Part shown: positions 1-64,000 of the stretch, one piece after another
How positions within the stretch are numbered: the stretch's first letter is position 1
How the letters are laid out: every line of letters begins with the position of its first letter
Assembly (NCBI RefSeq): GCF_964204865.1
Contig: NC_135259.1
Location: 15,014,974 to 15,078,973, forward strand
Reading direction: 5' to 3'
Origin: Styela clava
Taxonomy: Eukaryota > Chordata > Ascidiacea > Stolidobranchia > Styelidae
Length of the DNA stretch: 64,000 bases
Notes under the pieces: model-generated
Seen by the model: only the letters and a program-made list of their open reading frames with translations
What the model was told of the DNA's origin: nothing
Databases searched by the model: none
Program-made: the position numbers and the translations under genes

Positions 1-554
1 TCATGAACTCGAAGATAAAATACACAATTAAAAGTGGGTATTATTGTAAACCTTCGCCAAAAATCGAACCTCTTTCTCTCTTTTCACGACATCTAGTGTT
101 GTTGGGCAAGTTTGTATTGCAGGTGATCTGTTGTAGCAAAAAGTTACGCCATCCCACAATTTCATTTTCCAGTTTCGGACGTTTTGTTCAGTTCAGGCGT
201 TTTTGTATCGCGTAGGTTTGTGCAGTGCGGTGCTTTAGGATATCTAAAAAGAGATAAGAAGTTATTTCATATATAGCTGGGACATATAGACACATCGGAA
301 TTATGTTGTAGTGCTTGGTTACGCTATCCCACAATTTCGGTTATCCTGGCCCACAATTCTGGTTCCACATTTTAGTTTAGCGTGCTGCAGATTTGATTAA
401 TGGGATTGGTTTTGATGTAAAAGATCATGGTATTAGTCCCATGTCTAAATTCGTTAGGTATGCCCTGCTAAAAATCCCCTAATCGCTGTAAATATATGCA
501 CGATTAACCCTCTGACCACTGCGAAATTGTGGGATGGCAAATTGTGGGCTAGAG
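1..554. other. Non-coding, short CCACAATTT-type repeats
   Basis: No supported gene. The motif TCCCACAATTT occurs near 152 and 328 and, in reverse orientation, near 523-545, so the segment is probably an old palindromic repeat into which the adjacent hAT element inserted. The 70-codon frame at 3-215 shows no recognisable domain and is left out. Confidence 0.5.
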
Positions 555-1989
555 CAGTGGTCGGCAACCACCGGGCAGCGGCCCAGCGCCGGTCCGCGGA
601 AAGGTTACTGCCGGTTTGCAAAGAGGTGACACAAAAGCGGACAATGCCGTAATGAAACGTCTACAATCTAACCACAAACGCTACGACTAAAAACAGCACC
701 CAACAGTAAACCAGACAAACACAACACCAGGGGTCGGAAAAAATGCGGCTCGTCAGCTAATTTGTTGCGGCCCTTGAACGACCCGACATTTAATAAATAA
801 AACAAAAATTGATCCCAAATTTATTATTGTCTCTACACGGATTTATGTGGTGACAAGTGCTGATGTACGGCGCTTCTTATGTAACAGGTGCGTCGGTTGT
901 ATGTCGTTCGAGTTAATTTTGATTTTTAAAATTAGAAAATGTCTGGAAAACGGAGCGACGCGGGTCGAGCATTTCAAAGTGCTTGAACGGAAAAATATTA
1001 TTCTTTCTTGCGCATTCCAAAACCGATTTGCTCGATATGCCCAGTCAGCATCGCAGTTGTTAAGGGTTTCAATGTTAAACTCGTTACGAAACGATTCGTC
1101 GAAAATTCGACCCCCGGAACTGCGCCACAGCTCATCTTGGCGACAGTGCAAAACGTGTAATGTGCACGTTCGGAAGAACATATGGCCTTGATCAGCTTTA
1201 TCTAAAATGCATTACACTTAGATTAAATTTCGTACTCGCTTGTCACATCATCATTTGGACGACAAGTTGCCATAAAACATCATCTTTCACATTGATAATA
1301 AGTACATAAAAACAATGTATTGTTGGATTATAAAGCGCCACCTATACATCTCATTAGGACAGACTTGCAATACAACAATAGAAGAGTAGCAATGCAAATG
1401 CGCCATAATTTGAAGTTTGATTATGGTAGCGATTGTTCGAAGGCGGAAATATTGCGGTCCGCGCGCTACCAGAAATGCTTATATTTGGCCCGCAAGTACA
1501 TGAAGTTTGCCGACCATTGCATGACACTATTGAGCAACATGTCTGAATTCATAAACAATTGCCATGTCAGTATGTCGCGATAATGCTGTGTCAATTGTTT
1601 TCTCTACGCCCGTATAAGACTGTCTCTCATCAGTCCAACTAAGATCTCCCCAACAAAACGATACAGGCATTGTTAACCTTCCCGAAATCTTAATGTGAGG
1701 CCTGATTTTCAACATTGATAACTACAAAAACGAAATAGGCTGGAAGTAAGAAACACGCTACGTGTGTCAATGTCGACCATATCTCAAATATGGGACCAGT
1801 TAATGGCCATCAAACAAATACAGACATCACATTAAATAGCATCACCATCGTTTTTAGTATATTGTCAACATAAATTTCCTAATGCGTATAATTTATTGCA
1901 TAGGCCTAGTTCGTTCGTATAAAGGTGGTCCGCCAAAAGTTTGGTCAAGCTTTACCGGTCCGTCACTTGAAAAAGGTTGCCGACCACTG
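555..1989. mobile_element. Non-autonomous hAT element 1, 8-bp TSD
   Basis: The terminal inverted repeats read CAGTGGTCGGCAACC at 555-569 and GGTTGCCGACCACTG at 1975-1989. The flanks are a perfect 8-bp target-site duplication, GGCTAGAG, at 547-554 and 1990-1997, diagnostic of the hAT superfamily. The subterminal part is rich in CCGCGG/GGCCC, as in many animal hAT elements. Internal frames (847-1191, 1320-1583) show no transposase motifs I recognise, so I call it non-autonomous. Confidence 0.92.
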
Positions 1990-2187
1990 GGCTAGAGTAC
2001 CGTAACCTTGGTCGGTACCGGTATTCGGTTTTAGCCATCCCGCTGAAATACAAAATTTCACTTCCAAATTTCACTACATTGAAGAAGCATCGCCATTTAA
2101 CTGGATCAATTCAAAGGCAATTTATTTAAAACCAGGTTCAGCTGAAAGCTTTAGCTAACAACTTCTTATGACAGCTTACCAGCTTCT

Positions 2188-2521
2188 GGCGCGGCGGTGT
2201 GGCTCAACGGGCTAAGCGTTAGGAATACGCTCGCCACCGCACCTCTAACTACTCTGCATGGGTTCGCAGGTTCGAATCCCATGCAGGGATGGTTATGTGC
2301 GAGAGAATTGCTGGACTCCTCGCCGTCGTTGGGTGGTTCACGTGACCGCTGGTCGGTTACGGCTTCCTCCACCACCAAGTCCATGCTTCCGAAAACAAAC
2401 AATACAGTAAAACTAATCCCATACCCGACTTGGAATGGTAACCGGACGAGAGGCCGTGATTCGCCATGTGGATAAGCTGTCTTATCGGCTTTCCTCTCCC
2501 CCGAGATAAATATGTAAATCC
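2188..2521 (+). mobile_element. tRNA-derived SINE copy 1 (5' part, split by hAT)
   Basis: The head is tRNA-like, with an A box TGGCTCAACGGG at 2200-2211 and a B box GGTTCGAATCC at 2269-2279. A non-tRNA body follows, shared with the copies at 15083-15278 and 24203-24512. The tail is interrupted by the hAT element at 2522-7424 and resumes at 7433 with a pyrimidine-rich TATCC repeat. Pol III boxes look intact, but activity is unknown. Confidence 0.88.
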
Positions 2522-3052
2522 CAGTGGCGGCGCGTCAATAGCGCCAACCGGGGCAATGCCCCGGTTGTTTTTTCGGTATAATAAAAAATATTCAAAAAAA
2601 AACATCAATATCGGTTGCACAGACTGTCTACACTAGCCATATTCTCCCGACATGGTTCATTTTTCGCTCGCAAAGCCTTCGCCGAACGTTGACGGGGCAA
2701 CGCCGATTTTGCCCCGGTTGCTCATTGTATATCGTATTCTCTCTTTTATCTTCCACTCGCCGCGTTTGTCTCGTTTGTTTTCTGTTTCTTTTACTAAATC
2801 ATCGGGGCTAGCCCCGAAATTATGACGACACAATGCCGACGTTTCTTACAACAACGTGTTGACATATTCACGCATTCCTTCTCGTTCGTTGGTTGCTTGA
2901 AGAGTTGATAGTTTCCTCGCCTTCGTTTTTGTCGCTTGTTTCGCTATTTGAATCAGTAAGAGACCTTTAGTCCATTTGCTTTCGATATTCCACATTCCTT
3001 TTGAGCTCCTCACTTCTTTCCGGCTTCGCATTTCTTAGCCTCAGACCTCATA

Positions 3053-6000
3053 ATGAATAAGGTTGATGCACTACTTCGCACTCCGTTTTCGCAGCTGCCG
3101 CTGGAACAAAAATTAGAGGTACAACGTCTTGGGCCTTATCAACCAAAAAATTGTTCACTGGAACAATCCCATGACGGAGGAAAGCGTCGGCGTACATTCT
3201 GCGCAGAAACTTGGTATAAAAAACGGTTCCATTACATTTGAACCCACGTACATTTGAACCCATACCTGTATGCTATTGCATCTATGGAATTTTTTTTGTT
3301 TCACGGATAGTCAACCCATACTAACCCTAACCCATGGGTTTTAGCACCCGCATATAGATTGAACCCGTGGATATACGCATGGGTTCAAATGAACGGTCAC
3401 CGTAAAAAACACGAATGGTTGTGTTACAGCGAGGACAAAAATGCACTTTTTTGTTTTTATTTCTAACTTTTGCTACCGCCCGTGACTCACGTTGGTGTAA
3501 ATTTGGTTTTAGAGATCTTAAACATCTTTCCGAGCGTGCCAGGGATCATCAATCTTCTATGGAGCATCTGGACAATGCAGTAAAATACCGAACATTCGGA
3601 AATGTTAATATTGCAGCACAGTTGGATGAAGGACGCGCGGTTTCTATTCGTCGGCACAACCAAAACGTCTCGGTCGATTGATAGATGTTTTGAAGTTCAT
3701 TGGTTGTCACGAGCTGTCCCTCCGTGGGCACGATGAACGGGCTGGCTCTTCTAATAGAGGGGTATTTTTGGATATGGTGGAATACACCGCATCCCTAGAT
3801 ACAGTATTGAGAGATCATCTTGATGCCGCAACTGTTTCGAAAGGGACATCTAAGGATATCCAAAATGATTTGCTCGACTCAATGTATAAAATTTATTTAC
3901 AACATTTGGCTCTGGAAATTGAGAATTGCCAGTTCCTTTCGATTCAGTCTGACGAGACAACTGACATCACGTGCGTTTCCCAACTGGCTGTGATTTTTCG
4001 GTTTGTGAAGATGGTAAACCTACCGAGAGATTTCACAGCTTTGTACCAATCGTTGATCGCACGGCTTGCGGGATATCGGCTGTACTGAAAGAAGTGTTAC
4101 AGCCTTACAACGCGAAGTCAAAATTGATAGCTCAAACTTATGACGGCGCGGCAGTCATGAGTGGGTCGAAACATGGTGTTCAAGTTTATAAAGAAGATTT
4201 TCCTCATGCGCATTTTTTACATTGTTATGCACACCAATTTAACCTCGTTATTATAAATATGTGTCTTGATACCCCTCTCGTCCGTATATTTTTTGCAAAT
4301 GTTTCGGAGTTTTCTTCATTTTTTTTTCCGTTTCGCCGAAGCGCTCTGACCTCCTTCGCCAGATATGTAGCCGGCGTCTCCCAGCTTGTGCACCAACTAC
4401 CAACACGTTGGAACTTCCAATCACGCGTGGTGCAGGGCGTGTCCGAAATTAGGTCTGAGCTCATTGAGTGTTTCAATGGCATTCAGAGCTCTCCGGTTTG
4501 GGACGAACGCTCTGTGAGGGAGGAGGCAGGTCTAAAGCGTCTGCTAGAACATAGGTTCTCAAAGTGCTCCGTACGGAGCCCCAGGGCTCCGCGAGAGAAA
4601 CCCAGGGGCTCCGCGAACTATTCGATTACTTTTCAGAATACTGACTTGGCTAATTTTGTAACTGTTCAAAGAATCAATGTCAGCTTTGATAAAATTTGAC
4701 AACAATATAGCCTCGAAATATGGCAAAGTGGCGGAATTAAAATGACATTATTTATAAGCAGGAGCGCAGCCAGGATTTTTAAGAGGGAGGAGATTCACAA
4801 ATGGAATTGGAAATTTCCGCGCAACATTCTTTGCGATTAAAAAAAACGGATAACGAGATTTCTGTTGCGTAAAAGATTCAATTCATGACCGATGCGACCA
4901 TTTAAAGTGTCTTGTCGCAATAATTTAATTGTGCTCATCGTTACTCACGTTCGAGACTACTATTAGGATTACTGAAATGAAAAAATACTATTGTAAAATA
5001 ACATAAACTGCGTGATAAACTGCCAACTATAAATAAATTGGAGTCTTATTTTTGCGATCTTGGGATTTGTTAAATTTGATTTGTTCTTTTGCACTCGAGA
5101 TTCTTTTTAAGCAAGATATCGCCGTTTGAAAAATCACAAGGTCTTGGCAAAATTTATTTTGGTGCATGCGGCTCCGTCGGTAGTTTCAGAATGGAAAAAT
5201 GGTACATCGTGCGCATAATTAATTGACTGTGTTTCAATTTCGCAGTCACTACGATGAATAACCGAAGAAAACCTAACATAACACCAAATTTTGTGATTTA
5301 CAATGTCTCTTAAAGCGTTTTTATTCTGATGTGAGTCTGCTGAAACAAAACTTATAGTGTTATCTTCCATTTTAATTTTAGTTCTAATATTTTAGAACGC
5401 CGCTTTTCAATCAAGAAATTTGAAATGCGGATTCACCTCTTTATTAACTATTATTTTGTAGTATTTCGTCGCCGATGATTATATTATGGTAACATGTTTT
5501 TCACATTGAACTCATAATTCCCCACGAGAACGAAAAAGCATTTATCGTCGTCATTGTGGAACAATACATGTATATGCCGAGGGAAATTTTTGATTTAGGG
5601 AGAATAAACACCGGCGTAAAGATGTTTGAGGTTTAAAAACACGCCATGCTGACAAAAACAATCGGCGATTGTAACAAAATGCAATCGCGCACGTTATTAG
5701 AGGCCTTTTAAGTCTTCCAAAAATGTCAAGAGGAGAAAAGATTCGACCCCTAATTTACAGCCTTAATATATACAATTTATCTTTGAAATTTAGATTTATT
5801 CATGACTTGTATTAACCCTATTGAAAGGGTTTAGTATTTCAATTGAGTAAAGTATGTTTAACTTTAACTCAGGAATATTAATCGGAAAGTAACAATTTTA
5901 ACGTTTATTTTGGGGCTCCGTGAATGATAGTCAACCTTTCCAAAGGCTCCTCAACACCAAAAGTTTGAGAACCCCTGTGCTAGAAGATGGTGAGTTTTCA

Positions 6001-6754
6001 TATTTTCTCGCTTTTTTCTCTACAATATTCTATCACGTGGATGTATTATACGGCGCATTGCAGTCAAGGCCAATGGATGGAACGTCTGTGCAGTCGTGAA
6101 TTTCAGACTTCTGCGATGCTGTATCTCGTATCCGGGAAACGATAAAATACGACGACACATGGAGACGGAGTGCTTCTTTACGCCGCGGGCAAACAACGCA
6201 GCGTTTGATTTTGTCTGCAAAGGAATGCTGTGACATTCTGGTGAATCAAATAGGCGATCGTCTGCGCACTGAACACCTTGCCGCGTTCTCTTTGATGAAC
6301 CCCAAAAATTTTTCAAAATTTGCACGTCAATTTCCCATCCATTTGTTGGCTACTGTCTCCAAATTTACCCCATGATAAACGTGGGTAAATTGGAAAATGA
6401 ATTGCGATGTATATACACCAATCAAACTTTTTTGAACATCACATCAACTTCGCGCTATGGCTTCCTCATAGATAACACTCTAGTCTAGTAACTACCTTTG
6501 CGGCGTCTGCAAAATTTCTGGACATCATTTTGACGACGCCTATTTCTTCCGCCGACGCAGAGCGAACATTCAGCACGCTGAAGCGTATTAAAACGTATCT
6601 CAGAAACACAATGAAGCAAGATAGATTAAATTCCTTGGCTGTTTTATCCATTCACGGAGACGTTATTTCTGGGATGCATGACTTTAATCAGCGCGTTATT
6701 GAGCATTTTGCTTCCAAGAAACCGCGGCGTGTTGCATATATCGTCAAGCAGTAG
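3053..6754 (+). pseudogene. Broken hAT transposase (DUF4371/hATC type)
   Basis: Pieces of one transposase occur in order but in different frames. The N-terminal segment at 3053-3241 has a LLRTPFSQ motif and a KRRRTFC zinc-finger-like start. The catalytic core at about 3480-4549 contains SDETTDITC and, further on, DGAAVMSG and LHCYAHQFNLVI. The C-terminal dimerisation motif SSADAERTFSTLKR lies at 6545-6586. The layout resembles hAT proteins of the ZMYM/GTF2IRD2-like group. Frameshifts, stops and the 1.4 kb insertion at 4550-5977 make it non-functional. The family is recognised from motifs only. Confidence 0.9.
4550..5977. mobile_element. Non-autonomous hAT element 3, nested in hAT 2
   Basis: The ends are CATAGGTTCTCAAAG at 4550 and AAAGTTTGAGAACCCCTG ending at 5977. 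The 8-bp duplication TGCTAGAA (4542-4549 and 5978-5985) interrupts the transposase reading frame. The interior has no transposase that I recognise. Its right half is clearly related, in inverted orientation, to the element starting at 15279. Confidence 0.92.
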
Positions 6755-7432
6755 AAGTCTAGCAGCATATATATCTATGAGTGAGCGACGCATGTCCTTA
6801 TCTTTGCATTAGCTTTCCTTTCTTCATAGTAACTTTTTAAAACTTATTACTTATCGATCTTAAGATCGGTAAGTATATTGATAGGTATTTGTCTGTATGT
6901 ATGTATGTCTGTGTGTCTGTTAGATGAACGCGATATCTCACGAACGCGTGGTTGAATCTGCTCCAAATTTTGCATGTGCATGCATCTTACCTCGGACCAG
7001 AAGCCTATAGATTTTGGGTTAATTAGGTCGTATAATTAGCAAGTTATTAACTAATTACCGATCTAAGATCGATAAGTCTTCGGTCTCCGACCGATATTCT
7101 CGTTTTAGGTTTTGTCTGCTTTCTCGAAGTTTCTGTTAATATGTCATTGTATTTATCTGGGTAAATATTGACTTTTCTTTTGAAAGGGGTTTCAAAATAA
7201 ACTATGTCTATATTTATTAATCCCTTGACTTGGACCGGTTTTAAAGACACTTTCTTATCGTTAAAAATTGTCGCTTTTGCCGATTGGTTGTTACCGATGG
7301 AATGGTTTTTATACTCATAAAATGATGGGAGAACTTACAGCGCTCATCCTGTCCTCCTAGATGGGGGTGACTTGGTCCCGCAGTAGCTTGCCCCGGTTGT
7401 CAAAATGACCACGCGCCGCCACTGGTAAATCC

Positions 7433-7470
7433 TATCCTATCCTTCCTATCTTATGACGGGTGTGATAGAG
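7433..7470 (+). mobile_element. SINE copy 1, 3' tail after the hAT
   Basis: TATCCTATCCTTCCTATC continues the SINE interrupted at 2521. The minus-strand copy near 24203 ends in the same TAGGATAGGAAG pattern read in reverse. The distal limit is approximate. Confidence 0.6.
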
Positions 7471-7904
7471 CTAGATTGAAGGGGTCTTACTACGGTACTT
7501 ACTGTATAGAGCGCGGAAGAGAAGGAAACATTTTTCTTTCATTATTTATTACAGTATTAGCGTCCGTGAAATTTTAAACAATTTGATGGGAAACAGTGGT
7601 AGGGAATAATCACAAGTTTATATCAGTAATCTTCAACATCTTCAAATAATCCAACATGACACAATATGAGCACACCAATAAGCAAAATCAATGGGTTCAC
7701 GATGGTTAAATATATCCAATCTTGCACATCTCATACGGTACTGACATAAGTTAGCAAGATTACGATACAGATAATTATCTACTGTGATACCATTTGTAAA
7801 AAAGCAATTTGGTATGAATGAAACTCAATAGAACCCACTGATACCGCTTCTATTTTCAATACTGTATATAGCCTATATATCAATGATTTACCAGCAGCAA
7901 CTAC

Positions 7905-8525
7905 AATGCAAAACGAGAGAGAAGATGGTTCCATCGACGAGAAAAATAGCTGTTCAATTCCGGGTTCTCGTCTGCGCGTACTGAATGACAATTCGTGTGG
8001 TTTGAAGGGCTATATCAAGTCACTGTGCTGTCTTTCGGCTTTTGCATGCTTAAAATAGCTAGACTAATTGGGTTTAGTACCACAGGTACTTCCAGTGGGT
8101 GTAGCATAACGAATTTTGCATATGTTATTCCTAACCCCCACCTGACTATGCCATCCAAAAATTACGTCACTACGACGTCGCCATCGCGTCATAGGTCTTG
8201 CCAAAGTATAATTACGATCGCCCAAAATGACATCTGCGCCGCTGATAACGAACTCGCTAAAGCCGGCGTTCTCTCTCCTATCGTGATCGTTGTGACGAGA
8301 AAACGAGAGAGATAGCTTGCTCGATTTCGGGTGCTCGTCTGCGCGTTTTGGACGACCATTCGCATACTTTGGTGAGCATTATTACGCCACTGTGACATCG
8401 AAATGATGTAATTTTTGGGTGACGTAGTCAGGTGAGGGTTAGGATTGACATATGCAAAAATTGTTGAGCCAGGCAAACTAGAAGTGCATGTGGTACTAAA
8501 CTATACCAGACCCGACTAATTATTT
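7905..8525. repeat. Foldback repeat upstream of RELCH-like gene
   Basis: The left arm (about 8068-8235) and right arm (about 8355-8525) are imperfect reverse complements. Shared words include TTTAGTACCACA, TTTTGCATATGT, CCTAACCC and CCAAAAATTAC. A partial direct copy of the right-arm inner segment (GGGTTCTCGTCTGCGCG) lies at about 7905-8040. There is no coding signal, and the structure is compatible with a MITE or foldback element. It ends only about 100 bp before the RELCH-like start codon. Confidence 0.7.
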
Positions 8526-8629
8526 TCATTTATTGTCATACTCAAACAGAATTTAGGAATTACTGGATAACAGTATGCTGTGATAATGAACAATGTTTAA
8601 ATGAATACGCTAATAACACACTAATCTAC

Positions 8630-11600
8630 ATGATGTCGGATTATACAAACCCATTTACAGAGGAGTTTATCGAGGATGCCTCACATATTGAACAGGAGGA
8701 TATCAATCTCGAAGAATCGAGTAATCACTTTGAGTCTCCTGAGAGATCATCAAAAGTCAATGTGGACTCTATTGCAGAATATTTGCTTCGTAAACAATAT
8801 GTACTTACGGCTTTGGAGCTTCACATGGAACTAATGGAGTCTGGAAAAGAGCTTTCAAGGCTGAGAAACTATTTCTCTAATCCGGGTAATTTCGAACAGC
8901 ACGTAAACAATAGTCGAGACTATTCGAGTAATTCTCTTTATCGTACTGGAAGTATCAGCACTTTCGATTCTCTCGATCTAACTCATTATTCTGATGATGG
9001 GGCTCAACAGGATGATCGTGTAGCTGTACTTGAATTTGAGTTGCGTAAAGCCAAAGAAACCATTAACAGTTTGAGAATGAGTCTTACTGGGGCCTTGGAT
9101 GAAGAGTCTTTTTTGAATTCAGATGGGAAACATCAAAATGGTATTGATTCAGATTCAAAGCATCCCGATTGTAAGCAAGAAGATGAATCTGTCGACTGTA
9201 ACCCTCTTTTTAAACGTGCTCTTAACTATTTAGTGAATGAATATCTTTTACAGAATGATTATAAATTGACGTCAATAACACTTGCAGATGAAAATGAAGA
9301 TCAGGATTTTGAAGATTGGGATGATGTTGGTTTAAACATGGCAAAACCACCAAACTTATCAAAATTATTTCAAGAATATTCGTCACATCGTATGCCACGG
9401 AACAATCATAGAGATATGGCTGTTGGAACTGAGGGTGATATTTTTAGTAATGAAAATTGTTTGAAGTCTTTGCAATCTAAATGTGAACAATTAGAAAAAG
9501 AAAATTTTGAATTAACTGCTATTATAACACAACTGAGAAAGGATGCGTCTGTTTATCAAGACAGTGTCGATAGTTCGACACCGAAAAAAGTCTGTGATGT
9601 GTCAGGCTATATTGAAGAAAACATGAAAGCTTCAAGTCCACCGTTAAGTAGAAAGCCGTCGAAGGATACATCCCTCAGTATTATATCAAAAACCGAATCT
9701 ACGAATACTTTGAACATGCAACTAGATGAGGAATTTGACAATGAACAGATTGGTATTTTTAAAAATCAAAATTCAGAAAATAGGATTGACCACATACCTC
9801 CGCCCGAACGAATGCCAGTGCAGCTTTGGGAAAAACTTTTTTGTTTCTGGAAAGATGACATCGCCAATGATTATTGGCTTTTTAATGAGGTGTCACAGAT
9901 TGCTGCCAGCACAGATGAATTAGTGTCCACATTATCAAGTTGTTTGCCAAAAATTGTTCCAACTGTACTTTTACAAAAGCGCGACCAACTTATCCCTCTT
10001 TTATTATCAACAGCATCTATGCACCCCAATGCAAATGAAAGAAATTCACTGTTGCATCATCTATTTAATTTAATTAAAAAACCAGAAAAGTCTCAAAGGC
10101 AGATGATCTTGTGTGGATGTGTTGCATATGCAGAACTTGTTGGTCCGATGAGGACAGAAGAAGATCTGTTACCTCAATTTTGGGAGCAGATTGGGCACAA
10201 GTATACAGAACGTAGGCATTTAGTCGCAGAGGCTTGTGGAACAATTTCTCCTTATTTAACAAAGGAAATGCGAAGTTCACTCCTCTTGTCTATTTTGCTA
10301 CAAATGGAACAAGAAGAAAGCGAAGTAGAAATACGACAAGCAATTGTTCATTCTCTGTCGGTTCTCACTGCTCTTCTCAATGATGAAGATAAATATAATC
10401 AAGTTTTCAAGTTACTCTGCTCTTTATTGAAAGATTCCAATACATCTGTGCAATTGACAACAAGAACATATTTTCTACCTTCATTTGCATGCTGGGCAAG
10501 ACAAAACAAGAAATTGTGCACTCATTTGATTGATCATATGTTGTCTAATGTTGAGTCAACCGTGAGTGGTCACCAAGATGATAAGAGAGTAGATTTTGAC
10601 TCATCTGCTTTTACTTTTCATATGGAGAATTTGTACACACTTTTACCACATTTATTTGCGGATATTTTACTTTCAATGCCTGAGCAATATCGGAATCAAA
10701 CAAAAACAACGATTGAAAATGGTATTGCGGAGAATGGTGAAAAAGAACTGAAAGTATTGCTTAGTCATTCTGATGAAAATAAATCGCTGGTAAACGATTT
10801 TAGTACGTGTGTATCCAGTGCCGACTTAAATAATTGGGATTCTCTATCTTGGTGTCTGTACCAGTTTTTACCACGTTTAGTTGAGATAGTCCGGCGTGTT
10901 GGTCCAGAAAGCCAGGACTCTGTTTCTACATTGTCAACCTTCGTATTAGGTATTGTTAACTTGTTTGGAACTGAATTTACGAACTCAAAACTAAAAGATA
11001 AATTTTCAGATTTATTTATTGTTAAAGCAGACGATATAAGTCGGGAAATTTTATCTGGAAACACAGCACTCACATCAGCGGCAGTTCCCGTTTATGCAAG
11101 TAGTATTTTATTACCATGTGACGAATCATCAAAGTTTGAGAAGCTATCTACCTTTCTTAATGATACTTTAACTACCTTGGCAACCTGTCATGCACCTTTA
11201 ACAAGTATTGAAATTGCTTTTGTTGAGATTAGAAAGAAAGATACAAAATTCCATGACGTTTTATTGGATGTTCTATGGAACGGTATCACTCACCCTTCAA
11301 ATTATATCAGAGCAGCTTCTGGCGGTCTTCTTGCAACAATGGCTACAGAAAATGTCAGCACGAAACTTCTTATGACAAGGGTTCTACCTGCTTTATTGAC
11401 ACTTTCAAAAGACAATAGTGAAAATGTAAGAATTGCAACTGTTCCTGCTTTTGGAGCACTTCTCGAATGTTCTCACATTGAAAATGAGATTATTGATAGA
11501 GTTATATCACAATTTACATCATTTATTGCACCTTCTCATCAAGAGGGGAGTGAATCTCCAACATCGAATCATGCAATGAATGTACAAATGGTGAAAACAA

Positions 11601-12025
11601 TGGCTGCAGTAACTCCGAAAGCTGATCCCAGATTTCGAGATGAATTTGTACTTCCACACTTAGCTGCTATGGCGGCTAAAAACAATCAAGAATCAAATGC
11701 GACTAAACGTTCCGATATTTCTTTAGCATTAATGGAGGCTTTTACCAATATTTCTTGCTGCTTCATATCAGATGGTTTACTACAAAGCGCGTTTCTTCCT
11801 GGCCTTCGTTGTTTATCTCACGATATAGATAAACTTCATCCAGAACATTCATCCCATGTTAATAAACTTATTATCAACATGGAGGTGAAATTAGAACATC
11901 GAACCCCAATCACCCCCTCTCCATCCTCAGATAGCCTCACATCACACACATCTGTAACTTCAAATTCCGATACCAATAATAAATCAAAGTTCAAATTGTT
12001 TTATTCTTTATCTTCTAATAAATAA
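8630..12025 (+). CDS. RELCH: RELCH-like protein (LisH, coiled coil, HEAT)
   Basis: An uninterrupted 1131-codon frame. A LisH motif lies at residues 46-80 (SIAEYLLRKQYVLTALEL), with a second LisH-like helix pair around 193-222 (ALNYLVNEYLLQNDYKLT). Heptad-rich coiled coils are at about 128-152 and 276-305. From about 395 to 1090 there are repeated HEAT-like helices. This order and length match the RAB11-binding LisH/HEAT protein RELCH (KIAA1468; about 1200 residues in vertebrates), which tethers recycling endosomes and trans-Golgi membranes for cholesterol transfer. The frame opens ATG ATG; I take the first. The TAA stop overlaps an AATAAA. The absence of introns contrasts with its 14-exon neighbours, but no obvious poly(A) tract or flanking duplication marks it as a retrocopy. 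The frame is intact, so it is probably expressed. Confidence 0.88.
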   Translation: MMSDYTNPFTEEFIEDASHIEQEDINLEESSNHFESPERSSKVNVDSIAEYLLRKQYVLTALELHMELMESGKELSRLRNYFSNPGNFEQHVNNSRDYSSNSLYRTGSISTFDSLDLTHYSDDGAQQDDRVAVLEFELRKAKETINSLRMSLTGALDEESFLNSDGKHQNGIDSDSKHPDCKQEDESVDCNPLFKRALNYLVNEYLLQNDYKLTSITLADENEDQDFEDWDDVGLNMAKPPNLSKLFQEYSSHRMPRNNHRDMAVGTEGDIFSNENCLKSLQSKCEQLEKENFELTAIITQLRKDASVYQDSVDSSTPKKVCDVSGYIEENMKASSPPLSRKPSKDTSLSIISKTESTNTLNMQLDEEFDNEQIGIFKNQNSENRIDHIPPPERMPVQLWEKLFCFWKDDIANDYWLFNEVSQIAASTDELVSTLSSCLPKIVPTVLLQKRDQLIPLLLSTASMHPNANERNSLLHHLFNLIKKPEKSQRQMILCGCVAYAELVGPMRTEEDLLPQFWEQIGHKYTERRHLVAEACGTISPYLTKEMRSSLLLSILLQMEQEESEVEIRQAIVHSLSVLTALLNDEDKYNQVFKLLCSLLKDSNTSVQLTTRTYFLPSFACWARQNKKLCTHLIDHMLSNVESTVSGHQDDKRVDFDSSAFTFHMENLYTLLPHLFADILLSMPEQYRNQTKTTIENGIAENGEKELKVLLSHSDENKSLVNDFSTCVSSADLNNWDSLSWCLYQFLPRLVEIVRRVGPESQDSVSTLSTFVLGIVNLFGTEFTNSKLKDKFSDLFIVKADDISREILSGNTALTSAAVPVYASSILLPCDESSKFEKLSTFLNDTLTTLATCHAPLTSIEIAFVEIRKKDTKFHDVLLDVLWNGITHPSNYIRAASGGLLATMATENVSTKLLMTRVLPALLTLSKDNSENVRIATVPAFGALLECSHIENEIIDRVISQFTSFIAPSHQEGSESPTSNHAMNVQMVKTMAAVTPKADPRFRDEFVLPHLAAMAAKNNQESNATKRSDISLALMEAFTNISCCFISDGLLQSAFLPGLRCLSHDIDKLHPEHSSHVNKLIINMEVKLEHRTPITPSPSSDSLTSHTSVTSNSDTNNKSKFKLFYSLSSNK

Positions 12026-15000
12026 AATAGTGAATTTTGTACCAAAGAAAATAAGCAATAGATATGGCATTATAATGCACTTCAACACTGCAATTGATCA
12101 TTGACTCTTAGTTGAGATAAAAATTTAACTCAGACCCAGCTCCAAATTCTTGAGGAAATAAAATTTTGGTGATAAAAACTTTGGCATATGTAAGCCTTCT
12201 TCAATAGACTGTCAAGAAAGCTTATTTTTTTGAATTCTTTTAGAAAATTTCACTACGAATATCACCAATAAACGTCTGAAATTTTGGCTCGGGAGAATTG
12301 AAAATTTTGTCTTATACTCCCAATACCGGAGAATTTAAAAATATGACTCTGATTCCAACGACAACATTCCAAACTTTGGACTCAACAGCTCTGCTAATAT
12401 GATATCAACAAATTTTAATCTACATGTTTTAGTATAGAATTCTATTCTTATTTTCTTTCGCCAACATATAACCAAGATTAGGAAAAGGGTTTTGTTTATT
12501 TTCATTTCTTCAAATTCACAATTCTAATGTACTATTTTGTGTTTCATTGTGTTATCGTTTAATTGTTTCCACCCATGCTGTCAGGACTCAGGAACACACT
12601 ATTTTTATATTATGAATTAAAATGGCGAATGAAGATATGTTTTTAATTCTCAGTTAACTTGATTTTTCCATAATCGGAAACAAATTTGACTAATATACAT
12701 TTGCACTTCATTTATTAGAATGTTAACGATAATAACACATCTAACTCCTAATAAAGTTCATTTCAGCATGGTCTATTTTCTCTTAAACTATACAATTTAT
12801 AACTGAAATGCTTAGTTCGAGCCTATTATGTAGATTAATCGTGATTTGCCTTCTTACTATATTTGTTTTCTACTTCAAATTTACCACTTCATTCATTTCT
12901 AATGTTACTCTTACAGTTTTATTAATTAATCGTACTTGTCATTGTAGCAAATTTATATTTTTTTATCTTGTACTATGTCACAGATGCAGTTTTTGAATTT
13001 CATATTTTATTAGTTTATCAAGCAATGGATAAATCATAAGCAGTGTTCTTAATAAAAAAAGGCAGAATAAATAAGATACAAATTACTCATCATACATCAA
13101 TGCTTTTTAATATAAGTATGTCTTGTTGCAACCATCTGTTATATTTCAGAATAATTTTGGAATTTGTAACTTGTCTATAAGTTTGAAAATTTCCAATCAA
13201 CTTCATCAGGTCCTAGGTAAAGGTTTCGTAGTTCAAGCTGAGTCCTTCATACCAGTAAGTTTGTGGTGTCTACTAATGTGGATTAATATTTTACCATCTC
13301 ACTCAAAAACACTCTTAGTGCTTGTTTGCTGAACTTTTAGGACACATTTATAACTCGGTATTAAATAAGTATGGAAGTATCCATGGGAAAGAAATGTTAA
13401 TATTTAACAATATAACCGTTACTGGCTTTACTAATAGAGATGATAAGCTTTTGTTTCTATGACGTTTTTGTCGACCGACCGTATTCGAGCTATCATGATA
13501 ATATTTGGGAATTAAGTCTACCGTATATATCACCTTTATGTATTAAATGCTACAATTAGGCAAAATTGATAAACAAAACCCAGCTCCAGTAATTTTAGTC
13601 AATGCATTGTGGTCATTGTACTGTATTTTAAACCATTTTTGGCAGTTTGTTTATTATTACGCATTATACTAAATGAACTAGTTAATTAATGTTTTCTAAA
13701 AATTAGTTGGCTATATAGTTTATTAAATTGAGAAAAAAATTGAATTAAATTCAGGCATTGGATATATGCTTTTGAAAGTTGTCCGCTAATGCATTTTTTC
13801 TGTATTTGCCCTTTGAAGTGCAACTGTATTTTGCTTTAGATGCTGAGGGCTCTTTGTCCTTATTGCTTTACAAGCAGTAGGTTGAACAATGGTCTTTATC
13901 TACTTAAAATTCTTATGAACTTTGATACTTCCTGTATGAGTCAGATCCTCCAGTTGACGCCCAATTCAAAAACATGTTTTATTGTACCATTCAATTATGC
14001 CCCGTTAATGTATTGCAACATTGAGGCTCACTCTTTCTAAAGGATGGTTTATAAAGGAGTGGCGTTGAATAGTAATTGTCAATCGATGCCTTATTGCTAT
14101 GCTTTTAAATTGGAACCTCGCCCTATCTATTATTCGTTTCATTTCATCCATGACATACTTTTGTTTGTATTACTGTCCTAGTCAATTTGTATCAACACTC
14201 CTCAATAATCTTGACGATTGATGTCCTATGCGGTATTCATGTCTTTTAATTTGTTGAAATTTTTTTTTAAATTGTTCGATTGAATTATATTAGACTTAAA
14301 AGTATTTTGTCATTTTGGGCATGTGATAACCATAGTTGATATTGAATAAGATTCGGGCACATTTTTGTTCTAAACATGGCCTCGATTACATTTGAAATAA
14401 ACCATCAAAAAATTTCATTCTGAATATATTAGGTGTAAAGAATTGTTCAGTTCTGGACATCCCTCCTTCCTGTCTTTCATGTATTGTTGCTGCAATTGTC
14501 CCACATACGGTAATTCTGCAGCAGTAAGATTGGAGAAAGAAGAGATCAATTTATATCCAGGTTTTGCACAATTATAGTGCTATGTAATCCAGATTATGTG
14601 ACTTTAATGACAAAGACTAGCAACTTTATATCATCAAGAGATGACTTATGTGTGGTCTAATTTGATAAAACCGCACTGGTATTTTTGCTTATTTATTTAA
14701 AATATTTGCACTGAAAGATATTATGTTATTATTTCATAAATTATGCATCAAGTATAAATTATATATATTCAGCGCAGGAGCAGTTAATTATATTTTAATA
14801 ATTTAGATGTTTATACACAAAGCAAAAATGTATTTTTCACAATTGTGAGCAAACTATACAGTAAAAACATTCAACTATCTTTTGTTTGTATTGCATGCCA
14901 TGGAAAAGATACATCAAGGATTTGGCGCTGCCAGAACTTCAGTCTTCCACTGAAAGATATTTTTTCATCATACACACGTGGACTTCATTGCGAGACTATG

Positions 15001-15082
15001 TCTCAATGAAATTCAGGAAGAATTGCGGTCGTCTTGTATAAGCTAATGTACCGCATTTCAAATTGCAGCGTTAAAGTGTCGT
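12026..15082. other. 3' flank of RELCH-like gene, no supported gene
   Basis: AT-rich sequence with candidate polyadenylation signals near 12017-12025, 12155 and 12752. The segment 12120-12370 contains degenerate ACTCnGACTC/CCAACTC words similar to those at 26525-26835, probably an old dispersed repeat. Short frames at 12808, 13123 and 13840 lack domain signal or convincing splice context. Confidence 0.5.
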
Positions 15083-15278
15083 GGTGTTGGCGGTGTGGAG
15101 CATTCTGCTAAGCGTTAGTTCGCCACCGCGCCTCTGATTAGCCTACCCTGCATGGGTTAGAATCCCGCGGAGAGAATTATGTGCGAGATGATTGCTGGAA
15201 TACTCGCCGCCGTAGGGTGATTCACGTAACCTCTAGTCGGTTACGGATTCCTCAACCATCAAGGCCATGAATCTCGAG
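15083..15278 (+). mobile_element. tRNA-derived SINE copy 2, degraded and truncated
   Basis: It shares GGCGGTGTGG, CTAAGCGTTAG, CGCCACCGCGCCTCTGATTA and TCGGTTACGGATTCCTC with copy 1. The B box is damaged (GGTTAGAATCC). The body stops abruptly at ATCTCGAG, where a hAT terminus begins. Confidence 0.8.
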
Positions 15279-16500
15279 CAGTGGTTCTTAAACTTTTTGA
15301 GCCACGCCCCTCTTTGAAAAAATTGGTCTTATAGCGTCATTGCTCAGATTATTTAGGCATAAAACGCATCGGAGTACAACAGCGCCATTCACTGTCGTAT
15401 GTATAAAGCCATACTCAAATACTGGTCATCATACATTTTCCTTTTCCGCTCAGTTTGCAATCCCTGGTAAAGTCAAACTAAGTTTTAGGTTAAACTAACA
15501 CGCAATAAACGTATGCTTTTTGCGATTTAATGTATTTTCTGCCTAAACATTTACATAAGACACGTAAAATTTTAATCAATTGTTTACTTCATCACTATTG
15601 AGTAATACAAAAATTATTTACTGTGTGTTAAATGTACACAATAATTACAGACATCTTAGCTTGCCTAACGTCTCCAAACTTCACCACCAATACCTCAGGA
15701 CAACAACCTGGTTCGAAAATACAGTTCACAAAATGGAGACGTGCAAATGAATTTATATATATACATTTTAGCATAAAGAAAAGCAGTTCATTTTTTATTA
15801 GTTAATATGCATGTGGACGTTGACCGCCGAAAAATGAAGCCGCTAATGACGTTTGCGAATGCATTTTTGTTTAAATCTCGATTGTTTTCGTCAGCGTGAC
15901 GTGTTATTCAAGCCGTAAAAATCTTAAATTTCGGTATTTATTCTCCCTAAATCAGAAATTTCTCTCGACATATGATGTTTTGTGCCGCGAAGATGATGAT
16001 AATTTTTTTTCTCGCATGGAACCATTACACCTGTGAGGAAAACGAATTAGTTTTTATTATCATCAGCGACGGATATGCTAAAGATAGAGTAAAGAAGTTA
16101 ATTCGCAACCAAAAATTTCCTAATTGAAAAAGCGGTAATATAAAATACTAAAAGGGAAAACACCATGAGTTTAGTTTTGGGGTTGGCCGCGACAGATTAA
16201 AAACACTTTCTTCTTATTGCAAATTTCGTAAATTCATTGTGCCTGTGGCACACCTGTAGTGTTCTAAAGCTACCGACTTGAAAGTGGTGCTTTTAATTTA
16301 TCGACGCAATCGCAGATTTGATTTATCACAATTAAATGAATAAAGAAACCATTTTGAATATGTTTATCGGTAATGGATTGAATATTTTATTCCACAGAAA
16401 AACCATTACATATATATCTGTTGAAAAAATCGGCTCTTTTAACGAGTTGTGTAATCTCTCTAACGACCATAACGAATTCGCATGAGCGCAATATATATAT
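15279..16500. mobile_element. hAT element 4, related to element 3
   Basis: The left terminus is CAGTGGTTCTTAAAC at 15279. Internal segment 15860-16070 resembles the reverse complement of 5480-5690 in element 3 (shared TATTTATTCTCCCTAAATC). No right terminus or matching target duplication was found, so the right limit is a guess from similarity fading out. Confidence 0.65.
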
Positions 16501-16730
16501 ATATATATCAAAACTAACTATAATCGGGCAGTTGATCACACATCATGTCCACGGCTACATGTAAATTTCCAATCCCATCTTGTGATCTCTCGGAAAATAT
16601 GAGTCGAAAGTTATAGGTGATTTGAATACAAAATATACTTAGTGCCCAATTCTATTACGACATTTCTGCTTGAGGACACGGTTTTCTAAATCGTTGTTGT
16701 TGGTGGCAACATTGGCAGGAAAGTTTAGAG

Positions 16731-17212
16731 CAGTGGTTCTCAAACTCCCATGAGCGCGACCCAAATCTAAGTTTTATGAATACTCGCGACCCAATCCTTG
16801 CCATGCTGCAAGTCAATTTTTAACAAATGGGATTTGTCTTTGGGAAATGAAACAGCTTAGGCGAATAATCAACTAATACACATTTTTGTATTTAGATACA
16901 CAATCTATTATTTGAAAGCCATGACTAAATCCCACAAATGAAAAAACAATTTTGGAAAACTATTATTCGAGGAAAGGAATTAGCCTTACAACAGGAAAGA
17001 TGTTTGGCAGATGGATGACTGTAACCTATATATATATATATAAATACCAGTTTATAAACTAGTATATGAAGCAGCAACCCCGAATACAAAAGAATTTTGG
17101 TTAACATACTTGTAAATTGAAAAATTTGGACCAGCTGAATGATTCGGCTCCCTCCTCCCAAATCCCATGTTTGGGTCGCGACCCATATATATATATACTT
17201 TAAGAAACACTG
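16731..17212. mobile_element. hAT MITE 5
   Basis: The ends are CAGTGGTTCTCAAACTC at 16731 and TTTAAGAAACACTG ending at 17212. Both carry a subterminal GCGCGACCC/GGGTCGCGACCC block. The target duplications GTTTAGAG (16723-16730) and GTTCAGAG (17213-17220) match at seven of eight bases. There is no coding capacity, and an internal (TA)n stretch lies near the right end. Confidence 0.85.
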
Positions 17213-17486
17213 GTTCAGAGTAACCAACGGCTTTTTAAAAGCAAATGGTTGGGGTTCATCCTCAATCGAAATAACTGCATTCACGCTTGCGCCATCATCA
17301 ACGGTGAGCGAAGGTGTGAGTGTGTTGCTTGGGTAACCGCCAAAATTCAGGCATTCAAATAAAGCTTCGATTCACACGTATTGATTCTTGATGACTAAAG
17401 TTGTTAAGAATGTGTCAGATGCGACGAAGGACTGAATCCACATTGTCAACGTCTTCAATTAAAGGAAAATACCTGGAATTGAGAAA

Positions 17487-17843
17487 CTATTCAGCCAAGA
17501 AATGTTTATGAAGCAGTATAGCGCCAATATTATTCGCTGCGATTGAAATGTAAGAAATGAGGTTGCCTAATGCGCTGTTTAAAAAACGGGTTGGCCATTC
17601 ACCTTCTCCTATGTGTTCCACTGTAACCCCTGTTGTCATGAGACCACCGACCGCCATGGCAGTTGAAATGCTGTATTGTGCAAAGCTCCATAGCACATTG
17701 GATAATGATGAATTATTCCAAATTGTTGGATAATCTCGTGATGATACGTGTATATCTTACATGACAATATCGTTGTCGGATACGGAAAGCATATGCACAA
17801 GAACATGCAACCCTGAAACACCATTATGGTGCGACATGCGCCG
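17487..17843 (-). CDS. Possible 3' exons of unknown membrane protein
   Basis: Two minus-strand exons can be joined in frame. The first spans 17843-17761 (acceptor CCCACAG before it, donor GTAAGAT after it). The second spans 17670-17487 (acceptor AATACAG, ending in a TAG stop). The joined product is hydrophobic and glycine-rich, with segments such as STAMAVGGLMTTGVT and LISYISIAANNIGAIL that could be membrane helices. I do not recognise the family. Upstream exons would lie under or beyond the hAT element at 17891-20217. Alternatively this is a chance open stretch; phase agreement and a stop directly after the second segment are the only support. Confidence 0.35.
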
Positions 17844-18011
17844 CTGTGGGTAGTTATATACATATAAACAGGATAGTAGTATGTTATTTGCAGTGGTGGG
17901 ATTCAGCCGGTTCGCAACGGTTCTATAGAACCGTCTCACGGAATTTTATGAGATCAGCGAACCGGTTGGCATTACTGGTTACTGTCAATCTTCTGTTTGT
18001 AACAGATTATA

Positions 18012-20150
18012 GGCTTGCACGTAATTTACGGAATTACGTAATTATTTGGAGTTACGGAAGGGAAGTTACGAATTACGTAAAGTCGTAATAATTGCATTGA
18101 AACGAGCTTTCTTCAATGCAGTCAATTTCGTCGATTGCGAAAAATGAAAGCTCAACAAGTAGAAGAAGTTAGGGTTTCGATATTCGCAGCCGTTTTTCTC
18201 GCTTTTCTCTCTCTTGTTACGTTGGTGAGGGAAGGCATGACGCGTTGCCATTTACTAACCTATTATGAACTTATCTGGCATGGCCAATGTTAATTATTAA
18301 CGTAGTTAAGAGGGAAGAACTGAGTATGGCCGTTTGACGCCAACACACCTGGTTTCAACTTCTCCCGCAACTTAACCGTAGATAAGGGATAGCATTGCGT
18401 TGAGACCGATTGACGCCAACACACCTGGTTACAACTTCTCTCGCATCTTATCTAGCATGGCCATGGCCAATGTACACAATAACCGTAGATAGGGGGAAGA
18501 ATTGTGTTAAGACCGATGGACGCTAACAGCCCGGTTTCAACTTCTTCGGGCGAAATGACTAATGAACGCAGGAGATCAATCTATCAAACATGATCTATCA
18601 AACATTTGTATCCATTTTACTTTTATTTATTATTTACTTGTTCCAGTTTTCCGTTACTTATGGTATATATGTTCCGTTTCTATTTTATTCTAATTTATAG
18701 TCACGCGTTTAAATAGCGGGAATTCCCCACCAAGTGTGGATTAGCAATGCTTAACCATTCTTTATTGTTAATATCAACACTTGATATATGAACATGGAAT
18801 ATCATACTGTTTTTAGCTGTTTTGTTTCAGACTTGGGGAATAAACAGGAAAATATCCATAACCTTTCAACACGACGATCTTGTGAAATTTAACGAAGAGC
18901 TTTCGCGACGAATTGGAACCAAATAAGCGAAAAGAGCGATTGATCACTCGCGCCAATACCTCGCCGTGATAATTAATGTCGCGTTTATCAAATAGAAATA
19001 TGACGACAAAAGAGAGATTGCGTAATGAACCAGCGCAACTTCGTCTTCTCGGCATCGGTAAAGCGATTGAGACGGCAGAGAAACAGCAAAACGACGGATT
19101 CCTCGCGGACCGCTAAAAATTTAACTGCTATCATATATAATCAAATATGAGCCAGTGTGTATATTCTGTGCGAGATCCATTTTCTATTACAAAATCTTGA
19201 TGTTCTGTTAACGGTTTTATCGTTATATATCAGTCCGGACTTGGCCTTGCTCATGATGTTTTTCACAATTCCTCGCAATATTTCGGCCATATATGATTAA
19301 CTGTCTTACCAAATGCGGCAACTTATTTTGATTTATCGTCGACTTGAATACCACCGACACTCGACCAAACTGATAGGATCGCCGACTTGAGTTAGCAAAT
19401 AAATGTCGTGAGTGTAAAATAAATGTCACAAAATGCATTGCTTTGCGATATAACTTTGTATAAGTTCGGTATTTAAATTATACGCAAATAAATAATATTT
19501 GATTTAAATTTATCGCAAATAATGTTATAAACATTCAGCCCGCGAAATGATTAAATGTAAAATGAAGCATGGTAATCGGAATATCGTCAATAAGTCGACA
19601 TCAATAATTATTATTATAAAATGCTAACAAGGCAGTAATGTCGGATAATGCAGAAAACGCTGCAAAAACAAGTCTTCGTCGCGAGGAAATCGCAAGGTTA
19701 ATCAAACGAGAGAATAAGCTCGTCGTTGGTTAATAAATTAGAAACCCGTAATTTTTATTCAGTACGAGAGTCGATTTAAAAAAACTATCGTTTCCATAAA
19801 TATCCGTATACCAGTGTCGGTAATGATAAAATTGATCGCATAAAAATGGGAAAGTTAATTTGTGAAGGTGATAAAGGAAAACCAAAGCTAACACAAAAGA
19901 TAAAAATCAGAATAAAATTAGTTTGAATTCACTCCTTGATATTTGTCTTTAACATCTGCCGCCGGCGTGTAGTACTGCCAAGAATATGAAAACCCAACTT
20001 CAATGGCCCATTCGGAAAAGAAGTGGATTCAATTGGTTGTTATGATAGGTTTAATTGCGTGGAAAAATATCGCAATTACGGGGTCATTACGTAATTGATT
20101 TTGCCGTAATTACGGAATTGATTTTTGTCAATTACGTGCAAGCCTATTAC
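18012..20150. mobile_element. Inner terminal-inverted-repeat element in hAT 6
   Basis: TAGGCTTGCACGTAATT near 18010-18026 is mirrored by AATTACGTGCAAGCCTA near 20131-20147. Multiple GGAATTACG/CGTAATTCC words lie just inside both ends. The target duplication is unclear, so exact ends are uncertain. The interior frames show no transposase I can name. Confidence 0.7.
18330..18545 (+). repeat. Short tandem array, three units
   Basis: The phrase GACGCCAACACACCTGGTT, or a close variant, followed by ACAACTTCTC recurs near 18337, 18411 and 18519. CCGTAGATA-GGG lies between units. Units are about 75-110 bp long and diverged. The array lies inside the nested element. Confidence 0.65.
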
Positions 20151-20856
20151 AGAACCGGATGAAAAATATGACTTTTGTGAAGGAACCGGCTGACAAAAAA
20201 TTTGAATCCCACCACTGGGTATTTGTACAGGTGGACCGGGGTTGTTGGATTAGTATGAGCGAGCAAATGTGTAGAGGTAAGCCGTAAAGTGTTTGTTATA
20301 GTTTCATATGGTGTTAAAACATGATCAGTCGCATGTACTAATGCTCTTCGATTATGTAGAATATTTATATATATACACACGGAATCGCAACTTTTCAAGT
20401 TTTATAAAATGCTTTTATGACTTTAAGAAGGCCAAGGTGGATGAAGATTAATCAGATGTATATATATAGAATGTGTAAAAATCATTTCATCAAAACTTAC
20501 GATGTTACATTCGGTTTGAAGGTAATTTCTCTTGTCAAATCGCTGACATGGAAAACTATATTAAAATTATTTTTTTATCCCAAAATGTGGAAAACCACAT
20601 CTGGGAGGACATTGCGTTCCCGAGCGAAAAATACCAACAATTCATTTTTATAATATAAATTTTATTACACGAAAATAGGACAAACATAATTATGTCTGTA
20701 TTATTTCTCGTCATACTATCCCACTGAATGAAGTTCGATGCAAATTAATTCCCTGTACTACCAAAGAGCACGTGGATAAAAAAATGAGCTATTTTTGTTG
20801 CCGGTCATTATATATTACGAAAGAGTTATTGACAGGTTGAACAGTAAGCCTATAAT

Positions 20857-20862
20857 TTTATT
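20857..20862 (-). terminator. Candidate polyadenylation signal of gene A
   Basis: TTTATT on the plus strand reads AATAAA on the minus strand, about 190 nt after the gene A stop codon (21048). Confidence 0.4.
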
Positions 20863-21047
20863 TTTTTTAATTCATGATGGTGCACGTATAAAATTGCAAG
20901 TGTGAAACAATTATGATATTCTACAATTACATGCATACTAACAATATAGGCCGTACAAAGTAATATGTGCTTTTCTATACAACGACACCCTGATCTTCTT
21001 TTTGGAATAGATTTTCGCCGGTTGTTTGAAAAATACCTCCTCTGTAG

Positions 21048-22528
21048 TCAGCACTCTGTTGGCATGCTTTGAGGATCACAGGGTTCTGGATATACCTCCC
21101 TCTTCACCAATTGTCTGATTAATTCTGCTGCAGCGTGTTCAGCACTCCCTGCTGGCGAATCATAACCACTTCCTCTGCTACAACTGCCTGACTGGCGTGC
21201 TGTTGGGTCTTGACATATTCCGTGGAATTTGAACCATTTGTATACTCTGGCGGTACAGATGGAGATATGGCCGCCATAATTTACCTAAAATTGGAAACGG
21301 ACATTATAGTCATTTGTCAAGACAGCTTGCTTTTTAAAATTATTTCTCTTTCTTGAAATATTGTGATCGTTTCACAGAAAGAATTGTCGGAAGTGGTACT
21401 ACATTTCATATAAAGTAATAGAGAGAGAGAGTGAGAGATTAAACTAGTTTGGTATAGACAGGAGGGAGTGATACGACCAGACGGTCATCAAAGTCAACTC
21501 CCCCCCTTTACACTATTACGTTTAAGATTCACAATCCCAGATGCTAGATATGACTGAATACAACCGTCTGGCGTCTTTCATAAATAATGACAAAATTGAA
21601 ATAATGACATCATCGAATATTTCATCATAATGACTTACTGATAGTTCTTCGTAGGGTTTCATGAATTGCAGGGTATCAGCAACGTTCTTCCAAGATATAG
21701 AATATTCGCATTGATCTCCGACATAGCAGTGTGGACAGTTGCATGAAGGCTCAGGATTAGACCAACGTCCATTTTGTAGGCATGTCAAAGTATTGTTGCC
21801 CTTTTAAAAATATAAGAAAGCATCTATTCATGGAAATTCGTTGATAAGCAACAGTATCTGAGAGTATTTTTATATAATTGCTGGCCATCAAAAAAGCTAT
21901 TTCAGAACTGTTTTCCTAGTTTCCTCATTTTTGTACCTGGATATGATGGTTGTCCAGACATTTCACAGTGCATGTCGAATTCACGAAAAATTGATTAGTG
22001 CAGTTCAATTGCCCATGAGATATCGGATTGAGTGGGTCACATGCTGTATTTGAAAAAAGAAAACATATAGCATACGTCAATTCATTGCAACTTATATTGC
22101 GTACATGTATGTTTTCAATGATAATATGGATGCTCTACTCAGTAAAGGACATATTGAGCTTATATAAACAAAGTTTGTTGATTTTTTAGGAAGCTGCACG
22201 AGACATGTACATGGAAGCCAGGCTATGACTATAGAAACCGCCCAATCAATCCAGCTGAGCAGAGCAAAGTTGACGCCGACATTATAGTACATAAACTCTC
22301 TTGTTTGGGTAATATCATATTTAGACAGGACATCGTGGATATACGAACCTTTCTCACACACGGGTTTTCTATCGTTCCATTTTCCACCAATACAGACAAT
22401 CGTTTGTTTTCCGAAGATTCCGTAACCTTCATCACACACAAAATTGCATTTTTTATTGTATTTGTCTGATTCATTTGAACACGTCACATTCCCGTGCAAT
22501 GGAGCGCTCATGTTACCGCAGTGTGGCG
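21048..22528 (-). other. Gene A ectodomain exons 11-14
   Basis: Exon 11 is a complete Sushi/CCP module with four cysteines and a GKWNDRKPVC ending. Exons 12 and 13 form a second Sushi split by an intron. That is followed by a compact CNCPHCYVGDQCEYS EGF-like knot. Exon 14 encodes a tail with VYKWFKFHG, an AEHAAAELIRQLV helix and YPEPCDPQ near the end. I do not recognise the tail as a known domain. Confidence 0.85.
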
Positions 22529-25500
22529 CTGAAAATAAAAGTGGCGACATAAATGAAAGGGATATGCCTCATGTTCTAAATCTCGTTTAAAGTTTTGGAG
22601 ACTTTCCAGAATTTCGTTCGTCTGTGTTTGTCTTCTGTATTGAAATTTTCTGGACCATAAATTTTGTACCATTAACCAATTGTTAATCATGTACCCTTTG
22701 TACCAGCGTAGTCCAAGGTTGTGAGATAGGACTGAAGGCCGCAAACAATTTTAAGAAGGCCTTGCGGGTTGCAGTCGGAAAAACCCAAAAATGATCAAAA
22801 TACTGTGAGTTCAGATGCTTTAATTATGAAAGAATGATAGTTTACTGTTTTTGTTATGTTGCATCGGTGGCGTTTTTTACTTTAAGGGAGATATATAAAG
22901 CACACAGAAAATAACAAAACTATTGTTTCTTGATTGTAGCTACTGCTTCAGTTCTACGTTTCTTCACTGCTGTCACATGGGCCACGTTTGTAAATAGAGG
23001 TGTGTTTTACTAAATAAAGGCACAAAACGCATTCAGCCCGCGTGCCAACATTTTCAGAAAGGAAATAAAAATAATTTGCTTCACGTACCGTTCATTACTT
23101 TTATTCTCCAGATAATAATTCCAACAGATGCAATCGCACTGAATGACAGAAATAAGGCCAAAACAAGAAGAACTTTCTTTATGGACATAAACTTCTTTTC
23201 CACAACTGTAAAAAAATATTATTTTGTGAATAAGTATAAGTTAAAAATACTTGATGAATATGAAAGATATTATATATACATATCATATTTAAGTATGATT
23301 TGATAAACTCATCCTGATCTTCTGGGATTGATTTCGATGACTGTTCTGTAGATTCATTCCTTCTTTCAGTACTTTGGCTAATAGTCCGGCAGATAAGGGG
23401 CCTTTTTGGGCTCAACCTTGTTTTCAGACATGAAGTTTTTTTTATTTGTGATTGTTCATTTTGGGGTCATTGCCCATCATTTCTACATGGGTGGGGAGTT
23501 TGCAGCTTTGAGCAATTTTTTTACGGCTTGATATTTGTATTAGTGTTTTTCGTCAAATTCGTGCACCATAATGGCGCACAACCTGAGACCTAACCTGGTA
23601 CACATACTATTTTTAGGTTGTGTGTGTAAAAAAATCATAATTCAATATTGCAGTATATGCAATGTCAAATATGAACGCCCGGAAACGGACTCTTGTGGAT
23701 GGCACCACGTCTCATGGAGTAGGTTCAATCAATTACTCATTATCTCTAATCGCAAATGCCGATTTGGTGAAGACATGCGTATAGTTATATAAGACTTACC
23801 GTATCTTGGAACAGCGCTAGAAGATAGTAGCAATGGCGTTGATTCATTGACTGTTGGTTGGTCAATAGAATTCCGACTTTCATTCGAATCGACAACTGTC
23901 ATAGGTTTAGTTTCTGCACTGCAGTTGGGGGCACTTGTAGGTCTCTGTGGCAAATCACCTCCGTTTGATGGACGTCTATTTTCATTAAGGTAGCTGCTGT
24001 GAGGTTGACGTTCTTGAATGCTCAAATTTTGCGAGCTACATTGTGTGTCGTATGAAGTTCTTTCAATTAGCTTAATCAAAAATAATACTTATCAGATGGA
24101 GACGGAAATGTTCACAGAATTATAGCAAAAACAAAAAACACAAATGGGAATAGCACTCGAAAACAGAAACAAAGATCAGGAAAAAGGTAATGAGGACTTA
24201 ATTAGGATAGGAAGCCGATAAGACGGCTTAACCATATGGCGAACCACGGCCTCTCGTCCGGTTACCATTCCATGTCGGGTATGGGATTAGTTATATTGTT
24301 CGTTTTCGGAAGCCTGAACTTGATGGAGTAGGAAGTCGTAACCGACCAGCGGTACGTGAACCACCCTACGGCGACGAGGAGCCCAGACATCTTCTCGCAC
24401 GTAATTATCCCCGCATGGGATTCAAACCTGCGAACCCACGCATAGTAATCGAAGATGCGGTGGCGAGCGTATTCCTAACGCTTACCACGATGAGCCACAC
24501 CGTCGCGCCGCCGTGGTGAATAATGATGGTCACAAAGAAAGAGCCTGATAATAGTGTTATATATAAGAAAAAGTTGGGATAGAGAAGAAATGACAATAGA
24601 GATATGAACAACAATTTATCAAATATTTTTGAAAGAAAACTAGAATAGACTAGATGCGAGAGCATGAGACCAAACACGAAAAAGAAGATGTGATAGCCTA
24701 TAGCGAGAGGCGAGGAGAAAGGGCTGGATAAACTGAAAGGAAAGGTAAATACGAGGACTTTACGCACCTTGTGTCGTGCCAATGTTTGAATTCGTGATTG
24801 GCGAACTTGTCCTTTGTAATCCGGAATATCCTTTATAATAGAAAATATCTCGTCTTCGAGCTCTAAAAATATAATAACGATCCCATGTAGACTACCTCAC
24901 TGCGATTGCTTACGACCTCCTATAGTGCAAATTTACGCTACGTCAAATATCAAGCTCATGTCAAATTATTACTCACTTTTTATTTTTCTAAATGTCGAGT
25001 TGTTAATATTATACAATTGTTCAAATTTACCGTTCCAATCTCTATAAGGGTATAAATTTAAATGTAACGTTGGTTTAGTATCAGACACCGAAACCAGGTA
25101 TGTAATAAATATTGCGAAGAATGATTTTAATCAACCTTTGAAGGTGGGTCTTTCGGACGGTTCTTGTGCCCACGACGATTCCATTATATTTGTCATTCCA
25201 TCAGGAAATATTTGAGGAACAAGAGAAACCTCCGGACGAAGTTTGTTGATTATGACATGATTAGCAATCTGTTCGTTGTTCATTCCTGTCCATAATAAAT
25301 AACATGATATAATGTTGATCCAATGTTCCCCTAACCGTGTTACCCCGAAAATAAGACAGGATCTTATTTCAATTTCTTTCGAAAAATAACCCTAGGGGGG
25401 ATGTCTTTTATTTTCATTTATCAAAAACAAAATTACAAAGTAGATAACTACGAAATTTTCTAATATACAAAATATAAAAACCGATATCCATTAATTTATA

Positions 25501-28500
25501 AATGACGTTTGCCTCTCTCACACCATTTAGATTAATCATTTAAAACTGTAGGAGAGATTCTTGCTATCGACTAGGTCAAAAACATTCGCGCTATCGACTA
25601 GGCCTTAATGTAAGGGGAAGACTTATATTAGAATCATTTTTAAAATTTTCAGACTAGGTCCTATTTTCAGGGTAGGTTTTAATTTCGGGAATACACTGTA
25701 TTATTGGTCACGAAGTGTACATATTGATCGCTTTTGGACCCGAAATTGACCCATGGATCGTTTGCTATTATGTTGTTCTTGCTGGTATTTTTCTTCTTGT
25801 GCTATTATGTTGTTCTTGTTGGTATTTTTCTTCTTGTGCTATTATGTTGTTCTTGTTGGTATTTTTCTTCTCGTGCTATTATGTTGTTCTTGCTGCTATT
25901 TTCCTTCTTGTGCTATTATGTTGTTCTTGCTGCTATTTTTCTTCTTGTGCTATTATGTTGTTCTTGTTGGTATTTTTCTTCGTATTGTTTTGAAAAAATC
26001 GCTTTTTTCCTCAATTACTGGACTAATTTCGATTAAAGATTGTATTTTCGTTAAAAAGGCTATTACTTTTATTTGTTTTCAAAAATCCATGTAGGTCTTA
26101 TTTTTATGAAAATAATTTTTTTGTGTGCCAGATGTCATCGAGATTAGTGGAACTTATGGCGCGTTCACGTTGATCGTGAAGACTGCGGTACCGATAGTCT
26201 ACTGTGACAGGTTACATACGTTCTATTTTGTTTTAGCCCTCGTGTCCATATATTTGAACAACGCTCTTTTGTTTGTAATTACTGACTACGTTTATTACGC
26301 CATCAAATTATCATTCCAGTATGTTTATAAACACAATGCCAATGATAGCAAGAACAAAAATACGCAGATGTAGTATTAGTCCTATTCGTCGATTATTTTC
26401 TTTAAGTATATGACAATGTGACTGTCAGTCCAAGTAATAAATATATCAAGACATTCATAGCATTTAAACTTTCGTGAATATTAGTGATTGTAATATATTA
26501 TTCTAACTATACATTTAAAAATCTCCGTCTACAGCTTCACAATCCAGACTGATCAAAGGGTTGACTCGAAATCCAACTTTTGATTTCAATTTTAAAATAT
26601 AATTTTGGCTGGTAATCCAGCTTCCAAACTCCAAGATCACGGATTAATGATAACAAACATATTTATTTTATGCAAGTTCATCTTAGTTTCTGTTGCAAAT
26701 TTTAACTCCCAACTCCAGTGAGTTACAATTTTGACTCCGACTTCAAGGTCTTAAAATAGACATATTGGTTATGACTGCGGCACCAAAACCAGCACTACAA
26801 CACCCCAACTCCGACTTTTACAGTCCAGGACAAAAATGCTACATCTCTCACTACTTATAGACAAAAAAATATGACTCGCGCTTACCTTCGTAAGAGAGTG
26901 TATCTGTTAGTATTTCCCATTCTAGAATTCCAAAGCTGCAGAAAATACAATTCAAACTCATATATAGGTAAATTGATCAAAAAAGGGCAATGTCGAACTA
27001 AACAAATTAGCTAGCAGTCAGTGCACATTAGAGATTATAGCAATACAATTGAATTGAAACAATAATTGTTTTTGTCCAATTTTTATTTTTACTTCAAGTT
27101 ATTAAATTAATCAAGTTATTTAACTTGATAAAAAATAAATAATTTTCGCAATAAAAGTTTTGTCCTCACGCATATACATCAGACTTTGTTGTAGGTTTGA
27201 ATTTTGGATCTGCAAGTCTCTGTGGATCAATGTAACCAGGTGTTCCAGCAATGGAACCTGAAATGAAAGGCTATAAACTCAACCACGAAAACAATTCATC
27301 AAACTCCTTTTGTTATTCTTTGGTTTCTCAAATATTCAAATCAGACATGACTATATATTGTATAATGGTTCAACAAAAATTCAAACAAACATTTTGTAAA
27401 ACAGACATCGTCATTTTCATAACAAAAACCGGAAAACCACCTCGCTTAAGTATTTTGATTACACAGTGTCCTAATCAATTACACTACGAGAAGAGGCACT
27501 GCGAAAACATTGAGATTTGAATTTTCCAAAATATTAAATAAAAGATGCAAAACTTACGCACTAACACTGTTGATCTTGAGCGTAAAGTATTCAGTGTTCT
27601 CATTTGACTTAATCCAAAATCGCATAACTGAACAAAATATATAATAGTTCGATCAGATTGCTATGTTTTGCTTTAAATACTGTATCAATAAATGCATATA
27701 AGGTAGTTCATACCAAATAGTCACAACGAGATATTATCAAAACATAGGGTACAACGAAGTATTGATTTTAAAAAATGAACTATAAATAGACGTTCTTGTT
27801 CCGTGGCAACTGCGATTCTTGTTCCTGCTGATCCCAGAAATATTTCAAGACCAAATCAATCTGACTGAATCATCTATAATTTGTTGATGTTTGTTAAAAT
27901 TACGAAATTTCAATGTTGTTTCTACAAACGTCAAGACGGTGCCAATATGGGAATGACATCCTGTGAACGATACAAGGAGAATGAATTGTCTTGTGCAGAG
28001 TGCAGGCTAAACCCAGCCGATGAGACGAGCACTATAAAGTGGCTATTATGCATAGGAAGGAAGGAAATAAGAGTTTCAAAATAGGCAAGGTAAAAAATTC
28101 AACGACAAGGATTATAAACCTCTGTACTGTCACAGAGTTAGTCGGAACTTAATCAACTATAAAATACCTTAGCATGCAATTCACTGTCCAACAACACATT
28201 GTCACTTTTCAGATCCAGATGTAAAACCGGCGGACTTCTGTTGTGCAAATAATTCATTGCTGATATTATCTGAAGATAAAACCGTTTTGAACAAATAGAA
28301 AATAAATCTGAATGAAGATAATTTTTATACATATGTAAATAAATTTATAGCCAGCAATAAACCAAGGCTCTTTTTCGTGGTAATATCATTTTCACCATAT
28401 TCTATTGTATAGGATTTATATGTCATCCAATAAAAGAAATGTAACATTTCAATGAACGTGAAAGTTGATAAAATATTTTAAATTGTTTCAATTGCTGCCA

Positions 28501-29770
28501 AAATTAATTTTTTATAAATCAAATACACTTCCAGCCTGCTTATATTATATTTTGTTGACATTTAAGCAAACCCCCAGAGTGCTGTGCAACACATGAACTT
28601 AAAATATTTAACAAAAATCGCGCAGCAAACCTCAGATATTATTTTAATTTTCAATGGAGCCAAAACTTTGTCGATTGTTGCCGTTTCTTCAATATTGTCT
28701 CTTAAATCATGAAAGAACTTCAAATATGATTTAAATTTGTGATACTCCATCACAAGTCCAAAATCGTGGTCAGTTTGCACAGCACCGTAGGTTCTCACAA
28801 TGTTTTCGTGATCAAGTTTAGAAAGAATTGCCATCTCTTTTTTAAGATTAGAACGGTATCTGTAAATATAAGTTAAAAATATTGTTTATTATATAAAATA
28901 TTTTTTTGTCTCAGGTGTCTCAGTTTTTTGAAATTTGTTAATCGAAAATTGATATCTTACTTGCTCGAATGTTATTACAAATTACACGTGGCTACTAAAA
29001 TCGAGTTGGGAAATCGAATACCAAATTGAATCATGAATAAGTCGAATCATCTGATCATAATTGAGTTTAAGACATATAATTTACCGGTAACTATGGGAAC
29101 AGTTTTAAGCAGATGTTGATTACATCTGTAATTAGGTTGTGGTATTTTTTCCGTAAAATAAGTAGGACTGTCTGTCTATCATTTTACTACGGTAGTGTGG
29201 GTAGAATAACAGCGATTCGATTTATAAATTAATTTAGTCCTAATAACGGATGTCACTGCTCGATAACCTCAGTATTTGTTTTTTGCTCCCGGAATGCCTA
29301 TTTTTTGATTCATTTTATATTCTGTTTATACAAAGTGTATTTTCAACATGATAAATAGAAATAAAAATGTTGATAGATATATAAAACTGCCAGGCAGATA
29401 AAGTAGAATAGTTAGAACATAATAAAAAATAACATTCTTTGATTCAAAGCTTAGGAAATTACCTAACAATAAAAAAAACTTCAGACAGGAATAAAACTAG
29501 TTATTCTAACTAAACATTTTTCAAATTCAATGCCAAATAAGGTCAGGTCAGGTGATTTGGTGGCTACTCATGTTGTACCTACCTCAATGCCATCGATCCT
29601 CGGAATAGACTTTTCTTCGCCACTAAAAAGATAGATCCATTTTTATTCCATTCATAAAGCGATATATCCGCCATTCCACCACTGTCTATTAGCTCGACGA
29701 ATTTCATGCTCTGAAAATCTATAAGTGGTATTTCTTCTTCATGCTTATTGCCAACACCGTTTGGTGACAT
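21048..29770 (-). CDS. Gene A: type II receptor kinase with Sushi domains
   Basis: Fourteen minus-strand exons, all with GT-AG borders: 29770-29583, 28859-28631, 28269-28168, 27627-27558, 27257-27170, 26935-26886, 25285-25136, 24862-24768, 24070-23800, 23205-23089, 22528-22349, 22043-21937, 21800-21639, 21284-21048. They join to 2046 nt (681 residues) without a stop. In order: kinase domain (residues about 18-292), helical linker, Ser/Pro-rich segment (about 325-414), membrane helix (about 425-447), Sushi 1 (454-513), Sushi 2 (514-about 571), EGF-like knot, and a 78-residue Cys-containing tail. No signal peptide is present, so the kinase should be cytosolic and the Sushi domains outside. The first ATG is the only Met available in the exon. 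The closest relative is gene B, head to head 2.7 kb away. The product probably phosphorylates Ser/Thr after ligand binding; the ligand is unknown. Confidence 0.88.
23089..23205 (-). other. Gene A transmembrane exon
   Basis: This 117-nt phase 1-1 exon encodes a Lys-rich lead (VEKKFMSIKK), then about 23 hydrophobic residues including VLLVLALFLSFSAIASVG and ending IIIW. Positive charge before the helix agrees with an N-terminus-in orientation. Confidence 0.85.
24203..24512 (-). mobile_element. tRNA-derived SINE copy 3 in intron 8 of gene A
   Basis: The reverse complement carries CGGTGTGGCTCATCGTGG (A box region) and GGTTTGAATCCCATGC (B box). The same body as copy 1 follows, and the GGCTTCCTATCCTAATT tail lies toward 24203. 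It sits in the same transcriptional orientation as gene A, between exons 9 and 8. Confidence 0.88.
25750..26390 (+). repeat. Dispersed repeat X, copy 1
   Basis: It shares ATTATGTTGTT, TTGAAAAAATCGCTTTT, ATTACTGGAC and TACTGTGA-AG-TTACATAC with the copies at 44050-44460 (minus) and 48840-49225 (plus). The class is unknown; it could be a non-LTR-type retroposon fragment. Confidence 0.7.
25765..25985 (+). repeat. 37-bp minisatellite, six units
   Basis: CTATTATGTTGTTCTTG units start at 25765, 25802, 25839, 25876, 25913 and 25950, an exact 37-bp period. The array lies within a dispersed repeat and in intron 6 of gene A. Because 37 is not a multiple of three, all three plus-strand frames stay open. 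These frames are repeat artefacts and are not annotated as genes. Confidence 0.95.
26525..26835. repeat. Degenerate ACTCCGACTC-type repeat
   Basis: Recurring words such as CCAACTCC, GACTCCGACTTC and ACTCCGACTTTTACAG lie in intron 6 of gene A. Similar words occur downstream of the RELCH-like gene. This is an old simple or dispersed repeat. Confidence 0.4.
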
Positions 29771-32513
29771 TGCGTTTTATATACACTGGAATGTAATCTA
29801 TGAAATTATATGAAATATAATGTCTCGCAAAGGCAAAGTGACAAACACTAGTAGTTCAAAGTACTTTCGAAATATCGACATGCAAATATTATCTTTTGCC
29901 TTTGATTATTCACAAGCAGAGTTTCTTTTTTCAAAAAGTAATATCTTGAAAAATTCCTTGTTTTCTGCTTCTCCTTAGCTCAGGCTTTCATTTTGGCATT
30001 TGACGTGTATTTTTACTAATCTTCACAGATTCTACCTTACATGAGACGTAACATGAGACATAATAAAAACAATTGCTTTTCTTGGCTCATTATTTCGAGT
30101 CAGGCTACCCATTTTAAAAGCCTTTTTTGCGGGCGAATGGTCAATACACATATAATTTATCAGGCTGTTAAATGACGTGCCCTATTGAATAGCGAAACCG
30201 TTTTTACAAGGTCTCTAACGAAAAACAAATTTACTCTATTTTAATATTAGGGCCCGCAATATGTTGCCACAAAATGAATCAACTGTTAGTTCTATGTCAT
30301 ACTGTTACTTGAGAATACTTTGTCTCACTACATTGCTACCTCGGTTACTCATATTCCCAAATGGAAAACGTTACATTGCCTCAGTAAACAGAAGTTATAT
30401 GGATCTTGGTCTTGTTATTCGTTGGTTGTGCAGTCTTTATTTACTCTGTTAATATTGACAAGTCGTTGACTGGAACGTGGGAGGTTGACTGCTCTGCCAA
30501 TACCTGTGAGTTTTCGCTTTCAAAACAAGGGAATAGTAGCGAAAATAGAGACACTTCAACGTAAAACAATGTAGGCATTCACAATATCTTAAATCTGTTT
30601 CTGTAATGTTATTTACTCATTAGTTATTTTGACTGGGTTAATAAAAAATTACTTAATAAAAAAGCATGATGACACAATATATCATTTGCGAGTATTATTT
30701 TGTCTGGGATGTACGTTTTATCAAAGCTTCCAGATCAGATCAAACATTTTATATATATATATATGTCAAAGCGAATAAACAAATTATTAGTGTTATGTAG
30801 ATTATATATATATATATATTTACTATGCACTGGAGAGGTGTAAAATGATATTCGATCAATCAGAGTCGGTTATAAAGTATGAACCAATCCCCAGACTTAC
30901 TGATGTCACTTATTGTTCAACTATATGAACTCGTCAATGAAGTTTTCATCGAGTAAAATTATTCAAAATATCTGATTCTTTAATTCGGGGTTTTGCTTCC
31001 ACCGTGTGGAAATAGATTAATACAGATGATAGATTAATTGTTAATATTTCCAATTTTTTAATATACATCACATATATGAAACGTTCTCTCAAAAAATGCT
31101 CATCAATTGTCATATATTTCGTTTGATAATTCTATTTAACACATCGCGAATTCATGAATATTTGTCCAAATTCGTTTTGGAAGAATTCGATACAAATGAA
31201 AGTATATTCAAAATAAAAACAACAACAAAACACTTAAACATAATTAGGGTTAGATCCGGAGTCTACACAGTCGGAATGTTATTATTTCAATAGAAATGGC
31301 GTATAAACACTATTAAGGCACAGGATTGTTATTGAAATAAATTTATTTTCACAATCAAGCTTGCTCATTTATATGTATTTACTCAGGAACAGATTTCGAC
31401 TCCAACTAGTGTAGAAAAAAGATGAGGAACTTAGATAGCTATCGAGCGTCGTCCCGAGGCTTGACGAGGTGCTGTTGAAGGAACCAGTAAAGTCTCATTT
31501 GCAACAGTCTTAAACAAGCCCAAATAAAGTATCCATTTTTTGTTATGTTATAAAATAATCTAATTTTAACTGTAAAAGTATTTTTTGTGGTCAAATTTAT
31601 AATTCATGTATCTCAGTTATGCAATCTGCTTACAACAGGTAAGCTTTGTCCAGATATAGCTAATTTATCTTAAAGTAGCTACTATGTATACAAAGTTATT
31701 CGATGTTCAAAGTTTATAAAAATGTTGAGTACAATCTAAAAATGTGTAGATCAAGATAGATGTGTAGATCAAGATAGATTTAGTAGAACTTAATTCTACT
31801 AAATTAGTGAGCCGTGTCCACAAGTCCCTTTGTATATTTTGAAGCCATTGAGACTTACTTAAGAGAATTTCAAGCTGTATGAATATGTAGGCGATAGGCG
31901 TTTAAAATAATATGGCGTGGCATATTGTTATTATTACTTATGTTAATCAAGTGCAATCGGAGATTACATAACTGCTTCTATTTCTAAGATTATAAGGTAT
32001 CTGTTTTGAAATGTACCTATTTATGAATAATAATAATCCAACAAACAAATAACGCAAATGAATCTAAATACTGTTTCGACACCACGAACCCACACCAATT
32101 CACTACATAGTACACTGTATTATTGTTATGATATTCTTAATACAACGTATTATGTTACAAATGTGAATAAAGAGTATAGGAAAGCATTGGAAGGCATCGA
32201 TCCATGACTCCGCTCACCTGATAAACCCATGACAGATTTAGCCACCGGGACGGTACGAGCTAAGCTTCGCATAATGTGCGTTTGAGAAAGTATTTACTAT
32301 TAACGGTAGATTTCGTCATTGAGGTTCACAACAAATTAATTGACCATAATTTATGTGTGGTGAAAGGTTGGGGTACAAAAGGCTGTTTTTGATTACCTTA
32401 CCGCGAGAATAAACAGACTGCAATTGCACCCGTTTATGTAAAATAGAACAGATTGTGTTACTGTAAAATACGAGTTAAACCGATGCATTCTAATTGAATA
32501 GTGTAGGTGAACA
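29771..32513. promoter_or_regulatory. Shared divergent upstream region of genes A and B
   Basis: 2743 bp separate the two start codons, which face away from each other. No coding signal was found; (TA)n runs lie at about 30751-30764 and 30802-30822. On the gene A side a TATATAAAA stretch (minus strand, around 29776-29785) is only a few bases before the ATG. An AG lies 7-22 nt before the ATG of A, B and C. No specific factor sites can be supported by eye. Confidence 0.4.
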
Positions 32514-35500
32514 ATGTCAAACGAAAGTTTTGGAGATGACCATGAGGAAGAAATACAGTTGATAGATATTGAAACCCTGGAGTTTGTGGAACATATAGAC
32601 AGTGGTGGAATGGCAAATATATCGCTTTATAAATGGAATACAAACGGATCTACAACTTTGGTGGCAAAGAAAAGTCTATTTCGTGGATCAATGACTCGCA
32701 GGTACCTTCTACTCTTCTGATATGTTAAGCATTAGAGATTTTCTACCGAAGTTTCCACAGTGTCGTACGACTTTATTCATTCTTCAATTTTAATTGTTTG
32801 ACGATCAACGTGTTTCTCTTCAGCTGAACTTGATGACGCCTCAGCCAGCCATGCAAAAGCTTCCGCATTATGTCCCCTGGTAATTACAACCCGTTTTTAT
32901 ATAGCTTAAAAATAGTTATTCAGTTATTTGTTTCAGACGCAAGGACTTGATGGTTGAGGAAGTCGTATTTTAACTCAGACTTTTAGATTTCTAAAAAAAA
33001 ATTATAAGATCAAACCAGTCCCTCATTAAACTTTATTACAATGCGATTTGGTTTTAAAATTCATTGATGTCAATTTTGATAATCCTCTATTTTACTAGCA
33101 AAGTTGAACTATCCGTATATTGCCCAATTTAAAAGTCTTTAGTAATGCGGCGATTTTTCCAGACTCTGATTAACTCAAGTCATTCTCGGTGAATTCTGAC
33201 TAGGGCTGTCCAAGCGAACCAAATATTCGAAATCGAATCGAATCGCAAATTATTGGAATCGTTTTTCGGCTAATTTTCGAATCGCTAAAATTAGGTACCG
33301 ATACATTAAGCGGAAACCACCTTTACCGGATGTTTTTCATCGGGCAAGCGGCGGCGCTCCGAGCTCAGACCACTCTCGCTCCCGGATTAATTGGTTTCCG
33401 GATATTTCTCTCGCCTTCATTTTGTGATAAACATGTCATTACTAATGCCCGCCCGGTGGCACGTGATTAGCCATTTCATGCATGGTCATCATAACAAGGT
33501 ATAATTGGTCATGATGTTTTTGAGAGAGAACAAGGAGAAAAAGGAGACAATTTAGAAAACGATGATTCTATAAATAGAATCGATTTGAAGCTGTTGAGTT
33601 AGTTATCATAGGAACATGGCACAGGCAACTCAAAGCTGAAACAGGTGTTTTGGGATCCTTATGATGGCAATACCTTCTTTGAATGGAATTTGTAATTTCA
33701 TATGATGGCATTACTGTATTATCCATCTATATACCAAGACAAATAATTGCACTCTTGCATTTTGATGGCTGTTGTACACTAACAAAATTATAGTCATCAA
33801 ATAATATTGCCATCAAACTAGCTTGGAATTTTTGAATGCAATTTTGAACTTGAGCAACAGTTTTATCTATATTGATGGTTGTTATTATTTTGCTGAAATT
33901 TACATAAAAAAACATAAGACTAGTGAATAGGATTAAAATAGCATCTACAGGCTTTACATGTCCTATTAAAACTGAATCCATCAAAATTGAGATTGCAATT
34001 TTTGAATAGTGCAATTTTTACTCTTAACACTCAACAGTTTTCGAGACCCAAATTTTGGAGTTCTCCAATTTTTTTGACCAGTTCATACAAGCGTGTGATC
34101 TCCCCTCATAAATCTGAAAACATTGTATTGCAAAATACCAGCAGTAAGTAAGATGTAACTGCACAAACGTTACCACAACATCGAAGGGCAGGCGTTTATT
34201 GTTTAATAGAGTTAGATTTAATATTGCGCAATCATATTCGGTTCGATTCGGGGAAAATATTTGATTCGAATCGAAAAAATATTCGATTTTGGACAGCCCT
34301 AATTCTGACAATGAAAAGTTGCATGCGACTTGATTCTTCTTATTCTAATTGTAATGTGTATGTTCAAAAGTGTCGTGTTTTTGTATCATCAATGGGTGTA
34401 TGACGTCTAAGGTTTGAATTAACACGCACCCGATATCGCTATATCAATTCTCATCCAGTAGGCCTACTCGCGCGCAAAGCCATCACTGTTTGTCAAGATC
34501 TTTTGTTTAATAGCAGGTATTGTATTATATATTATTTTTGTATTGACAGAAATATATTTCTGATATTATATGTTTCGATTCCATGCATTACAAGAGTAGT
34601 TTACAGCATGATCGACTGATTGACAATATATTTTTGACTATTTTTATCAACAGGTAATCGTACGTATTAGCCGTTTTAAGGTAATTTCATGTTTTGCAGA
34701 TACCGCTCAAACTTAAAAAAAGAGATGGCAATTCTGGCTCGACTCGATCACGAAAACATTGTAACAACATATGGAGCAGTGGAAACTGTCGACGATTTTG
34801 GGCTTGTCATGGAATACCACCAATTCACTTCATATTTGAAATTTTTCCGTTGTTTATGGGATAACATACAAAAAACATCAACAATTGACAAAGTGTTGGT
34901 GCCTCTGAAGATCAAAATAATATCAGAGGTTTGTCAGAAAGAGCAAATTATCTTAACTCATCCTTTACAGACTTTATATTGGCAGCTAATTATTCGTCAA
35001 AAAATAAAAAATGAATGCAAATTATAGCAATAAACGTTTATTAATTTACATCCGGTTTATTTTATAAATTTACCATTGAATTCAATGAAATTACTTTACT
35101 TTAACTTGCAACGCTACTCTTCATGTTATCTGGTGTTTAAACATGAAATCGACTGAATATTTAGGTCATATCAGCAATGAATTATCTACACAACAGAAAT
35201 CCACCAATTCTACATTTGGATCTGAAAAGTGACAATGTGTTGCTGAATAGTGAATTACATGCTAAGGTTTGTTTGAACGTGTATGGATCTTTAAAATGGT
35301 GGCTGTATGACGCCATTTCAGTATTGGCATCATCAATTGGCCTTCTTGTCTCTTTTCTACAGTAAACCAAATCCTTGTAGGGTTAGAGATATGCATAAAA
35401 ACGAAGTTGTAGAGCACCCACTGAAATTGAGTTGGAATCGAATCAATACTTCGCTACGCTTCGATAGAATTACTCGACAACCAAAAGTGAGACTTGACTA

Positions 35501-38500
35501 ATGGCTGTAATTGAACCAAGTTATCACGCTGATGCAGAAATAATCCCATCCCATCCTGTTTTTAGAAATAACGCTAATTTGTTGCATTATATACGAAAGT
35601 CTCAATCATCGACTGTGAACAAAAGCTTGACTTGTGACTCGAGGACGAGATTTGTGACTTGATGAGATTCGTGCTCGACTCGAGAATTAAATGATTGTGA
35701 CTCGATTTGACGAGTGACTCGAAGTTCAAGTACTGTTAGCCAAGACTGATACGTAGTGTTAGATACATTGACATAAGTTTTATTTACTTTACTTTATAGA
35801 TATGCGATTTTGGATTGAGCCAAATGCGAACATTGAATACGTTACGCTCAAGATCAACTGTGACAGCAAGTGAGTTATTTTTTCTCATTTAAATTCTAGA
35901 ATCCTTTTTCAATTTTGGAATCCTGGATTTGTCTATTATAAGTATGATGCTATGTGCCTGGCCGAAATACTGTAATATTTTATCATTTATTCTTCGTTTT
36001 AAATCCGGCGTTTGTATTTTGGTATACCAATTTAGAAATATACACCGAAACAATTCTTGTTATTGCTTATCCCTTTCGCTTTACAACATAAATAAGGTTA
36101 ACATCCGTTTACTGATACATATTATAGGTTCTATTATTGGAACATATGGCTACATCGACCCTCAGAGACTTCAGGATATACATGTTAAACCCACGATAAA
36201 GTCAGATGTTTATGCGTAAGTGCAAATATTTTATAAAATCATTATATAGATAGAACATAGTTTCATTGCATACATTCAGAAACTTCTAAATCTAACTCGG
36301 GAAATTTTTTTTAAATAGGTATACTAATTTTTGTACCGGAAGTAATAAAATTTTGGAACGAATGTCCAGATTTTTTTTAATTTTTGTCGATCTTCTGAGG
36401 TCACGACATAATCTAAACTCTGATAAACATCTTTCATTCGAATATTTCAACTGTTTAAAATTAGAATAGGCATTCAAAGCTTAGCCTTACAAATTTGACC
36501 AAGTTTATATAAAAATGTCAGCGATAAGTCTGCTTAACTATTTTTAAATTCAATTTCAGCTTCGGAATTTTGCAATGGGAAATATTGACAGACAAAATAT
36601 CTTATGAAGGTGATATAATATTTTAATTTGTACTTTACCATTCAATATATAAATAATGACACGCTTTTTGGATGTCGAGATGAGAACGACAGTGGCGATA
36701 GAATGGTATGTTCAAACGGCGTCAAAATTACTTGCGAGCCAAAGGTTAATCTCTTAAACCTACCCGAATTCACTATTTATTCATAACCAATTTGCTGTTT
36801 TCCGTTGAAAAAAAAAAATTTGATCGCTGATTTTAAGTAGAGAATTATTGACCTTGAGTGAAATAGTAAGAATCTATTTATGATTAGGATGCAAGTAATT
36901 TGATAATTTCGCATACAAAGCTTAGATTGATTTAGTATGCACAATACACTTACACCATAGATTATAGAACAACAAACGTTTATTCATATAAGAATACTTT
37001 TATCCAACGGTGTTTACATTTGCGCAAAGTTCTCTTTCTGTCAAATTTTGCACTTTGTTTGTACAAGGTCCAATAACAACTTGGTCGTTTACGTTAGTAT
37101 TCTGTTACCACTGAATACTTCCGAATTTTAATATCGCTTTTTCCGAAAAATGTTTCATCACAAAAATTCCTATTTTAGAACTGGACAATGCACTAATTGC
37201 TTTCCATGTTGCAAATAGAGAGCTCCGTCCAGATATCTCCCAGGTTCCACAAGTACTGCCTGAGGAACTAATAAATATGATGGAAGCATCGTGGGCACAA
37301 GAACCATCAGACAGACCAACATTTGAAGGTTTACAAATATTTCATTTTAGAATGGTTTCTTTTTATTTAATTCAACTAAAATATATAAAAGGGTTTGGCA
37401 TGTTGAGACAAAGAAGAGTTGGTTGATTTTTATAGTTTTGCGTTTTCGTGGCTAAAGTTCAATAGAAATATAACTACCATGATGTAATATCCATATTTCA
37501 GATGTTGGTTCTATTTTTCAGAGCTCGACGACCATATTCAAACGATTATAAATCGTATTCCTGCTTATAAAGAACAAGTTCGACAATCGAGAATACAAAT
37601 ATTAACGCTGTACAGATCAGTAAGTTTATTATATTTTCTTTTCTGACTTCTCTCTATTTCACTCTTTTCATATATTTCCACTTTGCTACCGCATCAAAAC
37701 TATCCGTGTACAGTTCCCTTTCAAACGCTATTATACAACTTAAGCTGATGGAAAGGTGTTCCTTTGCTTCACAAAGCAGCTCACAATGTTTGAGCCATCG
37801 GGGGCACCAACCTTACAGCAGTGGCCTTAACGACAGAAGATATCCATTAAATGGAGGTGACCGTCCTCGCAGACCCATAAGTGCACCTAACCGTGGAAGT
37901 GTAACAAAACCCATGACAGATGATCCCGAAGGAAATAGGCATTCACTTCCAGATTTAACAAATGATGAACTAGCACCACTGTTGCAGCCTTCCGTGTCTG
38001 TTCCAAGATATGGTAATATATTTTCAATTTGCCTAGATTGTTCGCATGTTTCACACAATATCTTTGATTGGTTTTGGGAAGAAAAATTCGATGCCAGTAA
38101 TCACTATGCTTGGAAACTCAGTTTAATTTCTTGGTTTGGAAAGCTTTTACTGGACGATTATATTTGATTATCGATGCTTTTCTTTGGAAGGGTTATTTGG
38201 AAATAAAAGTATAAAAAAAATATGGTAATAATATTTTCGGTTATAAAAGAGTTTGAGGACTTTTAAATAATTTAGAATGTGGCTCTCAAACGTGAAAATC
38301 AAATATATGTTCTTCTGTAATATTCTCCATACATTAAACAAATATTATTATCATATTTTCACAGTTTTGGAGAAAAAGCTTGTGTCTACAAAGAAGGTTC
38401 TTCTCGTCTTAGCTCTGTTTTTATCTGTTTGTGCAATTACTTCAGTTGGAGTTGTTGTATGGAAAACGAAAGAAAATAAAAGTAACTTTTAGTGGCTTTC

Positions 38501-41500
38501 AAACTTTATTTACATCGATATCTCAAATGCATGCTTTAATATGAACTTAAATATAAATATAGGTACAGAACGCCATAAAACCTGATGAGCTGTGAAGGCG
38601 ACAAATACATTTCGACCGAGAATGCCGGCTTGTAGACTATGTAGCTGACTGTATTTCTCGATTCCTTCATTTGTCAAATCCAGAAATACAAACCATACTT
38701 TGGCCTAAATCCTAAAGTAAGCGCTGCCAAATGCAAAGGGCAACCCGAAAGAAAGAACTGGCCTTGAGACCGATCGATCGAGAACGGGGAAACACGTGCT
38801 CGTAACACGTGACATCTGTGTGATGTCATAATTAGCAAGTAATAAATGACACGTGACATTACCAGGGTCAAATTCAGACTACGTCGATTATTACAATTTA
38901 TGTATATGTGAAATTAGGAATCATATGGCAAACTCACCGTGATTCATTTGTTTTCATTTTCAGACTCACCATGCAGGATACTGGACGCACCAGAACATGG
39001 GAATGTGACTTGCTCAACTGGGTCTGATCAATACAATATTAAATGTAATTTTGTGTGCGACGAAGGTTACGGAATTATTGGAAAAGATACGATTCTATGC
39101 AGTGGGGGGAAATGGAACGACAAGAAGCCTGTTTGCGAGAGAGGTTTGTTGGGATGTTCAAAACATAGTTTTGTTGCTCTATAAAGAAGTAGGCAAGCAC
39201 AATTTAGGTTGGGAACTTATGTTTTAATTTGTTGTGAGTTTTGACTATCAATAAATACTGGTTAACCCAGTGATTCTCAACATTTTTTAGTTTGCGGAAC
39301 GGTAAAATTCCGAAACGAATTTTGCGGACCGATGAAACCAACCCAAATTGTCAAAAACACAATACATATTTGAACGAATGTAATTACGACAAAGCATGCA
39401 ATTCAAATGCAGACAATTCATTTGTTGATAAATTTGTCTTTCAATATCATACGTGTTAAACCCGCTTCTAATGAAGTTTCTGCAAAGCGAAACAAAGCGT
39501 TGACTTCCACACGATTCTCCAGTTTGGTCTTGGTGAGAGGTAACGATGAAAAAGCTTTTCTAACATAAGTGTGGGTTGTACAAAAATCAGCAGTAATTTA
39601 ATGGATTTATCACTGAGCTTAGGATATTTGCCATCAAGTGATATCCAAAAGTTTGATAAATTCAAGTATTTATGCTTCGACATCAACGTGGTATCGCAGG
39701 AATGTTAAAACATCAATTCTTTTTCAACAGCGTTACAATTGTACGAATTAAAATCCTTTGTAAAAGGATTAACTATCCAAAGGTTTCCCAGACTAGGATT
39801 GACATTTTTCGGAAAGTATTTTCCAAAACTAATTTGAACGGTATAAGTTACGTAAACGTACGAGTTTTTCAGCCAGTTTAAAATAAATCCAACAAGGCAA
39901 GTACTATGTGCTTCTGAACTTCTCCGTTATGATGAATAAAATCCAGCCGTTCAAGACTTGAAATAAGCGTAGGACATCTGACCAATTTTGGTTCACACAT
40001 CAATAGGAGTTAAAACTCACAAAATGGGCAGTCAATAATGTCTTAAATTTGAAAATTGAGAGATAATATTGGAATATAATTGGCGGATCGACATCAAGGT
40101 TGACGAGAACCAGCACCGGTAATTTTATCTACATTAATTGGGCTTCATGAAAAGTACATATTTTACTCAAACCCCCGTAATACATATGTATTTGAATAAA
40201 TGACTAAATCTGCAATAATTGTTTGTAATTTATATTTTAGTTTGCGATCAGCCAGAACCAGTATCCAATGGGGAATTGAACTGCACTCACCAATATTTTG
40301 TGAATTCAACATGTACTGTGAAATGTCTAAACAATCACCAAATTCAGGTAAATAATACTGAATAAATAATTGAAAACGTTGAAATTTATTCCAGGTTTGA
40401 AAAAAGTTTGTTCTTTTTTCGCATCGATTTTCAGTGTTGTTATTGAAAAAAATTGGTACTTCCAAAGTATGGGAACCAAGATGGCGGACACCGGAACGTA
40501 GTATGTGTACCAGATTAGGGTTAGGTCATAATTTCAAGTACAAATACTACGGGAGTCACTTGGCTAGTGCCCGAACTCGTAATAGAACTAAAATAAGAAC
40601 AATACAATACAATTTTGTCTTAACTCGAACCTGGTACACTTACTACGTTCCGGTGTCCGCCATCTTGGTTCCCATACTCCGGGAGTATTAAACATTTTAT
40701 GTGCAAATAACTAGTGAACTTACAGTATATCGCCAAGCTTGAGATGAACCGGAGAAACTTTAGTTTAAATAAATATCACGTATGAAAATAACTTCACTGA
40801 TATTTATTCAGGGAAACAAAACCATTTCATGCGAAACAAACGGAAATTGGTCAAATCCCGAACCTTCCTGTACCTGTCCACACTGTTACGTAGGAGATAA
40901 ATGTGAATATTCTATATTATGGACTAATGTTGATGCAACTCTAGATGACTTACAAATGTACCAAGTAATACCGGTGAGTAGCTTATGGCAATTCCTTATA
41001 TTTACCTCCTGGTTCAATACTTCTTATCCCTTTTCTTTTTTTCTCAAATGCAATAATGTTCTTCCATCTCTCACGAGGCCAGCCTCTTACCGTCAATCAG
41101 ATAGGCTACATATAGTTTCATTTCGGAATACTTTTATGATTCTACTCTATTTCTACTTATTGTTTATTTATCTACTGAAATATGAGAATTTAGAACAAAA
41201 TCGGTAAACAAAAAGTATTTTGAAACGAATGTTCGAACGTGAGACGAACGTTGCAATAGATTCTTCATTCTGAATTGTTAAAATAAAATTCTAACTCAGA
41301 AATATACAACATTCTTTACTTATTATCACAGTTTTGTGTATATTATACCACTATTACGACTCTAGGTAAATTATGGCCGTCACACTTTTACCTGCACCGC
41401 TGGAATATATAAGTGGTTTAAGTTTCACGGAAAATGCGAAGACTCAACAGCTCATCAATCACAAGATTGTAATGCAGGCGATGGATATGATTCAGCTTCA

Positions 41501-41602
41501 GGAGGAGCAAAGCATGCGGCGGCCGAGTTGATTCGTAAACTTGTTCAACAAACATTATATCCTGAACCCTGTGATCCTCAAAACATGCCTACAAATTGTT
41601 GA
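32514..41602 (+). CDS. Gene B: type II receptor kinase with Sushi domains
   Basis: Fourteen plus-strand exons with GT-AG borders: 32514-32701, 34700-34928, 35165-35266, 35800-35869, 36128-36215, 36560-36609, 37179-37328, 37522-37619, 37745-38012, 38365-38481, 38964-39143, 40241-40347, 40812-40973, 41366-41602. They join to 2046 nt (681 residues). Twelve of the exons have the same length as in gene A; exons 8 and 9 differ by +3 and -3. The order is kinase, linker, Ser/Pro-rich segment, membrane helix, Sushi, Sushi, EGF-like knot, Cys tail. An in-frame TGA six bases before the ATG fixes the start and rules out a signal peptide in this exon. The product is a type II membrane kinase, presumably a surface sensor; ligand and substrates are unknown. 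Three or more repeat elements occupy its introns. Confidence 0.9.
32938..32968 (-). mobile_element. Small SINE body remnant in gene B intron 1
   Basis: AGGACTTGATGGTTGAGG followed by AAGTCGTA resembles the reverse complement of the SINE body (CTTCCTCCACCACCAAGTCC). Only about 30 bp is recognisable. Confidence 0.35.
33201..34301. mobile_element. hAT element 7 in gene B intron 1
   Basis: TAGGGCTGTCCAA at 33201 and TTGGACAGCCCTA ending at 34301 are inverted repeats. A perfect 8-bp duplication, ATTCTGAC, flanks them (33193-33200, 34302-34309). ATTCGAATCG-rich subterminal blocks lie inside both ends. No transposase is recognised. Confidence 0.94.
35620..35740. repeat. Degenerate GACTCG simple repeat
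   Basis: TGACTCGA-type words recur about seven times in intron 3 of gene B, with no coding signal. Confidence 0.5.
37745..38012 (+). other. Gene B juxtamembrane exon 9
   Basis: A Ser/Pro/Arg-rich, probably unstructured segment between kinase and membrane. RRPISAPN here matches QRPTSAPN in gene A inside an otherwise diverged exon. The R-x-x-S-x-P pattern resembles a mode-1 14-3-3 site. The exon ends in a conserved VPRYG. Confidence 0.75.
38365..38481 (+). other. Gene B transmembrane exon
   Basis: A 117-nt phase 1-1 exon. It encodes LEKKLVSTKK, then the hydrophobic run VLLVLALFLSVCAITSVG followed by VVVW. It is aligned residue for residue with the gene A exon. Confidence 0.88.
39268..40116. 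mobile_element. hAT-like element 8 in gene B intron 11
   Basis: The ends are CAGTGATTCTCAACA at 39268 and TTGACGAGAACCAG near 40100-40113, an imperfect inverted repeat typical of degraded hAT elements. A clear 8-bp duplication is not visible. A decayed transposase C-terminus lies inside on the minus strand. Confidence 0.6.
39468..39700 (-). pseudogene. hAT transposase C-terminal remnant
   Basis: The minus-strand translation has FWISLDGKYPKLSDKSIKLL followed by LSPRPNWRIV with a decayed context. It resembles the hATC region (W-SL-YP-LS-KA pattern) of ZBED5/FAM200-like transposases. It is antisense to gene B and intronic. Confidence 0.6.
40455..40688. repeat. Palindromic MITE in gene B intron 12
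   Basis: Arms of about 55 bp are near-perfect inverted copies: GTATGGGAACCAAGATGGCG and its continuation at 40466-40514, mirrored near 40622-40675. The inner words TAGTATGTGTACCAG and GTTAGGTCATAATTT are shared with repeats near 23570-23620, 48245-48290 and 62950-62995. Confidence 0.85.
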
Positions 41603-43353
41603 CTATCGCAGTCTTTTATCTAAAATAGATAACCGTTGGCTTCAAAGATAAATCCAGATGTGAAATGCCAGACATCGATACGATGGAATTACGACTTAAC
41701 CATCGCTACTATCACAAATACAATCTATTTTCTCCTGCAAATATTCTCAAGTAATATTAAACTTATACCATTAAATGATTAAAGCTGTTTACTGTGATGC
41801 ACAAATGAGCAAAGGTATCAACCATGCTCATGTACCAAGCAAAACTCTAACAGTGAATTACAGAGAAAAAGACGGATATTAAACTATAGTCATGTTGTGA
41901 TTAGCTAAATGGTGGTTTTGACTTCTTGCTATATTAGTCTCCGACTTCGTTCTGTAAGATGTTATTGAATTCCGAATTCACAACCTTGCTACTGAAGCTC
42001 AATTTATCTGATTCAACACCGTGATTGCGCGGTAATTTTTTTTATTCCAGAATAATTTTTCGAGTGTAACTATAATATGGTTTATTCAGAACCACATTTT
42101 CAGTTTGTGAAATCATTGTTCTCAAATTATTATTTAGTCACCAATTGCAGTTTTCTGTTAAGAAAGAATACGATTTTGTAATATTTCCATGCGAATTCTA
42201 TTGCGTTATTATAACATCACATTAACATAAATATATTAAAATATGACTATAACTTAAAAACGTGATTGTATTTTAGTCAAGGTTACTACACCTTAAGGAT
42301 TTTGGACACTTCTATAGAATTATTTAAACTCAAGATATAAATTCAAACCCATGTTCTGCATATTTGTTATTGATAAATAAGTACCAGTGTGGGTATGCCA
42401 TTATTATTTTGACAGTTGTACAGTAAGACAAAAATGCAATATTTTATTCATTACATGAAAACTAAGATAGAAAATTTGCTACTATAAGTAGTATTTATTA
42501 CTTTATTTCTTCTCATACTTCTGTCTGAATGACATTAAAAAAAAAATATTTTGAAAGATTTTGAATGTTTTGCTTGCTGTAGAAATGCAATATTAGAATT
42601 TCTTGGAACTTCCAATGCCATATTGTGTATATACTGAACACTCAAAACATACAATTGCATTAGCATGGTACAATACATGCGGTATTCATCTTTCAGGCTA
42701 TTCTGCAAGCATTACTGCCGGTTTTTATGTCAACCAGAACCAGTTTGGGTAATGTTTATGTTTGTTGAGATCTTGATTTCGTAGTTTTGACGTGATTTCT
42801 TACGTGTACGAAATGTGTCAAAACTTTTCAGTCAGTTGTTTTTTTGGCGAACAAACCTCAACAACTTTGTTTGCTTGCTGAAATAGTGCTGTTCTTCATA
42901 TTAGCCACTTTGGTCCTAGAAAAACATTTATAGAAATTTAACAGTTTTGAAAAAGTGAGCTATTCAAATTATAAAACAGAAAAAAGAGGTATTAAATTTA
43001 AATATTTTGAATATTTGTATTTTAAAAGTATCGAGTATTTAAAAAAGAAAGAAGCACCAATATCACAATTTTATCATAAATAGTTTGCTATTGGTCCACG
43101 TAAAGATTCGATCAAAGACTCAAAAATACCTGTTTTAAATATACTAATATTTACACAGTGGCACTAAGCTACTTCATTAGAAAGTTATATTGAAATATTT
43201 GTTTAATACGCATAAATGACCCATTTATTTGAACCCAAATTTCTTTGCTTTTGCGAGGATTTTTTGAACTATTGTACATTCTATCTAATTTACTCTAAAA
43301 AAATAAAAAAAAACTTGAGTAAAAAAAACACCAAAGCCAAATATAATACTCAC
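41603..43353. other. Interval between convergent 3' ends of B and C
   Basis: AT-rich sequence in which no exon was recognised. The terminal exon of gene C should lie here, but no minus-strand stretch resembling its Cys-rich modules or the gene A/B tail was found by eye. Confidence 0.4.
41756..41761 (+). terminator. Candidate polyadenylation signal of gene B
   Basis: ATTAAA lies about 155 nt after the gene B stop. It is a common variant signal; no other support is visible. Confidence 0.3.
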
Positions 43354-44959
43354 GATAAGAATGACAGCATAGTCTAGTATTAGGTCCAGCACATTTGCCA
43401 TCAAGATATTCTGTCGGGCAGTAATTGGTTTTATCCATACAAGTTCCCTTGAGACTGTCACATTCCGGGTCTTTGTAGGCGTCTTCAGCAGTTTTACCTA
43501 TTTCAAAACTATATAATGACAAATAGAAACAAAGCATAATATTATCAAGAAAATAAACTATGTTGAATTTAGAGTCTTTGTAAGACCGATATTTAGAATT
43601 TGGATCGTAGTAAACAAACAAAGCAAATAGTGAAATATGTCCAACTGAGACTGGGAAGAAGCAAACCATTTACGTTTTGTGAACAAATAAATTACAAATA
43701 ATTGACGTAGCGATCACTTGCTAATAATTTAGAGTCACAGTTCGATAATTGAAATTATGATAAGCAGCAGTAGAACTAAAATGAAAAGTGATAAAAACAA
43801 CTTTGAAAACTTGTTTCCCTATTATGTGTGTACCCACATTGTGCATCACATGCAAGACAACACCTAATGACGGAATCGCCAGTACATAGTCCACTTCTAT
43901 ATCCTGCAATACATTTATAGTCAGTCCAATTTATACATTTTCCTTCTCGCTCTGTGCATTTCTTGTCGGCAGCTGTAAACATATATATATATATGAAACA
44001 TCCTTGAAGCGGGATTAGAATAAAAGAACACTATATATATATATTTTGCGTGTAATCAATACGATATTAATACAAGGCAACAATGCTTAAATATATGAAC
44101 ATGAATGTCAAAATGAGGTAGTACGGGTATGGGGTATGTAATCTTTCACAGTAGCCTTCCGGCACCGCGGTCTTTACGTCTTCGCCTGACCACCAGATAA
44201 CAATTAACGCGAACACGGAACCGCCACAATTTTTAATTTCGATGACGTCATCGCACACAAAAAACGAATTCCATAGAGACCATAGAAATTTCTGATACAA
44301 ATAAAAGTAATACCGTTCTAGCAAAACAATCTTTTAACCATTAAAATTTAAAAGCATTTTGTCCAGTAATGAAAGAGAAAGACGATTTTTCACAAAATAC
44401 CAACAAGTACAACAACATAATAACAAAACGATCCATAGGTACATTTCGTGTTCAAAAAACAATCTGTATACTTACGATTCGGTGGGCAGCATTGTCGATC
44501 TCCTGGGCCGGGACATTTCCCTTTAATATATTGTTGAGAGCAATAATTGGATTTGTCTTTACATATCCCATGAATGCTATCACAAGCAGTATCATTATAT
44601 CCAGCTTCTGTCTTTTGACCTGTAGTAAATTCATAAATTAATTTCTATTTTTTTTTCAATTATTTTTTCCTGGATGTTTCAAAGCTATCCTGTGAAGTAA
44701 ATTGACTAATTTTGATATAGTTCTGGCAAGACAGGCTGGGGAAACTTCACTATAATTGATCCTGATGGCATATATATCTGTTTGTATTAAAATCACGCCG
44801 AGCTGGTAGGCTATACCCACTTACAATCAGTATCGCAGGGTAAACAGCATTGAATACTCGAGTCTCCGCTGCATAATCCACTTCTATATCCAGCAACGCA
44901 CGTGTGTTCGTACCAATTCAGGCAAGTTCCCGATTTTGATGTACACTTGTAGTTTGGAG
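43354..44959 (-). other. Gene C ectodomain, four Cys-rich modules
   Basis: Exons 11 to 14 are 135, 144, 135 and 144 nt, all phase 1-1. Modules 1 and 3 share the pattern KC-x-GxC-NW-x-C-AGYRSGLC-x-GDS-x-CC. Modules 2 and 4 share ECDS-x-GxC-x-DKxNYC-x-Y-x-GKC-GP-x-CC. The -GxCxGP-xx-CC ending recalls short Cys-rich domains on invertebrate secreted enzymes, but I cannot name the family securely. Confidence 0.8.
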
Positions 44960-47900
44960 CTGTCATAAATATATATTTGAGAAAATTCGATCATCGGTCT
45001 TGATGATTACATAAAAGACGAGAGAGAAAAATATTGCTATGCTTTGACAGAGTAATGGGTTTAGACAGGAATCTTGTTTTTAATTTCAACGTTTTATCTG
45101 AGTATGCCCATTTTAGTCTCTTTTTTTTCAAAATTACCGGGCATGTAACACTGATTATATATTTTGATGTAGCCTAATATATGTCTTTCACTTTCAGTAA
45201 TCACCAAGGCCCTTTAATAAGTTTTTAAAAATTTACCTGAGCAAAATTATTCGCAAAATATTTAATGCAATTCAACACTAAAGCATAATACCTGGTGGCT
45301 TAGTCGATGTCCATATTCCAACCGAAAGTCCGATAATTACACATGTGAGAAGTACGATGACGAACAATAATTTTAGTGGCGACAATCCTGCAAATCCTGC
45401 GTCTGTAATTATACAGAAACGTCGCTGATTGAAATACATAACGTGAGGAGTGATATTTACTGCGCAAATTGATCGGCAAAAGAATCTCAGTATTCATATA
45501 AACCAGTGGTGGGATTCAAAATGTTAAGAATGGGTTCTCATTTGTATCCTCGCTAACAACGGGTCATTTGTAACTCGCTAACAACGGGTTCCCTCATTTC
45601 AGAAAATAATGACGAACCAAAACATAAACATCACGCGAACCTGTTCGAACCCTTTGAATTTGACCACTGTATATATATCCATAGTGAGTGAAGGTACAAG
45701 CACAACTGCATCACCAAATTTGAATAAAAAATGTTAAAAAACCAATATCGTAACTAATCATGGAGCATTGCAATTTTGTTAAATAACTACACTGTGGTTA
45801 AAATGGGATGCATGGATTATGGGATGAACATTTCGCATGCAATATTACATTTAGTGGGGTTTCATGCGCTACATCATACCATTATTCATGGAACGAATTG
45901 TACGAGGCTCAAAACTGCTATCACTATTATGCCTTGAAGTATTGGTGCTGGAAGAAAGTAAAGGACTGTTTTCTTCATCTCCCCATGCACCAACAACCCG
46001 TTGTGGCGTCGTACCATTGAAAATTCTTTTTGATAAATTTCTTGTATCAGGGCTACGGATGTGCTGTGGCTTAGCTGATGATTTTGTACCCTGACTGCCT
46101 TCGGCGTAACCTGTGGTGCAGATTGACTGTCCGGGGTGTTGCATATTGCTGGATTGTGAAGACACGCTTTGCTGCTGTGTATTGCCATCAGATCCCGCAC
46201 GTGTCTATGTAAAAACATGACATAATTTTCTATCAAAATACGCTACTTAAGGCGATTTTTTTGAAAAAAAACGGAAACCCTTACCGACTTGTATAGTTGT
46301 AACGTTTGAATTCGAGATTCCTTAACTTGATGTTTATAACACGGAATTCGAGCTTTAATTGACAGCATCTCTTCATCAAGTTCTGAAGATATTGCAAACG
46401 AAAATTTATAAATGATTTAATAAAAAAAAAATTAGAAACTTGTAAATCTATAGATCATTCTGCTAAATTGTTGTTATTGGTATATTAAAAACCCTTTACC
46501 TTCATCTATCGCACCTATCTTTATCATATTTTTTCAGTAGTTGAAGAGGGATGCGTTACCAGTATGCTATTATTTATTGCATTATATTAATTTTCTTGGT
46601 TCGTGGTGTTCACGCTAAAATCTGCTGGTTTTAATATATGACTACAGTACATGGATTTTTTGCTTGATTGATTTGGTGAACATGTGACGAACACCACAAC
46701 ATAGTGGTTTTATTATACCGGGTGCCGTCTGGGTTTAATGTAATACATGACACGAGTTTTAAACGTAATCGACGGTAGCAGTATTCACATATATTTTTAT
46801 AGACTCACCTCTGAAACTCGGTCTTGCTTTCGGATCACTCGCCCAAGCTGACCGTATCATACTTGTCATTTCTGATGGAAATACATTGGGCAGTAACGAA
46901 AGATCTGGTCGCTGTTCTTCTGAGTCGTCAGAATGATAGTCACTAGTGACAGGCTCTGTGTAAAAAATAACCAACAAACCAGTTAATCAGAGATAAAATG
47001 AGTTGCGCGTTGATGCGCAGCATTAGAGCAAACCATTTATTCGAAGTGTGAAGCATAACGACGCAAATAAAAATGGAATGAAGTTCTCTGTACAATATAC
47101 TTGACGAAATGCGAGTGTAAAGGATTGATTATACATTGCGTTGTACAGGCTGGTTCCACACAACTCGCTTTAGATGAAACAAATCAGTTACGTTTATAAT
47201 GTTTCAAACAAATATATATATATACGTGATAATAATTATTATGATCAAAATATAAATGCCAAAGCATGAAAGTTTTGATACCAATTGATATTTGTGGCAG
47301 AAGTTTCGAATATTTTGCACAAAGCCCCCGCCCAAAATAAGCATCGCCACCGCTCGTGGCGTAGCCAGGTTTTGAGGGTCGAAATCCCCCCCTTTGAAAT
47401 GAAGGATTATTCTGTATCATACATTGCCATTTTTCGTAGAATGAAATGCTGTATATAAACAGAATCCGCTTAGAAGATTTTGAATCCCAACGCAGAACAA
47501 AACAATTGTTATATGATAATCGTAGCTGATGCACAATACACTTAGATACGAAGTTCACAACCTGAAAAATAGTTTACAAATTTATTCGTAATTTCTTACC
47601 TGAGTACGGTAGCTTATCTGTCATGATCTCCCACATAACTACACCAAATCTAAATGAAATAAATAAATATACATTTTCAAGTATTTGAAACGATATCACA
47701 ATATATTCTATTGTTTACTTTGTTCGAATCTGTTTCACAAAGCAATTTAGGCAGAAGATTGTTGTTCGTACACTGACAGGAGTTTCGAAGTATCAATTCA
47801 GTATCTCCAAGAAAATTGCATGGCGCGGGAAAATTGCTTGGACATTTATCAAACACATTGCGCGTCTGTGTTTTAGTCATCCTCGATGATTACTAAATAT

Positions 47901-50900
47901 TATTGTAACATCTGTTATCCTACATCTGTTATAAAAATACACCGACAATTGTGCTCTAATAATATTATTTACATTTGTCGATGACTTTTTTGAAGCGGAT
48001 TACTTGTGTATACCATTGATACATACACATATTTGAATAATAGTTTACTTAACTGCGATAGACATAAATTCAATATAAATGACTAAAGAAAGTTACAACC
48101 TTGGTGATGTTTGGATATGTATCAAAAAAGCAAACACTGAATGTCAAAATCCTGAAGTTTACGGACAAAGCGATAACGGATACGTTTTCGCATTTGCTGT
48201 TACTGAGAGAGAGAGAGTAATAAAATAAATAAATAAAGAAAAAACGGTACTCCCGTAGTATGTGCACCAGGTTGGGTATGGGCCATAATTTTATTCAGAT
48301 TTTCCTTATTTTAGTTCTATTACGAGTTTGTGGACTGTCTGTGTTAGTCAAGTGAATATACATAGGTTCCATAGGTTTCACTCCCTTTACACAATTTGAT
48401 GTAAAGTAGGCGAACAAAATTAGCTACCTGCATATTAGTACACATACTTCTGGAGCGCTAAAAAAACAATAAAAGTCTTATCGGCAAATAATCTGTTGGT
48501 TTTGATTTGGAGACAGTGATGCAATCAATACGGCATAGACGAACCTTTTTAAAAAGGAAGGGTCAAAAACTAACTATATTCGTGTCACGAGAAAGAAGAT
48601 TGTGTGACATCAATGAGGCCCTTGTTGTTGAATCTTATCTTTGGATAGTTGGTTTTTGTACATGCAGCACTTATATCAGGGCTGAGGCGGTTTCCGGTAC
48701 TCGTTTTTATAAAAATTATGTACGAAAACGCGGTTCCGCATGCATATGAATTACCGTTAAACATTAAACGATACTATGGTAAATTACAAGCTTGTCCATG
48801 GGAAACGTCCCAAGGGATGAGATGGGACAGCAACATTTGTATTTATCATGGAACACGGAATTATTATTGGACATGGAATGGACCTATGGAGAGTTTCATT
48901 ATTATGTTGTTGTTCACATAATTGCTCTTGTTCTTGTTATTGTTAGAATTTTACCTACTATCGTTATGAAAAAATCGCTTTTCTCTTTTATTACTGGGCA
49001 AAGTGCTTTGAAATTTTCAGTAGTTGAATATTGTATTTTTGCTACAAAGCTATCACTATTATTTATTCATACATTTTCTATGAATCCTATAAGATTTATT
49101 ATTTTATTCAATTTCGCTGTATTATTATTACTCATGGGAACACAAATTTATAAACTGATTCATGTAGCATAGATCATTTTACGAGACGAATAAACATACA
49201 TACATACATACATACATACACAGCTGAAAAAGCTGGGACAGTCCGCGTACATTTTACAAAGTCAATAAATTTTGTTGTTTTGCATGTCTCTTTGTACATG
49301 TAGTCCTATTTAGTAGACGCTAAATCGAAATTTTACAATTTTTATTGAATTGTATTCCAATGGGAATCCCATGAGATGGGACAGGCATAGATCTCTATGG
49401 GATGGTGCAGAAAAATATGTGCCATGGACAAGCCTGGTAAAATAACAAACTGAAAAGTAGCACAGAGTTTTTGTCACCCCGCCCGCCCCCCAAAAAATCT
49501 TGCGGCTGCCCTAATTCATTAACCTCAAAAAGAGAACCCGTAACACGACGCTACGAGGAATAAGCACATTAATTGTAATTGTTTAGGCATATATATACGA
49601 TGTATCAGCTTTGTTGCCTGTAGTTGCATACAGGTTTCGTAAATAACCATATCGCGGCTCGGAAATTCTCCATGCAACGGTTTTCAAAACTATCGCCGCT
49701 AAGTAGAATTGATTAAGCATACATCATATTTTCTTTTATCGTGTTTTGGAATAAACGCGTAGCAATGATCTTCACAGGCTTCGTTTAAAACTGACAATAT
49801 ATAAACGGGCAAATTGCTCTCGACATTTTTAACCTGGAGTGCGTATGGTATCGTTTCTGTTCCTGGTAACTATAAGCGAAATGCTGCCGTTGTCACGTGA
49901 ACTTCATGCGATATATAGCATATTTAAAATGAGTTGAGACATTTTGATCTGTCATGGAACTAATAAAACAAAATTTATGATGCTTTTCACTTTATCTTTA
50001 GTGTGTGATGATACCGTTTCAATTTATGAATAACCAAAGCGTGCAGAGTGAATTTCAACATTTTTTACGACTTCGTCACGAAACTTCAAACCCAGGAGTC
50101 ATTAACTACAATAAAGTTCATTTTGATTCGTAACATCTGAAAAACAAGATATTTAACTTTGTAACCCAAGAGTTAGTGGTTTGTCATCCCTGCTATAGGT
50201 CATAGGTAATTTAACTCCGCGTCCGCTTATCTTCACAAAAAACATTGCAAAAAAACAAAGAAACACTGGTCTATTCTGTTGAACTCATTTGGAAAAACAT
50301 TTCGACTTGTTAATATAGAGTGAATTTCATTGCCGACATATCACCGCTACGGAGCAGAAAAACAATGTTTGCGCATAGCAGCAGTTTTAACGATGTATTG
50401 TTTCTTGCTATTTCAAAATTGTTGCGTTTATGATATCATACACCTTAGTCAATTTTGTAAAAAGCAATGAATAGCTAGCATACACAATGTCATTGTCTCT
50501 GTGTTACTCATCGTATGCAAAGTAGTAATTTTTTTTAAATACAAGGTACAAGATATATTTTCATTCTGTTCTGACGAATTATTCAAGTGTGACTCAAGTT
50601 CGTAACAATGCCATCCTAATATTCATAAATGGCAAGCCAATGGGTAATCTTCCAATCCTTGAGGGACTCGGTAAATACTATCTGCCATGTTTTCCACAAA
50701 AAAGAATATGAATGGGAACGGCCACATCGACACATGAATTACAGTACCTATACAAACCAGCATTAAAAAAAAATCACAATTTTTTTTAAACGTACGAGAA
50801 TACATCCGCTTTTGTAGTTGGCTTTGCTCTAACGTTCCTCAGCCGTTCTGGCGAGATATATCCTGGAGTTCCACCCGTTGCACCAGGACCTGCACATATA

Positions 50901-53831
50901 TAGAGTATACAGTAAATCATGGGTCGGCAACTTAAGGGCCTGTGGGCCAAATTCGACACGCGGAGTAAAATGATCCGGCCCACGACGCTTCACTGAATCA
51001 TAGCGACAAAACGGAGTTTTTGACGATGAGTAATTTTATAATCCACGCTCTAAGAGTTGATATTCTTTACGTAACAGAATTTATTGTGAGACATATGTAG
51101 ATTAAATTACATTATATCCTAACAATTTAGTGAACGGCTACTCGTTTAACGAGCCTACAATTTAATTATATTTACCAAATGGCAACACGCAAAACAGTAG
51201 ATGCTGAGTGCAGAGGGTTGAATGGCGCAGAAAGAAATCGAATAGAGCTTTTTGAGATGTAATGCAACGAAGAAATGAAATCCATATTCTATTCGAGAGA
51301 TGTATCATTACTGTTTGATTTTTATATAAAATATCTTCTTGAAGGAAATCTATATATATCCAAATTCAATAAACCATGTGACAAATTCAGATTGATGTTT
51401 GGAAGTAAATATGCGTGCGAACAAATATTTTCGAAAATGAACATTACAAAGAACAATCTGAGAACACGGATTGGTGATGCCCTTTTAGAAAATGTTATAA
51501 CTTTGGCTTCATCCGATGTGCCGCCTGATGTCGAAAAGCTATCAGGCGTGATGCAACAACAAGTGTCACAATAAATTTCATTTGTAAATTTTTTTTCTAC
51601 TAAGACGACTGAGTTTCAACTGACTGAATGATCTGTGTAAAAAAATTGTTGTTCATCGGACATACGTTCGGTTTTTAACTTTCTAAAAGTATGTGCGGCC
51701 CGCCAAGACTTGCAACCTTTAATTAAGGCCCGCGAGCGACAAAAAATTGCCGACCTCTGCAGTAAATATATATGGTATGTTGAATTTGGTTGTTACCGTA
51801 CGTGCACAGTCGCGTACACTTTGAAAGTCATGTTTAGTTCGATGTCAACGCGGTAATACCACGACACTATGCAAATAATTAAAATTGCTCATATTTGCTT
51901 TTCAAGACATATAAATGCCAGCAAGTTATGTGAGGACAACTGTATTAAATAAATGAGGGGATTCGAAATATATAAATAGAGATGGTAGAGTTGATATAAA
52001 AACGTAAAACGGTTAAAATCGTTTTTATCTCGTGGCATATACTATGCACCGAATGATTTATTCACTTGACGCCTCAACGATGTTTGCGGTAAAGTGTTAT
52101 GAAATTTCCATGTTGCATTAGATGTAACTTTAACTATATTTGGTTAAGAAGGAGCATTTAAAAATAAGTCTCGGTCGGTAAACACAATGTACTATTATAT
52201 AATAATTACCTTCTATTATAATGGATCTGCTTCGGAGATCAGTTAACGTGCTCATAGTGCTCAATCCGAAATCACAAATCTTAAGTAAAAAAAAAAAATT
52301 TGAATAATCTGGATGTAGTCAAAGTCAAATAATGTATTTCATAACACATCGTTTAGAAGCAATAACACAATGCAATATTACTTTTGCATGAAGACTATCA
52401 TCTAGCAGTACATTGTCGCTTTTCAAATCCAAATGTAAAACTTTTCTTGGTCTGATTCCGTGTAAATACTTCATTGCTGATATTATCTGTAAAACACACA
52501 ATGAAGATTTACTATTTGCAATTGACTCATATTACAATAATACACAGCCTCTTAAAATTATATTGGATTCATTTGCCACCATATTGTCAAATGATGCCAT
52601 TTTCGATGTTGTCAGGGCTCAGCCATATATCAGAATGTTAAACAAGCCTTGTTCAAATCTACCTAGAAGTAAACTTATTCGTTTTCGAAAAGCATTCTTA
52701 TATCACACAGAAAAATTGTCCGATTTCTGACAGATATAATTGGGTAAAAATAGGTACCGAATGTACAAAAATACAACAATATGAGTCTGTTTAAACATAT
52801 CAATTATACTAACCTCGCACAATATTTGAATTTTGATTGGCACGATTAATTTTTCTATGATGTCATTTTTTTCGAATTCGTCCCATAGACTGCCAAAAAA
52901 ACTGAGATAGGAACCGAAAGGGAAGTACTCCATAACAAGCCCAAATTTATCGCTAGTCTGTACGACACCAAATATTTGCACAATGTTCTCGTGTTCCAAA
53001 GTTGCAAGAATTGCCATCTCCCGACGTAGATGAGGCTTAAATCTGAAAGTAATTTATTTATTATATGACCTTGATCAAATTTAGTGAAAAAAAATGACGT
53101 TGAAAACATGCATATCCATAAGTAGTTTTATCAACTTGAATTCCGAGAATATACATGCCTACGTATTTTACACATGTGTTTGAAATATAATAAGTGAGCA
53201 GAAAATGATCCGAATATTCGAAATATTTAAACTGCGTAAAACGCACAATTCTTTTAACTAACGAGTAAGTTTGTAAACTTATCTATGGTGATCCATAGGT
53301 ATTCATGGTATTATAACTCTCGTTATTTTTTCCCACCATTAAAGTGCATTTTTTCCTTGCAATATTTTACTATAAACGAGAAAACTACTCCTATAACCTT
53401 TTATGTCCGCCGTACATGCGTTAATAACGTTGTTTGTCGTTTTCTGTCCACCACAAACCATGGATGGGATGTGCTAGATGGGCCTACATCGATTCTACAG
53501 AAATATCGGTTATCGTCTAAATTTATTATTATAATTAGTAGGAATGAGTTGTGATTTTAAACAGCAATGAGAAAAGTTCTGTCATCAAATAGTTTTGCAT
53601 TGAGCATATTAGGTCATAGGATCATTGAGAATACTCTTACTCTCACCTGTTTTCTATATGACCGTGAAGAAGACTTTTCATTGCCACGAAAATTTCAGTT
53701 GAAGTTTTTCTCCTCCATTTGTACAAAGAAACTGCAGCCATTCCACCGCTTGCCAAGTATTGAACAAATTCCATCTCATTGGAGTTGATAATTTTTATCC
53801 CTGTTTCATGATTTCCATTGGCCGAATCCAT
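43354..53831 (-). CDS. Gene C: type II receptor kinase, Cys-rich ectodomain
   Basis: Fourteen minus-strand exons are supported: 53831-53647, 53042-52814, 52486-52382, 52279-52210, 50889-50796, 47649-47600, 46955-46809, 46382-46285, 46204-45880, 45402-45292, 44959-44825, 44619-44476, 43972-43838, 43497-43354. They join to 1972 nt, at least 657 residues, and end in phase 1 at a GTGAGT donor, so a last exon is missing from this model. Reading through that donor would add about 15 residues before a stop. The kinase is at about 20-293, the linker to 326, the Ser-rich segment to 434 and the membrane helix at about 446-464. Four alternating Cys-rich modules follow instead of the Sushi domains of A and B. 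Kinase intron positions and phases match A and B. The likely role is a surface sensor kinase with a different ligand-binding part. Confidence 0.82.
44050..44460 (-). repeat. Dispersed repeat X, copy 2
   Basis: The reverse complement contains CCTATGGATCGTTTTG, ATTATGTTGTTG and ATTACTGGACAAAATGC, as in copies 1 and 3. It lies in intron 12 of gene C. The minus-strand frame at 44067-44324 is repeat-derived. Confidence 0.7.
45292..45402 (-). other. Gene C transmembrane exon
   Basis: This 111-nt phase 1-1 exon encodes AGLSPLK followed by the hydrophobic run LLFVIVLLTCVIIGLSVGIW. It takes the same place and phase as the A and B helix exons, but the sequence has diverged. Confidence 0.82.
45504..45669. 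mobile_element. Short hAT MITE 9 in gene C intron 9
   Basis: CAGTGGTGGGATTCAAA at 45504 is mirrored by TTTGAATTTGACCACTG ending at 45669. The internal CGCTAACAACGGGT is repeated. The same terminal family occurs at 17891-20217. No clean 8-bp duplication is visible. Confidence 0.75.
48240..48460. repeat. Copy of GTAGTATGTG-type MITE
   Basis: ACTCCCGTAGTATGTGCACC and GGGCCATAATTTTATTC match the inner part of the palindromic element at 40455-40688 and the copy near 62950-63070. It lies in intron 5 of gene C. Confidence 0.6.
48840..49225 (+). repeat. Dispersed repeat X, copy 3, with CATA tail
   Basis: It shares ACCTATGG, TTATTATGTTGTTGTTC, ATGAAAAAATCGCTTTTC and ATTACTGGGC with copies 1 and 2. 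It ends in GACGAATAAACATACATAC, running into (CATA)n to about 49222, as retroposon tails do. The frame at 48792-49172 is repeat-derived. Confidence 0.7.
50918..51759 (+). mobile_element. hAT element 10 beside gene C exon 5
   Basis: CATGGGTCGGCAACTT at 50918 is mirrored by AAATTGCCGACCTCTG ending at 51759. A perfect 8-bp duplication, CAGTAAAT, flanks it (50910-50917, 51760-51767). Subterminal GGCCC blocks are present. It carries the C-terminal part of a transposase (51275-51574). It lies in intron 4 of gene C, 28 bp from the exon 5 acceptor. Confidence 0.94.
51275..51574 (+). pseudogene. hAT transposase C-terminal fragment
   Basis: A 99-residue frame with FGSKYACEQIFSKMNITKNN and the following LRTRIGDALLENVITLA. 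This is the hATC dimerisation pattern seen in EPM2AIP1/GTF2IRD2-like transposases. It is an isolated fragment with no catalytic core, so not a working gene. Confidence 0.8.
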
Positions 53832-56800
53832 TCTTTCTGCTGAACGCGTGGATATAACTAATTAACTATCGACACGGAAACGATCCACTGCTAACTAACT
53901 CCGTGCCATTTGAAATGTTTAATAATTACATTGTGCTGTATATAACAAATAGTATATATTGGTAATCCTTCCTACTTTATATGCTCGAGATATACCACAT
54001 GTGCCTTTCTACTTATTTTCTTGCGGAAGACACTTTGAGCATAGTGTGGAAACTTTAACATATAAACTGTCATTTATACCAAATTTTGGAAATATTTATG
54101 CTTTGATGACATATTTCAAAGTTGATGAAAATAACCAAATTGGTATAAAGTATAATGATTATAAAAGAGGTGAATTTGTATAAATATCCTCATTCAATTT
54201 TCTGTGGAGTTGAGAGGTAATCTGAGCATATTGTTAAAATGTATATTTTATTGGGGTTTAGAAATCACCACGCGAAAACAAGTTTGAAATCACTCCACCA
54301 TATTACTTGGCATTTTACCCATTCTATTTCAGTCCCACTAGAATAGAGGTTCCCAAACTGAGGTACATCCACAGCAGGGGATTCCTTTTGACTGGTTAAT
54401 CAGATCACGGAAAAGATAGTCTTCCCTTAACTTCTGATTTGCCTTAGAAAATTTTTGTTTTCGCCTGATGATAATCATCGAAGACCTGAGTTTGAGAATT
54501 CCTTAGAAAATCACATTTTCACCCTGATTTAACCACAACTACAGTAACTACCAAGTATACTATCGCAGTTCACATGACTTATTTTGTCCAATCACGTCAA
54601 AATTAGCACGAACGCAATTGTAGTACACGAGCGAAGCTATAAATTGTACAAAAAGTAGCGATAGTTTGGGAAACCCTTCTCATCATTATAACAATTAAGT
54701 ACATTTATCATTGTTGTTGCACATGACTCTTGTTAGTATCCATACCCTGCTTTATGGCCTTTAAAACCTTAACCTATTCTCATCCGTATGATAGTTATAT
54801 CATTGCCATATGATTATGACACAAATTCTATGCCAGAGCTTTCCGCATGACCTATCGTTATAATTATTACGTTGTTTCCCTTTGATATTCATTCGAACTC
54901 GGGGAAATTAAACACGCGAATCCCCTGGGTCGTAGAGCGCGTTCTGTGAAATATTTAAATCTGATATTTCCATATTTAGGTCTTACACTTGTCGAAACAT
55001 CGCGTAAATAAAAGCAATGTACTGGCCAAATAGCAATAAACATTTAAAGAAGACAGCAGAAAAGATGTTCAATGTTCCATCATAAACGTGAGAATGTTAT
55101 TACTAATGCTCTGCTTATCAAGATTAGTCATGTCTAGAAAATGTACAAATGTGCCTAGCAATGTCTACGCACAGCATCACTGCAGTTAGTGAATTACTTC
55201 TTATGCCAGAAATAAGTAACTATTATTATGCTGCATACTGACAATCGCGAGACCTCGCGTTGAAGCTTACGTCAAGTTCTCAACCGTTTATTTTATTTCT
55301 ACAAATACTCATTCACGTCATCAAATTTGGCTACTATGGGGAAACACAAGTAACCACACATTTCCACGTGAATGCTTGCACTTCACGGGCGTAAGAGTAA
55401 CAGGTATCCGGCCTTTGTATTTCTAAAACTATTTATATAATCGCATACAGCCAAGTACGATCAAGTTTCTAAAGTCAATGACCAAGTTTGACAACGATAA
55501 AATGTTCTAAATTGTTTTTTTAATATTACCGGGAAGTTTTTAGCGCGGGAGTGTACACGATTCAAACGTAGTATTATCGTCTTATAATGATGTATAATTG
55601 AGCTAGCTCTATCTTTGACGCTCTTGTTGCAGTGGTCATCCACTCCTTTAAATCACTACGAACTGTCTACGAATTCTCCCATAAAGTCTATTTTTTTACT
55701 CGATTCATTATCGTAAACGGGCGGGAGTTATCGTCTCTATGTAACGCCATGTATTTCTGAATAAATAAAATGTATAATTGATTGTCACTGAAATAGCCTT
55801 ATCTTCAATGCCTCTATTGCAGTTTTCAGCTGTACCGATAACGATATATCAAACACTGGAATATTGAGCTTTGTGCTATCTTTATTATGATATATCATAG
55901 TAGCATAGTCGATTGCGATTGTTTTCCTAAGTGTGATCAACGTGCTCTAATAATATTGTTAACATAACAATATTAATTATAAAAATATTAATTATTATTA
56001 TAATAATTAAATGAAAAATCCCACCGGAAATATTTCCCAGAGCAAACTGACAAGCACGGTTCAAAGATGAAACCCGCCGATAAATATCTTACATTGCATT
56101 AATTATAATACTCCTGGTAACAACATTTTACATGTTGTATCACACGATTACATACATTTCACACATTCCATATTGTTCAAAAATATTTAATTACTTCGTA
56201 ACTTTATTAATAACACATCGCCAAATCCAAATGCCAGTATTATTTATTTAAAGCAAAAATATACAAAACTAAAATAATTTTAAATATATATTGTTTCAAT
56301 TAACTTTTCTAGATGGACTATAATTTGATATCTTATAGCAAATTGTTGCAATTTTGACAAAACAATTTGAAAATTTAGTCACTATTGATAGTGAGGAAAT
56401 TGGTTGATACTGTTATATTTTTTAAAACTGACTAAAATTTTGACTTTACATAATATCCATCTTGTTATTCTGAAATCGTAAATCTCAAACAATTATAAAT
56501 ACTGCATTAAAATAAAATATCATACGATACATATATACATTTGGTGCTTCACTCAAAGGCGCACATCCCATATCTAAATTACATGATTTGTTCTCGGAGC
56601 ATGTAAATGTTATAAGACTAGTTCAACTGGTTCAGGTTAAACCAATATTTGCGAATACGATGTAAACGCATTTCCGAACTAATTACCAGAAAGAGGAATG
56701 AGTGGGTAACAAAATATCTTTGCAAATTAGAAATTATAGAAATTTGTTTAACGTGATTTTAAATGCGACTCAATACCGTCTACTATTACTTTGATGATTA

Positions 56801-57603
56801 CTTGTGAACCCGCGAACATGGAAGTACAACCATTCACTCATCATCTCTCATGTAACAGCTTGTTTATGTCTACGTTTACAAAGGCTCTTTTGCTGCAAAC
56901 AAACATCTAATCACTAAACGTTTACGGCACCGAACAGAGGTGTAACATATTGTGACAAATATTCCATTCGCCTTAAATGTTACTGCCATGAAATGTTAGC
57001 AAACTGCTAATATAGATTTGAAGTATTTGTTTGGATTGAATCAACTTGTGACTTGTAAAGCTTGCCACTAATTTAATCTTTTTCTGTTTTTTTTTTTTTT
57101 CGAAAAAATCAACTATCATGCTTTACACTTATGTACACAACGTACGAACTACACTTTGATGAAACTATATTTCAGTAGCTTCCAAGGTTTGGTTTTAATT
57201 TAGCATTGAAGTAAGGTTAGAATTAAAAATCTCGGTTACATCGTACAAATTTAGTCCATATCGACTTGTGGTGTCAATACTGTATCTCTTCAGTACACAT
57301 TTATATGCCCAAAATTAGTTGCATGAAGAGCACATCGAAGTTCTTTTATTTAATTCAATACATACTATGGAACCTTATCCCATATCACTCTATTGTATCT
57401 GCTGATAGTTAGGCGTACGTTGTCGACAATGGAGTTCACCACTAACCAATATGTGTCGGAAAAGTAACGAAGTTTTTATTACTCCAGTAACAGCGTCCGA
57501 GAATCTGGAAAGTCCCATTTGCTACTTTCATCCAGACTTATGAAGCGTGAGATTGGAAATGTGTTCTCACGAGTTATTTTGATAAATTATACACGCACTA
57601 GGC
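53832..57603. other. AT-rich intergenic region, one probable MITE
   Basis: No coding signal. A probable hAT MITE at about 54344-54680 has ends GAGGTTCCCAAACTGAG and TAGTTTGGGAAACCCTTCT. Its target duplication is unclear. The remainder contains AT-rich runs (for example 55965-56015) and no recognised feature. Confidence 0.5.
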
Positions 57604-58047
57604 CAGGGTGGTCCAAGGTTGCCGGCTCCGCGGGCCACAAAATTATTTTTGCATTGTTCGCGGGCTACAACAGTGCCAAGAATAGGTAAACAGGGCAATG
57701 CAAAACAAACACTTTTAATGTGCAAACACATAGTTATCAGACATAGCCATACCAGGCTAAAAAAATCCGCATTTGATTTTTAGTTTTCTATGATGCATAT
57801 ATTGTTGGCATATATTCCCGACCAAAAAGATAGAAAGCCAGATAATCATAGTTGCCTCAGATAGCCATAACACTAGTCAATTCAGTAACATTAGTGATGA
57901 AACAATATGTCAAAAGATTTTTCTGATTAATTTTATTACGAAACAACACGGAATGTGATTTTTGGATTTCTCCGAATGTGACGCGGGCCAGATATGATGA
58001 ATCAGTGGGCCACATGTGGCCCGCGGGCCTGGGTTTGGACAACCCTC
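57604..58047. mobile_element. hAT MITE 11 inside a duplicated repeat
   Basis: CAGGGTGGTCCAAGGTTG at 57604 is mirrored by GGGTTTGGACAACCCTC ending at 58047. A perfect 8-bp duplication, CACTAGGC, flanks it (57596-57603, 58048-58055). GC-rich CCGCGGGCC blocks occur at both ends. Without it, the host sequence matches 59482-59494 (ACACTAGGCTG). Confidence 0.93.
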
Positions 58048-58049
58048 CA

Positions 58050-60070
58050 CTAGGCTGAGATGGGGCCCACCTAAGACCATGTCCACCTACTTTTTCGCGA
58101 CTAGAAAAAGGATTGGGACTTCACCTATGGTACCATGACGTTTCACCACCGTTTTGAGGTTCTTTATTTTTTAAAGTTACTACCAAAAATATCAGAGTGA
58201 TGAGAGTACGTATAATCTGCAAATTTGGTTATTTACGCAAATGAAAAAAATTTATAACTTCTAAATATATATTACATATTAAAATTTAATTTCAACGTCA
58301 TAATCAACTTTACGGAAAATCAATATGACGTCACACTAAATTTGTAGTTCAGAAATTTAGATAAATCACCTCCTCAAAAAGATCCTCGGCATGGCAACTG
58401 TATTTATTACACAGTCAGGCGCTGGCGTCGGAGGCAATTACATTGAAATGAGGAGCCGAGAGACGGATTCATAATAAAATGTTGTCACTCTACATCTATA
58501 AACTAAATTTGCCATAGCCATATTTGATTATTATGCAACACTATGAAAAAGTTAGAATGTCTTTCTTACCCAAGTATCGTAACGAACTTTTAAAACAACG
58601 GCCCATCTCCTACTGGCTGTGTGTTTGATGAAAGTTCCTTACTCACTAATGTGGTAGAATCGCTCATCAAGTGTATCTAGCTAGGCCATGAATTTTAAAC
58701 CCAAATATAAGATTAATTATAAATTATATCTCGTACCTAAATTAATCGCTGATTCAACTATAAAAACTAAAGCGCGATCGAATTCGAAAAACGTTCTGCC
58801 TGTTTATCTATATTTTTGATGATTCTGTACATGTGCGACATACATAACGGTCTTGTACTTGAACAATGAATATTTCGTTCATGGGCTTAAGACGTCACGT
58901 CTGGTTTCGCTTGGTTGCCGTAGAATAAGTTATTTCTACATTTATACAGGTATCGATTGAAATTTTGCCTACGCGATGTTGATTTTTGCGTCAAATACTA
59001 CTTTGGAAATTTGGTCAGGTATCCCGCTACCAAAAAGTCATTGGTGTTTAAGGCTACATCGTGTTTTAAGTATATCAGCAAGCAATGTTGTATGTATTCT
59101 TGTTGTTTTGACCACAAACTCCTTGCATATGTTTTATAGAAAGACAAAATGAAAAAACAAAATAATTGTGTGATAATGGATTCTCTAAAAAATTCTCTCT
59201 AAGCAAGGTTACTCACATTCACTCAAAAGTATGAAGGAGACTCATCTCTGTGAAAAATTACGAGAGACCAATGAAATTCCAAGTGCTATAGAAACTATAA
59301 CGAATTATATTGGCATGACAGTTTGGGTCAATATGATTAGAAAAGTGCATTCTACATAAAGAAAGGATATGGAAAAAAACTCTGGGCATAATTTTTTTAG
59401 AGTGACACTAAATGGATTTGCTGGACTGTCAACATTTTACCATTATACATCTCATTGTAACATACTTAGAAATTATACATACACTAGGCTGCGATGGGGC
59501 ATTAGACCATGGCCCCTTCCTTTATCCCGACTAGAAAAAGGGTTAGATCGTCACTTGTTTAGTACCATGACGTTTAATCACAGTTTTAAGGTTCCTTATT
59601 TTATTAAATATTTCAGAGTGATGAGAGTAAGTATACTATGCAAATTTGGTTATTTACGCAAATGAAAAAAATTTATATCATCATAATATATATTACATAT
59701 TAAAATTCCATTTTAACAGCATAATGAATTTTACAGAAAACCACTATGGCGTCACACTAAATTTTCAGATAAGATCTGGTACCATATTATGACGTCACAA
59801 ATTACCCACCTCAAAGAGATCCTGGTTCAACTCTTATCAAAGGTATCGTCGACCAATCAAATGCCATGTGCTATGAAAACTATAACGAATTAAGTTGGCT
59901 TGGCAGTTGGGGTGAATACGACAAGGATAATAGTTGTGAGGCAATCCATTCTACATAAATGAGGTATTTGAAGAGGGCATACATTTTTTTAGATAGTGAC
60001 AGTTAATAGATTAAATTGTCTTCAGTCATTTGACCATTATACATTTCAATGTATGATACATATCGTTATT
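58050..60070 (+). repeat. Duplicated non-coding unit
   Basis: 58050-58400 and 59485-59830 are direct copies; both hold GACTAGAAAAAGG, TTTGGTTATTTACGCAAATG and ACCTC-AA-GAGATCC. A neighbouring block is also repeated, at about 59246-59470 and 59850-60070 (GCTATAGAAACTATAACGAA / GCTATGAAAACTATAACGAA, CATTCTACATAAA). No reading frame is conserved between copies. Confidence 0.8.
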
Positions 60071-62738
60071 TTATATCGGATTGAAGGAATATCACCGGCT
60101 ATGGGTTCGGCAGCAATTAAAAAAATCCATGAACAATAATGGAAATTAAAAGGATGTGGCGCCTTCATATTTATTGTAATAACCAAACATGCGCGTGCTG
60201 TAATGTCTCTCAATTTAAGTAAAAATTGAATGAATGCTGCAACACACGATCTCCATCTAACGTAAAGCAAGTGTTTCTCAAGTGTCTTTTTTCCCATCGT
60301 CTTATACTTATTTAGCAGGCATGTTTATTGAATGATAAAGTTTGAAGATGATAAATAAGATAATAAAATGATTACTATTACTTACTAAAATACTAGATTT
60401 TTACGCCGATACGAATACTGTGGAAATTGCTCGATTTTTCGTGTTTAATCGGCCATATTCTGTCCACTGATAATGGGAATGTAATTTAGTACTTAGTTAC
60501 GCTTTGCAATGCTTAGTTACGCAAATCATGGTTATGCCAATTGAGCCTGAACCCATGGATCAAAAAATATAATTTGAATTGACAGTTTTCTAATGAAGAG
60601 ACCACAAAGAATATTTTAAACGTCAATGAAGACAATTTACGAAAACGCACTAATAAATGTAATTTTTGCGTTTCAACGTCCATCCAGATATGTCAATCGG
60701 AATTTGTTCTTGTTTGTGCATCTATAGTAATATTACCTCAGAGTTTTAATAAAAGGTTTACTTTGGAGTAAATATGTAAACTATATAGTAGAAAATATCT
60801 TTGAATTCATGATGGCTATTGATAATCTTTCCAGGATTTTATGAATCTGGTACGTAATAGAAAATTAGCTGCAAAATTGAGTCATTATCCTGTAATATTA
60901 TAGTCTATTATTTCCGGCTATTAGGAGTTGTTTAGCATGAAAACTCGAAGCAACTGACCGCTCGCATCTGCTTGAAGCTTAGCGGAAAATTGCAATCATT
61001 TCATCAAGAGCTATCAACGTATAATATAGCTCAAAGTATATATTTACGAATCCTGGGGCTGAAATACGTATGAGAACCTATTCAATTTTTAGTGATAAGG
61101 TTGGTTGAGTAAAATATTGTGGGCAGCTTCAGAAAAATACACACAACGTTTCACGAGAAACTATGTCGAAAGAAATGTTCGGAATTTAAAGTAGAATTAT
61201 ATTCAGTAATGTATGTGCAAGAAGTCCTAAGGTAGTGGTCTTAATCGTATTTTGAATAATCGTATTTTAACAATCATTTTGCATTGAAACAGCACCACGT
61301 GTAATTCTAGCATGATAATGGTAAGGCGTTTACATCGACTCATTGCTTCAATGGGACATTTTATTTATTAATAATGAAATGAAACAGCAAGCAAAATTGA
61401 ATGCAAATTGTTCATTATTTGATCCTTTTTGAAAAAGAATTCAAAAAAAGTTTGAACTAAGATGAACCTCGCACCATTTTTTATATGTATTTTGAAAGCC
61501 AGATGCGAGCTGTCCAGATAGAGTTGAACAGCAAATGTATAATATGAGAGAATGGGCTGTTTTCTGGGAGTGCTATGCTAGACAAGTATCCATTACCTAT
61601 CGTATCCACTGATTTGGATACAAATTAATACATGATATTTCTAGTAAAATCCACCCCCTGCCTTCTCTAAAATCGTAGTTAAAATCTTTTATCATCGGCT
61701 AAAAATTCAGAACTCATACCGCATACAGCAATCCATACAGCCAGCACTTGAATCATGCTTTATTTAATTAGGAAGACATATTAGGCAGAAAAAATACGTT
61801 AAAATATGGTATCATTGGCACCATGTTTAGGGCTCTTTTCGGGGGAAATTAATTTTTTTTGTTGATATATATGCAAAAATGGGGGTTCACTGAATATTAT
61901 TTTCATAGCTTAATCATGAATTGAAAATCTTTTTTTGCACCGCCGACCGATATAAAGTTTGAACTTTTTCTCGGACAGGTGTTCCATATAACAATCGAAA
62001 ATCTTCAGCCATGAAAATTTATTACAATTTCATTTATTCAGCAGTGATTTTGTTGCAACGAGACGCCTATGCCGTGTAATATTTATAACAGCAGGATGTT
62101 GAAATTCAAGCAGTCAAGTATTTTTTCACACAACATTAAAAATATTGCGTCCAACGTTACTAAAAATGTCGAAACTAGAAAAAGTATATGCCCGGTCATG
62201 AACTCTCCACGGTCATGAACTGACATCCGGTGGTTGCCGACCATACCGATTGATAAACTTCCTAAATCAGGGATATTGAGAAGTTGTTTCAGTTACATTT
62301 GAAAGAAAATCAGCATTTACGAGTTTTTCAAGCATACGCATTAGTCAGCAAAAATAAATTATATGCAACATACTTATTTTTGAAAATATTCATGGCTGTT
62401 AAAAAATGCGACGATGATAGATGTTCTGATGTCTTATGATAAGGCACAGCGCGTTTTGCACAAAGCGTTTTTGGTTATCCGATCAGGATTATTCACCAGT
62501 TGTTGCGTACTAAAAGTAATGCTGCGTCGTACGTTCGGTATTTTCAACACTCTTATTCATTGGATAACGAGTCAGCGACATCGCGTTTTGTTTAGGAATT
62601 TAATCACGCAAACAGATTAATAATCACCATCTCTTTTTGGCGTCATATCCGTAACAATCCATTCTATTGCGGTGTTACAGGTTTTTAGAGATAAGTTATT
62701 TAATTATATCATATGTTTAGGATAAGCATATTTCTGGA
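60071..62738. other. No supported gene
   Basis: AT-rich sequence without convincing exons. The frames at 60046 (minus) and 62414 (plus) have no recognisable domain. Confidence 0.45.
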
Positions 62739-63727
62739 ATGAAGTCTACTTTCAAGATTTGGGATATATGTTCTTCTGGTTTTGTTACTGTCGTTGAATT
62801 ATGCGCATTGTTACTGTTTTTTCAAGTCGAGTGTAAGTCAGGTAAGAACTAATTTTTATAACTAATAATTTGGTATTGAATCAAAACTACTGGAGAGAAT
62901 ACGTTAGCTTCATATTTCTTTATTAATCAACGTTTAGAGAACTCAAAATGGTACGCTCGTAGTATATGTACCGCGTTTGGGTTAGGCCATAATTTATTCC
63001 GATTTTCCTTATTTTATTTCTATTACGAGTTCGGGGTCTGTTTGTGTTAGCCAAGTGAATATACCACCTGCACATATTCAAATTTCATTTAAATTAAACT
63101 TGAAGAAGCTTGAGTGAATACGGCATAGTGAATTGCTGCTAATAACTCCAAATTTCGAAGCTTAGTATAGCTCTAGACCGAGAGAGCACAATTCAAGGAC
63201 TAGGTAGGACAGAAAAAAGCTTTTTGCCTCTCATTCACCTACACACAAATCGTTATATCTGATTATTTTGTGACGTGTTCATAGGTGATCGGTTAATGAT
63301 GTCGGATCCATCCGGACGATCGAACAATTTGCCATTTGAATCAACGACTACAGAGGACCTACAAATCGGTAAGTGAAATTTAAAAAAAATTGTCACATAT
63401 TTTCATACCAAGAACACATGAAGTTTTACGACCTTCCTATTGCATACCAAGGCTGATTAGAAATAGAAGAAAAAGTTTGGATAACATTTATGCTTTTCCA
63501 AAAAAACAATGGTTATAACTTGGCTTTGCTTGTACGAACAGATGCATCAACTAATTTATTTGTTTCGGAAGTGGGAGACAAATATGATATATCTTGGAAC
63601 AAGACACATATTCATTCCAAATGTATTAAAAATTCTTCTTTGCAATCAATAATTTTAGCAACAAATTCGAGCTTAACAACAATAACTTCAACAACAGAAA
63701 CCACAACAGAATTGACTACAAAACAAG
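62739..63727 (+). CDS. 5' exons of a secreted or membrane protein
   Basis: Three exons join in phase 1: 62739-62841, 63285-63368 and 63461-63727, each with GT-AG borders. An in-frame TAG 21 bases before the ATG fixes the start. Residues 14-30 form a hydrophobic stretch (GFVTVVELCALLLFF) before VEC, a likely signal peptide. Exon 2 is polar (SDPSGRSNN). Exon 3 encodes a segment with ISWNKTHIHSKC and NSS glycosylation sites, then a Thr-rich TTITSTTETTTELTT stalk. No known domain was recognised. The gene continues beyond the model or off the window, as no stop is reached in phase. A mucin-like or receptor stalk is plausible. Confidence 0.6.
62945..63075 (+). repeat. Copy of GTAGTATGTG-type MITE
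   Basis: GGTACGCTCGTAGTATATGTACC and GGGTTAGGCCATAATTTATT match the elements at 48240 and 40455. It lies in intron 1 of the right-edge gene. Confidence 0.6.
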
Positions 63728-64000
63728 GTCTGTCTATAATGCAAAATAAGTCAATGCACATGAAAGTGAAATCAGTTCTAGGCTATTATTGGAAATTCAT
63801 TCAGGATTTTTCAAAATATTTTGTTTATCTCATATGCACTACTACAGTAACAAAGTGCAAACCTTCAGTAAGAAAACTTGGTCGATAAGTTTGGGCATAA
63901 AGGAAATTCGCAACGGTAAATGATAAAACGGATGAAGCAGGCGAGTGAGTGGACGCCCGACTGTTCTTCTCCAATGTTTTCGTCAATGACTCTAGATATA

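Follow-up and report, generated by a model that had tools for sequence, protein, structure and literature searches.

Three paralogous spliced genes in the window analysed here, a 64,000-nucleotide stretch of the Styela clava genome (contig NC_135259.1, positions 15,014,974 to 15,078,973 of the forward strand), probably (at a rough probability of 0.77) belong to a family of type II receptor kinases from tunicates that cross the membrane once and unite a RIP-type kinase and an ectodomain in one chain. This reading draws on directly observed gene structure, homology, constraint and architecture, and on one contig that crosses the exon junctions. In each of genes A (minus strand, 29770 to 21048), B (plus strand, 32514 to 41602) and C (minus strand, 53831 to 42896), one open frame leads from an N-terminal kinase through a linker and a single hydrophobic helix into a Cys-rich C-terminal half. 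The same order was found in a fourth Styela protein (P0005), in P0006 from Clavelina (a member of another ascidian order) and, for its part of the chain, in the contig product P0217.

The gene models (Table 1) comprise 14 exons in A, 14 in B and 15 in C; the description of three 14-exon genes in the initial annotation thus holds for A and B and fails for C, whose last exon is only 20 bases long, as in the annotated C forms P0003 and P0004. All 40 introns (13, 13 and 14, respectively) have GT-AG borders, and for each of exons 1-10 the three genes agree in end phase, in agreement with the initial claims that kinase, helix and Cys-rich half follow one another in unbroken phase and that the kinase, linker and helix exons are kept in number and phase. 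The models match the annotated proteins at 97-100% (gene A corresponds to P0002, with 98.8% over 681 aa); in annotated B (P0001) the frame is lost in CCP1, with a stop at 525 aa. As the public annotation names the family genes RIPK1-like, RIPK2-like, RIPK3-like, ankyrin/kinase-like or uncharacterised, their architecture is hidden from view.

Table 1. Positions in the window of the exons and encoded regions of genes A, B and C
Gene	Feature	Positions	Strand	Basis
A	Exons 1-8, N-terminal kinase, probably RIP-type	24768..29770	-	exon-by-exon tblastx to B; model; Pfam PK_Tyr_Ser-Thr 1.5e-38
A	Exons 1-4	29770-29583, 28859-28631, 28269-28168, 27627-27558	-	model
A	Exons 5-8	27257-27170, 26935-26886, 25285-25136, 24862-24768	-	model
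A	Exon 9, predicted cytosolic linker, ESTPLL 22 residues before helix	23800..24070	-	model, motif scan
A	Exon 10 (phase 1-1), predicted single TM helix, residues 428-446, KD 2.62	23089..23205	-	
A	Exons 11-14, predicted ectodomain, 20 Cys	21048..22528	-	Pfam Sushi 6.6e-22, 2 stretches
A	CCP1; CCP2 + EGF-like; C-terminal tail domain	22528-22349; 22043-21937, 21800-21639; 21284-21048	-	
B	Exons 1-8, N-terminal kinase, probably RIP-type	32514..37619	+	model; Pfam 1.4e-39; best PDB match RIPK1 6.9e-36
B	Exon 9, linker with ELAPLL	37745..38012	+	
B	Exon 10 (phase 1-1), predicted single TM helix, KD 2.69	38365..38481	+	
B	Exons 11-14, CCP1, CCP2 + EGF-like, tail domain, 20 Cys; stop TGA 41600-41602	38964..41602	+	Pfam Sushi 6.4e-19
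C	Exons 1-8, N-terminal kinase, probably RIP-type	46285..53831	-	model; Pfam 9.7e-42
C	Exon 9, linker with ENSPLL	45880..46204	-	
C	Exon 10 (phase 1-1), predicted single TM helix, KD 2.99	45292..45402	-	
C	Exons 11-14 (each phase 1-1), tandem pair of a two-exon Cys module, 28 Cys	43354..44959	-	
C	Exon 15, last 6 residues RPKWLI + stop	42896..42915	-	agrees with P0003/P0004

In-frame genomic stops precede the ATG at the third codon upstream in A, the second in B (where such a stop had been reported initially) and the eleventh in C, and the first 60 residues of the three proteins contain no hydrophobic stretch. On these two grounds an N-terminal signal peptide, of which none was seen in A, B or C, was rejected, as the initial annotation had done for the first exon of gene B; genomic DNA alone would permit a spliced 5' exon. 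In C, AG dinucleotides occur in the segment from the last in-frame stop to the ATG; this segment has none in A or B.

The beta3 Lys (K53), the alphaC Glu (E71), the catalytic Asp and Asn (D158 and N163) and the DFG motif (D176-G178) are invariant in all six rows of the kinase alignment, which represent five genes, bearing out the claim of retained catalytic residues; in the Styela proteins, A or S stands in place of the third G-loop glycine. Judged by their sequences, the kinases are catalytically equipped and carry the residues of active kinases. The best match among solved structures, by sequence, was RIPK1 for B, P0005 and P0006. When the kinase domains were rescored against 210 kinases outside the family, RIPK1 ranked first for B, C, P0005 and P0006 (leads over the next outsider of 2, 21, 12 and 18 bits, respectively) and third for gene A, behind plant CTR1 and one kinase without a name; the margin of RIPK1 affinity is small for A and B. 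Among the listed matches of the protein searches, the best outside the family were plant kinases and kinases without a name, not RIPKs. The ten best Foldseek matches comprised five RIPK1/RIPK3 chains, one RIPK2, one MLKL, two MerTK and one CTR1. In a kinase tree built without vertebrate RIPK2 and MLKL, support was 83/90 for the fork of the family itself and 72/60 for a deep fork uniting the Styela/Clavelina family, vertebrate RIPKs, a sponge kinase and a fungal kinase. For groups named after the tree had been seen, the union of the family with plant CTR1 was rejected (p-AU 0.009), while neither its union with vertebrate RIPK1/3/4/ANKK1 (p-AU 0.43) nor an alternative pairing of the Clavelina kinase with RIPK1 (p-AU 0.075) was rejected. 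Overall, the kinase looks RIP-type, with its exact position left loose by the 72/60 fork. No death domain, CARD or ankyrin repeats were matched by Pfam in A, B, C, P0005 or P0006, and none of the 10 sequences or versions of family members contained the RHIM tetrad [IV]Q[IVL]G.

The Cys-rich halves of A and B, both of which match Pfam Sushi, have the order CCP-CCP-EGF-like-tail; Clavelina P0006 has more CCPs than either, and its C-terminus is homologous to that of gene A. Gene C has no CCP ectodomain; C and P0005 instead carry tandem Cys modules, and the two-exon module of gene C has no Pfam match. A region search of the 5.8-billion set with this module, which requires shared 5-residue words and similar total length, returned four proteins, all members of this family and three of them from Styela. 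In both AlphaFold models, the ectodomain is of low confidence.

It is very improbable that the architecture is a gene-model error, i.e., that a soluble RIP kinase gene and an unrelated secreted or membrane gene were wrongly joined. Soluble RIPKs are the usual form elsewhere, and P0121, a 356-aa kinase ORF that ends behind the kinase in a tail of another sequence, might come from a transcript coding for the kinase alone; its ending suggests that a soluble family form may exist. Against such an error, the join is identical in A, B, C, P0005 and Clavelina, with phases locked in the three genes of the window, as the initial annotation had argued. P0217, an uninterrupted ORF of 421 aa on a contig of 1,481 bases, matches C across eight junctions (6|7 to 13|14) and thus crosses exons 9-11, for which a cDNA-type check had been proposed, in one ORF. 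Given its lack of introns, P0217 probably derives from RNA, an intronless genomic copy being the alternative; its source tag 'lgn' presumably denotes assembled public read sets. Transcripts ending before the membrane exon had been named as evidence that would speak against a type II protein; here P0217, which continues past that exon, favors the type II model, and P0121, as a possible kinase-only isoform, points the other way. The alignment of Clavelina P0006 with annotated A takes in the kinase, linker, helix and CCPs and then runs on to the end of the chain (2e-51 and 8e-21). For A versus B, dN/dS was approx. 0.15 for the kinase, 0.14 for the TM exon and 0.10 for the ectodomain (dS 1.1, 1.7 and 2.2, respectively, i.e., near saturation), and both halves are under purifying selection. 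Selection on both halves, the passage of P0217 across the junctions and the shared layout in P0005 and Clavelina indicate that the fusion is not accidental; mis-joined neighbouring genes were ruled out by the threefold conservation, P0217 and Clavelina. A search for the kinase-then-TM order, as suggested initially, found a TM-like segment after the kinase in 7 of 217 listed kinase proteins, all 7 from this family; the same order occurs in Clavelina. These 217 proteins are the listed matches of three protein searches (best 120 of 1,737, best 120 of 2,232, and 4 of 4); they are rich in plant kinases, include P0121 among the 210 without a helix and do not constitute a proteome survey. In two of the searches, scoring was limited to some 8,000 candidates each, so the family may also occur in Ciona, Phallusia, Botryllus or other animals.

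The predicted orientation is N-in/C-out, as charge and Cys asymmetry suggest. The helix of gene A (predicted at 423-452 in the AlphaFold model of P0002) is preceded by five K/R and followed by two, and such an excess on the N side was found in five of six sequences (A, B, P0005, P0006 and P0217); gene C, with one before and two after, runs against the positive-inside rule. Behind the helix, the six family sequences have 20, 20, 28, 28, 36 and 28 Cys, against 1-7 ahead of it, the even count in P0006 depending on the cut, as one or two of its counted Cys lie at the helix end. A reversed protein, with a luminal kinase (ectokinase) and a cytosolic Cys-rich half, would be allowed by the flanking charges of gene C alone; it is hardly credible given the positive-inside charges of the other five sequences, a Cys-poor kinase half and a C-terminal half that is Cys-rich and, in A and B, carries CCPs. 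It is also improbable, if less so, that the ectodomain works chiefly in adhesion or as a shed decoy and that the kinase has turned structural: isoforms, the truncated annotated B and the altered G-loop would fit this idea, but the invariant catalytic residues and the A/B kinase dN/dS argue against it. A further reading, unlikely but deserving consideration, keeps the type II protein and makes it an endolysosomal or granule sensor of luminal ligands (e.g., in haemocyte phagosomes) rather than a cell-surface receptor. Acidic dileucine motifs sort type II proteins, and a motif of this type, [DE]xxxL[LI], lies 22-38 residues before the helix in the linkers of A, B, C and P0217; C isoform X3 (P0004) lacks it and fits use of an internal in-frame exon 9 donor (GT 46089-46088), which drops ENSPLL. 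The motif is, however, absent from the linkers of two of six members (P0005 and P0006), and as 2.5-18.5% of shuffled linkers also carry one, any single match is weak.

The type II receptor-kinase reading of the initial annotation is supported by P0217, by the family membership of all 7 listed kinases that have a TM-like segment after the kinase and by Clavelina, with the topology itself inferred. The N-terminal half would be cytosolic, a RIP-type kinase with its catalytic residues in place, tied by a flexible linker to one signal-anchor helix, and the C-terminal half would form an ectodomain rich in disulphides, facing the lumen or the cell exterior. Since the kinase is fused through one helix to its own extracellular domains, direct sensing of outside signals is possible. 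Binding of a ligand or surface may cluster the ectodomains, and the linker would then allow neighbouring kinases to phosphorylate one another; the active kinase might signal like vertebrate RIPKs, through NF-kB/MAPK or MLKL-type death, possibly in an immune role and bypassing the route by which RHIM and death domain bring RIPK1 to its receptors. The dileucine-type motifs, absent from one annotated C isoform, could set the surface level. As a wider proposal, which we regard as possible but doubtful, tunicates may run RIP signalling through directly ligand-gated receptor kinases of inverted topology, their ectodomains exchanged through phase-1 exon shuffling. This proposal is set against a published picture in which tunicates lack a RHIM/death-domain RIPK1 and keep MLKL: PMC12119088 assigns a RHIM and a death domain to RIPK1 and reports that such homologues were not found in tunicates, and PMC11476962 identifies MLKL in Styela and Ciona.

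With an N-terminal kinase and a long flexible linker, the family resembles vertebrate RIPK1, RIPK2, RIPK3, RIPK4 and ANKK1, which provide the top sequence matches among solved structures (for B, P0005 and P0006) and are among the best by fold. Known RIPKs are soluble proteins ending in a RHIM/death domain, a CARD or ankyrin repeats, and act as hubs in inflammation and necroptosis, depending on adaptors to reach a receptor. Compared to these, the proteins described here have their own predicted membrane helix and ectodomain after the kinase, without the RHIM tetrad, and P0121 may represent a soluble form. Metazoan type I receptor kinases (RTKs and TGF-beta receptors) also combine an ectodomain, a single helix and a kinase in the same chain, and have a signal peptide and N-terminal ectodomain ahead of the kinase, whereas here the order is reversed, with kinase first, ectodomain last and no signal peptide seen. 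To our knowledge, animal receptor kinases do not use a kinase-first order; among the titles and abstract starts listed in searches of open-licence literature, none describes such an animal receptor, consistent with the initial remark that the architecture was not known as a described family. Teneurins, which have no kinase, are type II proteins of animals that likewise span the membrane once; they carry EGF-like domains outside the cell and reportedly arose by gene fusion. Bacterial PASTA kinases (PknB/Stk1) work alike, with an N-terminal Ser/Thr kinase, one helix and external PASTA repeats as C-terminal sensors. Unlike these, the present kinases appear RIP-type and are of tunicate origin, and Pfam matched no PASTA repeats in A, B, C, P0005 or P0006 (on the bacterial kinases, see also PMC4632501 and PMC4601284).

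If the reading as type II RIP-kinase receptors is true, a kinase-first receptor layout would be workable in animals, the family would represent a natural single-chain RIP receptor, and its architecture would suggest how tunicates may couple extracellular sensing to RIP/MLKL-type signalling without a RHIM/death-domain RIPK1.

The protein matches of the three paralogues A, B and C to annotated Styela clava proteins show that the DNA is ascidian: A matched P0002 (annotated A) at 98.8% over 681 aa, B matched P0001 (annotated B) at 97.0% over 501 aa, and C matched its two annotated versions, P0003 at 98.0% over 657 aa and P0004 (isoform X3) at 100% over 364 aa and 99.1% over 225 aa. Spliced models made by hand at splice sites had GT-AG at 40/40 introns, and exons 1 to 10 ended in phases 2,0,0,1,2,1,1,0,1,1, identically across the three genes. 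The count of 14 exons in the initial annotation held for A and B and was not retained for C. Exons of A and B could be matched one by one by tblastx, with weaker matches of C to these exons. The A-B pair is head to head (2.7 kb between starts) and the B-C pair tail to tail (1.3 kb between ends).

Positions of the genes and other features (nucleotides of the window)
Feature	Position	Strand	Exons	Length
hAT-type transposase piece	3633-4085	+
Third piece	3968-4696
hAT-type transposase piece	6479-6751	+
HEAT-repeat ORF	8468-12025	+	intronless	1,185 aa
Gene A	29770 to 21048	-	14	681 aa
Stretches in A introns	~26 kb
Gene B	32514 to 41602	+	14	681 aa
Gene B, exon 11	38964-39143	+
Gene C	53831 to 42896	-	15	663 aa
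Stretches in C introns	~44.4 kb, ~48.9 kb

Exon 11 of B is open in the window, and P0001 loses the frame inside the first CCP domain and ends at 525 aa; this mismatch may reflect a polymorphic truncation or an assembly or annotation difference. Introns of A and C have short stretches in common, in opposite orientation (tblastx side matches), which are perhaps MITE-like. The HEAT-repeat ORF (Pfam HEAT 2.5e-11), which presumably resembles RELCH, is possibly a retrocopy, since it is intronless beside intron-rich genes. The hAT-type pieces (Pfam DUF4371 8.6e-13, hAT dimerisation 1e-10) adjoin the GC-richest part of the window; the third piece had no Pfam match.

At the sequence level, four lines of evidence (i.e., constraint and the proteins P0217, P0005 and P0006) support a real join of kinase and ectodomain in this family. 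dN/dS between A and B was 0.15 for the kinase, 0.27 for the linker (exon 9), 0.14 for the TM exon (exon 10) and 0.10 for the ectodomain, values that are rough because dS ranged from 1.1 to 2.4 and the tail exon had reached saturation. P0217, a partial member with a continuous 421-aa ORF on a 1,481-base contig of source 'lgn' (51% identity to C over residues 233-654), spans eight exon junctions (6/7 to 13/14) and carries kinase C-lobe, linker, helix and ectodomain in one ORF. P0005, a fourth Styela member, has the C layout with a C-type ectodomain; its gene is not encoded in the window, where its matches were partial and all within A, B and C. P0006 (916 aa) is from Clavelina lepadiformis, which belongs to another ascidian order than Styela, and aligned with P0002 in two pieces: the first (2e-51) leads without a break from the kinase via linker and helix into a pair of CCPs, and the second (8e-21) extends to the final Cys of the tail.

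The initial annotation had called for a search for the kinase-TM-CCP order. Among the matches listed from three protein searches, a TM-like segment followed the kinase in 7 of 217 kinase proteins, all of this family (P0001 to P0006 and P0217, versions of six genes), with CCPs also in the Clavelina protein; none was seen in the remaining 210. These include P0121, a kinase-only ORF (356 aa on a 1,239-base contig; 61% to P0002 over 48%) in which a complete kinase is followed by a tail of 29 residues that does not resemble exon 9; P0121 may be a soluble isoform of the family or a contig end.

Pfam identified a protein kinase in A, B and C (best E 1.5e-38, 1.4e-39 and 9.7e-42, respectively) and two Sushi/CCP stretches each in A (6.6e-22) and B (6.4e-19). 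In A and B, the second CCP is followed by an EGF-like piece, recognised by eye, and then by a tail exon of 77-78 residues without a Pfam match. The C ectodomain, also without a Pfam match, is built of two tandem copies of a Cys module that spans two exons (exon 11 vs 13, 57% identity; exon 12 vs 14, 47%), and its exons 11, 12, 13 and 14 are all phase 1-1. As A, B and C all have a phase 1-1 TM exon, ectodomain modules would be exchangeable behind it with the frame kept, and their arrangement looks like exon shuffling.

No N-terminal hydrophobic stretch was found in the family, and an in-frame stop, previously noted just before the ATG of B, precedes the ATG in A, B and C alike. All have one strong helix (KD 2.6-3.0); C has a second, weaker hydrophobic peak (KD 1.56) within the kinase. 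Lys and Arg before/after the helix numbered 5/2 in A, 5/4 in B, 3/0 in P0005, 4/1 in P0006 and 3/1 in P0217, a pattern for N-in, and 1/2 in C, a pattern against it. CCP domains are extracellular disulphide modules. Cys counts after the helix were 20 (A), 20 (B), 28 (C), 28 (P0005), 36 (P0006) and 28 (P0217), all even, with evenness for P0006 depending on the helix cut; the N-terminal parts had 3, 4, 4, 5, 7 and 1 (incomplete in P0217), respectively. An N-in/C-out orientation is the natural, if unproven, reading of these sequences.

Across the family there is no variation in the Lys of beta3, the Glu of alphaC, the DFG or the catalytic Asp and Asn. RIPK1 was the top PDB match (phmmer) for B (6.9e-36), P0005 (2.2e-35) and P0006 (1.5e-37), and the best non-family matches among those listed in large protein searches were not RIPKs: they were plant kinases and unnamed ones, of which some had two kinase domains. 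When kinase domains were scored one by one against 210 outsiders, a RIPK1 fragment came first for B (124.3 bits vs 122.4 for plant CTR1), C (130.5 vs 109.3 for the next), P0005 (125.5 vs 113.5) and P0006 (132.9 vs 114.8), and only third for A (118.7, after 123.9 and 119.9). The AlphaFold model of P0002 was confident in most of the kinase and nowhere in the ectodomain, and it had low confidence in the linker and a single long helix at residues 423-452; its Foldseek top ten were RIPK3 (three), RIPK1 (two), RIPK2, MLKL, MerTK (two) and CTR1. In a 25-row kinase tree, support was 83/90 for the six family kinases (P0121 included), 86/84 for vertebrate RIPK1/3/4/ANKK1, and only 72/60 for the fork uniting both with a fungal kinase and a RIPK2-like kinase from a sponge; Clavelina, RIPK1 and others had long branches. 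Holding the family with vertebrate RIPKs was not rejected (p-AU 0.43), nor was holding Clavelina and RIPK1 apart from the rest (p-AU 0.075); holding the family with CTR1 was rejected (p-AU 0.009). RIP-like is the best label for these kinases, with an uncertain exact placement.

The linker motif [DE]xxxL[LI], a candidate sorting signal, occurs in A (ESTPLL), B (ELAPLL), C (ENSPLL) and P0217 (EKTCLL) and is absent from P0005, P0006 and isoform X3 of C; the latter fits use of an internal in-frame donor. As shuffled linkers contain it in 2.5-18.5%, its putative sorting role is only a lead; if it holds, surface level would be tuned by splicing.

We found no description of a kinase-first animal receptor among the open-licence papers listed, which in two of the listings were 15 of 24 and 10 of 70. 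The layout is like that of bacterial PASTA kinases, although the family kinases are not PASTA kinases. The family would represent RIP kinases that became type II receptors, a known kinase family in an architecture not found in the papers listed. Adaptors bring vertebrate RIPK1 to death receptors, and its output is NF-kB, MAPK or, via RIPK3, MLKL (PMC11476962); a 2025 survey found no tunicate RIPK1 homologue with kinase, RHIM and death domain (PMC12119088); and MLKL is reported from both Ciona intestinalis and Styela clava, in a passage that lists strong killing for the Ciona N-terminal domain and has no such entry for the Styela one (PMC11476962). The RHIM tetrad was found in 0/10 family sequences or versions. 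In this family, receptor and RIP kinase would be a single chain, and clustering of ectodomains would take the place of adaptor recruitment; the CCPs and Cys modules of the ectodomains suggest that these recognise surfaces of a complement-like or microbial kind.
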